Shown: positions 1 through 64,000 of the stretch, piece by piece
Layout of the letters: every line of letters starts with the position of its first letter
Numbering within the stretch: position 1 is the stretch's first letter
Assembly: GCA_964036275.1 (NCBI GenBank)
Contig: OZ038436.1
Span: 5,798,936-5,862,935 of the forward strand
Length of the DNA stretch: 64,000 nt
DNA from: Litoditis marina
Lineage: Eukaryota; Nematoda; Chromadorea; Rhabditida; Rhabditidae
Reading direction: 5' to 3'
Translations under genes and position numbers: made by a program
The notes under the pieces: generated by a model
Databases searched by the model: none
Seen by the model: only the letters and a program-made list of their open reading frames with translations
Told to the model about the DNA's origin: nothing

Positions 1-999
1 TTTTCATTTATAGACGTCACTATTTTACTATTCTACAAACTTCTCGGTACAATCATTGTTTCAATTGTGCAATACTGCAAAGTGCACATTATACAATGAG
101 CGCGTAACAAAGTAAACTAGACTCTTCATCTTATTTTTATCTTCCATGTCTCCAATTTCTCGTAATTGGAGTGCAATATATACCAATGTGAACAGTGTTA
201 AATCACGAAGAAACATTCCATTCTAATCTATTCTATTCGTGGCTAACCTGTTGTGGTCCACGAGTTGCCTCTGTGTATCCTTCTCAGACACATCCGCCGA
301 CTTCAGGAAAACTTCCATCTAGCAATCCTCGTTTCCGTACGGACTAGGGCGTCCTCGATGCACTCGGAGTATCCGAGGTTGGCCTGATCAGCCAATATGG
401 CTGTGCTCTGTAATGGGAACGTAGTGTGATGAATCACTATTACCCAACTAGGGTGGGAATTTCCCCAACTCGAGGAATTCTAAATATTTAACATGATTAA
501 CAATCCTATTTCGAACATTTTATCTGAATCACACTTAAAAATGTATACTTGCGTGGTTCCATCTAGAGTTGCCTTGCAACTGGCTTATTTGAAGGCCTAG
601 ATACTCAACAATAATAATAATAATAATATATTTCTTACACAAAATTCTAACAAAGGAACATAAACTAAGCTCTTTGAATAACCGCAGTTGGAAGAAAAAT
701 GGTAAAATAAGCTCTACAAAGTGCAAATGTAGAAAAAAGAATAGGACCAGTAGAAAAAAACTCTGACTGCTCAGGTGATACGGTCAAAACTACAAAAAAG
801 CTAGTAACTTACTGCGTCGTGCAGATGAACTGCAATCCTGTGTACCTCTTGATGTTCTTGGACATAACAATCGGCGAGTTCGAACACACAGGTGATCCAA
901 CCCTAAAATGGAATTGAATAAGATTATTGGAATATACTCAGTTTCATTAATCGATGTCCTTTTACAGTAACCCGTTAAACATTCAGTAGACTCTTTCAA

Positions 1000-1541
1000 A
1001 TGAATAAATCCATGTTTCGGTTCAAAACTGTCACAGTTTGTACACTAATGGTGCAGAAGACATTGTTAATGTTTGAAGAAACCCCGAAAATGTCAACATA
1101 CCAAACTTTTAAGAGGTATACAACTGATTCGGTTATGTTTCATATTATAATAACTGGGCATTGCGATCCAAATACGATTAACTTTTTCACAGTTCAATCT
1201 TTCAAGATACAAAGATAAATATTAGTTTTTGAAAGAGATGCAAAGAGAAATATGAGTTTTTTCAAGACCAAAAACTAGTCATCGCTCAGCTTTTGAGTGC
1301 CGGTTCAAAATTCTTGAAACAAATAAGAACAAATATACTTTTCTCTATCAAAAAATACTTGTGTCTGACATTTACGGCGTTAATCATTCAGAAACTTGAT
1401 TGTTCGTAGAAAAATGCTCGTGCAATGTTTCACAGTTTCACTTTTTTGTTCATCACGTTTTCGATTCTTGGTCAAATTGAGTTGGTTTCCTTTTTTACCG
1501 TATATCACATGCGTGCATGTGAATAAGTTAATCAAACACAC
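1000..1541 (+). mobile_element. Decayed LINE 3' fragment, copy A
   Basis: The 72-codon frame at 1000-1218 contains TTDSVMFHIIITGHCDPNT, recognisable against TTDLIMIHKIITGQC in the LINE at 20.8 kb. The following sequence keeps ACCAAAAACTAGTC and the terminal ATCACATGCGTGCATGTG, then TTAATCAAAC in place of a clean tail. The insertion ends right at the donor of exon 1542-1660, which may have altered that splice site. Confidence 0.6.
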
Positions 1542-1929
1542 CTGTCTGCCAGTCCGCGACACTTATCACGAACTGCAAGTCGCCGTTGAAGTACGGCTCC
1601 GGGTGTTTCTTGAAGACCACTTGGTACGAGCGGTTGGCGGTTGCAGATTTGGTAACCACTCTGCAACAAGAACATATATGCATGGTGTTTATTTCATGAA
1701 AAAGAAATACATGAATGTTTAGAACGTGTTTGCGGTAAAATAAAGCTTGTGGTAAAGTAGAACTGTGAGGTATAAACGCGCTCCGAAGGAGCTTTGTAGA
1801 CGCAAATATGTATGACTGTGGAAGTAACGAAAGGTGCGGAAGAGCGCAAAAAACAAAGGTCTTTTAGTGCGCTTTTTAGGGAAATCTCTACCTTCGCTGG
1901 GACAGAACAAAGAAGAGATAACCGTTTAT

Positions 1930-1992
1930 TTTATACACGTGTGTCACGTGACACAACACGTGATAACACGTGACACAACACGGGTGTCACAT
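1930..1992 (+). promoter_or_regulatory. CACGTG cluster, copy A
   Basis: Four CACGTG words plus CACATGTG within about 60 bp, embedded in repeats of GTGTCACGTGACAC. It could bind basic helix-loop-helix factors or simply be a hairpin-prone local repeat. Copy B (37,311-37,373) is the same. Confidence 0.3.
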
Positions 1993-2307
1993 GTGTTCAC
2001 TTAGGATAGGGAACGATTGGGGGACATGTCACGTTTGGGGTACATACACTACTGATGTTCAATCAAAACTGGCCATCAACTTAATTGCATGGTATGAGCA
2101 TCAGGACGGTATTTAACTGTAGTGGATGCTGCGTGGTGACAAATACAATTTTCAACACAGCAACAAGAAAATCAAGGTTGATTCCCACTAAGCCGCTTCG
2201 GATTGCTGTATGATTTTTTTCATTCTTTCTTTATGGTTTCATTGAACAAATATTGTATATACTCGTAATTCCGTATCAGAACACAAAATGTGATTGTGTA
2301 TGAGCTA

Positions 2308-2758
2308 CTCTAGAATTTGGCAACGACTCGCCGGTGACATGGAGGGGTCGGCAGAGTGTCGCCGGCGGGTCGCCTGCGAATATTTTCCAGTCCTTCACAC
2401 TAAACGTTCTATATAGTGATCAGATACCGGAACTGGTAAATTTACAAAGAATAAAAATGTTGTATATATTTATCGTCGCCAGAAACAGACACGATGAGAT
2501 TCACGGCTCCATTGCCTATGTATAAACATGTCACTCACCCAAAAACTACAAGTATACGTATCTGATGAGCATATATTTTCTCTAGAATCAACGACGCATA
2601 TATTTTCTCTAGAATCAACGACGCATATATCTTCTCTAGAATCAACGACGCATATATCTTCACTAGAATCAACGACCTAAAAATAGTCGCAGGCGATCCG
2701 CCGACGGCACTCTGCCGACCCCTCCATGTTGCCGGCGACTCGCCGCCAAATTCTAGAG
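2308..2758 (+). mobile_element. TA-flanked MITE with 75-80 bp inverted ends, copy A
   Basis: Left end CTCTAGAATTTGGCAACGAC continues CTCGCCGGTGACATGGAGG; the right end is its imperfect complement. Both sides are flanked by TA, as for Tc1/mariner-type elements. Inside is a 27-bp tandem repeat (CATATATCTTCTCTAGAATC and on), four copies here and five in copy B (37,689-38,166). It sits in an intron of the broken gene. Confidence 0.65.
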
Positions 2759-3479
2759 TAGACTACAATGAAACTATTTGCGGTTTGAAAAAATTACGAC
2801 CTACACTAACCTCTTCCTCAGCCTTCTTTAATTCTCCTTTTGGGGAGTTTCCTCTTGAACCGACCCAAGCTCGCCACTTCTCCAAGCTGGAAAACAGCTG
2901 TTTACTGACCTGAAATGTCACTGAAAACCGGTCTATGCTGAATATTGCTAACTAACCTTGGAAATCCATTTTGGCTTGACGTCCTGGACAATGCGATCGG
3001 CCACGCAGACACGGCGGAAATGCCGTAGCGGTCGTTCAAGACAGCTCTGTAAATCGGAAGATAATAGTCCATGTTAAGTGTTCATCAACGTCGTTTTTCT
3101 GTCGCTTTGCATGCACTTAGTTAACTCGTTTGATATTTGATTCTTTTTTTCAACACGTAATCAACAAAGAGAACAATACACAGCATTCAACTTCGCCTCC
3201 CACGATCATTGTTGCCCCATTGCCTGCCCCAGACAGCCCTTTCACACAGTTTTTTTCTTGCGTCTTTCAAATTGTTACTACCAAAAAGTTAACGACTTAC
3301 TTCTATGAGATCACAGATCTGACGATGTTTGAATATATGTCAAACGAGCGCATCCTTGTTAAAGAAGGATTTCGGAAAATTAGCAAGAATAAGAAAACAT
3401 GCTGAAAAAGAGTTTTTCAATCATAATGTGACCAAATAATCTGAGCATCAATATTAAAACTTCACATGAAATACTGATC

Positions 3480-3850
3480 CACATTTGGAGAAAATTTTAC
3501 TTTTGCCTCCCACCGTACAATCGCACACCCTCCCCCCCATGATAGTTTCCCCCGCAATAGTTTCAACAGAAAATGGTGGGGGATAAACGGTGAATGTATG
3601 GTAGGGTGGGGGGCTAAAATTAAATGTCGGCATTGTACAATCACCCCCCACTAACGTAATTGTGGGGAGGGGGTGAAAGTAGCATGCTTGGCAATCTCTA
3701 ACAATCGCTTCCACCCTTTTGATTCAGTTGAAACGGAGCAATGCTACTTTTACCCCCCATGATGGGGGGGGGGGAGGTGAAAGTAACACATGCCTTATTT
3801 CGGCTAAAACGAGAAAAGTGGGGGGAAGGGGGGCGAAAGTAGAATATTCC
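3480..3850 (+). mobile_element. Poly-G/poly-C foldback element, copy A
   Basis: Runs of six to twelve G or C alternate with GTGAAAGTAGCATGC and its complement GCAATGCTACTTTTAC, making an imperfect foldback. Copy B (38,888-39,270) has longer G runs at several positions. Multiple G tracts could form quadruplexes. Confidence 0.5.
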
Positions 3851-4878
3851 CCATATTTCTACCACAAAAATCGGTCATTACCAAAACGGAGATTACCATT
3901 CTACTTGAAATGGGAAAACGAAGATTGAACGATGATTGAATGAATGAAATATCGCGCCAGTAATTCTTCTCATTGTTTTGAACTGCGAAAATATGTGTTA
4001 TAATGTTTTGAAAGGGAAACAATTGTGGCAGAGGATTTCGAAACTTACAAATAATTGGTAGTTTTATCTGCGCTCCGAATGAGAACGAAACAATAATAAG
4101 AAGAATTGAACATTTCACGTTGATGCACAATATTTGAGGTTTTCCAAGAAATTATCGAAAATCCGAAACCATTCAGATTGGAGCGTCTTATATAAATGTC
4201 TTCGAAAACGCGATAGAGAGCATTTACAAATGAGGATTAGAAAGGCAATGGGAAATACGCAGAATGAGAGAGAGAGAGAAAAGGTTGTATGGAGGAAGAA
4301 GTACATTTATCACTGGCATTTGTTTTCTAATTCAACGTGGATTCACACAAAACTAACAATCATCATCTAGGGTCATCTATATGAATCCGCTGGAACATTT
4401 GAACGCTTTAGAATATGAAAGATTCGAGGAAATGTCAGTTGAATGATCCCCTACTACTTGGAATGAGAGGGGGGGGGGAGAGACAAAGGGAGTATAAAAG
4501 TAGTGGCAGTAACACTATAGGAAAATTGCATTGACGTGCCGCGCAGTCCCCAATTACTGGGTCATCTTCATTAATCACGTGTGATATTTATCTGATCCAT
4601 ACCTATACGATAAGAAAAATTTGAGTTTCTAATTAGATGCAATAAAAGGAAAGCAATCATCACAGAATCAGTGAATTCAAATGAACATGAGAAAATTGTT
4701 CAAAATATCAATATCGAACAGATTTCCAAAAATAGATGTGTTCAAAGTAAAAAACAATTTGTCACAAAGTACGGAAGTCGAAGTAAACAAGTGAGAAGAG
4801 ACAGAAATGGGAGAGAAAAAAAGGATACAACTGTGAATGAGAATAGAAAGGGGAGAAGAGAGTGGTGAATTTTATATC

Positions 4879-5116
4879 TAACCCGCTTTTTAGGTAACCT
4901 CACCCTTTTTTGGTAACCCTTTTTCAGGTTACTTCGGTGGTAACCTGAAATGAACCAAAAACCAAGAACAGGTTACCCTCAAATTTGGCTTGAAAACTTG
5001 TTATTACTGTTATTTTTGATGATAACCCGGTTTTGGTTTAAGGTTACTACGTTAATTACTCAAGTAACCTGAAAAAAGGATACTAAAAAGGGTTAGGTTA
5101 CCTAAAAACCGGCTTA
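4879..5116 (+). mobile_element. GGTAACC-rich inverted-repeat element, copy A
   Basis: Starts TAACCCGCTTTTTAGGTAAC and ends with the near complement GGTTACCTAAAAACCGG then CTTA; several GGTTAC/GTAACC words fill the centre, giving a long foldback. Copy B is 40,310-40,547. Elements of similar composition are at 12,445-12,610 and 54,485-54,665. Confidence 0.55.
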
Positions 5117-5557
5117 ATTGTGCAATTGGCCAGAAGAGAGTGATGACTAGAATTAGACTGGAAGAAAGATTGTGCGTCACTACCAGGGACAAAGACTGGC
5201 TGATGCACGCGCCAGATAAAAAGTTCTACCAGGGACAACCAGACAAAAGAGTGTTAGAGAGAAACAGTAAAATCCGAAAAGACACTGCAAAAATGTTAGT
5301 TACAATGTTAGTCTACTATACATATTTCTGTCAGTTGAACTTTGAGTAGTTATTTCGACAAATGATCACAATAGTATATCTCCTCCAATCATTCCCATGG
5401 TAATGACGTCTAGTTGAAACAGTACGAGAACATAACGGTTCGGAAAAAGACAGAAATATTTAGTCAAGAGTGTTAGTCGAGAGTTTCGAGTTCGACTCGA
5501 CTCGAAAATCGGAAAAGTTTTCGAGTCGAGTCGGGTTTCGAATGCGACTTTAACAAC

Positions 5558-6304
5558 CTTATTATATGCAAAACAGGCACGCATGGGTATCGTGCGCTGG
5601 AGTGTTGCCAAACGAGGTCGCGATGCGGGTCAGAGGTCGCCTCTACTAAAACGGAAAAACAGGTTTGTACCACTCGTTCTAGAGAGCATGTGTTGATAAT
5701 CAGCCCTTGTCCCCATAAGTTTCATACCACAGTTGGTACCTCGCTTACTACCCCAACAACATTCTATTACAACCACCCCTTACTTTTCATCTTTTCAATA
5801 CTATTCAACGACAGTCTTTTTGTTCGCAGTGTTCAGCACCACAGAAACATGTTGGAGCTAGAGTTTAAAGTTACAGCTTAGTAAAATGTAATAATTTGAT
5901 GTACGACGATCTCCGCCTCGTAAAAAAGCAACGTGAATAAATGAATATACGTGAATGAATGATACGAAAAAGAGCTTCACGGCGTGAATTTGCAGAAAAA
6001 TCCTTTCCGACTATGCCACGGCGCAGGAAAATTGTGAAACACAAGCAGAAATTGGCAGAACGACGTCAAAATTAGCACGCTAATTAGTGAGAATCGGTCT
6101 GAGTAACTACGAAACTGAGAAAAACCAACCACAGGTCTTGTGCATGGTCAGATAGAGCATAGATTCCGATGTGTGTGGGAATGGCAGTTGAAGATCGAGG
6201 ACCGTTGCCACATCCTTACTAACGTACACCTCCAGGCACTTAGTATCCCTAAGAACAAGGTGGGTCAGGGCTACGGCTTGGGCCATTGAGCGGTTGAAGG
6301 GGGG
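5558..6304 (-). CDS. Two coding-like exons, copy A, product unknown
   Basis: Exon 6130-6304 opens after ATGCAG and reads PPFNRSMAQAVALTHLVL, then KCLEVYVSKDVATVLDLQ and MLYLTMHKTC, with strong preference for C- and G-ending codons; donor GTTGGT. It leaves one base, which completes a valine codon with the first two bases of exon 5558-5645 (acceptor TTTTAG; EATSDPHRDLVWQHSSARY). Matching phase across the junction supports a real intron of 484 bp. The donor of the second exon is uncertain, and in copy B that reading meets a TGA just before it. Between copies the first exon differs by two silent changes and one M-to-V. The exons may be the upstream part of the gene at 248-3046 or a separate gene. 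No domain was recognised. Confidence 0.5.
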
Positions 6305-6528
6305 CTGCATTGAATGCCTTCAACTATTTTATACCAGTTTTGTACCATTTCCGAAAAACGAATACACAGTAAAAGTAAACTTCGGAATATTTTTAATGGG
6401 CTAGTCATAGTTTCGCAATATTATATGAGCCAAACAATGTAGAGCTTCCAATTTCCGAAAAAAAAGTGAAATTATATTATTTCCACCTCTGCACTTTCTT
6501 GTTTGCTCAGACGCCTACTCAACTTTGT

Positions 6529-6593
6529 GAAAAACTTGGTGGACTCAAAACGATTCGGTATTTCCAATCGATATATAAAGAAATGCTGAGACA
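6529..6593 (-). ncRNA. Candidate 21U-RNA locus 1A
   Basis: Core TGTCTCA, then GCATTT and CTTTATA; CGTT sets the predicted 5' U at 6,549, 38 nt past the core. The downstream box appears as AGCAAACAAGAAAGTGC at 6,492-6,508. Confidence 0.65.
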
Positions 6594-6762
6594 TTCATTC
6601 AATTTTCGAGAGTTCGAAACAATTTTCTTTCCAGTTATCGAACATCATGTAAGATGAACTACTCCATGGTTATAATGGAGCCTTATTCGTTAGTCGTAAC
6701 CTCGAAATTGTACGGTGGGTGTGAGTTACACTGCGGTCAAATCTAGAAAATAAAATTATATT

Positions 6763-6828
6763 ACGTGAACTTTCGTAGGATTACTGATGTTCGAGAAAAA
6801 TACAGACTCTTATGAATGTGCTGAAACA
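6763..6828 (-). ncRNA. Candidate 21U-RNA locus 2A
   Basis: Core TGTTTCA with GCACATTCATAAG after it, a weak TATA part; CAGT puts the 5' U at 6,783 (39 nt). Confidence 0.55.
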
Positions 6829-6904
6829 TTCAAGGGCTTTTATGCAAAATTTCAAATGTATTATAAACATTGAATTAATGCAACTTGCTGGGATGAAAGA
6901 ATAT

Positions 6905-7035
6905 TTACAACAGAAACGTATCTTTATTTAGGCTTCCTCAATCGTCGAATAGTATGTCAGAATTATGATTATTATTTTCTCCTTTTTATCCATGTATCTC
7001 ACATGTTTGCATTCAGTAAGTTCAAGTAACGAATT
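6905..7035 (+). mobile_element. LINE 3'-end remnant, copy A
   Basis: ATTATTTTCTCCTTTTTATC followed by ATCTCACATGTTTGCAT resembles the 3' end of the LINE at 21.24 kb (TTTATTTTCTCCTCTTGT then ATCACATGCTTGCATG). No coding part survives. Copy B (42,460-42,570) keeps about 105 bp next to it, at 42,350-42,455, that copy A lost. Confidence 0.4.
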
Positions 7036-8005
7036 TATTCGTAAGTTTGAACGTATGTTGTGTCGTTCAATATTGCATTATGAAATAATGATAACTGTCG
7101 AGGCTAGAAGGGAGCATAGCGCTGATAATTGTTGCAAACTAACATGCTTTGTGAGACGAGACAGCACGCAAATGAGGAAAAGTTAGACTCACTCCGATTC
7201 TATAGGTTCGATCGTTCCTACTGAGACTTGGCAGCGTGCCAATCAATATTCGAGGCTATTTTTCCCCCTCTCTGAGGAATTTCAAAAAATTTCGAATCAC
7301 TGTTAGCGATTGTTTAGTTTTATAAGAACATGTAAACGAGAAGTCTTTCAACATACTCAAGTTTGTTCGAAGAATCTAAAGAAATGAGAAAAGAAAATAA
7401 GAATCTTGCGAAAATCTTGGTCCGATGCCAATGAGTCTCAGTGCGAATGTGAACAAACCATACAAACATCCCTTTCTTTGTTAGCGATTGTTCAGTTTGA
7501 TTTCTTCAACTTCAATTCTTCTTTGATCGAGGACATGTAAACAAAAAGTGTTTTCAAAAAACTCAAGTTTGTTCTAAGAAATAGTCATGCGAAAATCTTG
7601 CCACGATGAATTGAATTGAATTGATTCATACACAAAGTTGTGCAACGGGACATATACATTACAGATAATATTCAAAATGTAGATAAGAATTGAAAGTCAA
7701 AAAAACTAAAAACTAGGCATGTTGATTAAAGAATGTACACATTGGTTGAGTACATGAGATCAAAGTACATGGTTGAGGCAGATGAGGGCGCACAGGCATG
7801 AAAAACACGTAAACGAATCAAAACATTACTTTGGAAGATGAAGGCTAAACTTATACTTTTCGAAATATTTGTCACAAATAAGTTGCTGATCGATTGGATG
7901 ATAACCGAAAAAAATTAGTCTTAGTGCGGATGAAACAAACTATACAAACATCCCTCTCTTCTATATCACGTACTTTACTTGCGTGATTAGTTCGTTGATT
8001 CAAGA

Positions 8006-8070
8006 CGTTATTCGTTTTCCTGAACAGTGTAACTTTCAACCGGTGTAACATATAAGCATTTGCTGATACA
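8006..8070 (-). ncRNA. Candidate 21U-RNA locus 3, copy A only
   Basis: Core TGTATCA followed by GCAAATGCTTATATG; CACT puts the 5' U at 8,026 (38 nt). The segment is missing from copy B. Confidence 0.62.
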
Positions 8071-9045
8071 TTCAACCACTGCATGACTACTTAAATCATT
8101 ATTTCTGGGTATTTCAGTTGTAAAAAACAAGGTCAGTAAAACTATTGAGATGAATGTTTTTTTTGACACAGTGGTTAACCTCTGTGAGAAGTGATATGTT
8201 TTGTTTCACATTCTTTCAATGATATAGTTGCATGATTGTTGATTTTTTTTTCTCGAACAAGTTATTATAAGTTATACACTACTTTTATCCGTACCGTAAT
8301 CTGTGAATCAGAAGTCAACTGAGTCGGTTTCAAGAGATCAGTTTCCATGATTCGAATACGGTAAATTTCACGAGTTTTTTGTGTGAAAAAAAAACATTAA
8401 AAAAAACCAATTCATTTCTACGAAGCGGATTTGAGTCTACACACTCACGCCTGCTCGCTCCGCAATCCGTAATCGATTGGGTCCTTTTCTTTTTTGGTAG
8501 TGAAATGTTGGCTTGACATTTATATAGCTCGTGGTCATTATAACAATAATGTTTTTCAATGGATAATAACATAAACAACTAGGTAAACATTCACGCCGAC
8601 TTTAGAAATATATTTTATTGCCGTGAATCACTGTTTCATGCTCGATTCGCATGGAATATACTTTTTTTTAGTGAATGGATTTTCATGTGCTAGAAAGTGC
8701 TTTCTTAGCGATTAAATTGTCATTGTCTTTTAAAATCACTATTTTATAGAAATCTGTTTTAGGAATGGTTCAATACTATGCACAATGTTACGGCGAATTG
8801 TACTGGTTCTGATTCCGCAACAAATTATTGTATTTTCATGTCTAAATGTTGTGTTAGTTTGTTTTCTTTTCCCCCTTTTCCTAAGTTCATGTAGTTAGGT
8901 CATTTTTGATTGAAGTCGGTTGTCATGCATATGAACAAATGAATTATTATTATTATTGTTATTATTATTATTGTATGCACAGTGTGAGTAATGTGGGGTC
9001 GTTGATTCTTTAGTAAAAACCATGATGTCATTGAACAAACGAATG

Positions 9046-9110
9046 GAGGCGAAATCTGCTCACGAATCGATCTACGAAGTTGATCGATTCTATAAAGAGG
9101 TGTTGTGACA
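9046..9110 (-). ncRNA. Candidate 21U-RNA locus 4A
   Basis: Variant core TGTCACA, then ACACCTCTTTATAG; CGAT puts the 5' U at 9,066 (38 nt). Spacing is intact although the core is off consensus. Confidence 0.58.
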
Positions 9111-9226
9111 TTCAGCCACTCTAGACACACCTATAAACATATCACTAGCTGGCTCAGTCGTCAAACATGCATCAGAACCTATATTAACAGTCAAACTGAC
9201 CTGAGGAAAATTAGTACTCATGTCTT

Positions 9227-9460
9227 AGGGTTGTTAAAGTCGAACTCGAAACTCGACTCGACTTGAGTTTATGCAAAAACTCGAAAACTCGAAAACTCGA
9301 ACCTTTACAAAACCTCGAAAGCTCGATAACTCGAAAACTCGAAATTTCCCAAATCTCGAAAACTCGAAAACTCGAAATGTTCCAAAACTCGAAAACTCGA
9401 AAACTCGAAATTTCTCCAAACTCGAAAACTCGAAATTTTGAACTCGATTAACAACCCTAT
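9227..9460 (+). mobile_element. Foldback MITE with TCGAAAAC array, copy A
   Basis: Ends AGGGTTGTTAAAGTCGA and TCGATTAACAACCCT are inverted repeats. The inside is a purine-rich array of ACTCGAA units. Copy B (43,575-43,690) retains the ends but only a few units. A related hairpin, CGACTCGACTCGAAAA with its complement, lies at 5,477-5,537. Confidence 0.6.
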
Positions 9461-9561
9461 CATGTCTAAAAGATATAGAGAACCTTATCTGTGAACTATT
9501 ATGATAAGAATAAGTAACTTATGTTGGTTTCATTGCGGACGACAATAAGACAGTGAATCAC

Positions 9562-9627
9562 TGTTTCACGCTCACTATAAAATGACTTGTAAGCGGAAGA
9601 AATTGGTGCGTTCCGCATTGCAATAAG
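9562..9627 (+). ncRNA. Candidate 21U-RNA locus 5A
   Basis: An exact CTGTTTCA core, as in C. elegans, then CGCTCACTATAAAA; TGGT puts the 5' U at 9,607 (39 nt). Confidence 0.65.
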
Positions 9628-10060
9628 AAATAACACAATACACATGAGTTGGCTTTGAAACGTCTACACTAAGAAGCGCTCCGAAATTTCCAATTCATGT
9701 GATGAGAGGCAGGACTAGAATCGCGAGCAATTCTTTCACTACGTTACCATAACTGGTTTTTTCAATCAAGTAATAATATTCATATTTTGGTCGAGTATAA
9801 ATGAAATTGAATATGCTACAGTTCCTGTCAACACACCGCATACTCAACGTATGTCATCTTGTGCCGAACTTTGCGATTGAGGCTCTCATACAAATACAAC
9901 TCCGATAATACACAAATGAACATAGTAAATTGTTCAAAACGATGAGATGGGTACGGAATGTTAAATTTGTTATGTGGTGGAATTTGGAGTGTTTAATTTT
10001 ATTTTGAATATGAGTACTTAGCTTTGTTTTCATTCGTACTTTCCTTTTTTATCAGAACTG

Positions 10061-10126
10061 GTGAATGTTATCGCAGAACAACTAGAGTAAGTTGAAAGTT
10101 ACAGCTTATATTAATATGCTGAAACA
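10061..10126 (-). ncRNA. Candidate 21U-RNA locus 6A
   Basis: Core TGTTTCA, then GCATATTAATATAAG; TAGT puts the 5' U at 10,081 (39 nt). Confidence 0.6.
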
Positions 10127-10360
10127 TTCTATCGAATCAATCCAATAGAAGTGAATACGCCAAAGTTGATCACTCTCAACAATGAAAGTTACTTTTTCTC
10201 AGTTTTAATTGAATAATATCTCGTTATTAATCTCGGTATAAAAGTTTGAAGTATTGTATTTTGATAGTGTTTTCGTTTTGAACTGTTTCTTTAGTCCTAG
10301 ATTCGCAGAAAGTGGTCAACAGCTAGTTGGACATGATAACGGTAATTTATCGTGGTGGAG

Positions 10361-10426
10361 TGTTTCATGCCCATTATTAAGCCTGTTGACTAGATGTAAT
10401 GGTGTTATAGTAGTTTAAAACATAAT
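10361..10426 (+). ncRNA. Candidate 21U-RNA locus 7A
   Basis: TGTTTCATGCCCATTATTAA belongs to a subgroup also seen at 28,155, 31,079 and 62,350; TGTT puts the 5' U at 10,406 (39 nt). Confidence 0.62.
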
Positions 10427-10747
10427 AATGTTCGAATCTCACTCTTGAACGAAAAAAATCGTTCATAACTACCGAACAATCTATTTTGTTAATTTTTATT
10501 GTTTCTAATGCGATTTGTTCCTCGAGTTGGACGGGATAAATGGTGCTGCAACTCTTAATCGGAGCCCGTTTTTGCACATTTTGAAAGGTATTCTCTGCAG
10601 AATGCTGAGGAGAAAATATCTCAAAGTTGTAAAAACAGAAGTTTGGAGTAGAATTATTCTGGAAAATACACTGTGCTTGTCAACTGTGAGAGAACATTTT
10701 ATGAATAGTAGTTTTTTTTTCCATAATGCGTTGAATACATCACTTAC

Positions 10748-10910
10748 TGTGGTAGGTGCCGGTGGGGTGGTGGTGGTGGCGGAAACCGTTGTCTTGGTTT
10801 TGGGGTGTCTAGAAGTAAGACGACAACGTTACGTAAAATCGAGCACATCAGTCACACCAATGCCAGTTTCCATGTTCAAGTACCGTTTAATACAGCGAAC
10901 ACCGGAGATG
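10748..10910 (-). CDS. Coding-like patch found only in copy A
   Basis: Two short minus-strand segments look exonic. 10833-10910 follows an acceptor-like CCACAG and reads ISGVRCIKRYLNMETGIGV then TDVLDFT. 10748-10808 follows TTCTAG and reads HPKTKTTVSATTTTPPAP before a consensus GTAAGT donor. Their phases agree, and a Thr/Pro-rich stretch after a cysteine-containing domain recalls secreted nematode proteins. The gap between them is only 24 bp, too short for a normal intron, so this may be a pseudogene scrap or chance. The whole patch lies in a 437-bp segment missing from copy B. Confidence 0.25.
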
Positions 10911-11818
10911 CTGTGGTTTGAAAAAGAATGAATGTGGTAGGGCAATCAACGAATTGCTCAAAACTCATTTGTTGCGGCTACTCGATTGATATTCCGTTTG
11001 GTTTCCGTGATTTTGTTTGCAAATCTGCGAATATGTTCGATGATGCAGAACTTCAGCTAACTTTAGCTATCCAACATCACTGATGTGTGTTACGTAGATG
11101 TTCATGAACAATAGCGAAAACCTCGGAAACTGTTACGCAATAGGGAACATTGGTTGTTTCGCAACCCTAAAACAGCTCGCAGTGAGGCGATCGATCAAAA
11201 GTTTTGCATGTCAGGCATGTCCTGATAGATAAACTCGTCGTACAAGTTTTAAAGCAAAAAAATTAGTTCGCCTTAGTCGGTTAGTCAATTTTTTGCCGCC
11301 GTGGGGCCGCTTTCAGAAGCTATATTTACAAATCGGATGTTGGAACAACTGTAGACCTGAACGAAAATGCTCATTCCATTTGCACATTGATAGATCGCTC
11401 TACCTCTGTGCAATTTTCAAATATAAATCCATGAGTTTTTGTGCGAGTGGCACAAAAATACATTGAAACTCCGCCATGCTAGGAAAAATCCTCGATAAGT
11501 CTGAGCTGCCGAAAAAAATTGGTGAATGAAAAAAACCGTGATTTCACAGATGTATCGGAATATAGCTGACTGATTGCAAGAGTTTATTTGCCATCCAGTG
11601 CTTGCGGCCGTTGACCCAACTACGAATCAGCACGGATTTCCATTGTATTTTTAAACTAGATTTGACTCTCCCTCACGCACACGCGCATAGTCTCACTCAG
11701 GTTTATGCAGTTAAAATGTAGAATGAAAATAAAAACCTGTAATTTAAATGCGATGTTTTACTTCTTCTGTCACGATAGTTTTCCATTATTTGTTCCTGTT
11801 TCGATTCAATGATTTACT

Positions 11819-11880
11819 GGTTTAAAATAAACATCTGAATCGAACCGCATAGTTTAGCCAATATATATGGGGCTGACACA
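11819..11880 (-). ncRNA. Candidate 21U-RNA locus 8A, short spacing
   Basis: Core TGTGTCA, then GCCCCATATATATTGG; the nearest YRNT is CGAT with T at 11,839, only 35 nt away. The TATA part is also a few bases closer than usual. Confidence 0.42.
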
Positions 11881-12685
11881 TTCGAATATTCTGGAAGTGG
11901 TTCTGATCTTCGTTTGAATCTAAACAGTTTCTCTCGGAGGCAGATTTACCATTGGTGCCCATTCGGGATTTTCGCTGCGTAGAATTTTGCACGCAATGCA
12001 ACAAGTTGCCTGATCAATACGCACGAAACGTGAAAGTTTACAGTAAATGACCTCGTGAAAATGACCCAGAAGATGAAATAAAACGAGAAATGAGGGTAAA
12101 CCATGTGAATGGTTTTCGTTTTGGTGAGCAGTGTTTGTAATAGGTTATTTCATTTGAACAAAATATAGTTGTGTCACTAGGACTTTTGGATGATCTGATT
12201 GATTTCCATCCATCTGATTTCGGAACAAATTATTGTTTTATTGTATGCACAATGTGACTAATGTATGAACGTTCATTCTTTAGGCAAAAACCAAGATGTC
12301 TTCGAAGATACGAGTGGAGATATACTCACAACAAGCTGTGTACATAGAAGCTGAGGAGTAATGTAGGGTCCCTCGCAACGAAGCAAAGTGACATAATAAA
12401 TGAATAAAAAATAAATATGAGGACGATCATAGTTGGGAAACTTTGCAAGGAACCGCCAATTTCGTTAACCCTGCCAGTTAATATTCCAACCACTTTTCTA
12501 TTAAGCTTTCGTAACCCTTCTCTTCAACGTCTTTGGAAGAAATCCGCGGTTACCAAGTGGTTAACAAAAATTTTTACCATAAAATCGGTTCACAAAAAAC
12601 TGGCGCGGTTAAAAAAAAACGCAGTTATATATGATTTCACCGTCATAGTAAACATTCTCTCTTCTCATACTTAAATTCTATTTTC

Positions 12686-12746
12686 TCTGCGGATTTCCTA
12701 GAACTATCGAAATACTTTTTATAGTTTATAAAGAAGTGCTGACACA
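12686..12746 (-). ncRNA. Candidate 21U-RNA locus 9A, spacing reduced by 4
   Basis: TGTGTCAGCACTTCTTTATA is consensus-like, but CGAT lies 34 nt past the core (T at 12,706). Copy B has four more bases and the normal 38. A relative of the downstream box follows. Confidence 0.5.
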
Positions 12747-14024
12747 TTAAACCATTCTAGAAATGTAGAATACACGCTCTCCAATTCGTCAAATTTGCTG
12801 TCATCTAAACTCGCATTCGAAATGAACTCACAAGTGGGTTTGAAAGTTGAATATGAAAAGAAAGGTTTGAAAGTCCCGAGCGGAATGTATACATTTCACG
12901 TGAAAGGCCTCTATCAAACTTCACCTGAATTTAGAAGTTTATCGTACAGGCAAAGATTTATGAGATATACAGTAAAAATTATAAGAAATTAATACAGAAA
13001 CATCAGAGATTGAACCTCACTACTGACAGGTACAATTTATATGAAACTTTCTCATGCTAAGCTGACTGTTAATAATTTTCGGAGAATTCCGGAATAAATA
13101 AACGGTTCAGAAACGATAAAATAACCAAAATATACACATGCTAAAAACGGGATTCGCTTTGCAGAGAAACATAACTTTTTGTAAGAGATCAACTGTTTCG
13201 TATTGGATTCTTAAAAGCTGTGAGGTATACGTAAGGTAGTTGTGTGTGTCTTTTTATCAGTACTGATGCAAAAAGAGAGTTATGGGTTTTAAACAAAAGT
13301 ATTATTGAAGAAAAAAAAACGTGTTTCAAACATTATGATATTATCAATTGAAACTGAGAAAAAGAATCTTTCACTGTGGAAAAGGATCTACTTTTAGTAT
13401 TCGCAGTCTTTGATATTTCATAGAATCTTTCTTCAAGCGAATGTTTCGTCCAGTAAATTAGAGCCCGTGTTTTATACTTACGAGAGTCCATTCAATGCGT
13501 TGAACAAATTTAAAAACAGTTTTGAACTAAAAATACGCAATGTTCCAATGTTGTTCAACAAACTTACAAACTGCCAGTGAGAAAAATTGCATAACTTCAA
13601 ACATTACAGTTGCTAACAACTTATTTATCATGCAAAACACGAAATAACTAATAGGCTACGACGCTACTTTAGGAGAAAGACGTTTTCATTTTGGTTCATA
13701 ACTCCACCAGTTCTACCAAAACTCTTTAGTGGCGAGGAATAGTCGAAATCATTCCTACCGAGACTCCTACAGTACTCATTCAAACTTCAAATCAGTGATT
13801 TCCAATGCAAACTTCCACTTACTCAAATACACTGGATTATTCTGGGTAATAGAAAATCATAATTGATTTCAAAAATTCTGACGTTTTCGTTAACATTTAC
13901 GGTAAACAACAGCACGGAAAAGTTGTGTTTCTAATATAGGAGTTTCAGTAAGAATTCACAAGACATAGATGAATAAGTAAAAACATCTTTTTTTTTGCCC
14001 CAAAGCTGTGGTGGAAAATTAATT

Positions 14025-14091
14025 TTTTGGCGGGAAGCAATCATACTGCCGCAAACTGTCTATATCGTATCTTTAACAACTTGCTGAAACA
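14025..14091 (-). ncRNA. Candidate 21U-RNA locus 10A
   Basis: Core TGTTTCA, then GCAAGTTGTTAAAGATA; CAGT puts the 5' U at 14,045 (40 nt). In copy B a Helitron separates core from U; the inverted relative at 26,108 has lost the YRNT. Confidence 0.55.
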
Positions 14092-14726
14092 TTCAAGCAC
14101 GTCGCCGCAGAATCAGGTAATGTGTTAACTCACTTGCTTACTTACTCTAACCGTATTTCTTTGACGAAGACAAATTGTACTACATAACATTTATAATCAA
14201 CAACACAAAGTTTTTTTCTATATTTAGGGGCAAATGTCTTCCATTTGAAGATATACATGATAAAGTTTATCACAAAGGAAATCAACAGAGTTGAATTTCA
14301 TATTGAATTTGATAAATAAAATCGTTTCTGAAGTTCATAAGATGTTCATGAAAGTAGAATATTTTCAGTTCCTTAGTTTTTTTCCTAAGGTACCACCCAA
14401 CTACCATTAGTACGCCTGTTGAGTTTCGATCGTACCAGGGTTTACCAGACTCGAGAGAGTTTTTTTTGAGAAGAAAACTTGAGAAGAGTTTGAGCACGAA
14501 ACTAATCAAAATGAGAGCTTTTTGAAATCCATTGGAACAAACGTGTGAGTGGGAAACATGTTTCTATCTTCTCATTTAATTGCGGACAGTACAACACAAG
14601 CAGAAAAACCTATGCGAGATGTGGTTTGCAAATCTCGTTATAAAAGAATTTGTCACATTTACTCTATTAGATCGCTCAATGGTGATAGTATAGGTATGTC
14701 TCTGTGTAACTGCGGACATACATAGT

Positions 14727-14910
14727 CTGGCGGTATCTGTCTGGCGGACCGCAGGAGCTGGTAACAAAGCTCACCCATGTCTATTTCCACCCCCTCTACA
14801 GACAGTCCTTCTACGGTTGATAAATGATTTGTGTGTGATTATATAATTCTCTCAATAAAGTAATGCACGGCTGAAACAGTTGCCGTAAAATATTATTATT
14901 ATTATTATTA
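14727..14910 (+). mobile_element. SINE copy lacking its tRNA head
   Basis: Matches the body of the SINE at 16,784-17,036 in opposite orientation: GGCGGACCGCAGGAGCTGG, AAGCTCACCCATG, AATAAAGTAATGCACGGCTG and GTTGCCGTAAAA, then a clean (ATT)n tail. The tRNA-like part is absent, as after 5' truncation during target-primed insertion. Confidence 0.6.
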
Positions 14911-15692
14911 GTGAGTAGTGCAACATGATTGCATTCAAAATTGATAAAATCATGGTCGATATCAAAAAATTACTCAGTGTGCAGTCAGTCCAGCACGTAA
15001 TTTTTGCCTGAGAAATCAAAATACTTGTCAGTTCCTTAATGAATGAATAAACTGAACCAGCCTGTTAGAATTTCCTCGTACTACATATTGACATGACTCA
15101 TAATTTTATTTTAAAAACTTTATATTATTGGTATTTCATCGAATACGTAACACATAGAATCTCATTCTTCTCAGTGTCTGCATCATCTAATGAAAACAGA
15201 AGTTGAAAATAGCTTATAAAGTCTGTCTGGAACACCGAGATGCGCATGGAAGTCTGAAACACCTGGGCCGCGGGCCCAAATTGAAAATGATGAAAATGTT
15301 TGGCTGCACAGCTATTTTCAATCATGATCTGAATTATACAGTGTATTTCTTCATTTCTGATGTGTCTATTGAACTTTCACCAGTATTCTATTTCATTTAG
15401 CGGACAAACGTGGATATTTCCCACTTCGCTGAAACAGTTCAAACGTCTACTAGTTAGTTCATGCTACATACGATTAAAATAAAACTTTCATCGAATGATC
15501 AAAATATAACGTTTGAATAGAGAATATCTCCCTTCCGAAGAGGCTTAACCAGTTGTTCAGTAAGTTGGTTAATGTGAGCCATCGGCGACTCTTGCGTTCA
15601 ATGAAAAAAGCAACCTGGAGAACATTGGCTGTTCGAGACAAAGTTTCTTTTAAAAAGTGAGAACTTTTGTGTTTGTTTCAAATGTGTTCGAG

Positions 15693-15757
15693 TGTTTCAC
15701 ACCATCCTTATCAGCTTTCCAGCTCATGCAATATGATAAGTTGGTTTTTTTCGGTTA
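15693..15757 (+). ncRNA. Candidate 21U-RNA locus 11
   Basis: TGTTTCACACCATCCTTATC; TGAT puts the 5' U at 15,737 (38 nt). Paralogous surroundings occur at 18,230-18,430. Confidence 0.65.
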
Positions 15758-15940
15758 CACTGATAAATATGTTCTGCTTCCCACAGAAAGAACATCTTTA
15801 TTTGACGAGGCTTCTTCATTAAACTCATTAGTATCCTATAGTCCATAGTACCCTGTTTAGCGGGGTTCCCATAAACAATTAGTTCTTGTACAATTTGTAC
15901 AAACGTATTGTAATTACGTTGTGAACGTAGTGTGCTTTGG

Positions 15941-16005
15941 TGTTTCACACCGACTTTATAAACTGTACGCGCATCAAACTTTAATTTGTTCTCATTTGGA
16001 ATTTT
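15941..16005 (+). ncRNA. Candidate 21U-RNA locus 12
   Basis: TGTTTCACACCGACTTTATA, the best match to consensus; TAAT puts the 5' U at 15,985 (38 nt). Sister loci are at 17,039 (damaged by a SINE) and 20,283. Confidence 0.72.
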
Positions 16006-16391
16006 TTGTTACAAGAGCTCAAACAAGTATATGTGAACGTTGAAAGTGAGTATACGGTATTTCTATATTTTTGATGTGTATATTGGATCGAGTTCTGGTT
16101 GTACTCTATAGCGTATGAACAGGATAATTAACATCACAGGTATCAATATCAAACAAATAATGTTAAATTGAAGTACTTTTGATAACTTATTATAGACAAA
16201 CTATATTTTTACAAGTTTTTTGGAGTTGAGAGTTGCCAAGAATTAGCAAAATTCGTCGGTAAACCACGAAAAAATTGCATTTGAGGTATATATTGAACGA
16301 ACGATTTCTAGTTTAATTTAGAACGATTTCAAAAAGAGATATAGGTTTCCATGCACTCTATTGTAATGTTCAGTCTTTTTTTAAATGATAC

Positions 16392-16457
16392 TCGTTGGCT
16401 GCGAATGATACATCAAATAGCGGCCACGCACCAGTCATCTATATAGGCTGTGAAACG
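16392..16457 (-). ncRNA. Candidate 21U-RNA locus 13
   Basis: Core CGTTTCA, then CAGCCTATATAGATG; TGAT puts the 5' U at 16,412 (39 nt). Sister of the locus at 18,959. Confidence 0.55.
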
Positions 16458-16783
16458 CCCAAGTGCGGGTCTCCCACTTCACTGAAACAGTTCAAACTTC
16501 TACCAGTCATGCTACGTTTAAAACAACTTATTATATCTGCTCAGAGGTTTTTACAATCCAGAACCATTTTTCGCACAGAATTCACCCCTAGAAACTCAAT
16601 CTCTTGTAGCGAAGAAAGAGATATGAATGAAAAAACCGTGTGATCAAAAAACATGCCATGCATTCCTAGAATGCGGAAAAGTGTCATTTTGAGTAATGGT
16701 TTGGAGAAATGAAGATCGTTCGTCTCGGTTTTTTAGTGTATTTGGGTAGTGTAACTACCTGAGTTTAAGTTAGTAAGTGCCAT

Positions 16784-17036
16784 CTGGTGTTTAACATAAT
16801 AATAACATAATCTTTTACGGCAACTATTTCAGCCGTGTGTTACTTTATTCATACAATTACAACATTGATCTCATTGTAGTATCCGTAGAGAGGGGGGTCC
16901 GTAGAAGAGAAACTAGGCATGGGTGAGCTTTATTACCAGCTCATGCGGTCCGCCATGAAGATACCGCGCCGAGTGGGATCGAACCATGGTGTTTTGAGTG
17001 CTAGCGCGCACACAACCAGTCGACCACTCGGCCCCC
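16784..17036 (-). mobile_element. tRNA-derived SINE
   Basis: Read on the minus strand, it begins GGGGCCGAGTGGTCGACTGG with a box A-like GGCCGAGTGGTC (17,022-17,033), followed by box B GGTTCGATCC (16,976-16,985), as in the Ser/Leu class of tRNAs. The pairing of the arms is imperfect, so it is not a working tRNA. An unrelated body follows, with GCTCACCCATGCC, an AATAAAG signal and a tail of TTAT/TAT units. A second copy lies at 14,727-14,910. Its 5' end is next to a piRNA-like promoter (GTTTCACGCAGTATTTATAA, 17,039). Polymerase III would transcribe it internally; movement would need a partner LINE. Confidence 0.65.
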
Positions 17037-17038
17037 TA

Positions 17039-17060
17039 GTTTCACGCAGTATTTATAAAC
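17039..17060 (+). promoter_or_regulatory. piRNA-like promoter without YRNT
   Basis: GTTTCACGCAGTATTTATAA is a clear relative of locus 12, but no YRNT occurs at 37-41 nt, and a SINE adjoins its 5' side. Likely inactive. Confidence 0.45.
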
Positions 17061-18157
17061 TGTATACAGATTGGATGTTTTTAAGACTAAGATTGGATTT
17101 TTTCCCAGCCCATACTAATTTATGATAAACATACCTCAATCAATACTTGTGAACGTTGAAAGATAGTATACGGTATTTCTTCAGTTGAGATGTGTCTATC
17201 AAATCGAGTTCTGTCGTATTCTATACGCTTTACCAATAGGATTTACAAAATTACATACAAAACACAAATACAAATACAAATATCAAATATCAATTACAAA
17301 TAGGATTTACATACAAAATGAATTTTCCATCGAATGATTGAAAATAAAACGTTCAGACGGAAAATATCTGCTCTTCCAAAAGTTCCAACCAGTTGTTCAG
17401 TGATTTGATTTCGGTATGCCAATCGATACCGTTGCGATCATTTGAAATCTAAACCTGGAGCATTTCATTTTTGCAAGATACTGTGGTAAAACAACGGAAG
17501 GTTTTTGAAATTCTGAAATTCTGAAACGATCGTTTCAGAAAAGGTTTGAGGAGTAGTGTACTCTACCTCACACAGTCTTCACACAGTCTTCATATACTAT
17601 CCGAGAAACCGCCAGCAATGTCTTTTTTATTGAACATTGTCGAATTCTCATGAGCAGAGCTCGATCAAACACTTGAAAACGTTATCATTGAATTACGGTA
17701 GTGGCCAATTCTTGAAAATAAGATATAGTTTATTGCGCAAAGAATTTACACTTATGTTAGACTTTATGTAGAAAACATACCTAAACATTATGTGTTACCC
17801 AGTGATCACAGCAAATTCCGAATTAAAGGTCGGTCTTATGTTGTTCACCCACGTGTTTCTGAAGTTGTCCCAATATTTTCGGCTATTTCTTAGAGTAAAC
17901 AGGGGTTCTCTAATATAGTTGCGTTATTTACGTGTTGCAATAGAGCTGAACAACCGCTATCAGATATTTAGAGGTATTTGATTAATTTCACAGGTGACGA
18001 AAAACAACGTTTGAATTCAATGGCACGCTGCCAAATTTTCAGTGGAAGTAGCGAGAACTATAACCCAAAGCGTGCAATTTCAGACATAAACACCTAGGAA
18101 CTAACTCCTTCGCTGTAACTAGCCTTTTTCTATTTCAAGCTTTTGTGCGCAGCTCTA

Positions 18158-18223
18158 TCTTTCACACCGCCTTTACAAACCAGTTGCTACTTATAATTTC
18201 ATTGCTTCGTCGTTATCGTTAGA
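18158..18223 (+). ncRNA. Candidate 21U-RNA locus 14
   Basis: Core TCTTTCA, then CACCGCCTTTACAAAC; CATT puts the 5' U at 18,203 (39 nt). Confidence 0.55.
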
Positions 18224-18400
18224 GCTTCTATCAAGTTGTTCAGTGAGTTGATTAATCGTTTGCGACTTTTGCGTTCATTAAAATATGAAAATGGAGCGCT
18301 GTTCGGAACAAAGTTTCTTCTAAAAGGAGATTTTGTGTTTGAAGCGTGCCGGAGAGTTTTCTGCAAAACATACTATTCTTCTGTTCTAAGCGCGTTTCGG

Positions 18401-18467
18401 TGTTTCACACTCAGTTTATGAGTCATTCACCGACGAGTTTCTTCAGTTTATTCCTTTTAATTAGTTT
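18401..18467 (+). ncRNA. Candidate 21U-RNA locus 15
   Basis: TGTTTCACACTCAGTTTATG; CAGT puts the 5' U at 18,447 (40 nt). Duplicate of locus 11's neighbourhood. Confidence 0.6.
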
Positions 18468-18807
18468 TGAATGTCTTATAAACCGGCGAACAGTTCACAA
18501 CTATATTTCCAAGAGATCTAACTTCTGTTTGATTTTCCGGTTCAAAATAACTGAAGTTTAAGCGGACTCGATCGTCAAAAGCGAATGCTTGTGAAAAAAA
18601 CTAGAAAAAGCATTACTCTTTTCTTTAAAAAAGGAGGGATCGATATTGAAAATTCTCTTTGAGTTTTTCTCGTTCAAGGATTAATCGATGGGATTTCTTG
18701 AAACTATGAGGAGTTATTGTAACTATAGCAAATATAGTAAACAAGTGCTGAACTACATAATCGATATAAGTTATGTTCACTATGGAGGGCTATGTTATGC
18801 GCTCTTG

Positions 18808-18872
18808 TGTTTCACACAGTCTTCATGAACCATATGCGGACCACTCTATAATGAACATTCTTTTCAGTTTTT
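18808..18872 (+). ncRNA. Candidate 21U-RNA locus 16
   Basis: TGTTTCACACAGTCTTCATG; TAAT puts the 5' U at 18,852 (38 nt). A degenerate relative with an internal duplication is at 17,564. Confidence 0.62.
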
Positions 18873-18891
18873 TGCAAATGATACTTAGGCG

Positions 18892-18959
18892 CATGAACGA
18901 GGTAAGAGGACTATCATACGTATTGGTCACGCACCAACCATCTATAGAGGCTGTGAAAC
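18892..18959 (-). ncRNA. Candidate 21U-RNA locus 17, long spacing
   Basis: Core CGTTTCA, then CAGCCTCTATAGATGG; TGAT lies 41 nt past the core (T at 18,912). It faces locus 16, and the two predicted RNAs lie close together on opposite strands. Confidence 0.42.
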
Positions 18960-19603
18960 GCTCGAGTGCGTATTTCGCACTTCACTGAAACAGTTCAAAA
19001 TTCTACCAGTTAATTCATAAAGTGAGCTATCTGCTAGAACTTGGAACATCGAAACGCATTATTCCCAAAAAGCTGTTCCACAATGAAGTTTGTAATGTTT
19101 TGATACTTGAACGCCGTCGTTTTCCATAATTTGCGCGTTTGCAACTAAAACTACCAGGTTAATTAGGAATATTCATTCACGTTTCAGCATGTGAATGATT
19201 CCGGTGTGTTACGTTTGAAATAGGTATATAATACAACGTATTCAGTCAGATTTGATTCATTTTTTCGTATTAATCTCTCACAGACAGTTTGGTTGTGAAC
19301 TTTGAACTTCTTCACAAATTAATGTATAATTATATAAACTTCCAGCAACGTAGTACAGAAAAGTGCAGAAGTTAATTTGGGTTTGTGTATGTCAGTTTTT
19401 TTATACCAGTGGACGAGAGAGTGTGTAGACTAGAGATACGCAGACTTCACACAATTTAAACAAATTGGACACCAATCTCAAATTATTATATCGCTCTATC
19501 GCGTACAGTGCAAATCCAAACCTAACGCCTAGGAGCTGAATCTCGTGCAACAGAGAAAAACAGAACAATTCCTTTGTGTTCAGTATTTTTATACGCAGAT
19601 CTG

Positions 19604-19667
19604 TGTTTCACACCGTCTTCATAAGAAATAAACGCGACTCTTGCGATTTTTCGGTAAGCTGAAATAC
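19604..19667 (+). ncRNA. Candidate 21U-RNA locus 18
   Basis: TGTTTCACACCGTCTTCATA; CGAT puts the 5' U at 19,647 (37 nt). Confidence 0.55.
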
Positions 19668-20282
19668 GACAATCAACCAACTAGTATATTATATTCGTTC
19701 ATTGTGCTCAATGCAACTTGAGGAAAATTAGCTGTTCAGGACGAACTTACTACTAAACTAAGCTCTTCCGTTAAGCGTGCTCGAAGGTTTCAGATTGTCT
19801 TTGCATGTCTTACCACATAAATGATACGGTCGTATTCTCCATAATGGATATGTTCCCTATCCCAAAGAGTTTCCGTTTTCTAGTGTATTTGGTTATTGGA
19901 ATAATATTGGAATGGAACAATCCTTGTCAATAATAAGTCGCCTATATATAGTCTGTGCAAAAGTGAGTCGCGCCTGTGAGACAGAACAGTGAGTTTTCAA
20001 AAGGTTTGGTCACTATAAATGTCCATGAGAACATGATAATTTATGAATAAAACTACTTTCCGTACTTGAAGTTTGAACGAAGAATGGGTCTATGAGGCAT
20101 TAGCAACGTTCAGGCTATTTTTCGAATCTCTCAAGATGTCTTTACAATTTTTTTATACCCAATAGTATCCTATAGTCCATAGTACCCGGTGTTTAGCGCA
20201 GTTTTTAAAAAGAATTAGCTCGGGCTTCTGTATAATTTGTACAAACGTGTTGTGATTACGTTGCGAACGAAGTGCGCTCGTG

Positions 20283-20347
20283 TGTTTTACACAGACTTTA
20301 TAGACTGTAGGCGCACTCAAATTTAGTTTCTTTACCGCACCAAGTAT
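20283..20347 (+). ncRNA. Candidate 21U-RNA locus 19
   Basis: TGTTTTACACAGACTTTATA; TAGT puts the 5' U at 20,327 (38 nt). Sister of locus 12; the predicted RNAs share only their first bases. Confidence 0.65.
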
Positions 20348-20454
20348 AAATCATTATTACAGAGCTCGGCCTGAGACATGTGAACGTTGAAAGCGAGTAT
20401 AGAGTATTTATTCGTTTCAGGTATTCCATATTTCCTATTTATTCATTCACTTCA

Positions 20455-21300
20455 CTTCGTTACGAGCCGCTGATCTCATCATACATGTCAGACCATGTGA
20501 AACATATCATCAAGTCCGCAAAGCATCGAACATACAATCTTTTCAAAGTTTTGAAAACTCGGAATAAGAATGTTTGGCTAAAAGCGTATAAAACTTATGT
20601 CCGACCAATGGTTGAATTCGGTACTACTGTGTTCAACTCAGATAGCGGGTTTGTTAAGAAACTTGAATCAGTTCAAAACGACTTCACTAGAAAGTTGTTT
20701 TTCCGTTTGGGTGGCTATACGTATTGTAAAATCCCTAGTTCCGCATTTAGAAATAGGAAACTCGAATTGGTCACTTTAGAATCTAGAAGAAATACTACAG
20801 ACCTCATTATGATCCATAAAATCATAACTGGACAATGTGGATTAAGTGCAACAGACTTTTTCACGTTCAAACCTTCACGTACTAGGGGTTCTAGCGCGAA
20901 ATTCAGTTTCCACACCCCAAAAACTAGCCAACGTGCCAAGTTTTTCACAGTACGGGCTGGATCCAAATACTTGAAATTGAGCAAGAAATCCAAAATACCG
21001 ATGTCGTTATCAGCCGCAAAAAGGCACTTTAGGTGAATGCATTTAAATGAGACTTCTACTGTTTTTCTGTTCATCCTGTGAGATTGGCCCAAATTATTTC
21101 CTTCGAGTTGTTTTATCTGTATTCTGTGCTGTTATATTGTTTTCTTTTTCTTTACTGGTAATCACCAAATGATGTTCCACGATTTCCGACTCTTATTTCC
21201 GCATTTGAATGTTTTCGTTTCCTAATGCCGATGTTTTATTTTCTCCTCTTGTATATCACATGCTTGCATGTAAATAAATCAATCAATCAATCACAGATAT
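20455..21300 (+). mobile_element. 5'-truncated CR1-like LINE with TCAA tail
   Basis: From about 20,461 the frame reads as the C-terminal end of a non-LTR reverse transcriptase: KHIIKSAKHRTYNLFKVL, LKAYKTYVRPMVEFGTTVF, KLESVQNDFTRKLFF and TTDLIMIHKIITGQC are the usual thumb-region landmarks. It ends at TGA (21,034-21,036). The catalytic region is absent. The 3' untranslated part ends with ATCACATGCTTGCATG and a short TCAA repeat near 21,280, the sort of tail CR1-group elements carry. The element lies inside a copy of the local duplicated unit: sequence like that at 16,040 stops near 20,410 and resumes near 21,640. Confidence 0.8.
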
Positions 21301-21364
21301 TTGTAGTAGCAGCTTCTTCTGAGTTGTTCTTGGTCCGTTTCCTTCATAGAAGACTTCATGCTCT

Positions 21365-21546
21365 GAAGTTAAAAACCGAATTGTTTACCAAGGTTCGCCG
21401 CACCAAATTGGTCACTAGTTGATATCAAGTTGTGAAATCAAAGATTGGTGCACAATTGTGCACCAAGTTCTTGGTAAAAAGTCTGATCCTTGATTAACAA
21501 CTTGGGTTTTCGGCGAATCTTGGTAAACAACTCGGTTTTTAACTTC
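21365..21546 (+). mobile_element. 182-bp MITE with 36-bp inverted ends
   Basis: GAAGTTAAAAACCGAATTGT then TTACCAAGGTTCGCCG at the left is mirrored, with two mismatches, at the right end. No clear target duplication was seen. It lies close behind the LINE within the same duplicated unit. Confidence 0.65.
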
Positions 21547-22139
21547 ACATGGTGGATTATCGAATGCTCCAATGGCATTGATCCAGTGACATGCGAGTAA
21601 CTTCTTGGAGGGAGGGAGAAGAACTGCTTGCGAACATGCATTCAGGTGTGTCTATTGAATCGAGTTTTTTTTCGTATTCTGTCTCATGTAGGGTGTAAGT
21701 TTGACAACTCACAGCACAGACGTCAATAACAAAAACCAGTTGTGACTCAATGTTTAGACAACTCATTAACTAAAACCTATGTTTTGCTTGTTTTTGGTGT
21801 GGAACGTTGTCATGGAACATTGAAATCTGTGGATAAATTTTGAAAAAACAAGTTTTGCTCTGAAGGATATTCAACAATCACCAGTTATGTGTAGAACGAT
21901 ACTAATAAGAGCAAAGGGTTTTCATTCACATGAATTCATATTTCATTCAGCTTCCAATGATTCTCAAGCAAAGTTTGGTTAGACCAAACTAAGCGGATCA
22001 AAGTTTGTTCTCGTGAGTATATCACCAGTCTGAAATTCGTTTAGTGTTCGGTGATGATTGTAATTTAGTTTCTTTGTCATTGTTTGAAATATTGGCTATA
22101 TAAACACATTGGTACCTATTGTTGAGCACATCTCATTAG

Positions 22140-22203
22140 TGTTTCATAGAAACTAGAAAATCATAAACCTAATGTTCTCCAGTGCTCACATTGAATTCCG
22201 CAA
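22140..22203 (+). ncRNA. Weak 21U-RNA candidate
   Basis: TGTTTCATAGAAACTAGAAA has an A-rich but not TATA-like second part; CAGT gives T at 22,183 (37 nt). Confidence 0.3.
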
Positions 22204-22487
22204 AGTTATAGTTTGCATCAGTTTGTCTATAGTGCCGCGGATCATTCGTATGGACTGTCTAGTGGTAGGCTGGTAGGTCTAGACAGTTTATTTATTTATT
22301 TATTTAATACGCTCGAGGCGCGCTAAATAAGAAAAAAACATACATGAAGAGATGATGTCTGATTAGCAAACTTGCATTGGGGCCAAATCAATATCAGTCG
22401 CACGACGAGCAATATACAAACACAAACTACGTGACAATTGTGACAAATCTGTTGAATATTAGCCAAAAATATAGCCAAAACAGTAAA

Positions 22488-23255
22488 TTATTGGTGAAGG
22501 CGGAAATTATACAATTCGAAGTAACGATCAGATACAAACTTTTGGTCCTTATAATGCAGTTTACGGAATAAAGCATATAGGTCTGGAACATAGCCACCAT
22601 TGTCCCAGATTTGGCGAAGACGTTTTACCATTTTATCATGAAAATCATCAAATTCGACAATATCTTCACTAGCAAGGGATTCATCATCACTAGATTCTTC
22701 TGTGGGTACCTTTACAGGCGAAGTTGTTTCGGCGACGCTTTCTTTTGTTTCGGCGGGGGCTGGCGTAGTTTGTAGTGTGATCGGAACAGCTGAGGTGGCA
22801 TCTCGTTTGGCCTGTCTGGCGAGGAATCCGGCCCTTCGCTGCTCCGGAGTTTCGAACTTGCGAACATGGAAAGTAGACAATGACGAATCACGTTTCATAG
22901 CATCAGATAGATCAATAAGACGTGGAAAGGGCACATCTTCTTTGATAGATATTTTGAGTGGACGTGGAGATTTATCTTGACGGAGTTTCCCCAAACGGTG
23001 AAGTATATTGATGGACAAAGGAGAGATAGAAATCAAATTGAAGATAGAATTCACCTTTTCAGTCGTATTTGAGTCCTCTGGGAGACCGTAGATTGTAAGG
23101 CAACGGCGATCGTGGAAGCGCTGTATCTCCGATTGAATAATAGTGGAAATAGAATGGACGATGGTGTCGAGTTTCTTGTTGAGTGTTTTTATTTCACTCA
23201 AAATGGTGGAAAAATGGGTTCGAAGTGGTACCATTTTTGGACGAGGGGTTGGCAT
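22488..23255 (-). CDS. LINE ORF1-like nucleic-acid-binding protein
   Basis: A 255-residue frame starting MPTPRPKMVPLRTHFSTI. Residues 12-45 have the hydrophobic spacing of a coiled coil (ILSEIKTLNKKLDTIVHSIS). An RRM-like segment follows, opened by DRRCLTIYGLPEDS and carrying INILHRLGKLRQDKSPRPLK. A basic stretch EQRRAGFLARQAKRD and an acidic C-terminal region (EESSDDESLASEDIVEFDD) come next. This order matches ORF1 proteins of several LINE groups, which coat the element RNA and act as trimers. An earlier ATG at 23,525 would translate the minisatellite and is less likely. The frame is intact. Confidence 0.6.
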   Translation of the reverse strand: MPTPRPKMVPLRTHFSTILSEIKTLNKKLDTIVHSISTIIQSEIQRFHDRRCLTIYGLPEDSNTTEKVNSIFNLISISPLSINILHRLGKLRQDKSPRPLKISIKEDVPFPRLIDLSDAMKRDSSLSTFHVRKFETPEQRRAGFLARQAKRDATSAVPITLQTTPAPAETKESVAETTSPVKVPTEESSDDESLASEDIVEFDDFHDKMVKRLRQIWDNGGYVPDLYALFRKLHYKDQKFVSDRYFELYNFRLHQ

Positions 23256-23280
23256 ATCAATCAATCGGGAGAGGGTCACC

Positions 23281-23400
23281 TCATACGACCGAGACAAGGG
23301 GTGGACTGAGACAAGGGGTGGACTGAGACAAGGGGTGGACTGAGACAAGGGGTGGACTGAAGACAAGGGGTGGACTGAGACAAGGGGTGGACTGGGTGGA
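23281..23400 (+). repeat. 17-bp minisatellite at LINE 5' end
   Basis: About seven copies of CTGAGACAAGGGGTGGA, one with an extra A. It lies upstream of ORF1 and may be the promoter-proximal repeat of that element. Confidence 0.9.
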
Positions 23401-23402
23401 AC

Positions 23403-24942
23403 TTTTTTGTGAAAAGTGAACAATTTTCCGTATTCGCTGAAATTGGTTGTTTGTGGAATTTTTCTCCAACCAAATGTTTCGTCTAGTATACAAGACCCCG
23501 TGGTTTTAAATGTACGGTAACTCACTTATTACACTTTTGCGCCAGCAATTGCTCTCTTCGTAGGGTATCTTTTCTAGCCCACTGAGGGTGTCATCTTGTT
23601 CTAATAAACGTACAACATGGTGGTTCAGTGGTATTTTGTGGGGCAACTGTGCTGGGCAAAGACTGTAATTCCTCTAGGGAATTACTCATAGTTTCATGGA
23701 GTACAAGAAGATAGCCAAGAAGAAACTCCGATTCCAATGCCAGTTTAGAGTGTGAATACATACATATAATGAACATAACACATAAAAGTATATACAGTTT
23801 AATATGATGTATCTATTTACAATGAATATGGGGAATCACATAAAGCTCAGACTTCTGGATCTTCATTTCGTTAGTAATCGTGCGTTTTATGCGGTTTAAT
23901 TTGCTTTCGTAGCGTGAATTACATTGTACCTAAGAAGTGGGTGTAATAATCGTAAGAAAGTCCAACAACCTTCCGTTCCGTAATCGTAAGCGTAAGTGAT
24001 CCTAAAATGATCAAACTTTGCAGCGCGGCAAAGCACCGCGTTCGCGCCAATCGTAGCGTTGACGCGTCTTGTTATAGCGCGAATTTAAACCGTATATATT
24101 AAAGCTGTCGCCTGTCGCGACATACACCTTGTTCTTTCAACCAATTCAGAAACCATTTTAAACTAATAATACGTACTGTTCCAATATTGTTCAACAAACT
24201 TAAAAACTGCCAGTGAGAAAATCCGTATAACTTCACACAATACAATGGCTAACATGAGCTGTTTACTTATTTCTATTGCAAAACATGAACGAGCTAATAG
24301 GCTATGGCGTTATTTGTTATGAAAAACGTTTTAATTTTGAATATAATAATTCCATCTGTTCTGCTATAAATTCATTAGCGATTTGGTCGAAATCATTCCT
24401 ACTCACACTCCTACAGTACCCATTCAAAGGTTCCAATGACTGATTTCCATTCTGAACTTCCACTAACTCGAAAAATATGAAATTAATTTACTTTATAGAG
24501 AATCAAAATCGATAATGCGTTTTCGATAACATTTTCGGTACACAATGGCACAGAAAGTTTTGTGTTTCTACGCTTTTAAGATAATCGCTTTTAAGATAAT
24601 CGATACACACTGTTTAATAAATATTTGATTTAATTTGAAAACCAACGACCTAAAAATAACCGCAGGCTACCCGCCGGCGACACTCTGCCGACCTCTCCAT
24701 GTCGCCGGCGAGTCGCCGCCAAATTCTAGAGAAGAACAAGTACATATTATATTAGTTTACAAATTTCATTTTTGAGATACTTGCTTGTTCTCATTTATAT
24801 ACATTGGAATGACCAATGCTGATCGTTTCGCGAGAAATTGTGGCAATATGAATACAGTGTGCGACATTTGAGTGTGTGAACTCGTGTTTTTTATAATCAG
24901 TCGCTTCTGTGCTATCCCGTGTAAAACCCACTTTATGCTGGG
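23403..24942 (+). repeat. Older duplicated block C, first copy
   Basis: Matches 56,803-59,147 at clearly lower identity than A/B. The right-hand copy contains the Helentron-like insertion and lacks about 140 bp near 24,140-24,280. A third, more distant version at 13,400-13,950 (and in copy B) lacks 23,522-24,130, so that internal part may itself be an inserted element ending TTAAAGCTGTCGCCTGTCGC. Confidence 0.85.
24645..24731 (+). mobile_element. Solo end of the TA-flanked MITE family
   Basis: Carries the right-end sequence of the element at 2308-2758 (CCAACGACCTAAAAATA to AAATTCTAGAG) without the left end. A perfect 11-bp stem CGCCGGCGACA/TGTCGCCGGCG closes a 17-nt loop within it. A second copy is at 58,845-58,933 in duplicated block C. 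Confidence 0.5.
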
Positions 24943-25188
24943 TGCTTTTTGCACAGGCTTTTTGTCATAGACCGAAGTCGGGCTACCACGAACTTTCTCT
25001 TGCCCTACTTACATAATGGTGAGCAAAATTTCCAGAAACCTAGAGGTTACGATGATTTAATTTCTATGTTTGACTAGTCATGAGTAGGCTCTCCAGTTAT
25101 ACACATGTTATACACAAAGTGAGTAAGTGGATTGTAGAAAGCTATTTGAGTTCTGCCAGTACTACTCTTGTCAATGAATATCTTATTA

Positions 25189-25254
25189 TTATTCGCTTGG
25201 ATAAGAAGAACGTTCGTTTCCAATAAATAGCATATATGAAAATGTGCTGACACA
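25189..25254 (-). ncRNA. Candidate 21U-RNA locus 20
   Basis: TGTGTCAGCACATTTTCATA then TATG; CGTT puts the 5' U at 25,209 (39 nt). Confidence 0.6.
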
Positions 25255-25339
25255 TTCGTACAATCTATGCGTTTTATAGTCGCTCTTTCAGCCTAGCTTC
25301 TATCGTAGATCACGTTGCGACTCTTCCGTTGAAATGTGT

Positions 25340-26140
25340 TAAACTTTCGGGAAAAAAACATATATTTATGTATGTTCTACATTTTTTTGCCAATTTGGCT
25401 CAGATTGCTTTGGCTCAGAATGTGTGTTTGCAACGACAACTTTAGCAGGTAACTGAACTCTGTTCCCACTAAGGAATGAAATATGTAGTCTCATATGTTC
25501 ACAAGAACAGATTATTTTTGTGTAAAACTTGATAAAACATAACGTTGAACGATGTTTTGTTGCGAACAGTGTTGTTTCTATACCCTCAAGTTGTTTATAT
25601 ATGTGAAGCTGATGTTAAATAAGGAACGTTCTCAAAAACTTAAAACGCGCAACAACTAAAAAACAATTTATCTGAGTACGAACTTGTAATAAAAAAGGTC
25701 GTCTTATATATGTATTGCGGGTGAAACTTTATCTCAAAAAATTCTGTTCTGTATGTTTCGTATTACCTCTCTCGAGTTTGATAAAGCCTGGTTCGATCGA
25801 AGCTGAACAGGCGTACACATGGAAGTTGATTGGTACATCATTTAGCTAAAACTGAAAATATTCTATGAAATTTTTATGAACACCTTATGAGTTTCAGAAA
25901 CATTTGTATTTATCAAATTTAATATGAACTTACTTTTCATGTATACCTTCAAGTGGAACTCATTTGTCCCTAACAATAGGAAAAAAACTTTTTGTTGTTG
26001 ATTATAAATGTTATGTAGTATAACTTTGTCTTCGTCAAAGAAATACGGTTAGAGTAAGTGAGCAAGTGAGTTAACACATTGCCTGATTCTGCGGCGACGT
26101 GATTGAATGTTTCAGCAGGTTGGTAAAGATACGATATAAG
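25340..26140 (-). repeat. Duplicated block F, inverted copy
   Basis: Reverse complement of 52,886-53,860; the part 25,770-26,130 also matches 14,071-14,484. It includes a decayed piRNA-like promoter at 26,108 (TGTTTCAGCAGG) equivalent to the one at 14,091. Confidence 0.8.
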
Positions 26141-26509
26141 ACGCTGCAATATACATGACCCCACTAAATCCGAAAAATACACACATTTTTCGAAAATGTT
26201 GTGCAAAATACAGCAAAATACACATCGGTTGTCACGAAATTGGTTTCTCTTTTTACCATGTGTATTCAAAAACCTTGCACACGAAAAATCAACTGGAAAA
26301 TTCATACTCCCCCCCCCCCCCCCCCGGATTTCTAATCATACCTTGGTTTGTGTACTCAACCCTATTAATACAAACCACAGGGAAATGTTTTCCAAATATG
26401 AGTTTGTTTGTATATAATCGTTTTGAATGAAATGCACCATTTTAAAAGCTCATGGCAATACACAGTTATCGGAAACAGAAATCATTGCGAACCATTCTTA
26501 TTTTCTACA

Positions 26510-26990
26510 ATCTTCCGTTTCTGTACTAAAGAAACCGTTCCGCTATAATCTGATTTGACCGAAAAATTTAAACAGCTCAAGAAAGTTTCTTAATGTCTTT
26601 CCATAGCCCATGAAAAAACGTTCTAATTGAAAATCTATAAAACTTGCATAACATCAAGCAATAAAAAAAGAGAACTTGGACCATTTCACTGTGACGCGAC
26701 TTGACTTTGTTCATTTATGTTCCGATTTATTTTCATTTTGTAGTCTCTACTTATGTTGTCGTATATGATAGCAAGTTTAAAAAATATTCTTGTACCTCTA
26801 CAAGCTATTTTGAGCATTCCCCATACGCAACCCCCTTATCGGTGTCATTACGTAAGCCACTTTCCTAAGAATACGAAGCAAGATAGAGATATTAAAGTAT
26901 ATATTTTTGATAAGGGTTTTTCATTTGCCATAAGGTCAGATTGTTAACTCAAAAGTCAAAATTAGAGCGGGACGAATTCTTTGAACCCTA
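26510..26990 (+). repeat. Duplicated block D, first copy
   Basis: Matches 61,660-62,130 (ACGCAACCCCCTTATCGGTG versus ACGCAACTTCCCTATCGGTG, and a shared end AGAGCGGGACGAATTCTTT). Roughly one base in six differs by eye. No conserved reading frame. Confidence 0.8.
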
Positions 26991-27029
26991 ATTGGTGAGG
27001 GTTGTACAGTATATCCGAGATCTATTCAG

Positions 27030-27323
27030 TTAGCCGAATCTAAAATAGTCCGATTCATTGTTCTTCAAGAAATTGGGCGTGCGCGCTTGAACTCTTCTGC
27101 TAACCACTTCATGAAAGCATTTGTGGTGAAAGTTCTTTAAAAACCCTCTCTTCCCTAGTTGTATCAGCCACATTTTCGTTATGAACGCGTTATGAACAGT
27201 GGGGCGACCTTGAGTTGCGTTAACGTCTCTCAACTGAATCAGCTCAAACTCGAGAATAGTTCCGTGATGAAAGCGTTTTAGAACGCAGACGAGGGAATGT
27301 TGACATATTGAGAGGCTAATCAA
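27030..27323 (-). CDS. Hypothetical 97-residue frame
   Basis: One unbroken frame with a fairly protein-like composition: HSLVCVLKRFHHGTILEFEL, then KMWLIQLGKRGFLKNFHHKC, ending SDYFRFG and TAA. The C-terminal half is basic. No splice signals, domain or signal peptide were recognised. It lies just right of duplicated block D and could be a fragment of a transposon protein or a chance frame. Confidence 0.22.
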   Translation of the reverse strand: MISLSICQHSLVCVLKRFHHGTILEFELIQLRDVNATQGRPTVHNAFITKMWLIQLGKRGFLKNFHHKCFHEVVSRRVQARTPNFLKNNESDYFRFG

Positions 27324-27452
27324 TGGTCACCTCAAAGGGCGAGACTAGAGGTGGGAATGGGTACATCGAATCGAATGCCAATATTTTTTAAAAACAACAG
27401 TTGGATGCGAGAATTGGCATTAACCGCCTGGGATTTCTTAATGGTGGGTCAA

Positions 27453-27518
27453 TGTTTCAGTCATGCTATATAACTAAAAGGGTAGAACTGCAAACAATAG
27501 TTCGTCTACATCCTCTAG
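27453..27518 (+). ncRNA. Candidate 21U-RNA locus 21
   Basis: TGTTTCAGTCATGCTATATA; CAAT puts the 5' U at 27,498 (39 nt). Confidence 0.62.
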
Positions 27519-27877
27519 AAAAATCATATAAATACGAAATACTGAAACTTTTTAAGAAATAAGTAACATTAGTCTTTTTGGAGGGGCTTTAATTTAATAT
27601 CAATCAGTGGTATTCGGCTTTTGGGATCGTTGTAACAACCCTGGCGTCGTAAGGTTCTTGTCTGCTTTATCTGAACTGAGAGAACTTATTTTTATGATCT
27701 AATCTTTTTAACAACTGTTCACCAATAAATAATACAGCTAGCCGACAAGAATTGTGACTTGTGCACATCTACACTTTCCCGATAATTTTGCAAGATTACT
27801 TCGATTCATTCATTATGCAGAAGGAAAAGGTGACGTTCACATTCTTGTTTGCTTTTACTTCAATTATATTACTTATT

Positions 27878-27942
27878 GCACCATTTTTAGATGAACTATC
27901 AATCTACTTTGTTCAGCCAGTTCATAAAGGAGTGCTGACACA
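27878..27942 (-). ncRNA. Candidate 21U-RNA locus 22
   Basis: TGTGTCAGCACTCCTTTATG; TGAT puts the 5' U at 27,898 (38 nt). The downstream box GCAAACAAGAATGTGAAC lies at 27,834-27,851. Related to locus 9. Confidence 0.7.
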
Positions 27943-28154
27943 TTCAACCATTTTAGAAATGTAGTATACACGCCCTTATCGTCAAATTTGCTGTCACACA
28001 CAGTGGTAAACGTCCAAATGAACTGGGAGATTTCAGAACGTCTGTGTACGGGATAACAGTCAACCATTCTAATGTAGTTTTCGCTCGTTTCAAGAGATTT
28101 CTTGTGAAAACTGGGGATTATTGTATTACCTTGAGGGTTCTCTGTACAGTGTTG

Positions 28155-28220
28155 TGTTTCACGCGCATTACTTATACTGTTAGCAGCAGTCAAGTACAGT
28201 TATTCGACCTTTCATAGTGT
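28155..28220 (+). ncRNA. Candidate 21U-RNA locus 23
   Basis: TGTTTCACGCGCATTACTTA then TAC; CAGT puts the 5' U at 28,200 (39 nt). Confidence 0.62.
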
Positions 28221-28878
28221 GGTTGGAAATTTTTATGAATAATGACTCCAAATCCAAACGATAGATGGAATCAAATATTGTGTTCGTACATTTGCATATC
28301 GAGTCAGCATGGATCTCTGACGGTATGTAACGTATATGTAAACCGGTGTGAAAATGTCAGTTTTGAAACAAAATCTATTCGTTTTAATAGGAGTCGTGAA
28401 TCACGGTGAAAGCGATGTTTGAGTTGATATTTCACTAAGCACAGCATTGTAAATGAAACATTCGGTTTCGTAGCAAAAAGGATGATGAATCTAAGCCATG
28501 TTGTGAAAGCTGATCAATATGCATAAAACGTGAAAGCTGAGAATAAATGAACTCGTGAAAATGACCCAGAAAATAAAATGAAAAATTTGTTGAAAAACTA
28601 CATTTTTCCATCGTCAACCGAGTTAATTGAGGAAACGATTAGATTGTGAGGAGAAATTCAACTTCTGTGTAAGATGAAACAAAGTTAAAGTTGTGAAAAA
28701 TGTGAACAGTTTATACCTTGTTCATCTCTTTTCATCTGATGAGCGTGTCACATTATTTGGATGTAGAAAATATCCAAACTAATTGTTTTTCCAAGTTTTC
28801 GTGTATGAGCGATGTATGCACATTCTGAGTTCACATTCTTGTTTGTTCACTATTTGATTTCTCATAATAATCTAGACA

Positions 28879-28944
28879 AAAATCGGCATGTTGACTTCAT
28901 CGATCAACAAAACTAAGCTAGTATAAAAAAGAGTTGCTGCCACA
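28879..28944 (-). ncRNA. Candidate 21U-RNA locus 24
   Basis: Variant core TGTGGCA, then GCAACTCTTTTTTATAC; CGAT puts the 5' U at 28,899 (39 nt). Box GAACAAACAAGAATGTGAAC at about 28,830-28,849. Confidence 0.6.
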
Positions 28945-29252
28945 TTCAAACGAATTAAAAGTGGACATGAATATATATTTGTTCAGGATATCCCAATCTT
29001 TAAACATGCATCAGAAACCAAACACCAAGTGGAAGTAATCTGAGAACATCCTGTATTTCTGTGTCCAAAATAATAATAACGTAATCCAATGAGACTTCCC
29101 ACTTTTCCGAAATAATCTGAACAAAGCAGTGTTCCTTGACCTGTCACTTTTCGCAAGTTGACTAGGGGGGGGGGGGGGGAGAAGCCAGGTTATGGTGCAT
29201 TTGAGTGTTTCGCACTTATCACTTGATACAGCGTTTGTAGAGCGTGGTTCAG

Positions 29253-29318
29253 TGTATCACGCACTTTATAGATATGTCATGGTTCTATCTGGAGCGATCT
29301 TGCTTTCTTACGCTTTGC
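29253..29318 (+). ncRNA. Candidate 21U-RNA locus 25
   Basis: Core TGTATCA, then CGCACTTTATAG with the TATA part two bases nearer; CGAT puts the 5' U at 29,298 (39 nt). Paralogue at 59,850 keeps the geometry. A poorer promoter-like copy, TGTTTCGCACTTATC, precedes it at 29,206. Confidence 0.62.
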
Positions 29319-29799
29319 TCAATAAAAAAGCTCTTGTTTTCCGTGGTTCAAGGTTTTAGATGTGCATACATTTTTATATCGGTTCATAGGTTTAATGAAA
29401 AAACATTTAGGATTAAGTTCAGTGTTAAACAGAAACGTTGCTTTGAGAACCATCTCAACAAAACAGGTGTTTTAGAACCTTTTTCTTATTGTAAATTGGA
29501 ATTTTCATTAAGATGCTCTCAAACTTGATAAAAAAAATAAGACTGTGATTGTGATTGTGATAAACTAACTGTGATTGGAAGTACAATTGGGTGTTTTATT
29601 TGGTATTTTGACTGCAAATGCAATGACTCCAGTGTTTCCAGGAAAAACAGAAAACATTCGTGAGAGACCAATCAAACAATTTTGAAATTAATGTTCTTGT
29701 CATGAGCACCTGTATTCACAAATCAGATATAAGATATTTACTTCCATTGCACAAACCTAAAAGGGAACTGAATTTAAGTTGTTTTAGAATTGTGCATAG

Positions 29800-29864
29800 A
29801 AACACCTAGATAACGAGCAATTAACGTGTTGCCTCTAACAGCTATATAAAGGAGTGCTGACACA
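29800..29864 (-). ncRNA. Candidate 21U-RNA locus 26
   Basis: TGTGTCAGCACTCCTTTATA; TAAT puts the 5' U at 29,820 (38 nt). Paralogue at 60,457. Confidence 0.7.
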
Positions 29865-30009
29865 TTCATACAATCTTAGCTTCTCCAAACTCAGTTTATC
29901 TCGTTGTTTTTGTTGCGCTAACGGTTCATGCTTTTATCACTGAAACAGAGGATTGTCACCATTCGGGTGCTGTACTACGCGTGATTTTTACTTTTGAAAC
30001 TGACTTTTG

Positions 30010-31060
30010 AAAATAAATACAGTTTCATATTCTATCGTTGAGACGTAGAATGTTAACACATGAGTGGATTTTTTTCTTATTTGACAGTTCTTTACTTTTT
30101 CAAGTAATAAACGTTATGTTTCATTAACGTTGTTTTTTTCTGTGTTCTTTGTTTTTTGTCTGAGAAATCAGTTGAAGCCAAAAGTGCTGAAGTCATTCGG
30201 GTCTGAATGTAAATCAAGACGGTTCTAGATTGTCATTGCAGTTTTGCCGTTGAAAAACACCTAGTATCTTTAGTCGTCGCCAACAGAAAGGCGGAAGGGT
30301 ACTGTATAATTTAATTTCCGCTGTGTACGGACACAAGTCTTGGATTCATTGTCAGTTATGGACTGTCGTATGTCGTATCTCAGTGACTTCGTCTGGCTAC
30401 AAAACTTTTGCTCGCAGGTTCGATCGATGTATATCGCAAGAATATTTGCCCGTACGATAAATTTCCTAATCCACGTAGTCGTCTAACAGAGGTTTTTCAC
30501 GTGAAATTCATGTAATTTTCTTTGCGTCCTTCGCAACGCGTTATCTAAACAAGTTTATCAGCCCATGTGTTATGTGGTCTAGCGCTATCCAGAACTTTTT
30601 TGATTAATAAAATGTCTTATTGTGGTTTAAAGTTTTCTTTCCGTGTCATACCGTGAAAAACAAATTGTAATCTGTTATTGCTTGAGATCGATCTACCTCC
30701 AACTCATTCAATGTAACAAATGAAAATACCAACACTTTTGCCACAATTCTGAATGCATTCCGCTCGGGACTTTCGAGTTTTTTTTCTTTTCGTATTCAAC
30801 TTCTGAACTCGCTTATGATTCAACAAATATTCTATTCGTGTACTAATCATTCCGTAGTGATATGATTTAGTACAGTATCAAGCAACCTCGTGAAATGGTC
30901 AGGGATGTTTAGATATGTACAATTTACCACCCATGTTATGTTGGATAACAGTTGTTAGAGAGAGGAATAGAAAAATAGATCATAAAAAGTAGATCACACG
31001 TTCACATATTATTCATATTTCACTCGTATGCGTTGTCGAACAATGAGTGAATTGCAAAAT
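30010..31060 (+). other. No supported feature
   Basis: AT-rich sequence without a convincing frame, exon or repeat. A poor promoter-like relic (AAGTGCTGAAGTCATTC, minus strand) is near 30,184. Confidence 0.5.
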
Positions 31061-31078
31061 AGGTAAGACGCGTTTGCG

Positions 31079-31144
31079 TGTTGCACGCCCATTACTTGAC
31101 GGAGCAAGGTTATCCAGTGTCAGTTTTGTTCTTTTTGGTAGTAT
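31079..31144 (+). ncRNA. Candidate 21U-RNA locus 27
   Basis: Core TGTTGCA, then CGCCCATTACTTGAC; CAGT puts the 5' U at 31,124 (39 nt). Confidence 0.55.
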
Positions 31145-31799
31145 CAGCTCAGAAAAGTAGAATTTCGGGTAATATTCGGATCCCAATGTAGATAAATACA
31201 TTGCACGAGGGTAAAATATTAGAAGAACCGATATTAGAAGACAATACTTTGTTCATTAATGTACACTCAGTGTACACTTAGATTCTAAATTGAATACAAA
31301 ATATACAAGTATGATCGAACTAAGCGATTGTAACAAAATATCTCAAGGTCCACACAGTTTTCTGCGTCCCGCACGCGATGCGACAAGTTGCAAAAGTTAA
31401 TTTGTCCGCATGAAACGTCAAAAAATCTTCTAAAGGTTTGTATGGAAAGTGTTTTCAGAATCACCTATGTTAAACCCTAAAAAGTCAAAACCTTTATATC
31501 TTCTCATCTGTGTTACTATCCGCTTAACTAGATTTTGTAGGCAAAAGGAGAAGAAGACGACAAAATTATGGGGTGAATGAGCTCAATGATCACGAACATC
31601 ACAACTATACTTGCGACTTTGCAAACCTGACATCTCAGAAAGCATTGATTCTTTTTCGACGTTTTTTGAGAAACATTATCTCGAACAAAAACATATTGAC
31701 TTTTCCCACATTACTCTGCGAATATAGTTTTGACATTTCTTGACGATTGGGAGAGCCTCAACTAAAAAGATGTTTGTTTGCATTTCTAGAGCGGTTGAA

Positions 31800-31864
31800 T
31801 GTGTCAGCACTTTCTTATACACTGCCCAAACTTCATTTATCAATCATGAGTACAAATTGAACCA
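31800..31864 (+). ncRNA. Candidate 21U-RNA locus 28
   Basis: TGTGTCAGCACTTTCTTATA; CAAT puts the 5' U at 31,844 (38 nt). Box GTGAACAAGAATGTCAAC at 31,883-31,900. This shows that the TGTGTCA form also occurs on the plus strand. Confidence 0.7.
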
Positions 31865-32003
31865 AGAATACAGAATTAAAGTGTGAACAAGAATGTCAAC
31901 CGATAACGTTCGTACATTATTCATTATCGATAACAAACATGGCACATCATAAGATGTATTCATATCTTCAACATATTTTGTCACAATTTCAACTTCAACT
32001 CAC

Positions 32004-32518
32004 CGTAGTTGGAATACCTCCCACAATCCTGTCGTTTTGGTCCCGAATAACTTGATTAACGATGAAAATCATGAAACAGGTTATGATGAATAGCGCTCGT
32101 CAAAACAACATTTCTCATGTTTCATTCATTCAATAGCGCCGATTTTCCAGACGTTTGGACGCTGTTTCATGCGGCACTATTGTAGACAATATCACACGCA
32201 ATTACCAGTATAAAACAGGTCGTCAGCTTTAACTTTCGCGAGAACAAGGGAGAAAGGTAGATATAGACGATTAGCCAGCGGAACAGCGTTTTTGATCTCG
32301 AGTTCTGGATCGAAAAACGATGGCATACCGATATCGAGACACCGTGTAGAGTGAAGCTTTGATGTGTTTGATTTCACCAGAAAACCGAATTGACCAATCA
32401 CAGGCCTTGGCAACGCCCATTTGCCCCTTGCCGTAACGAAGTTACGAAAAAAGCTTAGAGCCCGCCCCTCAAACATATTCAAAAAGCCTGGATACTTTCG
32501 AAAATAGTCATTTACCAT
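32004..32518 (-). CDS. Hypothetical protein, two possible exons
   Basis: An ATG at 32,518 opens 104 codons (MVNDYFRKYPGFLNMFEG, later GKWALPRPVIGQFGFLVK and FFDPELEIKNAVPLANRLYL) up to a GTAATT donor at 32,205. A possible second exon, 32004-32095, joins in phase and reads ALFIITCFMIFIVNQVIRDQ then NDRIVGGIPTT before a GTGAGT donor; its start is strongly hydrophobic, like a membrane segment. Its acceptor (ACGAG) is poor, so the join is doubtful. The start codon lies one base from a divergent ATG at 32,520, so both frames are unlikely to be genes. No family was recognised. Confidence 0.35.
32163..32229 (+). ncRNA. Candidate 21U-RNA locus 29
   Basis: Exact CTGTTTCA core, then TGCGGCACTATTGTAG; CAGT puts the 5' U at 32,209 (40 nt). 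It overlaps the possible intron of the hypothetical gene at 32,004-32,518, on the opposite strand. Confidence 0.5.
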
Positions 32519-32519
32519 T

Positions 32520-32705
32520 ATGAAAGGGCTACGAAGAGTATGTGAAGAACTTTTAAGGAGAGATGCCGCCAGAAGTCAGGAGAGATGGAAAACAAATCCG
32601 AACAAAATGGAAGGATTAACAACCGATGCGACATCACAGGCCGGACCTACAGTACCCGCTGATTCAGAAGATATCGAAATCGATTTTGGTAGTTTTGGAT
32701 TATAA
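32520..32705 (+). CDS. Hypothetical 61-residue frame
   Basis: Reads MKGLRRVCEELLRRDAARSQ, later MEGLTTDATSQAGPTV, and ends in an acidic tail SEDIEIDFGSFGL before TAA; TAATAAAAA follows at once and could serve for polyadenylation. The frame is open upstream to a TAG at 32,505-32,507 that could be an acceptor, so this may be a terminal exon rather than a whole gene. It is back-to-back with the frame at 32,518 on the other strand. No homologue is recalled. Confidence 0.3.
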   Translation: MKGLRRVCEELLRRDAARSQERWKTNPNKMEGLTTDATSQAGPTVPADSEDIEIDFGSFGL

Positions 32706-32871
32706 TAAAAATTCGTACTTGCAGCGTATCATTTGGGATTCTTTCTAAACTTGATAATAAGTGTCAAATATAGAATATTAAACGTGTTCGAGAATCTGTA
32801 GTTTCATTTTCAACCCCCACAATCCATGTGAAAGAGGCTATTGACTAATAATACAATGAATGCGGCGGTCA

Positions 32872-34750
32872 GGGTGCGAGAGTGTTTTGTATGAGAGAGA
32901 GAGAGAGGGTGCGAGAGTGTTTCGTATGAGAGAGAGAAAGTGCGAGAGTGTTTCGTATGAGACAAAGAGAGAGGGTGAGAGAGTGTTTCGTATGAGAGAG
33001 AGAGAGAGTGAGAGAGTGTTTCGTATGAGAGAGAGTGAGAGTGAGAGAGTGTTTCGTATGAGAGAGAGAGAGTGAGAGAGTGTTTCGTATGAGAGAGAGT
33101 GAGAGTGAGAGAGTGTTTCGTATGAGAGAGAGAGAGTGAGAGAGTGTTTCGTATGAGAGAGAGTGAGAGTGAGAGAGTGTTTCGTATGAGAGAGAGAGAG
33201 AGTGAGAGAGTGTTTCGTATGAGAGAGAGTGAGAGTGAGAGAGTGTTTCGTATGAGAGAGAGAGAGAGAGTGAGAGAGTGTTTCGTATGAGAGATAGAGG
33301 GTGCAAGAGTGTTTCGTATGAGAGAGAGAGAGTGAGAGAGTGTTTCGTATGAGAGAGAGAGAGTGAGAGAGTGTTTCGTATGAGAGAGAGAGAGTGAGAG
33401 AGTGTTTCGTATGAGAGAGAGAGAGAGTGAGAGAGTGTTTCGTATGAGAGAGAGAGAGAGTGAGAGAGTGTTTCGTATGAGAGATAGAGGGTGCAAGAGT
33501 GTTTCGTATGAGAGAGAGAGAGTGAGAGAGTGTTTCGTATGAGAGAGAGAGAGTGAGAGAGTGTTTCGTATGAGAGAGAGAGAGTGAGAGAGTGTTTCGT
33601 ATGAGAGAGAGAGAGTGAGAGAGTGTTTCGTATGAGAGAGAGAGAGAGTGAGAGAGTGTTTCGTATGAGAGAGAGAGAGAGTGAGAGAGTGTTTCGTATG
33701 AGAGAGAGAGAGAGAGTGAGAGAGTGTTTCGTATGAGAGAGAGAGAGAGTGAGAGAGTGTTTCGTATGAGAGAGAGAGAGAGAGTGAGAGAGTGTTTCGT
33801 ATGAGAGAGAGAGAGTGAGAGAGTGTTTCGTATGAGAGAGAGAGAGTGAGAGAGTGTTTCGTATGAGAGAAAGAGAGAGTGAGAGAGTGTTTCGTATGAG
33901 AGAGAGAGAGTGAGAGAGTGTTTCGTATGAGAGAGAGAGAGAGTGAGAGAGTGTTTCGTATGAGAGATAGAGGGTGCAAGAGTGTTTCGTATGAGAGATA
34001 GAGGGTGCAAGAGTGTTTCGTATGAGAGAGAGAGAGTGAGAGAGTGTTTCGTATGAGAGAGAGAGAGAGTGAGAGAGTGTTTCGTATGAGAGAGAGAGAG
34101 AGAGTGAGAGAGTGTTTCGTATGAGAGAGAGAGAGTGAGAGAGTGTTTCGTATGAGAGAGAGAGAGAGTGAGAGAGTGTTTCGTATGAGAGAGAGAGAGA
34201 GTGAGAGAGTGTTTCGTATGAGAGATAGAGGGTGCAAGAGTGTTTCGTATGAGAGAGAGAGAGTGAGAGAGTGTTTCGTATGAGAGAGAGAGAGTGAGAG
34301 AGTGTTTCGTATGAGAGAGAGAGAGAGTGAGAGAGTGTTTCGTATGAGAGAGAGAGAGAGTGAGAGAGTGTTTCGTATGAGAGAAAGAGAGAGTGAGAGA
34401 GTGTTTCGTATGAGAGAGAGAGAGTGAGAGAGTGTTTCGTATGAGAGAGAGAGAGTGAGAGAGTGTTTCGTATGAGAGAGAGAGAGTGAGAGAGTGTTTC
34501 GTATGAGAGAAAGAGAGAGTGAGAGAGTGTTTCGTATGAGAGAGAGAGAGTGAGAGAGTGTTTCGTATGAGAGAGAGAGAGAGTGAGAGAGTGTTTCGTA
34601 TGAGAGAGAGAGAGAGTGAGAGAGTGTTTCGTATGAGAGATAGAGGGTGCAAGAGTGTTTCGTATGAGAGAGAGAGAGAGTGAGAGAGTGTTTCGTATGA
34701 GAGAGAGAGAGAGTGAGAGAGTGTTTCGTATGAGAGAGAGAGAGTGTGTT
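32872..34750 (+). repeat. GA-rich minisatellite
   Basis: About sixty units of 26-34 bp built on GTGAGAGAGTGTTTCGTATG followed by a variable GA run; a rarer variant has ATAGAGGGTGCAAGAG. One strand is almost all purine between cores. No stop codon occurs on the minus strand in any frame, which creates three meaningless frames of over 600 codons. Confidence 0.97.
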
Positions 34751-35030
34751 AGCATCCGTGTGCATGTAGTCAGGGACGAAGAGAAATAGCCTGTAGTGCG
34801 CCTAAACAGTGAGAGCGCGAGAGAAAGAGCGAGTAGATTTCGGCCAGCTGGTGAGTGAGACAGAGGAAAAGAGAGAGAGGGAGATAGAGGGAGAGAGAAA
34901 GAGAAATAAGGAGAGAGAGAGAGAGAAAAACTCTAGAAAGGTACATAGTTTTTAACCTCAATTCAATTCCAGGCAAATGTGCAATTCTTATTTCAACTGC
35001 AAAAACACAACATGAAAAACACGTGAATCC

Positions 35031-38000
35031 TCAGAGTTTGGCGGCCATGCTTCCTTCTTGGCTGTCGACAAAGATAAACCGCATGGTGGGGTAATCCTCA
35101 CTCTCTGCCAACAGCTCGATGTATTGCTGAACGCGCGGCCTGCAAAATCTATGTTCAGAACCAACTAATTTCCTTATTTTCTACCAGAGTTATGAGGCAC
35201 GCCTGTGTCTAGTAGATTTGGAAAGTTCTTACTCAATTTGCTTTATTGATCGCTACATCCGAATACAGAGGGCTGAATTGGAGGTTTAGTGTATGAAACC
35301 AGTTTTCTGTGAATGTAGAAAGAAGCCTAGGTTTACTAAATAGTGCATGCCATTTTCATTTATAGACGTCACTATTTTACTATTCTACAAACTTCTCGGT
35401 ACAATCATTGTTTCAATTGTGCAATACTGCAAAGTGCACATTATACAATGAGCGCGTAACAAAGTAAACTAGACTCTTCATCTTATTTTTATCTTCCATG
35501 TCTCCAATTTCTCGTAATTGGAGTGCAATATATACCAATGTGAACAGTGTTAAATCACGAAGAAACATTCCATTCTAATCTATTCTATTCGTGGCTAACC
35601 TGTTGTGGTCCACGAGTTGCCTCTGTGTATCCTTCTCAGACACATCCGCCGACTTCAGGAAAACTTCCATCTAGCAATCCTCGTTTCCGTACGGACTAGG
35701 GCGTCCTCGATGCACTCGGAGTATCCGAGGTTGGCCTGATCAGCCAATATGGCTGTGCTCTGTAATGGGAACGTAGTGTGATGAATCACTATTACCCAAC
35801 TAGGGTGGGAATTTCCCCAACTCGAGGAATTCTAAATATTTAACATGATTAACAATCCTATTTCCAACATTTTATCTGAATCACACTTAAAAATGTATAC
35901 TTGCGTGGTTCCGCCTAGAGTTGCCTTGCAACTGGCTTATTTGAAGGCCTAGATACTTAACAATAATAATAATATATTTCTTACACAAAATTCTAACAAA
36001 GGAACATAAACTAAGCTCTTTGAATAACCGCAGTTGGAAGAAAAATGGTAAAATAAGCTCTACAAAGTGCAAATGTAGTACTATACGAGAATAGAACTAG
36101 TAGAAAAAAACTCTGACTGCTCAGGTGATACGGTCAAAACTACAAAAAAGCTAGTAACTTACTGCGTCGTGCAGATGAACTGCAATCCTGTGTACCTCTT
36201 GATGTTCTTGGACATAACAATCGGCGAGTTCGAACACACAGGTGATCCAACCCTAAAATGGAATTGAATAAGATTATTGGAATATACTCAGTTTCATTAA
36301 TCGATGTCCTTTTACAGTAACCCGTTAAACATTCAGTAGACTCTTTCAAATGAATAAATCCATGTTTCGGTTCAAAACTGTCACAGTTTGTACACTAATG
36401 GTGCAGAAGACATTGTTAATGTTTGAAGAAACCCCGAAAATGTCAACATACCAAACTTTTAAGAGGTATACAACTGATTCGGTTATGTTTCATATTATAA
36501 TTACTGGGCATTGCGATCCAAATACGATTAACTTTTTCACAGTTCAATCTTTCAAGATACAAAGATAAATATTAGTTTTTGAAAGAGATGCAAAGAGAAA
36601 TATGAGTTTTTGAAAGAGATGCAAAGAGAAATATGAGTTTTTTCAAGACCAAAAACTAGTCATCGCTCAGCTTTTGAGTGCCGGTTCAAAATTCTTGAAA
36701 CAAATAAGAACAAATATACTTTTCTCTATCAAAAAATACTTGTGTCTGACATTTACGGCGTTAATCATTCAGAAACTTGATTGTTCGTAGAAAAATGCTC
36801 GTGCAATGTTTCACAGTTTCACTTTTTTGTTCATCACGTTTTCGATTCTTGGTCAAATTGAGTTGGTTTCCTTTTTTACCGTATATCACATGCGTGCATG
36901 TGAATAAGTTAATCAAACACACCTGTCTGCCAGTCCGCGACACTTATCACGAACTGCAAGTCGCCGTTGAAGTACGGCTCCGGGTGTTTCTTGAAGACCA
37001 CTTGGTACGAGCGGTTGGCGGTTGCAGATTTGGTAACCACTCTGCAACAAGAACATATATGCATGGTGTTTATTTCATGAAAAAGAAATACATGAATGTT
37101 TAGAACGTGTTTGCGGTAAAATAAAGCTTGTGGTAAAGTAGAACTGTGAGGTATAAACGCGCTCCGAAGGAGCTTTGTAGACGCAAATATGTATGACTGT
37201 GGAAGTAACGAAAGGTGCGGAAGAGCGCAAAAAACAAAGGTCTTTTAGTGCGCTTTTTAGGGAAATCTCTACCTTCGCTGGGACAGAACAAAGAAGAGAT
37301 AACCGTTTATTTTATACACGTGTGTCACGTGACACAACACGTGATAACACGTGACACAACACGGGTGTCACATGTGTTCACTTAGGATAGGGAACGATTG
37401 GGGGACATGTCACGTTTGGGGTACATACACTACTGATGTTCAATCAAAACTGGCCATCAACTTAATTGCATGGTATGAGCATCAGGACGGTATTTAACTG
37501 TAGTGGATGCTGCGTGGTGACAAATACAATTTTCAACACAGCAACAAGAAAATCAAGGTTGATTCCCACTAAGCCGCTTCGGATTGCTGTATGATTTTTT
37601 TCATTCTTTCTTTATGGTTTCATTGAACAAATATTGTATATACTCGTAATTCCGTATCAGAACACAAAATGTGATTGTGTATGAGCTACTCTAGAATTTG
37701 GCAACGACTCGCCGGTGACATGGAGGGGTCGGCAGAGTGTCGCCGGCGGGTCGCCTGCGAATATTTTCCAGTCCTTCACACTAAACGTTCTATATAGTGA
37801 TCAGATACCGGAACTGGTGAATTTACAAAGAATAAAAATGTTGTATATATTTATCGTCGCCAGAAACAGACACGATGAGATTCACGGCTCCATTGCCTAT
37901 GTATAAACATGTCACTCACCCAAAAACTACAAGTATACGTATCTGATGAGCATATATTTTCTCTAGAATCAACGACGCATATATCTTCTCTAGAATCAAC

Positions 38001-38454
38001 GACGCATATATCTTCTCTAGAATCAACGACGCATATATCTTCTCTAGAATCAACGACGCATATATCTTCACTAGAATCAACGACCTAAAAATAGTCGCAG
38101 GCGATCCGCCGACGGCACTCTGCCGACCCCTCCATGTTGCCGGCGACTCGCCGCCAAATTCTAGAGTAGACTACAATGAAACTATTTGCGGTTTGAAAAA
38201 ATTACGACCTACACTAACCTCTTCCTCAGCCTTCTTTAATTCTCCTTTTGGGGAGTTTCCTCTTGAACCGACCCAAGCTCGCCACTTCTCCAAGCTGGAA
38301 AACAGCTGTTTACTGACCTGAAATGTCACTGAAAACCGGTCTATGCTGAATATTGCTAACTAACCTTGGAAATCCATTTTGGCTTGACGTCCTGGACATT
38401 GCGATCGGCCACGCAGACACGGCGGAAATGCCGTAGCGGTCGTTCAAGACAGCT
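35031..38454 (-). pseudogene. Broken multi-exon gene, copy B, with its last exon
   Basis: Second copy of the gene at 248-3046: exons 38365-38454, 38219-38317, 36923-37041, 36163-36252 and 35600-35759, followed by a terminal exon at 35031-35139 whose counterpart in copy A lies outside the window. The terminal exon opens after TTTTGCAG, reads PRVQQYIELLAESEDYPTM, then RFIFVDSQEGSMAAKL and stops at TGA (35031-35033). Its phase joins correctly to the donor of 35600-35759 when the shifted frame (FLKSADVSEKD) is used, which shows that the TGA inside 35600-35759 is a defect, not the natural end. The frameshift is identical in copy A. A GA-rich minisatellite lies immediately downstream. Function unknown. 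Confidence 0.6.
36350..36922 (+). mobile_element. Decayed LINE 3' fragment, copy B
   Basis: Same fragment as 1000-1541, with an extra direct copy of a 28-bp stretch (GAGTTTTTGAAAGAGATGCA and on) near 36,600. Confidence 0.6.
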
Positions 38455-40987
38455 CTGTAAATCGGAAGATAATAGTCCATGTTAAGTGTTCATCAACGTC
38501 GTTTTTCTGTCGCTTTACATGCACTTAGTTAACTCGTTTGATATTTGACTCTTTTTTTCAACACGTAATCAACAAAGAGAACAATACACAGCATTCAACT
38601 TCGGATCCCACGATCATTGTTGCCCCATTGCCTGCCCCAGACAGCCCTTTCACACAGTTTTTTTCTTGCGTCTTTCAAATTGTTACTACCAAAAAGTTAA
38701 CGACTTACTTCTATGAGATCACAGATCTCACGATGTTTGAATATATGTCAAACGAGCGCATCCTTGTTAAAGAACGATTTCGGAAAATTAGCAAGAATAA
38801 GAAAACATGCTGAAAAAGAGTTTTTTAATCATAATGTGACCAACTAATCTGAGCATCAATATTAAAACTTCACATGAAATACTGATCCTAATTTGGAGAA
38901 AATTTTACTTTTGCCCCCCCACCGTACAATCGCACACCCTCCCCCCCATGATAGTTTCCCCCGCAATAGTTTCAACAGAAAATGGTGGGGGATAAACGGT
39001 AAATGTATGGCAGGGGGGGGGGCTAAAATTAAATGTCGACATTGTACAATCACCCCCCACTAACGTAATTGGGGGGGGGGGGGGGGGGTGAAAGTAGCAT
39101 GCTTGGCAATCTCTAACAATCGCTTCCACCCTTTTGATTCAGTTGAAACGGAGCCATGCTACTTTTACCCCCCATGATGGGGGGGGGGGGGTGAAAGTAA
39201 TACATGACTTATTTCGGCTAAAACAAGAAAAGTGGGGGGGGGGGGGGGGGGGAGGGGGCGAAAGTAGAATATTCCCCATATTTCTACCACAAAAATCGGT
39301 CATTACCAAAACGGAGATTACCATTCTACTTGAAATGGGAAAACGAAGATTGAACGATGATTGAATGAATGAAATATCGCGCCAGTAATTCTTCACATTG
39401 TTTTGAACTGCGAAAATATGTGTTATAATGTTTTGAAAGGGAAACAATTGTGGCAGAGGATTTCGAAACTTACAAATAATTGGTAGTTTTATCTGCGCTC
39501 CGAATGAGAACGAAACAATAATAAGAAGAATTGAACATTTCACGTTGATGCACAATATTTGAGGTTTTCCAAGAAATTATCGAAAATCCGAAACCATTCA
39601 GATTGGAGCGTCTTATATAAATGTCTTCGAAAACGCGATAGAGAGCATTTACAAATGAGGATTAGAAAGGCAATGGGAAATACGCAGAATGAGAGAGAGA
39701 AAAGGTTGTATGGAGGAAGAAGTACATTTATCACTGGCATTTGTTTTCTAATTCAACGTGGATTCACACAAAACTAACAATCATCATCTAGGGTCGCCTA
39801 TATGAATCCGCTGGAACATTTGAACGCTGTAGAATATGAAAGATTCGAGGAAATGTCAGTTGAATGATCCCCTACTACTTGGAATGAGAGGGGGGGGGGG
39901 GGGAGAAAGAGACAAAGGTAGTATAAAAGTAGTGGCAGTAACACTATAGGAAAATTGCATTGACGTGCCGCGCAGTCCCCAATTACTGGGTCATCTTCAT
40001 TAATCACGTGTGATATTTATCTGATCCATACCTATACGATAAGAAAAATTTGAGTTTCTAATTAGATGCAATAAAAGGAAAGCAATCATCACAGAATCAG
40101 TGAGTTCAAATGAACATGAGAAAATTGTTCAAAAAATCAAAATCGAGCAGATTTCCAAAAATAGATGTGTTCAAAGTAAAAAACAATTTGTCACAAAGTA
40201 CGGAAGTCGAAGTAAACAAGTGAGAAGAGACAGAAATGGGAGAGAAAAAAAAGGATACAACTGTGAATGAGAATAGAAAGGGGAGAAGAGAGTGGTGAAT
40301 TTTATATCTAACCCGCTTTCTAGGTAACCTCACCCTTTTTTGGTAACCCTTTTTCAGGTTACTTCGGTGGTAACCTGAAATGAACCTAAAACCAAGAACA
40401 GGTTACCCTCAAATTTGGCTTGAAAACTTGTTATTACTGTTATTTTTGATGGTAACCCGGTTTTGGTTTAAGGTTACTAGGTTAATTACTCAAGTAACCT
40501 GAAAAAAGGCTACTAAAAAGGGTTAGGTTACCTAAAAACCGGGTTAATTGTGGAATTGGCCAGAAGAGAGTGGTGACTAGAATTAGAATGGAAGAAAGAT
40601 TGTGCGTCACTACCAGGGACAAAGACTGGCTGATGCACGCGCCAGATAAAAAGTTCTACCAGGGACAACCAGACAAAGGAGTGTTAGAGAGAAACAGTAA
40701 AATCCGAAAAGACACTGCAAAAATGTTAGTTACAATGTTAGTCTACTATACATATTTCTGTCAGTTGAACTTTGAGTAGTTATTTCGACAAATGATCACA
40801 ATAGTATATCTCCTCCAATCATTCCCATGGTAATGACGTCTAGTTGAAACATTACGAGAACATAACGGTTCGGAAAAACACAGAAATATTTAGTCAAGAG
40901 TGTTAGTCGAGAGTTTCGAGTTCGACTCGACTCGAAAATCGGAAAAGTTTTCGAGTCGAGTCGGGTTTCGAATGCGATTTTAACAAC

Positions 40988-41735
40988 CTTCATATATGCA
41001 AAACAGGCACGCATGGGTATCGTGCGCTGGAGTGTTGCCAAATGAGGTCGCGATGCGGGTCAGAGGTCGCCTCTACTAAAACGGAAAAACAGGTTTGTAC
41101 CACTCGTTCTAGAGAGCATGTGTTGATAATCAGCCCTTGTCCCCATAAGTTTCATACCACAGTTGGTACCTCGCTTACTACCCCAACAACATTCTATTAC
41201 AACCACTCCTTACTTTTCATCTTTCCAATACTATTCAACGACAGTCTTTTTGTTCGCAGTGTTCAGCACCACAGAAACATGTTGGAGCTAGAGTTTAAAG
41301 TTACAGCTTAGTAAAATGTAATAATTTGATGTACGACGATCTCCGCCTCGTAAAAAAGCAACGTGAATAAATGAATATACGTGAATGAATGATACGAAAA
41401 AGAGCTTCACGGCGTGAATTTGCAGAAAAATCCTTTCCGACTATGTCACGGCGCAGGAAAATTGTGAAACACAAGCAGAAATTGGCAGAACGACGTCAAA
41501 ATTAGCACGCTAATTAGTGAGAATCGGTCTGAGTAACTACGAAACTGAGAAAAAACCAACCACAGGTCTTGTGCACGGTCAGATAGAGCATAGATTCAGA
41601 TGTGTGTGGGAATGGCAGTTGAAGATCGAGGACCGTTGCCACATCCTTACTAACGTACACCTCCAGGCACTTAGTATCCCTCAGAACAAGGTGGGTCAGG
41701 GCTACGGCTTGGGCCATTGAGCGGTTGAAGGGGGG
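40988..41735 (-). CDS. Two coding-like exons, copy B, product unknown
   Basis: Copy B version of 5558-6304: exons 41561-41735 and 40988-41075. The first exon is the same except TMHKTC becomes TVHKTC. The second has V-to-I (DLIWQHSS), and a base change near its 3' end gives ATA TGA, so the exon either ends earlier than the AAG|GTTGTT donor or is no longer functional. Conservation of the first exon with mainly silent changes weakly suggests recent constraint, but the counts are too small to test by hand. Confidence 0.45.
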
Positions 41736-41958
41736 CTGCATTGAACGCCTTCAACTATTTTATACCAGTTTTGTACCATTTCCGAAAAACGAATACACAG
41801 TAAAAGTAAACTTCGGAATGTTTTTAATGGGCTAGTCATAGTTTCGCAATATTATATGAGCCAAACAATGTAGAGCTTCCAATTTCCGAAAAAAAGTGAA
41901 ATTATGTTATTTCCACCTCTGCACTTTCTTGTTTGCGCAGACGCCTACTCAACTTTGT

Positions 41959-42023
41959 GAAAAACTTGGTGGACTCAAAACGATTCGGTATTTCCAATCG
42001 ATATATAAAGAAATGCTGAGACA
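41959..42023 (-). ncRNA. Candidate 21U-RNA locus 1B
   Basis: Copy B of locus 1; predicted 5' U at 41,979 (38 nt), with predicted RNA unchanged. Confidence 0.65.
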
Positions 42024-42191
42024 TTCATTCAATTTTCGAGAGTTCGAAACAATTTTCTTTCCAGTTATCGAACATCATGTAAGATGAACTACTCCACGGT
42101 TATAATGGAGCCTTATTCGTTAGTCGTAACCTCTAAATTGTACGGTGGCTGTGAGTTACACTGCGGTCAAATCTAGAAAATAAAATTATAT

Positions 42192-42256
42192 TACATGAAC
42201 TTTGTAGGATTACTGATGTTCGAGAAAAAGACAGACTCTTATGAATGTGTGAAACA
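42192..42256 (-). ncRNA. Candidate 21U-RNA locus 2B
   Basis: Copy B of locus 2. One base is lost just after the core (TGTTTCACACATTC), so the same U, at 42,212, is now 38 nt away. Confidence 0.55.
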
Positions 42257-43191
42257 TTCAAGGGCTTTTATGCAAAATTTCAAATGCATTATAAACATTG
42301 AATTAATGCAACTTGCTGGGATGAAAGAATATTTACAACGGAAACGTGTTAAAATGCATACTGAGCTTTTCTATCATACAGCAAAAAGGAATCGACTGAC
42401 GAAGTCAAGCCAGTATATGAAGAGGTTCTGGTACATTCTAGGAGTGCACAAGAACATATCTTTATTTAGGCTTCCTCAATCGTCGAATAGTATGTCAGAA
42501 TTATGATTATTATTTTCTCCTTTTTATCCATGTATCTCACATGTTTGCATTCAATAAGTTCAAGTAACGAATTTATTCGTAAGTTTGAACGTATGTTGTG
42601 TCGTTCAATATTGCATTATGAAATAATGATAACTGTCGAGGCTAGAAAGGAGCATAGCGCTGATAATTGTTGCAAACTAACATGCTTTGTGAGACGAGAC
42701 AGCACGCAAATGAGGAAAAGTTAGACTCACTCCGATTCTATAGGTTCGATCATTCCTACTGAGACTTGGCAGCGTGCCAATCAATATTCGAGGCTATTTT
42801 TCCCCCTCTCTGAGGAATTTCAAAAAATTTCGAATCACTGTTAGCGATTGTTTAGTTTTATAAGAACATGTAAACGAGAAGTGTTTTCAAAATACTCAAG
42901 TTTGTTCGATGAATCTAGAGAAATGAGAAAAGAAAATAAGAATCTTGCGAAAATCTTGGTCCGATGCCAATAAGTCTCGATCAACAGAAGATCAACATTT
43001 TATATGTTTTAGGAATGGTTCAATACTATGCACAATGTTCCGGCGAATTGTACTGGTTTTGATTCCGCAACAAATTATTGTATTTTATGTCTAAATGTTG
43101 TGTTAGTTTGTTTTCTTTTCTCCCTTTTCTTAAGTTCATGTAGTTAGGTCATTTTGATTGAAGTCGGTTGTCATGCATATGAACAAATGAA

Positions 43192-43317
<126 letters not shown>

Positions 43318-43393
43318 TTTGTATGCACAATGTGAGTAAGGTGGGGTCATTGATTCTTTAGTAAAAACCATGATTTCATTGAACAAACGAATG

Positions 43394-43458
43394 GAGGCGA
43401 ATTGTGCTCACGAATCGATCTACGAAGTTGATCGATTCTATAAAGAGGTGTTGTGACA
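43394..43458 (-). ncRNA. Candidate 21U-RNA locus 4B
   Basis: Copy B of locus 4; predicted 5' U at 43,414 (38 nt), CGAT retained. Confidence 0.58.
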
Positions 43459-43792
43459 TTCAGCCACTCTAGACACACCTATAAACATATCACTAGCTGG
43501 TTCAGTCGTCAAACATGCATCAAAACCTATATTAACAGTCAAACTGACCTAAGGAAAATTAGTACTCATGTCTTAGGGTTGTTAAAGTCGAACTCGAAAC
43601 TCGACTCGACTTGAGTTTCTGCAAAAACTCGAAAACTCGAAAACTCGAAAACTCGAAAACTTGAAATTTTGAACTCGATTAACAACCCTATCATGTCTAA
43701 AAGATATAGAGAACCTTATCTGTGAACTATTATGATAAGAATAAGTAAATTATGTTGGTTTCATTGCGGACGACAATAAGACAGTGAATCAC

Positions 43793-43858
43793 TGTTTCAC
43801 GCTCACTATAAAATGCCTTGTAAGCGGAAGAAGTTGGTGCGTTCCGCATTGCAATAAG
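43793..43858 (+). ncRNA. Candidate 21U-RNA locus 5B
   Basis: Copy B of locus 5; CTGTTTCA retained, predicted 5' U at 43,838 (39 nt). Confidence 0.65.
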
Positions 43859-44292
43859 AAAGAACACAATACACATGAGTTGGCTTTGAAACGTCTACAC
43901 TAAGAAGCGCTCCGAAATTTCCAATTCATGTGATCAGAGGCAGGATTAGAATCGCGAGCAATTCTTTCACTTCGTTACCACAACTGGTTTTTTCAATCAA
44001 GTGATAATATTCATATTTTGGTCGAGTATAAATAAAATTGAATATGCTACAGTTCCTGTCAACACACCGCATACTCAACGTATGTCATCTTGTGCCGAAC
44101 TTTGCGAATGAGGCTCTCATACAAATACAACTCCGATAAGACACAAATGAACATAGTAAATTGTTCAAAACGATGAGATGGGTGCGGAATGTTAAATTTG
44201 TTATGTGGTGGAATTTGGAGTGTTTAATTTTATTTTGAATATGAGTACTTAGCTTTGTTTTCATTCGTACTTTCCTTTTTTTATCAGAACTG

Positions 44293-44358
44293 GTGAATGT
44301 TATCGCAGAACAACTAGAGTAAGTTGAAAGTTACAGCTTATATTAATGTGCTGAAACA
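44293..44358 (-). ncRNA. Candidate 21U-RNA locus 6B
   Basis: Copy B of locus 6; predicted 5' U at 44,313 (39 nt); one change between core and TATA part (GCACATTAATATAAG). Confidence 0.6.
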
Positions 44359-44592
44359 TTCTATCGAATCAATCCAATAGAAGTGAATACGCCAAAGTTG
44401 ATCACTCTCAACAATGAAAGTTACTTCTTCTCAGTTTTAATTGAATAATATCTCGTTAATAATCTCGGTATAAAAGTTTGAAGTATTGTATTTTAATAGT
44501 GTTTTCGTTTTGAACTGTTTCTTTAGTCCTAGATTCGCAGAAAGTGGTCAACAGCTAGTTGGACATGATAACGGTAATTTATCGTGGTGGAG

Positions 44593-44658
44593 TGTTTCAT
44601 GCCCATTATTAAGCCTGTTGACTAGATGTAATGGTGTTATAGTAGTTTAAAACATATC
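44593..44658 (+). ncRNA. Candidate 21U-RNA locus 7B
   Basis: Copy B of locus 7; promoter unchanged, predicted 5' U at 44,638 (39 nt). Confidence 0.62.
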
Positions 44659-45604
44659 AATGTTCGAATCTCACTCTTGAACGAAAAAAATCGTTCATAA
44701 CTACCGAAAAATCTATTTTGTTAATTTTTATTGTTTCTAATGCGATTTGTTCCTCGAGTTGGACGGGATAAATGGTGCTGCAACTCTTAATCGGAGCCCG
44801 TTTTTGCACATTTTGAAAGGTATTCTCTGTAGAATGCTGAGGAGAAAATATCTCAAAGTTGTAAAAACAGAAGTTTGGAGTAGAATTATTCTGGAAAATA
44901 CACAATAGCGAAAACCTCGGAAACTGTTACGCAATAGGGAACATTGGTTGTTTCGCAACCCTAAAACAGCTCGCAGTGAGGCGATCGATCAGAAGTTTTG
45001 CATGTCAGGCATGTCCTGATAGATAAACTCGTCGTACAAGTTTTAAAGCAAAAAATTAGTTCGTCTTAGTCGGTTAGTCAATTTTTTGCCGCCGTGGGGC
45101 CGCTTTCAGGAGCTATATTTACAAATCGGATGTTGAAACAACTATAGGAAAATGCTCATTCCATTTGCACATTGATAGATCGCTCTACCTCTGTGTAATT
45201 TTCAAATATAAATCCATGGGTTTTTGTGCGAGTGGCACAAAAATACATTGAAACTCCGCCATGCTAGGAAAAATCCTCGATAAGTCTGAGCTGCCGAAAA
45301 AAATTGGTGAATGAAAAAAACCGTGATTTCACAGATGTATCGGAATATAGCGGACTGATTGCAAGAGTTTATTTGCCATCCAGTGCTTGCGCGCGTTGAG
45401 CCAACTACGAATCAGCACGGCATTCCATTGTATTTTTACACTAGATTCGACTCTCCCTCACGCACACGCGCATAGTCTCACTCAGGTTTATGCAGTTAAA
45501 ATGTAGAATGTAGAAAATAAAACCCTGTAATTTAAATGCGATGTTTTACTTCTTCTGTCACGATAGTTTTCCATTATTTGTTCATGTTTCGATTCAATGA
45601 TTTA

Positions 45605-45666
45605 CTGGTAAAATAAACATCTGAATCGAACCGCATAGTTTAGCCAATATATATGGGGCTGACACA
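45605..45666 (-). ncRNA. Candidate 21U-RNA locus 8B, short spacing
   Basis: Copy B of locus 8; CGAT with T at 45,625, again 35 nt, so the short spacing predates the duplication. Confidence 0.42.
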
Positions 45667-46475
45667 TTCGAATATTCTGGAAGTGGTTCTGATCTTCGTT
45701 TGAATCTAAACCGTTTCTCTCGGAGGCAGATTTACCATTGGTGCCCATTCGGGATTTTCGCTGCGTAGAATTTTGCACGCGATGCAACAAGTTGCAATAC
45801 CTGATCAATACGCACAAAACGTGAAAGTTTACAGTAAATGACCTCGTGAAAATGACCCAGAAGATGAAATAAAACGCGAAATGTGGGTAAACCATGTGAA
45901 TGGTTTTCGTTTTGGTGAGCAGTGTTTGTAATAGGTTATTTCATTTGAACAAAATATAGTTGTGTCACTAGGACTTTTGGATGATCTGATTGATTTCCAT
46001 CCATCTGATTTCGGAACAAATTATTGTATTATTGTATGCACAATGTGACCACTGTATGAACGTTCATTCTTTAGGCAAAAACCAAGATGTCTTCGAAGAT
46101 ACGAGTGGAGATATACTCACAACAAGCTGTGTACATAGAAGCTATGGAGTAATGTAGGGTCCCTCGCAACGAAGCAAAGTGACATAATAAATGAATAAAA
46201 AATAAATATGAGGACGATCATAGTTGGGAAACTTTGCGAGGAACCGCCAATTTCGTTAACCCTGCCAGTTAATATTCCAACCACTTTTCTATTAAGCTTT
46301 CGTAACCCTTCTTTTCAACGTCTTTGGAAAAAACCCGCGGTTACCAAGTGGTTAACAAAAATTTTTACCATAAAATCGGTTCACAAAAAACTGGCGCGGT
46401 TAAAAAAAACGCAGTTATATATGATTTCACCGTCATAGTAAACATTCTCTCTTCTCATACTTAAATTCTATTTTC

Positions 46476-46540
46476 TCTGCGGATTTCCTAGAACTATCGA
46501 AATACTTCGCTCAGCCAGTTTATAAAGAAGTGCTGACACA
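46476..46540 (-). ncRNA. Candidate 21U-RNA locus 9B
   Basis: TGTGTCAGCACTTCTTTATA with CGAT at the standard 38 nt (T at 46,496). Box-like GAGAGAATGTTTAC at about 46,437-46,450. Confidence 0.68.
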
Positions 46541-49500
46541 TTGAACCATTCTAGAAATGTAGAATACACGCTCTCCAATTCGTCGAATTTGCTGTCATCT
46601 AAACTCGCATTCGAAATGAACTCACAAGTGGGTTTGGAAGTTGAATATGAAAAGAAAGGTTTGAAAGTCCCGAGAGGAATGTATACATTTCACGTGAAAG
46701 ACCTCTATCAAACTTCACGTGAATTTAGAAGTGTATCGTACAGGCAAAGATTTATGAGATATACAGTAAAAATTATAAGAAATTAATAAAATAAAAAAAA
46801 AAAAAAATTAAAGCTGTCGCCTATCGCGAACATCAAAGATTGAACCTCACTACTGACAGGTACAATTTATGTAAAACTTCCTCATGCTAAACTGACTGTT
46901 AATAATTTTCGGAGAATTCCGAAATAAATAAACGGTTCAGAAACGATAAAATAACCAAAATATACACATGCTAAAAACGGGATTCGCTTTGCAGAGAAAC
47001 ATAACTTTTTGTAAGAGATCAACTGTTTCGTATTGGATTCTTAAAGATGTGAGGTATACGTAAGGTAGTTGTGTGTGTCTTTTTATCAGTACTGATGCAA
47101 AAAGAGAGTTATGAGTTTAAAACAAAAGTATTATTGAAGAAAAAAACGTGTTTTGAATGTTCATCGATTATGATATTATCAATTGAAACTGAGAAAAAGA
47201 ATCTTTCACTGTGGAAAAGGATCTACTTTTAGTATTCGCAGTCATTGATATTTCATAGAATCTTTCTTCAAGCGAATGTTTCGTCCAGTAAATTAGAGCC
47301 CGTGTTTTATACGTACGAGAGTCCATTCAATGCGTTGAACAAATTTAAAAACAGTTTCAAACTAAAAATACGTAATGTTCCAATGTTGTCCAACAAACTT
47401 ACAAACTGCCAGTGAGAAAAATAGCATAACTTCAAACATTACAGTTGCTAACAACTTATTTATCATGCAAAACACGAAATAACTAATAGGCAACAACGCT
47501 ACTTTAGGAGAAAGAAGTTTTCATTTTGGTTCATAACTCCACCAGTTCTACCAAAACTCTTTAGTGGCGAGGTATAGTCGAAATCATTCCTACCGAGACT
47601 CCTACAGTACTCATTCAAACTTCAAATCAGTGAAACCTCCACTTACTCAAATACACTGGATTATTCTGGGTAATAGAAAATCATAATTGATTTCAAAAAT
47701 TCTGACGTTTTCGTTAACATTTACGGTAAACAACAGCACGGAAAAGTTGTGTTTCTAATATAGGAGTTTCAGTAAGAATTCACAAGACATAGATGAATAA
47801 GTAAAACCATCGTTTTTTTTTGCCCCAAAGCTGTGGTGGAAAATTAATTTTTTGGCGGGACGCAATCATACTGCCGCAATCTGTCTATATCGTATCCCAA
47901 ATTCAGTAAAGACGATAAGGTTTCTTCGTACGATTTTTGAGGTACTTTTTTTTTGAGCTCGCGTAGCGAGCGAACGCGTCGATGAAATTTTTTACTTTTT
48001 TTATAGAAAGTTTGTAAAAGACTTGTACTATCGATCTACGTGGATATATTTTTCTCACGTGTCACACGTGTCACGTTATTCACGTGTGAGTAGGTGCACG
48101 AGCTCGATTTTTTTGAGTGGATTTTTTTCATCGTCGTCTGGTGGTTGGCGCGTTTGAGATACAAGTTGGATATAATTATATAAAATGACCCCCCGCCCGA
48201 GCTCAATCGGGACATGCAAGAAAGTAGACGGAAATTTGCACGCGAAGCGCGGCGCGACGCGTCGAAAAGTGCAAAAAATAATCAAAAACATGTTTTTCTG
48301 GATTTTCTCGGTTCGCGTTGAGAATTGAATCGGCGAAGTACGAAAAATGAAAAAATTATTGTGCGCCTTGGAATTCTGAGTCGAATGGTGCCGGTTGCGC
48401 ACGACCGGACCGATTCCGCCGATCGTGGTTGTACTTTTTAGTTTCGTGCACTTTTCCGTTTTGAAGAGATGGCTGAACGGAATTGGCTCGATTTTAAATA
48501 TAACTTAGGAATTGATGAGAAAATATGATTGGCATCAAAAAATTGTTGAAATTGTTATTTTATCGATTTTCTGGAGGTCAAACGTGTTTTGACCTGCCAC
48601 AGGTCGGGGGTAAGTCAAATTTGATTCTACTTTACGGAGAAAGATGCGCAATTCAAAACGGTTTAAGGAATTGTTTGTTTCAAAAAATTTCATTGATAAC
48701 TTTTTTTGTAACGCAACAAAAACTGTTTTTTGGCCAAAAACGTGTTTCACATAAGGGTCCCCCCTGTGGTGAAAAAACTTCTTTGTCTCTGATTTGGCTA
48801 AATTTTGGATATATGATGGTAAATAAGCTAACTAAGACATTCATCTTGGTTTTAGCAAGAAAAAATAAGTTTCACGTTTTCACGACCGAAAATAGTCGAT
48901 TTTTCACATTTTCAAAGTGTTGCAGTTCGGAGCTCTGGAGAAGAGGTGAGTGTTGGTGGGGTGAAATCAAGTAAAACAATTTTAGATGTCATATGTTGTC
49001 AGCTACTTGAAAATGTAATAACATTTCTTCATTTCATGTTTTGACCTACTTTTTCGGCAACGTTTTCAAAATGGTCAATTTTGGACGGTTTTGACCTACC
49101 TGTGAGGTGTTGACTTTACCTTTGATCACAGTTCTCCGATTAAATGTAGATAATTACCCCATAATCAGTTTGACACCTCCAACCTGTCAATCGGTTCACG
49201 CAAAACTTCACAGGGACCGTCAGAAGGTCAATTTCGGACGTTGACTTTTCGAACCAGCCATCTGGCAGCCTAATCACCTATATGGGCAGGTAGAGCTTGA
49301 AGAGTAGATCATTTTTCCAAAAAAAACTTTTTCATATCTTTCAAAATCAGCTAGCAAGAGGTGAACGCGCTCCGCCACCCGCCGGCGCCCGATCATATAC
49401 CAGCGAGTCAACCCACTGCTGCCGGAAACAGGATAGCACCGCGATTGCGTGTTAGACCGCAATCTCAGGACCCGGGTTCGATCCCGCCCCGAGACAGTAG

Positions 49501-51104
49501 TCTAAAAGTTGGTTTGCAAAAGTTTCTCATTTTTTGCATTATTATTTCATGATTATATGTACAAAGGTGAACTTCGTAGTAGAGTTTACAATATTCTAAT
49601 GTTGTTCACGAATTTTTAATTCAAGAAAATTCAAATTCCGGCCAAATTCGGAGGTTTGGCTCAGGTTTGAAGGGTAGATGAAGCGAATGATCTGAAAATG
49701 GAGTGATTATAGGGTAACTCGATGCGCTGAACATTTCTAGAACGATTTCAGGTCACGTGCTAGCACGTGAAACACGTGAGATTCTTTTTTGTGGGCCAAA
49801 ACTGACAATTTTTTGAAGCTCGAAATAGAAGTTGCTTTGGTGGTGGACGGCCGTGTGGGTTTATGGGTGGGGCTATGTTGTTAGAAATTGTTTCTCCCCC
49901 TAGAAAACTTCACGGGCTTTCTAATGATGTACTGCGTGAAAAATTTTGTCCACCCAATTTTTCACAAAAAGTTGGTAACCCAAGTTGGCGGGGTCAAATT
50001 CAGTAAAGACGAAATTTTGAGCCGGGGTCAATTAGTAAACTAGTTCAAATAGATGGCAGGGTGCTTAAAGTTGGTAACCTAGTATCTGAAGTATCTATGA
50101 ACATATTCTGGAAGTTTTGTGATGATATCTTCAAAACTGCCAAAAAACTGTGGTTTTTAAGCAACGGTTTTGGTAATTTTTGGGGGTGGCTAAACTTGAA
50201 AAGCTATTGAAATACAATGTTTTGATGCGGAAACTACCAGAATACGGTTTTCAACTATGGCGAATCTGAATATCAACATTAGAATGTTACTGGGTGGCTG
50301 CAACTACACGTAAACGTAGCTGGCTGGCTTACAGGGTGGCACTAAAGTAGAAGGTGTCAGTTATCGGACCAGCTGAAAATCATTTTCAGAATTCGATATA
50401 TAGTTTTTCGGAATCAGCGTCAAATTCTGAGACGAACAGTTGTTTAATCGAACAATTTCCACGTGTTTCACGTTTCTCTCAATTTCAGCCGAGAAACTCA
50501 AAATGTGGATTTTCGTCATTTTTATGCATCTCGTTGGGAGCTTCAAAATGGATAGAAAGATCTGAAACTTGCAATACTCAGAGACATGCATAATATTAGT
50601 GTACTCTGTGAACACTAAGTCCAAATCACGAAAATTGATCGAGATATACAAGTCGAAAATATCGATTTTCTCACTTTCTAATGGTATGGATGGGAAATGG
50701 GATGAAAATAGGAAAAAATATTTTTTCCCAAAACATAAAATAGTGTAATCGACTACGTAGAATCCGAATATCGAAATCAGTCAGCCAAAAAATTGAGTTT
50801 ACACGTGTCAAATGGGGAAGATAAGCGCTCTCTCCTCAATAAAGCTGGTAAGGGGTTTTCGTTGGTTTTTTTGACATGACTGCCTTTAGATGCACCTTGT
50901 GAGGGTGGTTGTCAACGGATTTCTTTGATTTTTGCAACAAAAGTTGTGCAAAGCTCTGGCTACCGGAAAATGTTTGACTTTTCATGATATATATCTTTGC
51001 GCGGCGCGCAGCGACGCGTTTCTTCGGGCGCAGACTTGCAAAAATTCTAGAAAAGCGCATTTCACTTGTGCTAATGACTCGTTTGCAACATTTTTACTAT
51101 GCAG

Positions 51105-51490
51105 GGCTCAGGCTAGCCATCATTCCTAGAAAAGCTCGCTTCACTTCAGTGGTTCGGCTCGTCCCACTTCAGTGGCTGGCTGGTTTACTGTTATACCAGA
51201 TAAAAAGGCTTAGGCTCAGGCTAACCATGATTCCTAGAAGAGCTCGTTCCACTTCAGTGGCTGGCTCGTTCACTGTATTCTTACCAGATAACAGGGTTTA
51301 GGCTTAGGCTAACCATGATTCTTAGAAGATCTCGTTCCACTTTAATGGCTGGCTCGTTCACTGTATTTTTACCAGATAACAAGGCTTAGGCTTAGGCTAA
51401 CCATGATTCTTAGAAGAGCTCGTTCCACTTCAATGGCTGGCTCGTTCACTGTATGCTTACCAGATAACAAGGCTTAGGCTATACATAATC
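51105..51490 (+). repeat. 88-bp tandem repeat inside Helitron
   Basis: About four copies of a unit containing GGCTTAGGCTAACCATGATT, AGAGCTCGTTCCACTTCA, GTGGCTGGCTCGTTCACTG and ACCAGATAACAAG. The three right-hand copies are 88 bp apart; the left copy has extra sequence. Confidence 0.85.
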
Positions 51491-51589
51491 CTGGGCCAAT
51501 AAAACCGGGGACAGTGGCAATTTCTCTGACCGCGCAGCGACATTTATTCAATATTGCCGCGCAGCGATGTCCGTTACTCCACTGCCAAT

Positions 51590-52640
51590 CTTGCCGCGCA
51601 GCGATGCCCGTTCCCTACTTTACTTCGGGGACAGTGGCAATTTTCCCTGGCCGCGCAGCGACCCTTTTCCAATCTTGCCGCGCAGCGATGCCCATTCCTT
51701 ACATTACCCATGGCCGCGCAGCGGCCCTTTTCCCATCTTGCCGCGCAGCGATGCCCGTTCCCTACTTTACTTCGGGGACAGTGGCAATTTTCCCTGGCCG
51801 CGCAGCGACCCTTTTCCAATCTTGCCGCGCAGCGATGCCCATGCCTTACATTACCCATGGCCGCGCAGCGGCCTTTTTCCAATCTTGCCGCGCAGCGATG
51901 CCCGTTCCCTACTTTACTTCGGGGACAGTGGCAATTTTCCCTGGCCGCGCAGCGACCCTTTTCCAATCTTGCCGCGCAGCGATGCCCATTCCTTACATTA
52001 CCCATGGCCGCGCAGCGGCCCTTTTCCCATCTTGCCGCGCAGCGATGCCCGTTCCCTACTTTACTTCGGGGGCAGTGGCAATTTTCCCTGGCCGCGTAGC
52101 GACCCTTTTCCAATCTTGCCGCGCAGCGATGCCCATTCCTTACATTACCCATGGCCGCGCAGCGGCCCTTTTCCAATCTTGCCGCGCAGCGATGTCCGTT
52201 CCCTACTTTACTTCGGGGGCAGTGGCAATTTTCCCTGGCCGCGCAGCGACCCTTTTCCAATCTTGCCGCGCAGCGATGCCCATTCCTTACATTACCCATG
52301 GCCGCGCAGCGGCCTTTTTCCAATCTTGCCGCGCAGCGATGCCCGTTCCCTACTTTACTTCGGGGACAGTTCCAATTTTCCCTGGCCGCGCAGCGACCCT
52401 TTTCCAATCTTGCCGCGCAGCGAGGCCCATTCCTTACATTACCCATGGCCGCGCAGCGGCCCTTTTCCAATCTTGCCGCGCAGCGATGCCCGTTCCCTAC
52501 TTTACTTCGGGGACAGTGGCAATTTTCCCTGTCCGCGCAGCGGCATTTTTCCAATCTTGCCGCGCAGCGATGCCATTCTTTACATTACCCATGGCCGCGC
52601 AGCGGCCCTTTTCCAATCTTGCCGCGCAGCGATGCCCACT
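51590..52640 (+). repeat. 147-bp satellite inside Helitron
   Basis: Seven near-identical 147-bp units, each holding four CCGCGCAGCG boxes about 35 bp apart, separated by TGCCCGTTCCCTACTTTAC, GGGACAGTGGCAATTTTCCC, ACCCTTTTCCAATCTTG and TTACATTACCCATGG. Because 147 is a multiple of three and the unit lacks stops in four frames, long spurious frames run through it. Only scattered single-base differences separate units, so expansion is recent. Confidence 0.95.
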
Positions 52641-52885
52641 AGTAAACCTGGTTGCCCAGCCCCGATTTATTAACAGCCGCGCAGCGGCTGCCTCAATAAT
52701 TGATAATGACGTGCGCTGCGCGCACGGCCAATAGACGCGGCGGCCGCGCCGCCAGCACTAAAACACCTATAACTTGGCTGAAAATGGCTGGATTTTCAAA
52801 AACTTTTTTTAAATGAAAGAAATTGAATTAAATAATAAATAAAAAAATGGGAACAGTGGTTCCACAGTTCTAAAGGGACCGCTAG

Positions 52886-52907
52886 TCTTTAACAACTTGC
52901 TGAAACA
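52886..52907 (-). promoter_or_regulatory. piRNA-like promoter 10B cut by Helitron
   Basis: Core TGTTTCAGCAAG and about 15 bp remain on the right of the Helitron; the TATA part beyond GATA and the CAGT start site remain on its left, about 5 kb away. The locus should be inactive. Confidence 0.55.
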
Positions 52908-53860
52908 TTCAAGCACGTCGCCGGAGAATCAGGTAATAATGTGTTAACTCACTTGCTTACTTACCCTAACCGTATTTCTTTGACGAAGACAAATTGTACT
53001 ACATAACATTTATGATCAACAACACAAAGTTTTTTTCTATATTTAGGGGCAAATGTCTTCCATTTGAAGATATACATGAAAAAGTTTCTCACAAAGGAAA
53101 TCAACAGAGTTGAATTTCATATTGAATTTGATAAGTAAAATCGTTTCTGAAGTTCATAAGATGTTCATGAAAGTAGAATATTTTCAGTTCCTTAGTTTTT
53201 TTCCTAAGGTACCACCCAACTACCATTAGTACGCCTGTTGAGTTTCGATCGTACCAGGGTTTACCAGACTCGAGAGAGTTTTTTTGAGAAGAAAATGTTG
53301 AGAAAGAAAAAACGACCTTTTGATTAGAAGTTCGTACTCTGATAATTTATTTCGCGTTCTAGAGAACTTTCCTTATTTGATATCAACTTCACATATAGAA
53401 ACAACTTGAGGAAACCCTTCTTTCATCGGGAAACATCTTTATTGAGAACAAAGCTGACAGTTTTGTTAATCTCGTTCTATAGTTTTTTTTTCAGATGAAC
53501 TTTCATAGTGAAACAAAGAGAATTGGAAGAAGGGCTTGCAGCAGATATTCCACAATCAAATAATGCTCGTTCTATTCTTGATGATAGAAAATTCCATGAC
53601 ATTAGTCAATATAATAAACAGATGAACACTCACACCACAAATTGACGAAATTCCGGTTGCAACAAAAAATCGTTCAACGTTATTTTTTATCATGTTTTAC
53701 ACAAAAAAAATCTGTTCTTGTGAACATATGAGATGGATTTCATACCATAGTGAGAACAGACTTCAGTTACCTGCTAAAGTTGTCGTTGCAACACTGAGCC
53801 AAAGCAATCTGAGACAGAATTCGCAAAAATTGTGGAACATACATAATTATATGTTCTCCC
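52886..53860 (+). repeat. Duplicated block F, direct copy
   Basis: Continues copy B to the right of the Helitron; the portion beyond 53,299 is missing from copy A but survives, inverted, at 25,340-25,770. Confidence 0.8.
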
Positions 53861-56802
53861 CGGTTGACTACATTGTTTATAATCTATGAACAATGTATGG
53901 ACGTTTTTTATAATGAATGGAAACATTGATTAATATTTATTCGCGCTTCTATACCTTTATCACACCCAACTAAGCGGTCTTACGTCGATTCCCCCCCTTC
54001 CTTCACCCCCTGATGGTCGTCTCTCTTAATTAGCACCAGAGGTGTTCGATGGTCGTCTCTCTTAATTGGTACCAGGGGTGACAGTCATGGTAATGGAAAG
54101 CCAGCTAGTGTAAATTTGTTAAGTCACAAAGCTTAAAAGATTCATTAGAAATCTTATAGGGTGAGCGATACATTTTTGAACTACTCTATAGTTACCTATG
54201 ACAATCACACAGTTGAAAAGCTGCAAAAATATTGTTCAAACATTATGAAATGATTCTTGAATCATTTCAGTAAATATATAACATTCAGCATTGTATCATC
54301 GTGCGTGTACAAAATACGGAATACCAAACTTTAGCTTTCCATCAAGATAAGAATATTTGAGCGCGAGACTGTCATTATTAATACTTTAACTACGGTAGTT
54401 CGGTAAATGAGAACTGTTCATTTTTTGAGAATTATTTTCTGGTTTCATACCTTTTCAAATGGAGTTCATAGGAAGGCCAATTCCATCAGGAACCCGTTGT
54501 TTCGTTAACCCTATCAGGAAACCTTACCCGGGTTAACTGGTGAACCCTTTTGTTTACCCTTTTTTTTACAATGTCTTTTGGGGGAAATTAGGGGTTAACA
54601 AGTTACAAGTGGTTAACAAAAGGGTTAACCAAGTAACCTGGTTAATGTTTAACTGATAGGGTCAATAAAATACCGGGTGAAATAAAGAAATCGCCTCATC
54701 GTAATGATTGAATAACAAATGTTTCTTTTTATTTTTGTGGTAAGTCTTCTGGATTATCGCACACTTTCCTTCACGAATAAACAAAACCAAGCCGCTCATG
54801 TTTATCATCACTGAAAATTTAGTTGCTGATCATCATGAAAGAGCAACGCATACAAACATTATAGGATATTTTTGTGCTAGTCCTACATCAATCGACCTAT
54901 ATCAAACTAAAGTTAATGAGACGAGACTAAGAGTGCTTACGTTCAATCTAAGAACCGTACAAGCCGATCGCGGTTACTGACCCACCAATTGAGAGTATTA
55001 CGACGGTTGAACTTTCAAAAAACTTTGATGAGACCACTACTGACTAAGCGTTATTGGTGTTCGTTGTAGTTGATTTAGATATGAGTGATCCACTAAAAAA
55101 TCTACGCTGCTAACAATGTAATACCTAGAACAGAAAGCTATGTTGTCCGAACAAGTATACTGGTTGGGGTTGCAACTGTAGTTTATCTTGAACTACACTT
55201 GCTTACTCGCTTCAACAATCGACCAGCTTTAAGTGAAATCAACATTCCAGCTTGGAACCCCTCTGAAAATTAGAGAAACCAACGAAAGATGCACAATCTT
55301 GGAATGTTCTTGACTACGTGCTGTCGTAGTAAAAATTTTGGTTCACGCTAGTTTCGCGCCCGTTATATGGCCTGCTGAAGTGGGGTGTCGTACGGAGTTG
55401 GCTCCGAATTCGCATCTCTGGTTAAACAAAATAAAATCACCTAGTGGCGTTGATACAGACTCTACATAACACTTTCTCACAACTTTATCGCTCTGTCTTT
55501 TTTCAATTTTTTCAAACGGAAACTGTGAGCACGAGTTAGTTATGTAAGTCACGTAGAATAGAAACGGATTATATGAAAGCTTCCCTAGCATTTTTGACTA
55601 ACGTCAGAACTCTTCTATTTCTCAAATGTAAATATTCACTATTAAATTGCAAACCTTCGGCTCTATTCATAACCCTGATGAAGTTCCTTCAAAGTGTGGT
55701 GGTAGGATTAGTTATTAACTGAAAGTTCAGCTCCATCCGGGACACTGCATTCGATTAAGTTTGGGGTAGAGGCAAATCGTACCACTTTTCATACTCTTTT
55801 TTCTTATTCTCTTAGTTTGTATCACTTTACATGAGCTTACCCTTATTTACACACCACAAGGAAAAACTACAGCATCTACAAAACATGTGATCGTTTTCCT
55901 GAGTCCCCATGCTTTGAAATGATGTATTCACTACAAGTTTTCGTTTACTTAGAGAATTACAGTGTAACTAGTAAGGTAACTTTTCTTTTCAAATTCCGCT
56001 CCCTGTTAAATAGTATGCCAATTAGGGATGCGCAGAACATAATCAAACGCTTGCCGCCATTCAAAGACATACCGCTTACCTACCCCGGGTGCCATTCTAC
56101 TGGTTGTCTCGCTAATTGAATTGACCTCTTTTAGTCGAGGGGGGAATCAACATGAAACCCAACTAAGCGTTACATTGCACACTGTTGTTACTTCTTCCAA
56201 TCCTGTCTTTTTGCATAACAAGTTCCAGTAAATTATAAAGCTATTGATTCGAAGGTCCACACCAAACCAAACTTATTTTGCTCCACTGATTGTTACTCTG
56301 AGGACTTCGTATGTAGTACTAACATTTATGTAGTATACTTTGTTTTTTTATAATTTTTCGACCTTGACAGGCATGTTAAATGGAAAACTGCGCGATCAAT
56401 ATTTTTCGTGAGTTAAATCTGTTTACACTCAACCTAATTTTCTTGAAATTGTTTCATTCACTCCTTGTTTCATTTTATTTTCTCAGCGGTGTTATGGTTG
56501 AACTGATGTTAACCAAACCCTCTTAGAACTCCGAATCCGTTTTTACTCTGGATTGAAAGATATTGATTGAAACAAACAATTCCGTAATATCGTCTGAATG
56601 ATACAGCAATTATCTGTGTTTCCAACAAATAAACCACTAAGATTAAAATAATGAAATCATTCGTAAACATTATTGAGAAAAATCATGTTTCGTTGAGTGG
56701 CACCTTCCACTGAGCACGTATCTCCATAATAACATGTTTTGAATGTTTGTTCCGAGCGTCACCGTAAACACAATATATTATTCTTGGAAACCTCAAAACG
56801 AA
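53861..56802 (+). other. Mostly featureless spacer
   Basis: Besides the inverted-repeat element at 54,485 only short frames are present. A minus-strand patch at 55,343-55,420 (RCEFGANSVRHPTSAGHITG) and a plus-strand patch at 56,010-56,119 (PFKDIPLTYPGCHSTGC) look slightly coding but lack supporting splice sites. Confidence 0.4.
54485..54665 (+). mobile_element. GGTTAAC-rich inverted-repeat element
   Basis: TTAACCCTATCAG near the left and CTGATAGGGT near the right are complementary, with GGGTTAAC and GTTAACC words between. Composition resembles the elements at 4,879 and 12,445. No coding capacity. Confidence 0.45.
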
Positions 56803-57171
56803 TAACTTTTTTTGTGAAAAGTGAACAACTTTCCGTATTCGCTGAAATTGGTTGTTTGTGGAATTTTTCTCAAACCGAATGTTTCGTCTAGTATACAAGA
56901 CCCCGTGGTTTTAAATGTACGATAATTCACTTATTACACTTTTGCGCCAGTAATTGCTCTCGTCGTAGGGTGTCTTTTCTAGCCCACTGAGGGTGTCATC
57001 TTGTTCTAATGAACGTACAACATGGTGGTTTAGTGGTATTTTGTGGGGCAATTGTACTGGGCAAAGACCTGTAATTCCTCTAGGGAATTACTCATAGTTT
57101 CGTGGAGTACAAGAAGATAGCCAAGAATTAACTCCGATTCCAATGCCAGTTTAGAGTGTGAATACATACAT

Positions 57172-58092
57172 GTCCACTAATATAAAACCGTTGCTTGGTG
57201 TGTGTGTGTGTGTGTGTGTATGAGGCAAAATGCCGTTCTGAATTGTAATATAGGTGCACTTTGTAGTTGGAAAAGGAGAAGGGAGAGGACGTGGAGAAAC
57301 GTGTAACTGGCCGCTTCTCATTTCTAAATCTATTGAAATCGGCTGTGGCTGGGATTTGATTTTGGAAATGGAAAGTTAATCTTCTAAATCTTAAGGAGAA
57401 CTCCCGCGCTCTATCCTAAGGAGAACTACGGCGCTTTATGTTAAAGCGAACAACCACGCTCTATTCTGTAGGAGAACTACCGCGCTCTATGTTAGAGAGG
57501 AGTACCGCGCTCTATTTTGAGGATAACTACCGCGCTCTATGTTAAGGATAACTACCGCGCTCAGCGTTAAAGAGAAATAACGCACTCTATGTTAAGCAGA
57601 ATGTTAAAGAGAACTACCACACTCGGAGAACTTCCGCGCTCTATGTTAAAGAGGAGTACCGCGCTCTATGTTAAACAGAACTACCACGCTCTATGTTAAG
57701 GAAAACTACCCTGCTCTATCTTAAGAAAAACTTCCGCGCTCTATGTTAAGGAGAACTCCCGCGCTCTATGTTAAAGAGAACTACCACGCTCTACGTTAAG
57801 GAGAACTTCCGCGCTCTATGTTGAAGAGAAGTACCGCGTTCTATGTTGAGAGAAAAACCGCGCCCTATGTTAAAGAGAAATATCCCGCTCTATGTCGAAG
57901 AGAACTACCACGATCTACGTTAAGGAAAACTACCACGCTCTATCTTAAGAAAAACTTCCGCGCTCTATGTTAAGGAGAACTTTCGCGCTAGGACTCTTTG
58001 AAGACGAAAATAGGAAGAAACAGCTCGACGCAATCACCGACCTAGACTCATCAAGGGAGGGACCCGGGCGTAGCCCGGGGTACCTTCCTTGT
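57172..58092 (+). mobile_element. Helentron-like insertion with central minisatellite
   Basis: Absent from the otherwise matching sequence near 23,770. The left end reads GTCCACTAATATAAAACCG, followed by a (TG)n run. The right end carries a perfect CCCGGGC-GTA-GCCCGGG hairpin (58,063-58,079) and then TACCTTCCTTG. The ends and the internal tandem array fit non-autonomous Helentron-type elements known from other animals. No coding sequence. Confidence 0.6.
57385..57995 (+). repeat. Minisatellite, about 25-bp unit
   Basis: More than twenty irregular copies based on CTCTATGTTAAGGAGAACTA plus CCGCG. Units vary in length and base, suggesting an older array than the 147-bp satellite. Confidence 0.9.
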
Positions 58093-59536
58093 AATAAATA
58101 TAACACATAAAAGTATATACAGTTTAATATGATATATCTATTTACAATGAATATGGGGAATCACATGAAGCTCAGACTTCTGGATCTTCATTTCGTTAGT
58201 GTGTTTTATGCTGTGTTATTTGCGTTCGTAGCGTGAATTACATTGTATCTATGAGTTATGTGTAATAGTCGTAAGAAAATCCAACAACCTTCCGTTCCGT
58301 AATCGTAAGCGTAAGTGATCCTAAAATGATCAAACTTTGCAGCGCGGCAAAGCACCGCGTTCGCGCCAATCGTAGCGTTGACGCGTCTTAATATGGCGCG
58401 AATTTGAATCGTATATATTAAAACTCTCGCCTGTCGCGACATACACCTTGTTCTTTCTGTTTACTTATTTATATTGCAAAACATGAACGCGCTAATAGAC
58501 TATGGCGTTATTTGTTATAAAAGACGTTTTAATTTTGATTCTAATAATTCCATCTGTTCTGCTATAAATCCATTAGCGGCGAGATTTGGTCGAAATCATT
58601 CCTACTCACACTCCTACAGTACCCATTCAAACTTTCCAATGACTGATTTTCATTGTGAACTTCAACTAACTCGAAAAATATGGGATTATTCTACTTTATA
58701 GAGAATCAAAATCGATATTGCGTTTTCGATAACATTTTCGGTACACAATGACACGGAAAGTTTTGTGTTTCTACGCTTTTAAGATAATCGCTTCTAAGAT
58801 AATCGATACACACTGTGTAATAAATATTTGATTTAATTTGAAAACCAACGACCTAAAAATAACCGCAGGCCACCCGCCGGCGACACTCTGCCGAAATCTC
58901 CATGTCGCCGGCGAGTCGCCGCCAAATTCTAGAGAAGAACAAGTACATATTATATTAGTTTACAAATTTCATTTTTGAGATACTTGCTTGTTCTCATTTA
59001 TACACATTGGAATGACCAGTGCTGATCGTTTCGCGAGAATTTTTGGCAATATGAATACATTGTGCGACATTTGAGTATGTGAACTCGTGTTTTTTATAAT
59101 CAGTCGCTTCTGTGCTATCCCGTGTAAAACCCAGTTTATGCTGGGTGTTCTTGATGTAAAGTCCGTAAGTGATCTGTTTTGGACTGAGATGGAACATCAT
59201 TGTTTAACAGATATCTGAAAGCATAGTTTTATACGATTTCTTGGAAATATGTCGGAAAAATTCAAAAAAAATGTCTTTCAACCAAAGTTCGAGAATGCCT
59301 AATAATTTTTTCTGGGTATATTAGTCGTCAAAGTCGAGGTACTTTAGTATCCGGAAGTTCAGTTTAAGTAAACTATATAAATACGTTGCACAAATTTTGA
59401 AATACGGATCAAATCAAGTAGTTTAAAATATCTTACAAACGCACTGACAGTATATTATTAGTATTAGCAAACATTGATTCGTGAAAGTGTTAACATTCTC
59501 TGTTCACATGCTCGGCTTGGTGAAGCTCAATGCAGT

Positions 59537-59601
59537 ACTCTGCGCTCGGAAAAACTAGCGATTTCTTATATTTCACCAGACTATAAAGAAGTGCTGACAC
59601 A
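59537..59601 (-). ncRNA. Candidate 21U-RNA locus 30
   Basis: TGTGTCAGCACTTCTTTATA; CGCT puts the 5' U at 59,557 (38 nt). Box GTGAACAGAGAATGTTAAC at 59,490-59,508. Confidence 0.7.
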
Positions 59602-59849
59602 TTCAACCACTCTAGAAATACTTTTGTATTGCGAGGTGAAACTCAATTTTTCGGTTATCCAGATTTACAAGCTGTTTGATTTTTGTGGTCGACATCAATA
59701 GGTGATTGTAGTCTGGTCAAAATCAATTGGAGGAACTATTGTTTAAAAAATCGATATTGTATAATAATTTACTGTTTCCCATTGTTACGGTGACCATCGA
59801 TACATAGAGGGTTTTTAGTTAGACGCAGTTTTTGGAAATAGTGGTTCAG

Positions 59850-59915
59850 TGTATCACGCACTTTATGAATACGTCATATTTCGTTCTGGAGCGGTCTTTC
59901 TTCTTTAAGCACTTC
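59850..59915 (+). ncRNA. Candidate 21U-RNA locus 31
   Basis: Core TGTATCA, then CGCACTTTATG; CGGT puts the 5' U at 59,895 (39 nt). Paralogue of locus 25. Confidence 0.6.
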
Positions 59916-60396
59916 GCATAGTAAAAATAGCTCATGGTTTTCGTAAATCCGAATGTGCATCGTCGATCCAGTATTTCTGTTCATGGATTTAATTACAAAA
60001 CATTTAGGATTAGGTTTGTCGAACAGAAACGTTGTTTCGAGAGCCATCTCCACAATACGAGTATTTCAGGGCCTATTTCTTATTGGAACGTTTTCATGAA
60101 AATGCTCTCAAACTTGATGAAAACATTACGTGACTGTGATTGTGATACACCAACTGTGATTGAAAATGAAAATGGGTGTTTTATTCAATGATTCCAGTGT
60201 TTCACCAAAGAAAACACTCGTGAGAGACCAATCAAACCATTTTGAAATTAATTTTATTGTCATGAGCACCTGTATTCACAAATCAGATTTAAGATATTAA
60301 CTTCCATTGAACAAATCGAAAAGGGAACTGAATTGAAGTTGTTTCAGAATTGATTTAATGCATATATATATCAAATAACCTTCTCTATGTCCTATC

Positions 60397-60457
60397 GATC
60401 GTTTTTGAACCTCGGCATTACGGTTAACAGCTATATAGTCCTAAGAGTGCTGACACA
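60397..60457 (-). ncRNA. Decayed 21U-RNA candidate
   Basis: TGTGTCAGCACTCTTAGGAC has a displaced TATATA; TAAT lies 34 nt past the core (T at 60,417). Paralogue of locus 26 with altered spacing. Confidence 0.3.
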
Positions 60458-60500
60458 TTCATACAATCTTAGCTTTCCCAAAATCAATTCCTCTCGTTGT

Positions 60501-61655
60501 TTTTGTTGCGCATGTTTATTTTCAGTTTTCTTGCACTGGTATAACGAAACAACTGGTGCATTGTTTACAAGTTTAATCTTCTTTTGGTTTCGACTCGGGA
60601 AGTTCGAAAAAAAATGTTCGCAACATTGAGAATGGGTACGGTATTTTTCAATTATTTTTTTCTCATCGACAAAAACTTCTTGCGTATGAAAACGGCTCAA
60701 ATTAACCAAAGAAAAGAACCTCAAACAAAATATCAAACAAGAACCTCAAACAAAATATTCAGTTTTCAAATAGTCAAGTTAAGTGTTGGAACAGCTATAT
60801 TTCAAGTTCGATCATAAACTTTGACGTGACTACTGCAGTCACTTTGACTTTGAACTTTGACGTGACTACACGTGACTTTCAGTTTCAAGAAATGTATTAC
60901 ACAGAGAAAGTGCATGTGAATAAGTAGAAATATGTTAAATGAAATCAAGTTAATTAGGATGAAGTTAATACATAAATGATTGAATGAATTGATAGTAATA
61001 AATAATATCTATGGAGTTAATATTGACATCTATGAAGTTAATGTTGAAGTTTAAAATAAAATACATCTGTGAATCGTGCCAAAAGTAGATATATTAATGA
61101 CATGAGACAAAAACACTAAAGGCGTGCAATGAGTAGATGTGGTTCAAGCGCCATATTTTTGATTTTTGAACAAAAACGGGTTCAAACTACAAACACAGCA
61201 ATTGAGCTACATTTACTCTATAGATTTACTACGTGAAGGATGCCAATGTTCTTGAGTTTTGATGTGCTGAATAAGTTCTGCGTAAATGTGCATTAGAGTG
61301 ATCGCATAAAAAGATATTGGAAAGAAAAGGGGGAACAATTTTGAATATGAGAACACATCCATGATATCACCACCCTGTCGGCCCCTTTAATAAAATAAAA
61401 TGCCATTAGGACCGGTTAGGTTACCAAAACAACCTGGTTTTCAGATAATTGGCCAACAATTAACGGAGCAATTACGTCAAACTCCTTCCCTCTCCACAAT
61501 GAAACTTTCTTCTACTCAGTTTTCACAAAATAGCATCTCGTTTCTAATCCGGGTTGAACATCTGGAAGCTTTGATCGTTTTGCTGCAGTTTTTCAACTTA
61601 GACAAGTTTTCAGCAAAAAGCTGTTCTTGGAGATCTAAAGTTTGTCATTCATTGC
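60501..61655 (+). other. No supported feature
   Basis: Simple AT-rich spacer. Repeats of TTTGACGTGACTAC near 60,820-60,880 are the only local structure; the frame at 61,400-61,693 shows no protein-like constraint. Confidence 0.4.
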
Positions 61656-61659
61656 GATG

Positions 61660-62130
61660 CAGAAAAACATTTAAAGAAACCGTTTTGCTATAATCTGAGT
61701 TTCACGAAAAATTCAAAAAGCTTAAAAAAGTTTCGCGATGTCTTCGCATAGACCATGCAAAAACTTTCATATTGAAAATTTGTAAAATTTGCATAACATC
61801 AAGCATTAAAAAAAAGAACATGAACATTTTCACTGTGACGCAACTCGACTTGGTTCTTTTACGTCCAGATATATGTTCATTTTGTAGTCTCTAACTGTGT
61901 TTTCGTATATGCAAGAAAGTTTTAAAAATATTTTTGTACTTCTATAGGCTATTCGGAGCATACCCCGTACGCAACTTCCCTATCGGTGTCATTACGTAAG
62001 CCGCCTTTCTGAGCAAACGAAGCAAGATAGAGATATAAAAGTATATATTTTTGATAATGGTTTTTCATTTGCCAAATGGTCAGATTGTTAACTCATGAGT
62101 CAAAATTAGAGCGGGACGAATTCTTTAATG
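61660..62130 (+). repeat. Duplicated block D, second copy
   Basis: Counterpart of 26,510-26,990. Its position relative to blocks C and E differs from the first set. Confidence 0.8.
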
Positions 62131-62349
62131 TAAACATGCACGAATAAGCACTTTCTTTCCAATGCTATTTTATATCGCATAATCAACAAATGCTTACATG
62201 TATATAGTCTTTCACAATCATTAAAGTACCGGATATGTGTTTAATAAAAGTACGAGAAAAAAGTATACCTTCAAAGATCATCATTGTCTCGTGTTATGTT
62301 ATTTTGCGCACTTTTATTTCGAATAGTGAACTATTGTCATGCGTTGAAA

Positions 62350-62415
62350 TGTTTCATCCACATTACTTAGGCTGCCATTAAGCAGTACGAACGATTCGGA
62401 CTTTTTTTATGAGCA
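62350..62415 (+). ncRNA. Candidate 21U-RNA locus 32
   Basis: TGTTTCATCCACATTACTTA; CGAT puts the 5' U at 62,395 (39 nt). Confidence 0.62.
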
Positions 62416-62729
62416 TACTCCATACGTAATAACATTTCATTATTGAGACAGGTTCAATTCCTATCAAAATTGAACAGATCAGGCTGTCCGAAACATAAAA
62501 TTCTAGCATTTGGCGTATTGCGCTTGAGATATTATCAGTACCGTAAAGAGCTCCAGGATATATAGGGACCTTAGAGCTGGCTTCGTTGCGGGACCCATAT
62601 CCATTAGCATCAGGGCGCGATATGCAGTAGGCATATTTAGCATAGTCACAGAGCGTACTTTTCTAATATTTATTCCAATATTAAATCAGAATCGTTTTGT
62701 TATTCATTATTTTTTTCCTTTGTTTTCAT

Positions 62730-63060
62730 CATTAATGCGAACGTGGTTGTCTAAGCACTTGTTCCGGGTATGTGTACATCGTTAAATGTGATTGATACTA
62801 TGGCTTGGTTGTGTTCATCTCGAATGACAATTTCGTTTTGGTATTTTATTCAGCACTATTGCACTAGCATGGTATTTCTGTTCTCATAGCTTGTGTTTAA
62901 TGAAGAATTCGTTAGTTTGATCCCAAATCGTGATATATAACAAAGTTTCAGGGGAGAATCGATCGATGTCCGTAGAAAGATGAGAGGAAGGAAAGGATAG
63001 ACAATAGTGTTATATCAACATTTATATTCTGTTCGATCAGTAAGTTGTTTAGATTTTTTC
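62730..63060 (+). repeat. Left copy of a local tandem duplication
   Basis: Matches 63,460-63,790: GTGGTTGTCTAAGCACTTGT, CATGTGTACATCGTT-like text, TTCATCTCGAATGACAATTT and TAACAAAGTTTCAGG recur in the same order about 730 bp later. No coding frame or motif of known function was seen. Confidence 0.75.
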
Positions 63061-63128
63061 TTAGCCTCGTTTTCCGTACTATGTAGGTGTATGTCTTCTG
63101 TTATTGGACAAGCGTTCCTGTCGATTAG

Positions 63129-63411
63129 ACACGGTGAGACCGCTCCCCAATTATTTGGAGTTTTGCCCGCAGTTGAAAAACGGCTTACCCCGCCAGTTGA
63201 AATGCGGCCGGTCATCAGCCTAGACAGGGCGCGTACCCGCGCGGAAAAAATGTACTGTAGCTTTTTGGCACGATGCTTGGTTGAAATTTGCATTTAATTT
63301 ATCAGAAAGTGCGCTCCATTATTAAAACCGCTCGTGCATTATACGCGGTGCGGTTTTGTCTTTCCTCTGTTTTTTCACTTGGACCGTTTTTGTCGAGCGG
63401 TCTCACCGTGT
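63129..63411 (+). mobile_element. MITE with perfect 17-bp inverted ends
   Basis: ACACGGTGAGACCGCTC and its exact complement GAGCGGTCTCACCGTGT bound the element; TAG lies on both sides and may be the target duplication. The interior is richer in G and C than its surroundings and has no gene. It separates two tandem copies of a local repeat. Confidence 0.7.
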
Positions 63412-63459
63412 AGAAATGTAAACTTCTTTTATAATAGTAGTTTTTCTATTCTTTTATTC

Positions 63460-63790
63460 ACTAATCAGAATGTGGTTGTCCAAGCACTAGTTCCGGACAT
63501 GTGTACATCGTTTAAGGTGCGATAGCATTGCTTGGCGTGTTCATCTCTAATGATAATTTCGTTTTGGTTTATTGTACAGCAGTAATATAATATTTCTGTT
63601 CTTGTGGCTTCAGTGAAGTGATGCATTTGTTCGTTTTATCCTGAAGTGTGATGTAACAAAGTTTCAGGAAGGAATCGAGGTCGGCAAGGAGTAGTCGATG
63701 ACAGAGCAAGATTTGTCGGATAACCATTTCAACATGATTTCATTCTGTGCGTTCAGTAAGTAGTTTCAAGTTGGTTTTTCTTCTGCACTT
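63460..63790 (+). repeat. Right copy of a local tandem duplication
   Basis: Diverged copy of 62,730-63,060. The MITE at 63,129 inserted between the copies. Confidence 0.75.
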
Positions 63791-64000
63791 TGTAGGGTGT
63801 TTTTTTTTGAGATAACCCTATTCCCAGCATAATTATGAAGCTACATTTAGTAGGGTTCCGCGACAACTTGTCCCGCTCTTCCATCATGAAAGCAGCTAAA
63901 AAGCTTGAAATTAATCTGGATTGACCTTTTGTAAAGTAAATAGAAATTAACTGGGGACGAGTTGTCCGTGAACGGAACTTATCCCGTATTTTTACCATTA

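Follow-up and report, generated by a model that had tools for sequence, protein, structure and literature searches.

The window analysed here, a stretch of 64,000 nucleotides from the nematode Litoditis marina, raises the question of whether the short promoter-like elements scattered over it are genes for piRNAs, small RNAs that protect germ cells. Type I genes of this kind are characterized by PIWI-bound 21-nt RNAs with a 5′ U, which derive from short capped precursors, and by dependence on the USTC complex (PRDE-1, SNPC-4, TOFU-4 and TOFU-5). The original prediction described sites sharing TGTKTCA, a TATA-like CTTTATA and a YRNT, arranged on two strands in gene-poor DNA, and read them as a type I piRNA cluster.

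Core element and predicted genes

The window contains 81 occurrences of the core TGTKTCA, compared with a mean of 35.5 and a maximum of 51 in 100 shuffled sequences. The TGTKTCA/TTTATA element was turned into a weight matrix spanning offsets -6 to +21 relative to the core, which was applied to the 114 kb of C2:5768936-5882935 (the window with 30 kb on its left and 20 kb on its right). It found 60 sites versus about 5 in Markov-1 shuffles, a ratio that by itself flatters the motif because this DNA also served to train the matrix and because the threshold was chosen for less than 10% false sites. Removal of two antisense overlaps left 58 sites, 40 of them inside the window; with 42 on the minus and 16 on the plus strand, the two-strand array holds up. 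The matrix consensus is CTTGAATGTTTCAGCACTTCTTTATATA. A Ruby-type core with GTTTC was found, with many single sites deviating from GTTTC; TGTNTCA, TGTCGCA and TGTACCA occur as core variants among the matrix sites. In a local subfamily TTGAA precedes the core, and the core's fourth base is often G. With regard to the gene-poor setting, Pfam gave no match in the 17 open reading frames scanned out of 57 of at least 90 aa.

A YRNT with its T at 38, 39 or 40 nt past the core was present in 32 of the 40 window sites, in line with an earlier hand count of 29 in 38, where chance would give about 18 percent. The last site of the original list (probably core 62350, judged from its end coordinate) is absent from the matrix list. 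The genes below are all predicted from sequence, each from a matrix site with a YRNT at the stated distance; a sign after a core position denotes the strand.

4332..4397, minus, predicted 21U-RNA gene, core 4391-4397, U 4352, 39 nt
6529..6593, minus, predicted 21U-RNA gene, core 6587-6593, U 6549, 38 nt
6763..6828, minus, predicted 21U-RNA gene, core 6822-6828, U 6783, 39 nt
8006..8070, minus, predicted 21U-RNA gene, core 8064-8070, U 8026, 38 nt
9046..9110, minus, predicted 21U-RNA gene, core 9104-9110, U 9066, 38 nt
10061..10126, minus, predicted 21U-RNA gene, core 10120-10126, U 10081, 39 nt
14025..14091, minus, predicted 21U-RNA gene, core 14085-14091, U 14045, 40 nt
15169..15234, minus, predicted 21U-RNA gene, core 15228-15234, U 15189, 39 nt
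15693..15757, plus, predicted 21U-RNA gene, core 15693-15699, U 15737, 38 nt
15941..16005, plus, predicted 21U-RNA gene, core 15941-15947, U 15985, 38 nt
16392..16457, minus, predicted 21U-RNA gene, core 16451-16457, U 16412, 39 nt
18401..18467, plus, predicted 21U-RNA gene, core 18401-18407, U 18447, 40 nt
18808..18872, plus, predicted 21U-RNA gene, core 18808-18814, U 18852, 38 nt
19786..19850, plus, predicted 21U-RNA gene, core 19786-19792, U 19830, 38 nt
20283..20347, plus, predicted 21U-RNA gene, core 20283-20289, U 20327, 38 nt
24802..24866, minus, predicted 21U-RNA gene, core 24860-24866, U 24822, 38 nt
25189..25254, minus, predicted 21U-RNA gene, core 25248-25254, U 25209, 39 nt
27878..27942, minus, predicted 21U-RNA gene, core 27936-27942, U 27898, 38 nt
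28879..28944, minus, predicted 21U-RNA gene, core 28938-28944, U 28899, 39 nt
29253..29318, plus, predicted 21U-RNA gene, core 29253-29259, U 29298, 39 nt
29800..29864, minus, predicted 21U-RNA gene, core 29858-29864, U 29820, 38 nt
31800..31864, plus, predicted 21U-RNA gene, core 31800-31806, U 31844, 38 nt
39753..39818, minus, predicted 21U-RNA gene, core 39812-39818, U 39773, 39 nt, duplicate of 4397-
41959..42023, minus, predicted 21U-RNA gene, core 42017-42023, U 41979, 38 nt, duplicate of 6593-
42192..42256, minus, predicted 21U-RNA gene, core 42250-42256, U 42212, 38 nt, duplicate of 6828-
42371..42435, minus, predicted 21U-RNA gene, core 42429-42435, U 42391, 38 nt
43394..43458, minus, predicted 21U-RNA gene, core 43452-43458, U 43414, 38 nt, duplicate of 9110-
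44293..44358, minus, predicted 21U-RNA gene, core 44352-44358, U 44313, 39 nt, duplicate of 10126-
46476..46540, minus, predicted 21U-RNA gene, core 46534-46540, U 46496, 38 nt, copy 12746- without YRNT at 38-40
59005..59069, minus, predicted 21U-RNA gene, core 59063-59069, U 59025, 38 nt
59537..59601, minus, predicted 21U-RNA gene, core 59595-59601, U 59557, 38 nt
59850..59915, plus, predicted 21U-RNA gene, core 59850-59856, U 59895, 39 nt
within 11874..60457 (span of scattered sites, not a single feature), eight promoter-like sites lacking a YRNT at 38-40 nt, cores 11880-, 12746-, 18960-, 19604+, 26108+, 45666-, 52907-, 60457-

The eight sites without a YRNT at this distance, which count against the cluster reading, are perhaps decayed, or other starts are in use. 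Some of the sites are paired because they lie in a diverged segmental duplication, which joins 1-7439 to 35353-42978 and, piecewise, 9384-14071 to 43624-47896. In general the sites do not resemble each other outside the element, with 44 downstream classes among the 58 sites; small subfamilies do have common flanks. Of the subfamily form TTGAATGTNTCAGC, seven of eight genome matches lie within C2:5.775-5.859 Mb.

YRNT spacing and the TATA-like box

The positions at which the T of the YRNT is found, offsets 44/45 or 38/39 nt past the A of the core, lie outside the matrix. A YRNT was present there in 39 of the 58 sites (expected 8.2). After merging of sites with more than 72% identical downstream DNA, 28 of the 44 representatives still carried it (expected 6.2, P 7e-14, a value that is too small because many sites share ancestry). 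Inside the window the count was 20 of 28 representatives (expected 4.0), outside it 8 of 16 (expected 2.3). Together with the matrix result, these counts bear out the shared arrangement of core, TATA-like box and YRNT. A second, weaker YRNT rise was observed at offsets 72/73 (17 of 44; mean of the other pairs 7.0), which fall in an A/T-rich stretch past the predicted RNA; we counted this rise against the cluster reading.

The strong YRNT preference across the whole set also bears on whether a once real piRNA cluster has now largely decayed and fallen silent. Such decay would account for the 8 of 40 window sites lacking a YRNT at the right distance, for its loss in 12746- of the duplicated pair 12746-/46540- and for the variable cores, but would erase the preference, and we consider it unlikely.

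The TATA-like box (TTTATA) is placed 14 nt from the first base of the core. TGTNTCA sites with the box showed a YRNT at 44/45 in 21 of 34 cases, those without it in 20 of 123 (Fisher P 5e-7, likewise too small given the shared ancestry of many sites); the YRNT preference depends on the box. The earlier remark that an extra base before the TATA part shifts the T from 38 to 39 nt was not reproduced by the CTTTATA registers. With ties resolved toward 13, the best register was 13 in all 17 sites with a YRNT at offset 44, and 11 in seven and 13 in four sites with a YRNT at offset 45.

U6 promoters, too, consist of a core and a TATA box upstream of the start, and the promoters of nematode piRNAs and snRNAs are believed to be related (PMC6436959). 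The sites might thus be snRNA-like or U6-like polymerase III genes. T runs would fit such genes: within the predicted RNA, TTTT and AAAA were counted at 3/1, 5/1, 1/0 and 6/1 of 32 sites (bins U+0, +5, +10 and +15). However, some predicted RNAs have T runs early on, at which polymerase III would stop, and no T-run excess was seen over U+20..+37, where TTTT occurred at 0, 2 and 2 and AAAA at 2, 5 and 4 of 32 sites (U+20, +25 and +30). A tRNA scan of the window found nothing, and an Rfam scan found nothing at gathering scores, the latter also arguing against polymerase III genes. Moreover, five of the 12 U6 loci examined (out of 26 U6 matches), namely L122, L124, its duplicate L125, L127 and L128, share an upstream element resembling ACTAGATACGGC, in which L127 and L128 show single changes; a TATATAA box accompanies it in all but L128, and TGTTTCA is found at none of these five promoters. 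Mainly on promoter sequence, we hold polymerase III genes to be very improbable.

The predicted piRNA genes have a modestly raised A/T content of 0.71-0.77 at U+20..+35, compared with 0.635 (32 sites; without a separate significance test). A/T-rich, low-melting DNA is thereby found where the 3′ end of a type I precursor would lie.

Genome-wide distribution and the type I reading

Scanning the whole genome with the pattern gave 81 in-register sites, compared with 9 for the reversed pattern and 23 with the YRNT displaced by 7 nt. Two megabase domains, with limits (C2:0-11.5 Mb and C4:47-55.65 Mb, 7.7% of the genome) drawn after the hits were known, hold 69 of these 81 sites and 11 off-register sites. 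Hits in the first domain, which includes the window, extend over C2:0.17-11.06 Mb, those in the second over C4:47-55 Mb. Outside both domains, 12 sites were in register and 12 off register. The distance preference that a genome scan was predicted to reveal is therefore present inside the two domains and flat outside. The DNA itself shows core, box, spacing and YRNT preference, as well as the use of both strands and the two-domain concentration.

This distribution helps in judging whether the element belongs to a family of dispersed repeats or transposons, with a spacing inherited from a common ancestor. The segmental duplications and the subfamilies with common flanks, such as the TTGAATGTNTCAGC form, point that way. 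On the other hand, the spacing persists in the 44 downstream classes left after merging, and hits on C2 and C4 are, by eye, mostly unrelated in their spacers yet in the same register. Sites of the form CTGTTTCA..TATA from C1 showed no YRNT preference (5 of 53). We rejected a transposon family as the main explanation and regard it as highly unlikely. Sites with CTGTTTCACGCACTTATA that recur on C1 were also rejected as piRNA genes; they resemble a dispersed repeat, as judged by eye from flanks common to the four fetched (L078, L079, L081 and L105).

The same genome encodes a PIWI-clade Argonaute (exons at C2:18465315-18466379), whose best solved-structure match is Piwi-like (E 3e-40) and whose best eukaryotic AGO-clade match is AGO3 (2e-16). 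SL1 RNA genes were found as Rfam matches under the family cut-off, with the leader GGTTTAATTACCCAAGTTTGAG, which we take to be the canonical SL1 leader. Core, YRNT spacing, both strands, megabase domains, PIWI, SL1 and A/T-rich downstream DNA support the original reading, and we assign a probability of about 0.93 to the window belonging to a type I cluster of nematode piRNA (21U-RNA) genes.

In such a cluster, each site would be an independent mini-gene with a Ruby-type core TGTNTCA, a TATA-like box and a YRNT 38-39 nt past the core. By analogy with C. elegans, a SNAPc-type complex (USTC) and TBP would recruit RNA polymerase II, transcription would start at the R of YRNT, and the polymerase would stop in the A/T-rich DNA 20-35 nt past the U. 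The short capped RNA would lose its cap and 2 nt, be trimmed to 21 nt and be loaded on the PIWI protein as a germline guide.

In 6.8 kb next to the PIWI gene, which lies outside the domains, two sites reached matrix threshold 10. That is about as dense as in the C2 flanks, where 18 were found in 50 kb, and counts against the cluster reading; at threshold 14 there were 0 beside the PIWI gene versus 16 in the C2 flanks.

Known systems and a piRNA-gene satellite

Type I genes in the chromosome IV clusters of C. elegans likewise have a core like CTGTTTCA, a YRNT with T as the first base, a spacer of about 35-42 nt and megabase clusters (PMC3597512, PMC6317315, PMC6436959). A Ruby motif peak 42 nt from the U, a start 2 nt upstream and the C-type cluster arrangement are described in PMC6436959. 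Here, in contrast, the core is looser (TGTNTCA, fourth-place G, TTGAA in the local subfamily), a strong TATA-like box is coupled to the YRNT, and the two domains, about 11 and 8 Mb long, lie on two contigs. C. briggsae, too, has several clusters of megabase size, on both strands and with a Ruby motif and a YR initiator; in one of them, strong A/T-rich motifs of unclear function flank the Ruby motif (PMC9683057). Pristionchus-type loci share the Ruby motif upstream of 21U-RNAs but sit within the introns of active genes throughout the autosomes (PMC6436959), whereas the two-domain concentration found here resembles C-type species. The bipartite Plectus piRNA promoters and U6/snRNA promoters also have a core element at a fixed distance to the start. 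However, Plectus loci have an additional SNAPc-like motif (PMC6436959). The element in this genome's U6 promoters is a different one. A TATA-like box is reported absent from piRNA promoters of Plectus sambesii (PMC6436959), which we counted against the cluster reading.

The kind of system is already known; less usual are the TATA-like box and a one-gene piRNA satellite elsewhere on the contig. With L. marina, type I piRNA clusters become mappable by sequence alone in a further genome. The box yields a testable prediction about TBP; in C. elegans, TOFU-5 piRNA foci require TBP-1 (PMC6317315).

The satellite, outside the window at C2:3.5 Mb, has a unit of 163/180 bp and consists of two blocks facing away from each other (C2:3.5047-3.5153 and 3.5213-3.5253 Mb). 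The strict pattern, with core, TATA-like box and YRNT in the correct register, is matched by at least 69 units, and nearly all of those read encode the same predicted guide. No match to the exact complement of guide positions 2-17, lacking an A opposite position 1, turned up in a search for targets. In a literature search of a partial collection, covering titles and the openings of abstracts, no paper described a single nematode piRNA gene repeated in tandem. A bolder reading, somewhat less likely than not, is that this lineage has a TATA-dependent type I piRNA promoter and has made one 21U-RNA gene into a satellite, which would amplify a single piRNA by gene dosage and make tandem duplication a route to new piRNA genes. 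The origin of new worm piRNA genes is named as open in PMC9683057, and the duplicated stretches of the window and the satellite offer concrete cases of it.

Core element and distance to the predicted start

The core TGTKTCA is enriched in the window, with 81 occurrences against 35.5 expected. A weight matrix trained on offsets −6 to +21 from the first base of the core, in the window and 50 kb of flanking DNA, returned 60 sites compared to about 5 expected from shuffles of that DNA; training DNA and scanned DNA are the same, and the threshold was chosen for under 10% false sites. After removal of two antisense overlaps, the remaining 58 sites group into 44 classes by their downstream DNA. Since the predicted start lies beyond the reach of the matrix, it provides an independent test. 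A YRNT whose T lies at offset 44 or 45 was observed in 28 of the 44 representatives (6.2 expected). Within the window the count was 20 of 28 (4.0 expected), and in the flanks outside it 8 of 16 (2.3 expected); P values for such counts are too small because kindred sites are not independent. Offset 44 lies 38 nt past the last base of the core, in agreement with the distance in the original prediction. The promoter array is real, and its assignment to a type I 21U-RNA (piRNA) cluster is right as far as the sequence tells: judged in this way, the cluster belongs to a type of system already known, here in a nematode.

The window contains segmental duplications of 95–98% identity, which pair 1-7439 with 35353-42978 and, in pieces, 9384-14071 with 43624-47896. 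They carry several predicted piRNA genes, and in one member of a pair the YRNT has been lost. Minisatellites are located at 32868-34752, where the plus strand is strongly skewed towards G (a GC skew of 0.5 between 32 and 34 kb), and at 51506-52640. Two ORFs, 20350-21036 (228 aa) and 22488-23525 (345 aa), gave no Pfam match; judged by eye, both look like possible pieces of a non-LTR retrotransposon.

TATA-like box and a possible course of transcription

The contribution of the TATA-like box was assessed with 157 TGTNTCA sites in 114 kb, excluding the second duplicate copy and the two minisatellites. Where offsets 13-21 held a TATA-like word, 21 of 34 sites carried YRNT at 44/45, compared to 20 of 123 sites lacking the word (P = 5e-7), and among the latter no YRNT peak was observed. 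Core, box and initiator thus go together here. In the commonest register, the first base of TATA lies at −26 relative to the predicted start, which is the R of YRNT. PMC6436959 describes piRNA promoters of Plectus sambesii as lacking a TATA box, and PMC9683057 reports one C. briggsae cluster with A/T-rich motifs around the Ruby motif. No claim of uniqueness is made for the box.

U6 genes were used for comparison. Of 26 matches in the genome 12 were read, and five share a common promoter with a different upstream element, so that the piRNA-like sites are not U6-like in sequence. SL1 RNA genes occur in tandem repeats with the leader GGTTTAATTACCCAAGTTTGAG, their Rfam matches lying under the family's cut-off.

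A/T content reaches 0.71-0.77 at 20-35 nt past the predicted first U, compared to 0.635. A second, weaker rise of YRNT (17 of 44 at offsets 72/73; other pairs average 7.0) falls within this A/T-rich stretch after the predicted RNA. Within the predicted RNA, runs of T are commoner than runs of A, with no bin having them in more than 6 of 32 sites; past the RNA they are not. A course of piRNA production like that of C. elegans, as described in PMC6436959, PMC6317315 and PMC3597512, is likely; beyond the DNA features, which are observed, its steps are drawn by analogy. The core would be bound by a SNAPc-type complex and the box by TBP, polymerase II would initiate at YR and pause in the A/T-rich DNA 20-35 nt past the U, and the short RNA, once processed to a length of 21 nt, would be loaded on PIWI.

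Piwi-domain exons were found at several places in the genome. For an exon at C2:18.465 Mb, the match to Piwi-like proteins has an E value of 3e-40, against 2e-16 for the best-matching AGO-clade protein of eukaryotes, which places its protein in the PIWI clade. In the survey of PMC6436959, plectids were the only nematodes outside Clade V (Rhabditina) with PIWI, so that membership of this species in Rhabditina is probable.

Distribution in the genome

In the L. marina genome (262 Mb, 522 contigs), the strict pattern TGTTTCA-N8/9-TTATA-N21-YRNT gave 246 matches, compared to 26 for the reversed pattern. Among the 100 matches listed, 4 lie on contig C1 (21 Mb), 27 in the first 3.5 Mb of contig C2 and 69 in a single C2 tandem array. 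A subset pattern that excludes this array gave 81 matches, and its reversed form 9. The 81, all of them listed, comprise 46 in C2:0.17-11.06 Mb, which includes the window, 23 in C4:47-55.03 Mb and 12 elsewhere; two of these 12, on C4, are letter-for-letter repeats of a C2 site. With YRNT displaced by 7 nt, 23 matches (4 reversed) were obtained genome-wide. The preferred distance expected in the original prediction from a genome scan is thus present in the two domains, whose boundaries were set after the hits were seen (46 and 23 in register against 11 displaced), but absent outside them (12 against 12).

As a further control, 58 of 100 listed CTGTTTCA..TATA places were picked by hand, under no fixed rule and ahead of reading their sequence. 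Of the 53 picks on C1, 5 had YRNT at 44/45, close to the chance level; all 5 picks from the listed C2 places had it, and most of these 5 have the right core-to-TATA gap. Limited to a gap of 9, YRNT was present in 1 of 8 picks from C1 and in all 4 from C2.

At a matrix threshold of 10, the C2 flanks gave 18 sites in 50 kb and the C1 loci none in 24 kb; the partly overlapping Argonaute loci (32 kb in all) gave 2, and so did the 6.8 kb adjoining the PIWI gene, where the sites are as dense as in the C2 flanks. Raising the threshold to 14 left 16 in the flanks and 0, 0 and 0 in the C1 loci, the Argonaute loci and the PIWI-gene neighbourhood.

CTGTTTCACGCACTTATA recurs on C1 with flanks common to its copies (e.g. 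loci L078, L079, L081, L105). These copies appear to belong to a dispersed repeat; its core is similar to that of the piRNA sites, but the spacing differs.

A satellite of predicted piRNA genes

Together with the TATA-like box, a satellite on C2 merits a second look by specialists. Units of 163 bp, with 180-bp variants, are arranged head to tail in two divergent blocks (loci L116-L118 and L120):

C2:3504742-3515274, minus strand, left block of the satellite
C2:3521347 to about 3525285, plus strand, right block of the satellite

Each unit comprises a promoter of the piRNA type and a single predicted 21U-RNA, and at least 69 match the strict pattern; from 3506001 to 3513799, in the middle of the left block, the units are represented by pattern hits only. 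Among 39 copies read, 35 carry the identical predicted RNA TGTCTGACCTTGAGACTTATT, 3 have a single-base difference and 1, at the end, is truncated. Across 24 units of 163 bp, 8 positions vary. An exact search (guide positions 2-17, no A opposite position 1) found no exact complement of TGTCTGACCTTGAGACTTATT elsewhere. Past the right block, the unit's core does not recur up to 3529000. About 3 kb past the satellite, L120:4334-4460 is an open stretch that by eye is like a KH-domain exon. It is followed by GTGTTTCACACATAGTATA motifs at 4664 and 4878 of L120, perhaps within its intron.
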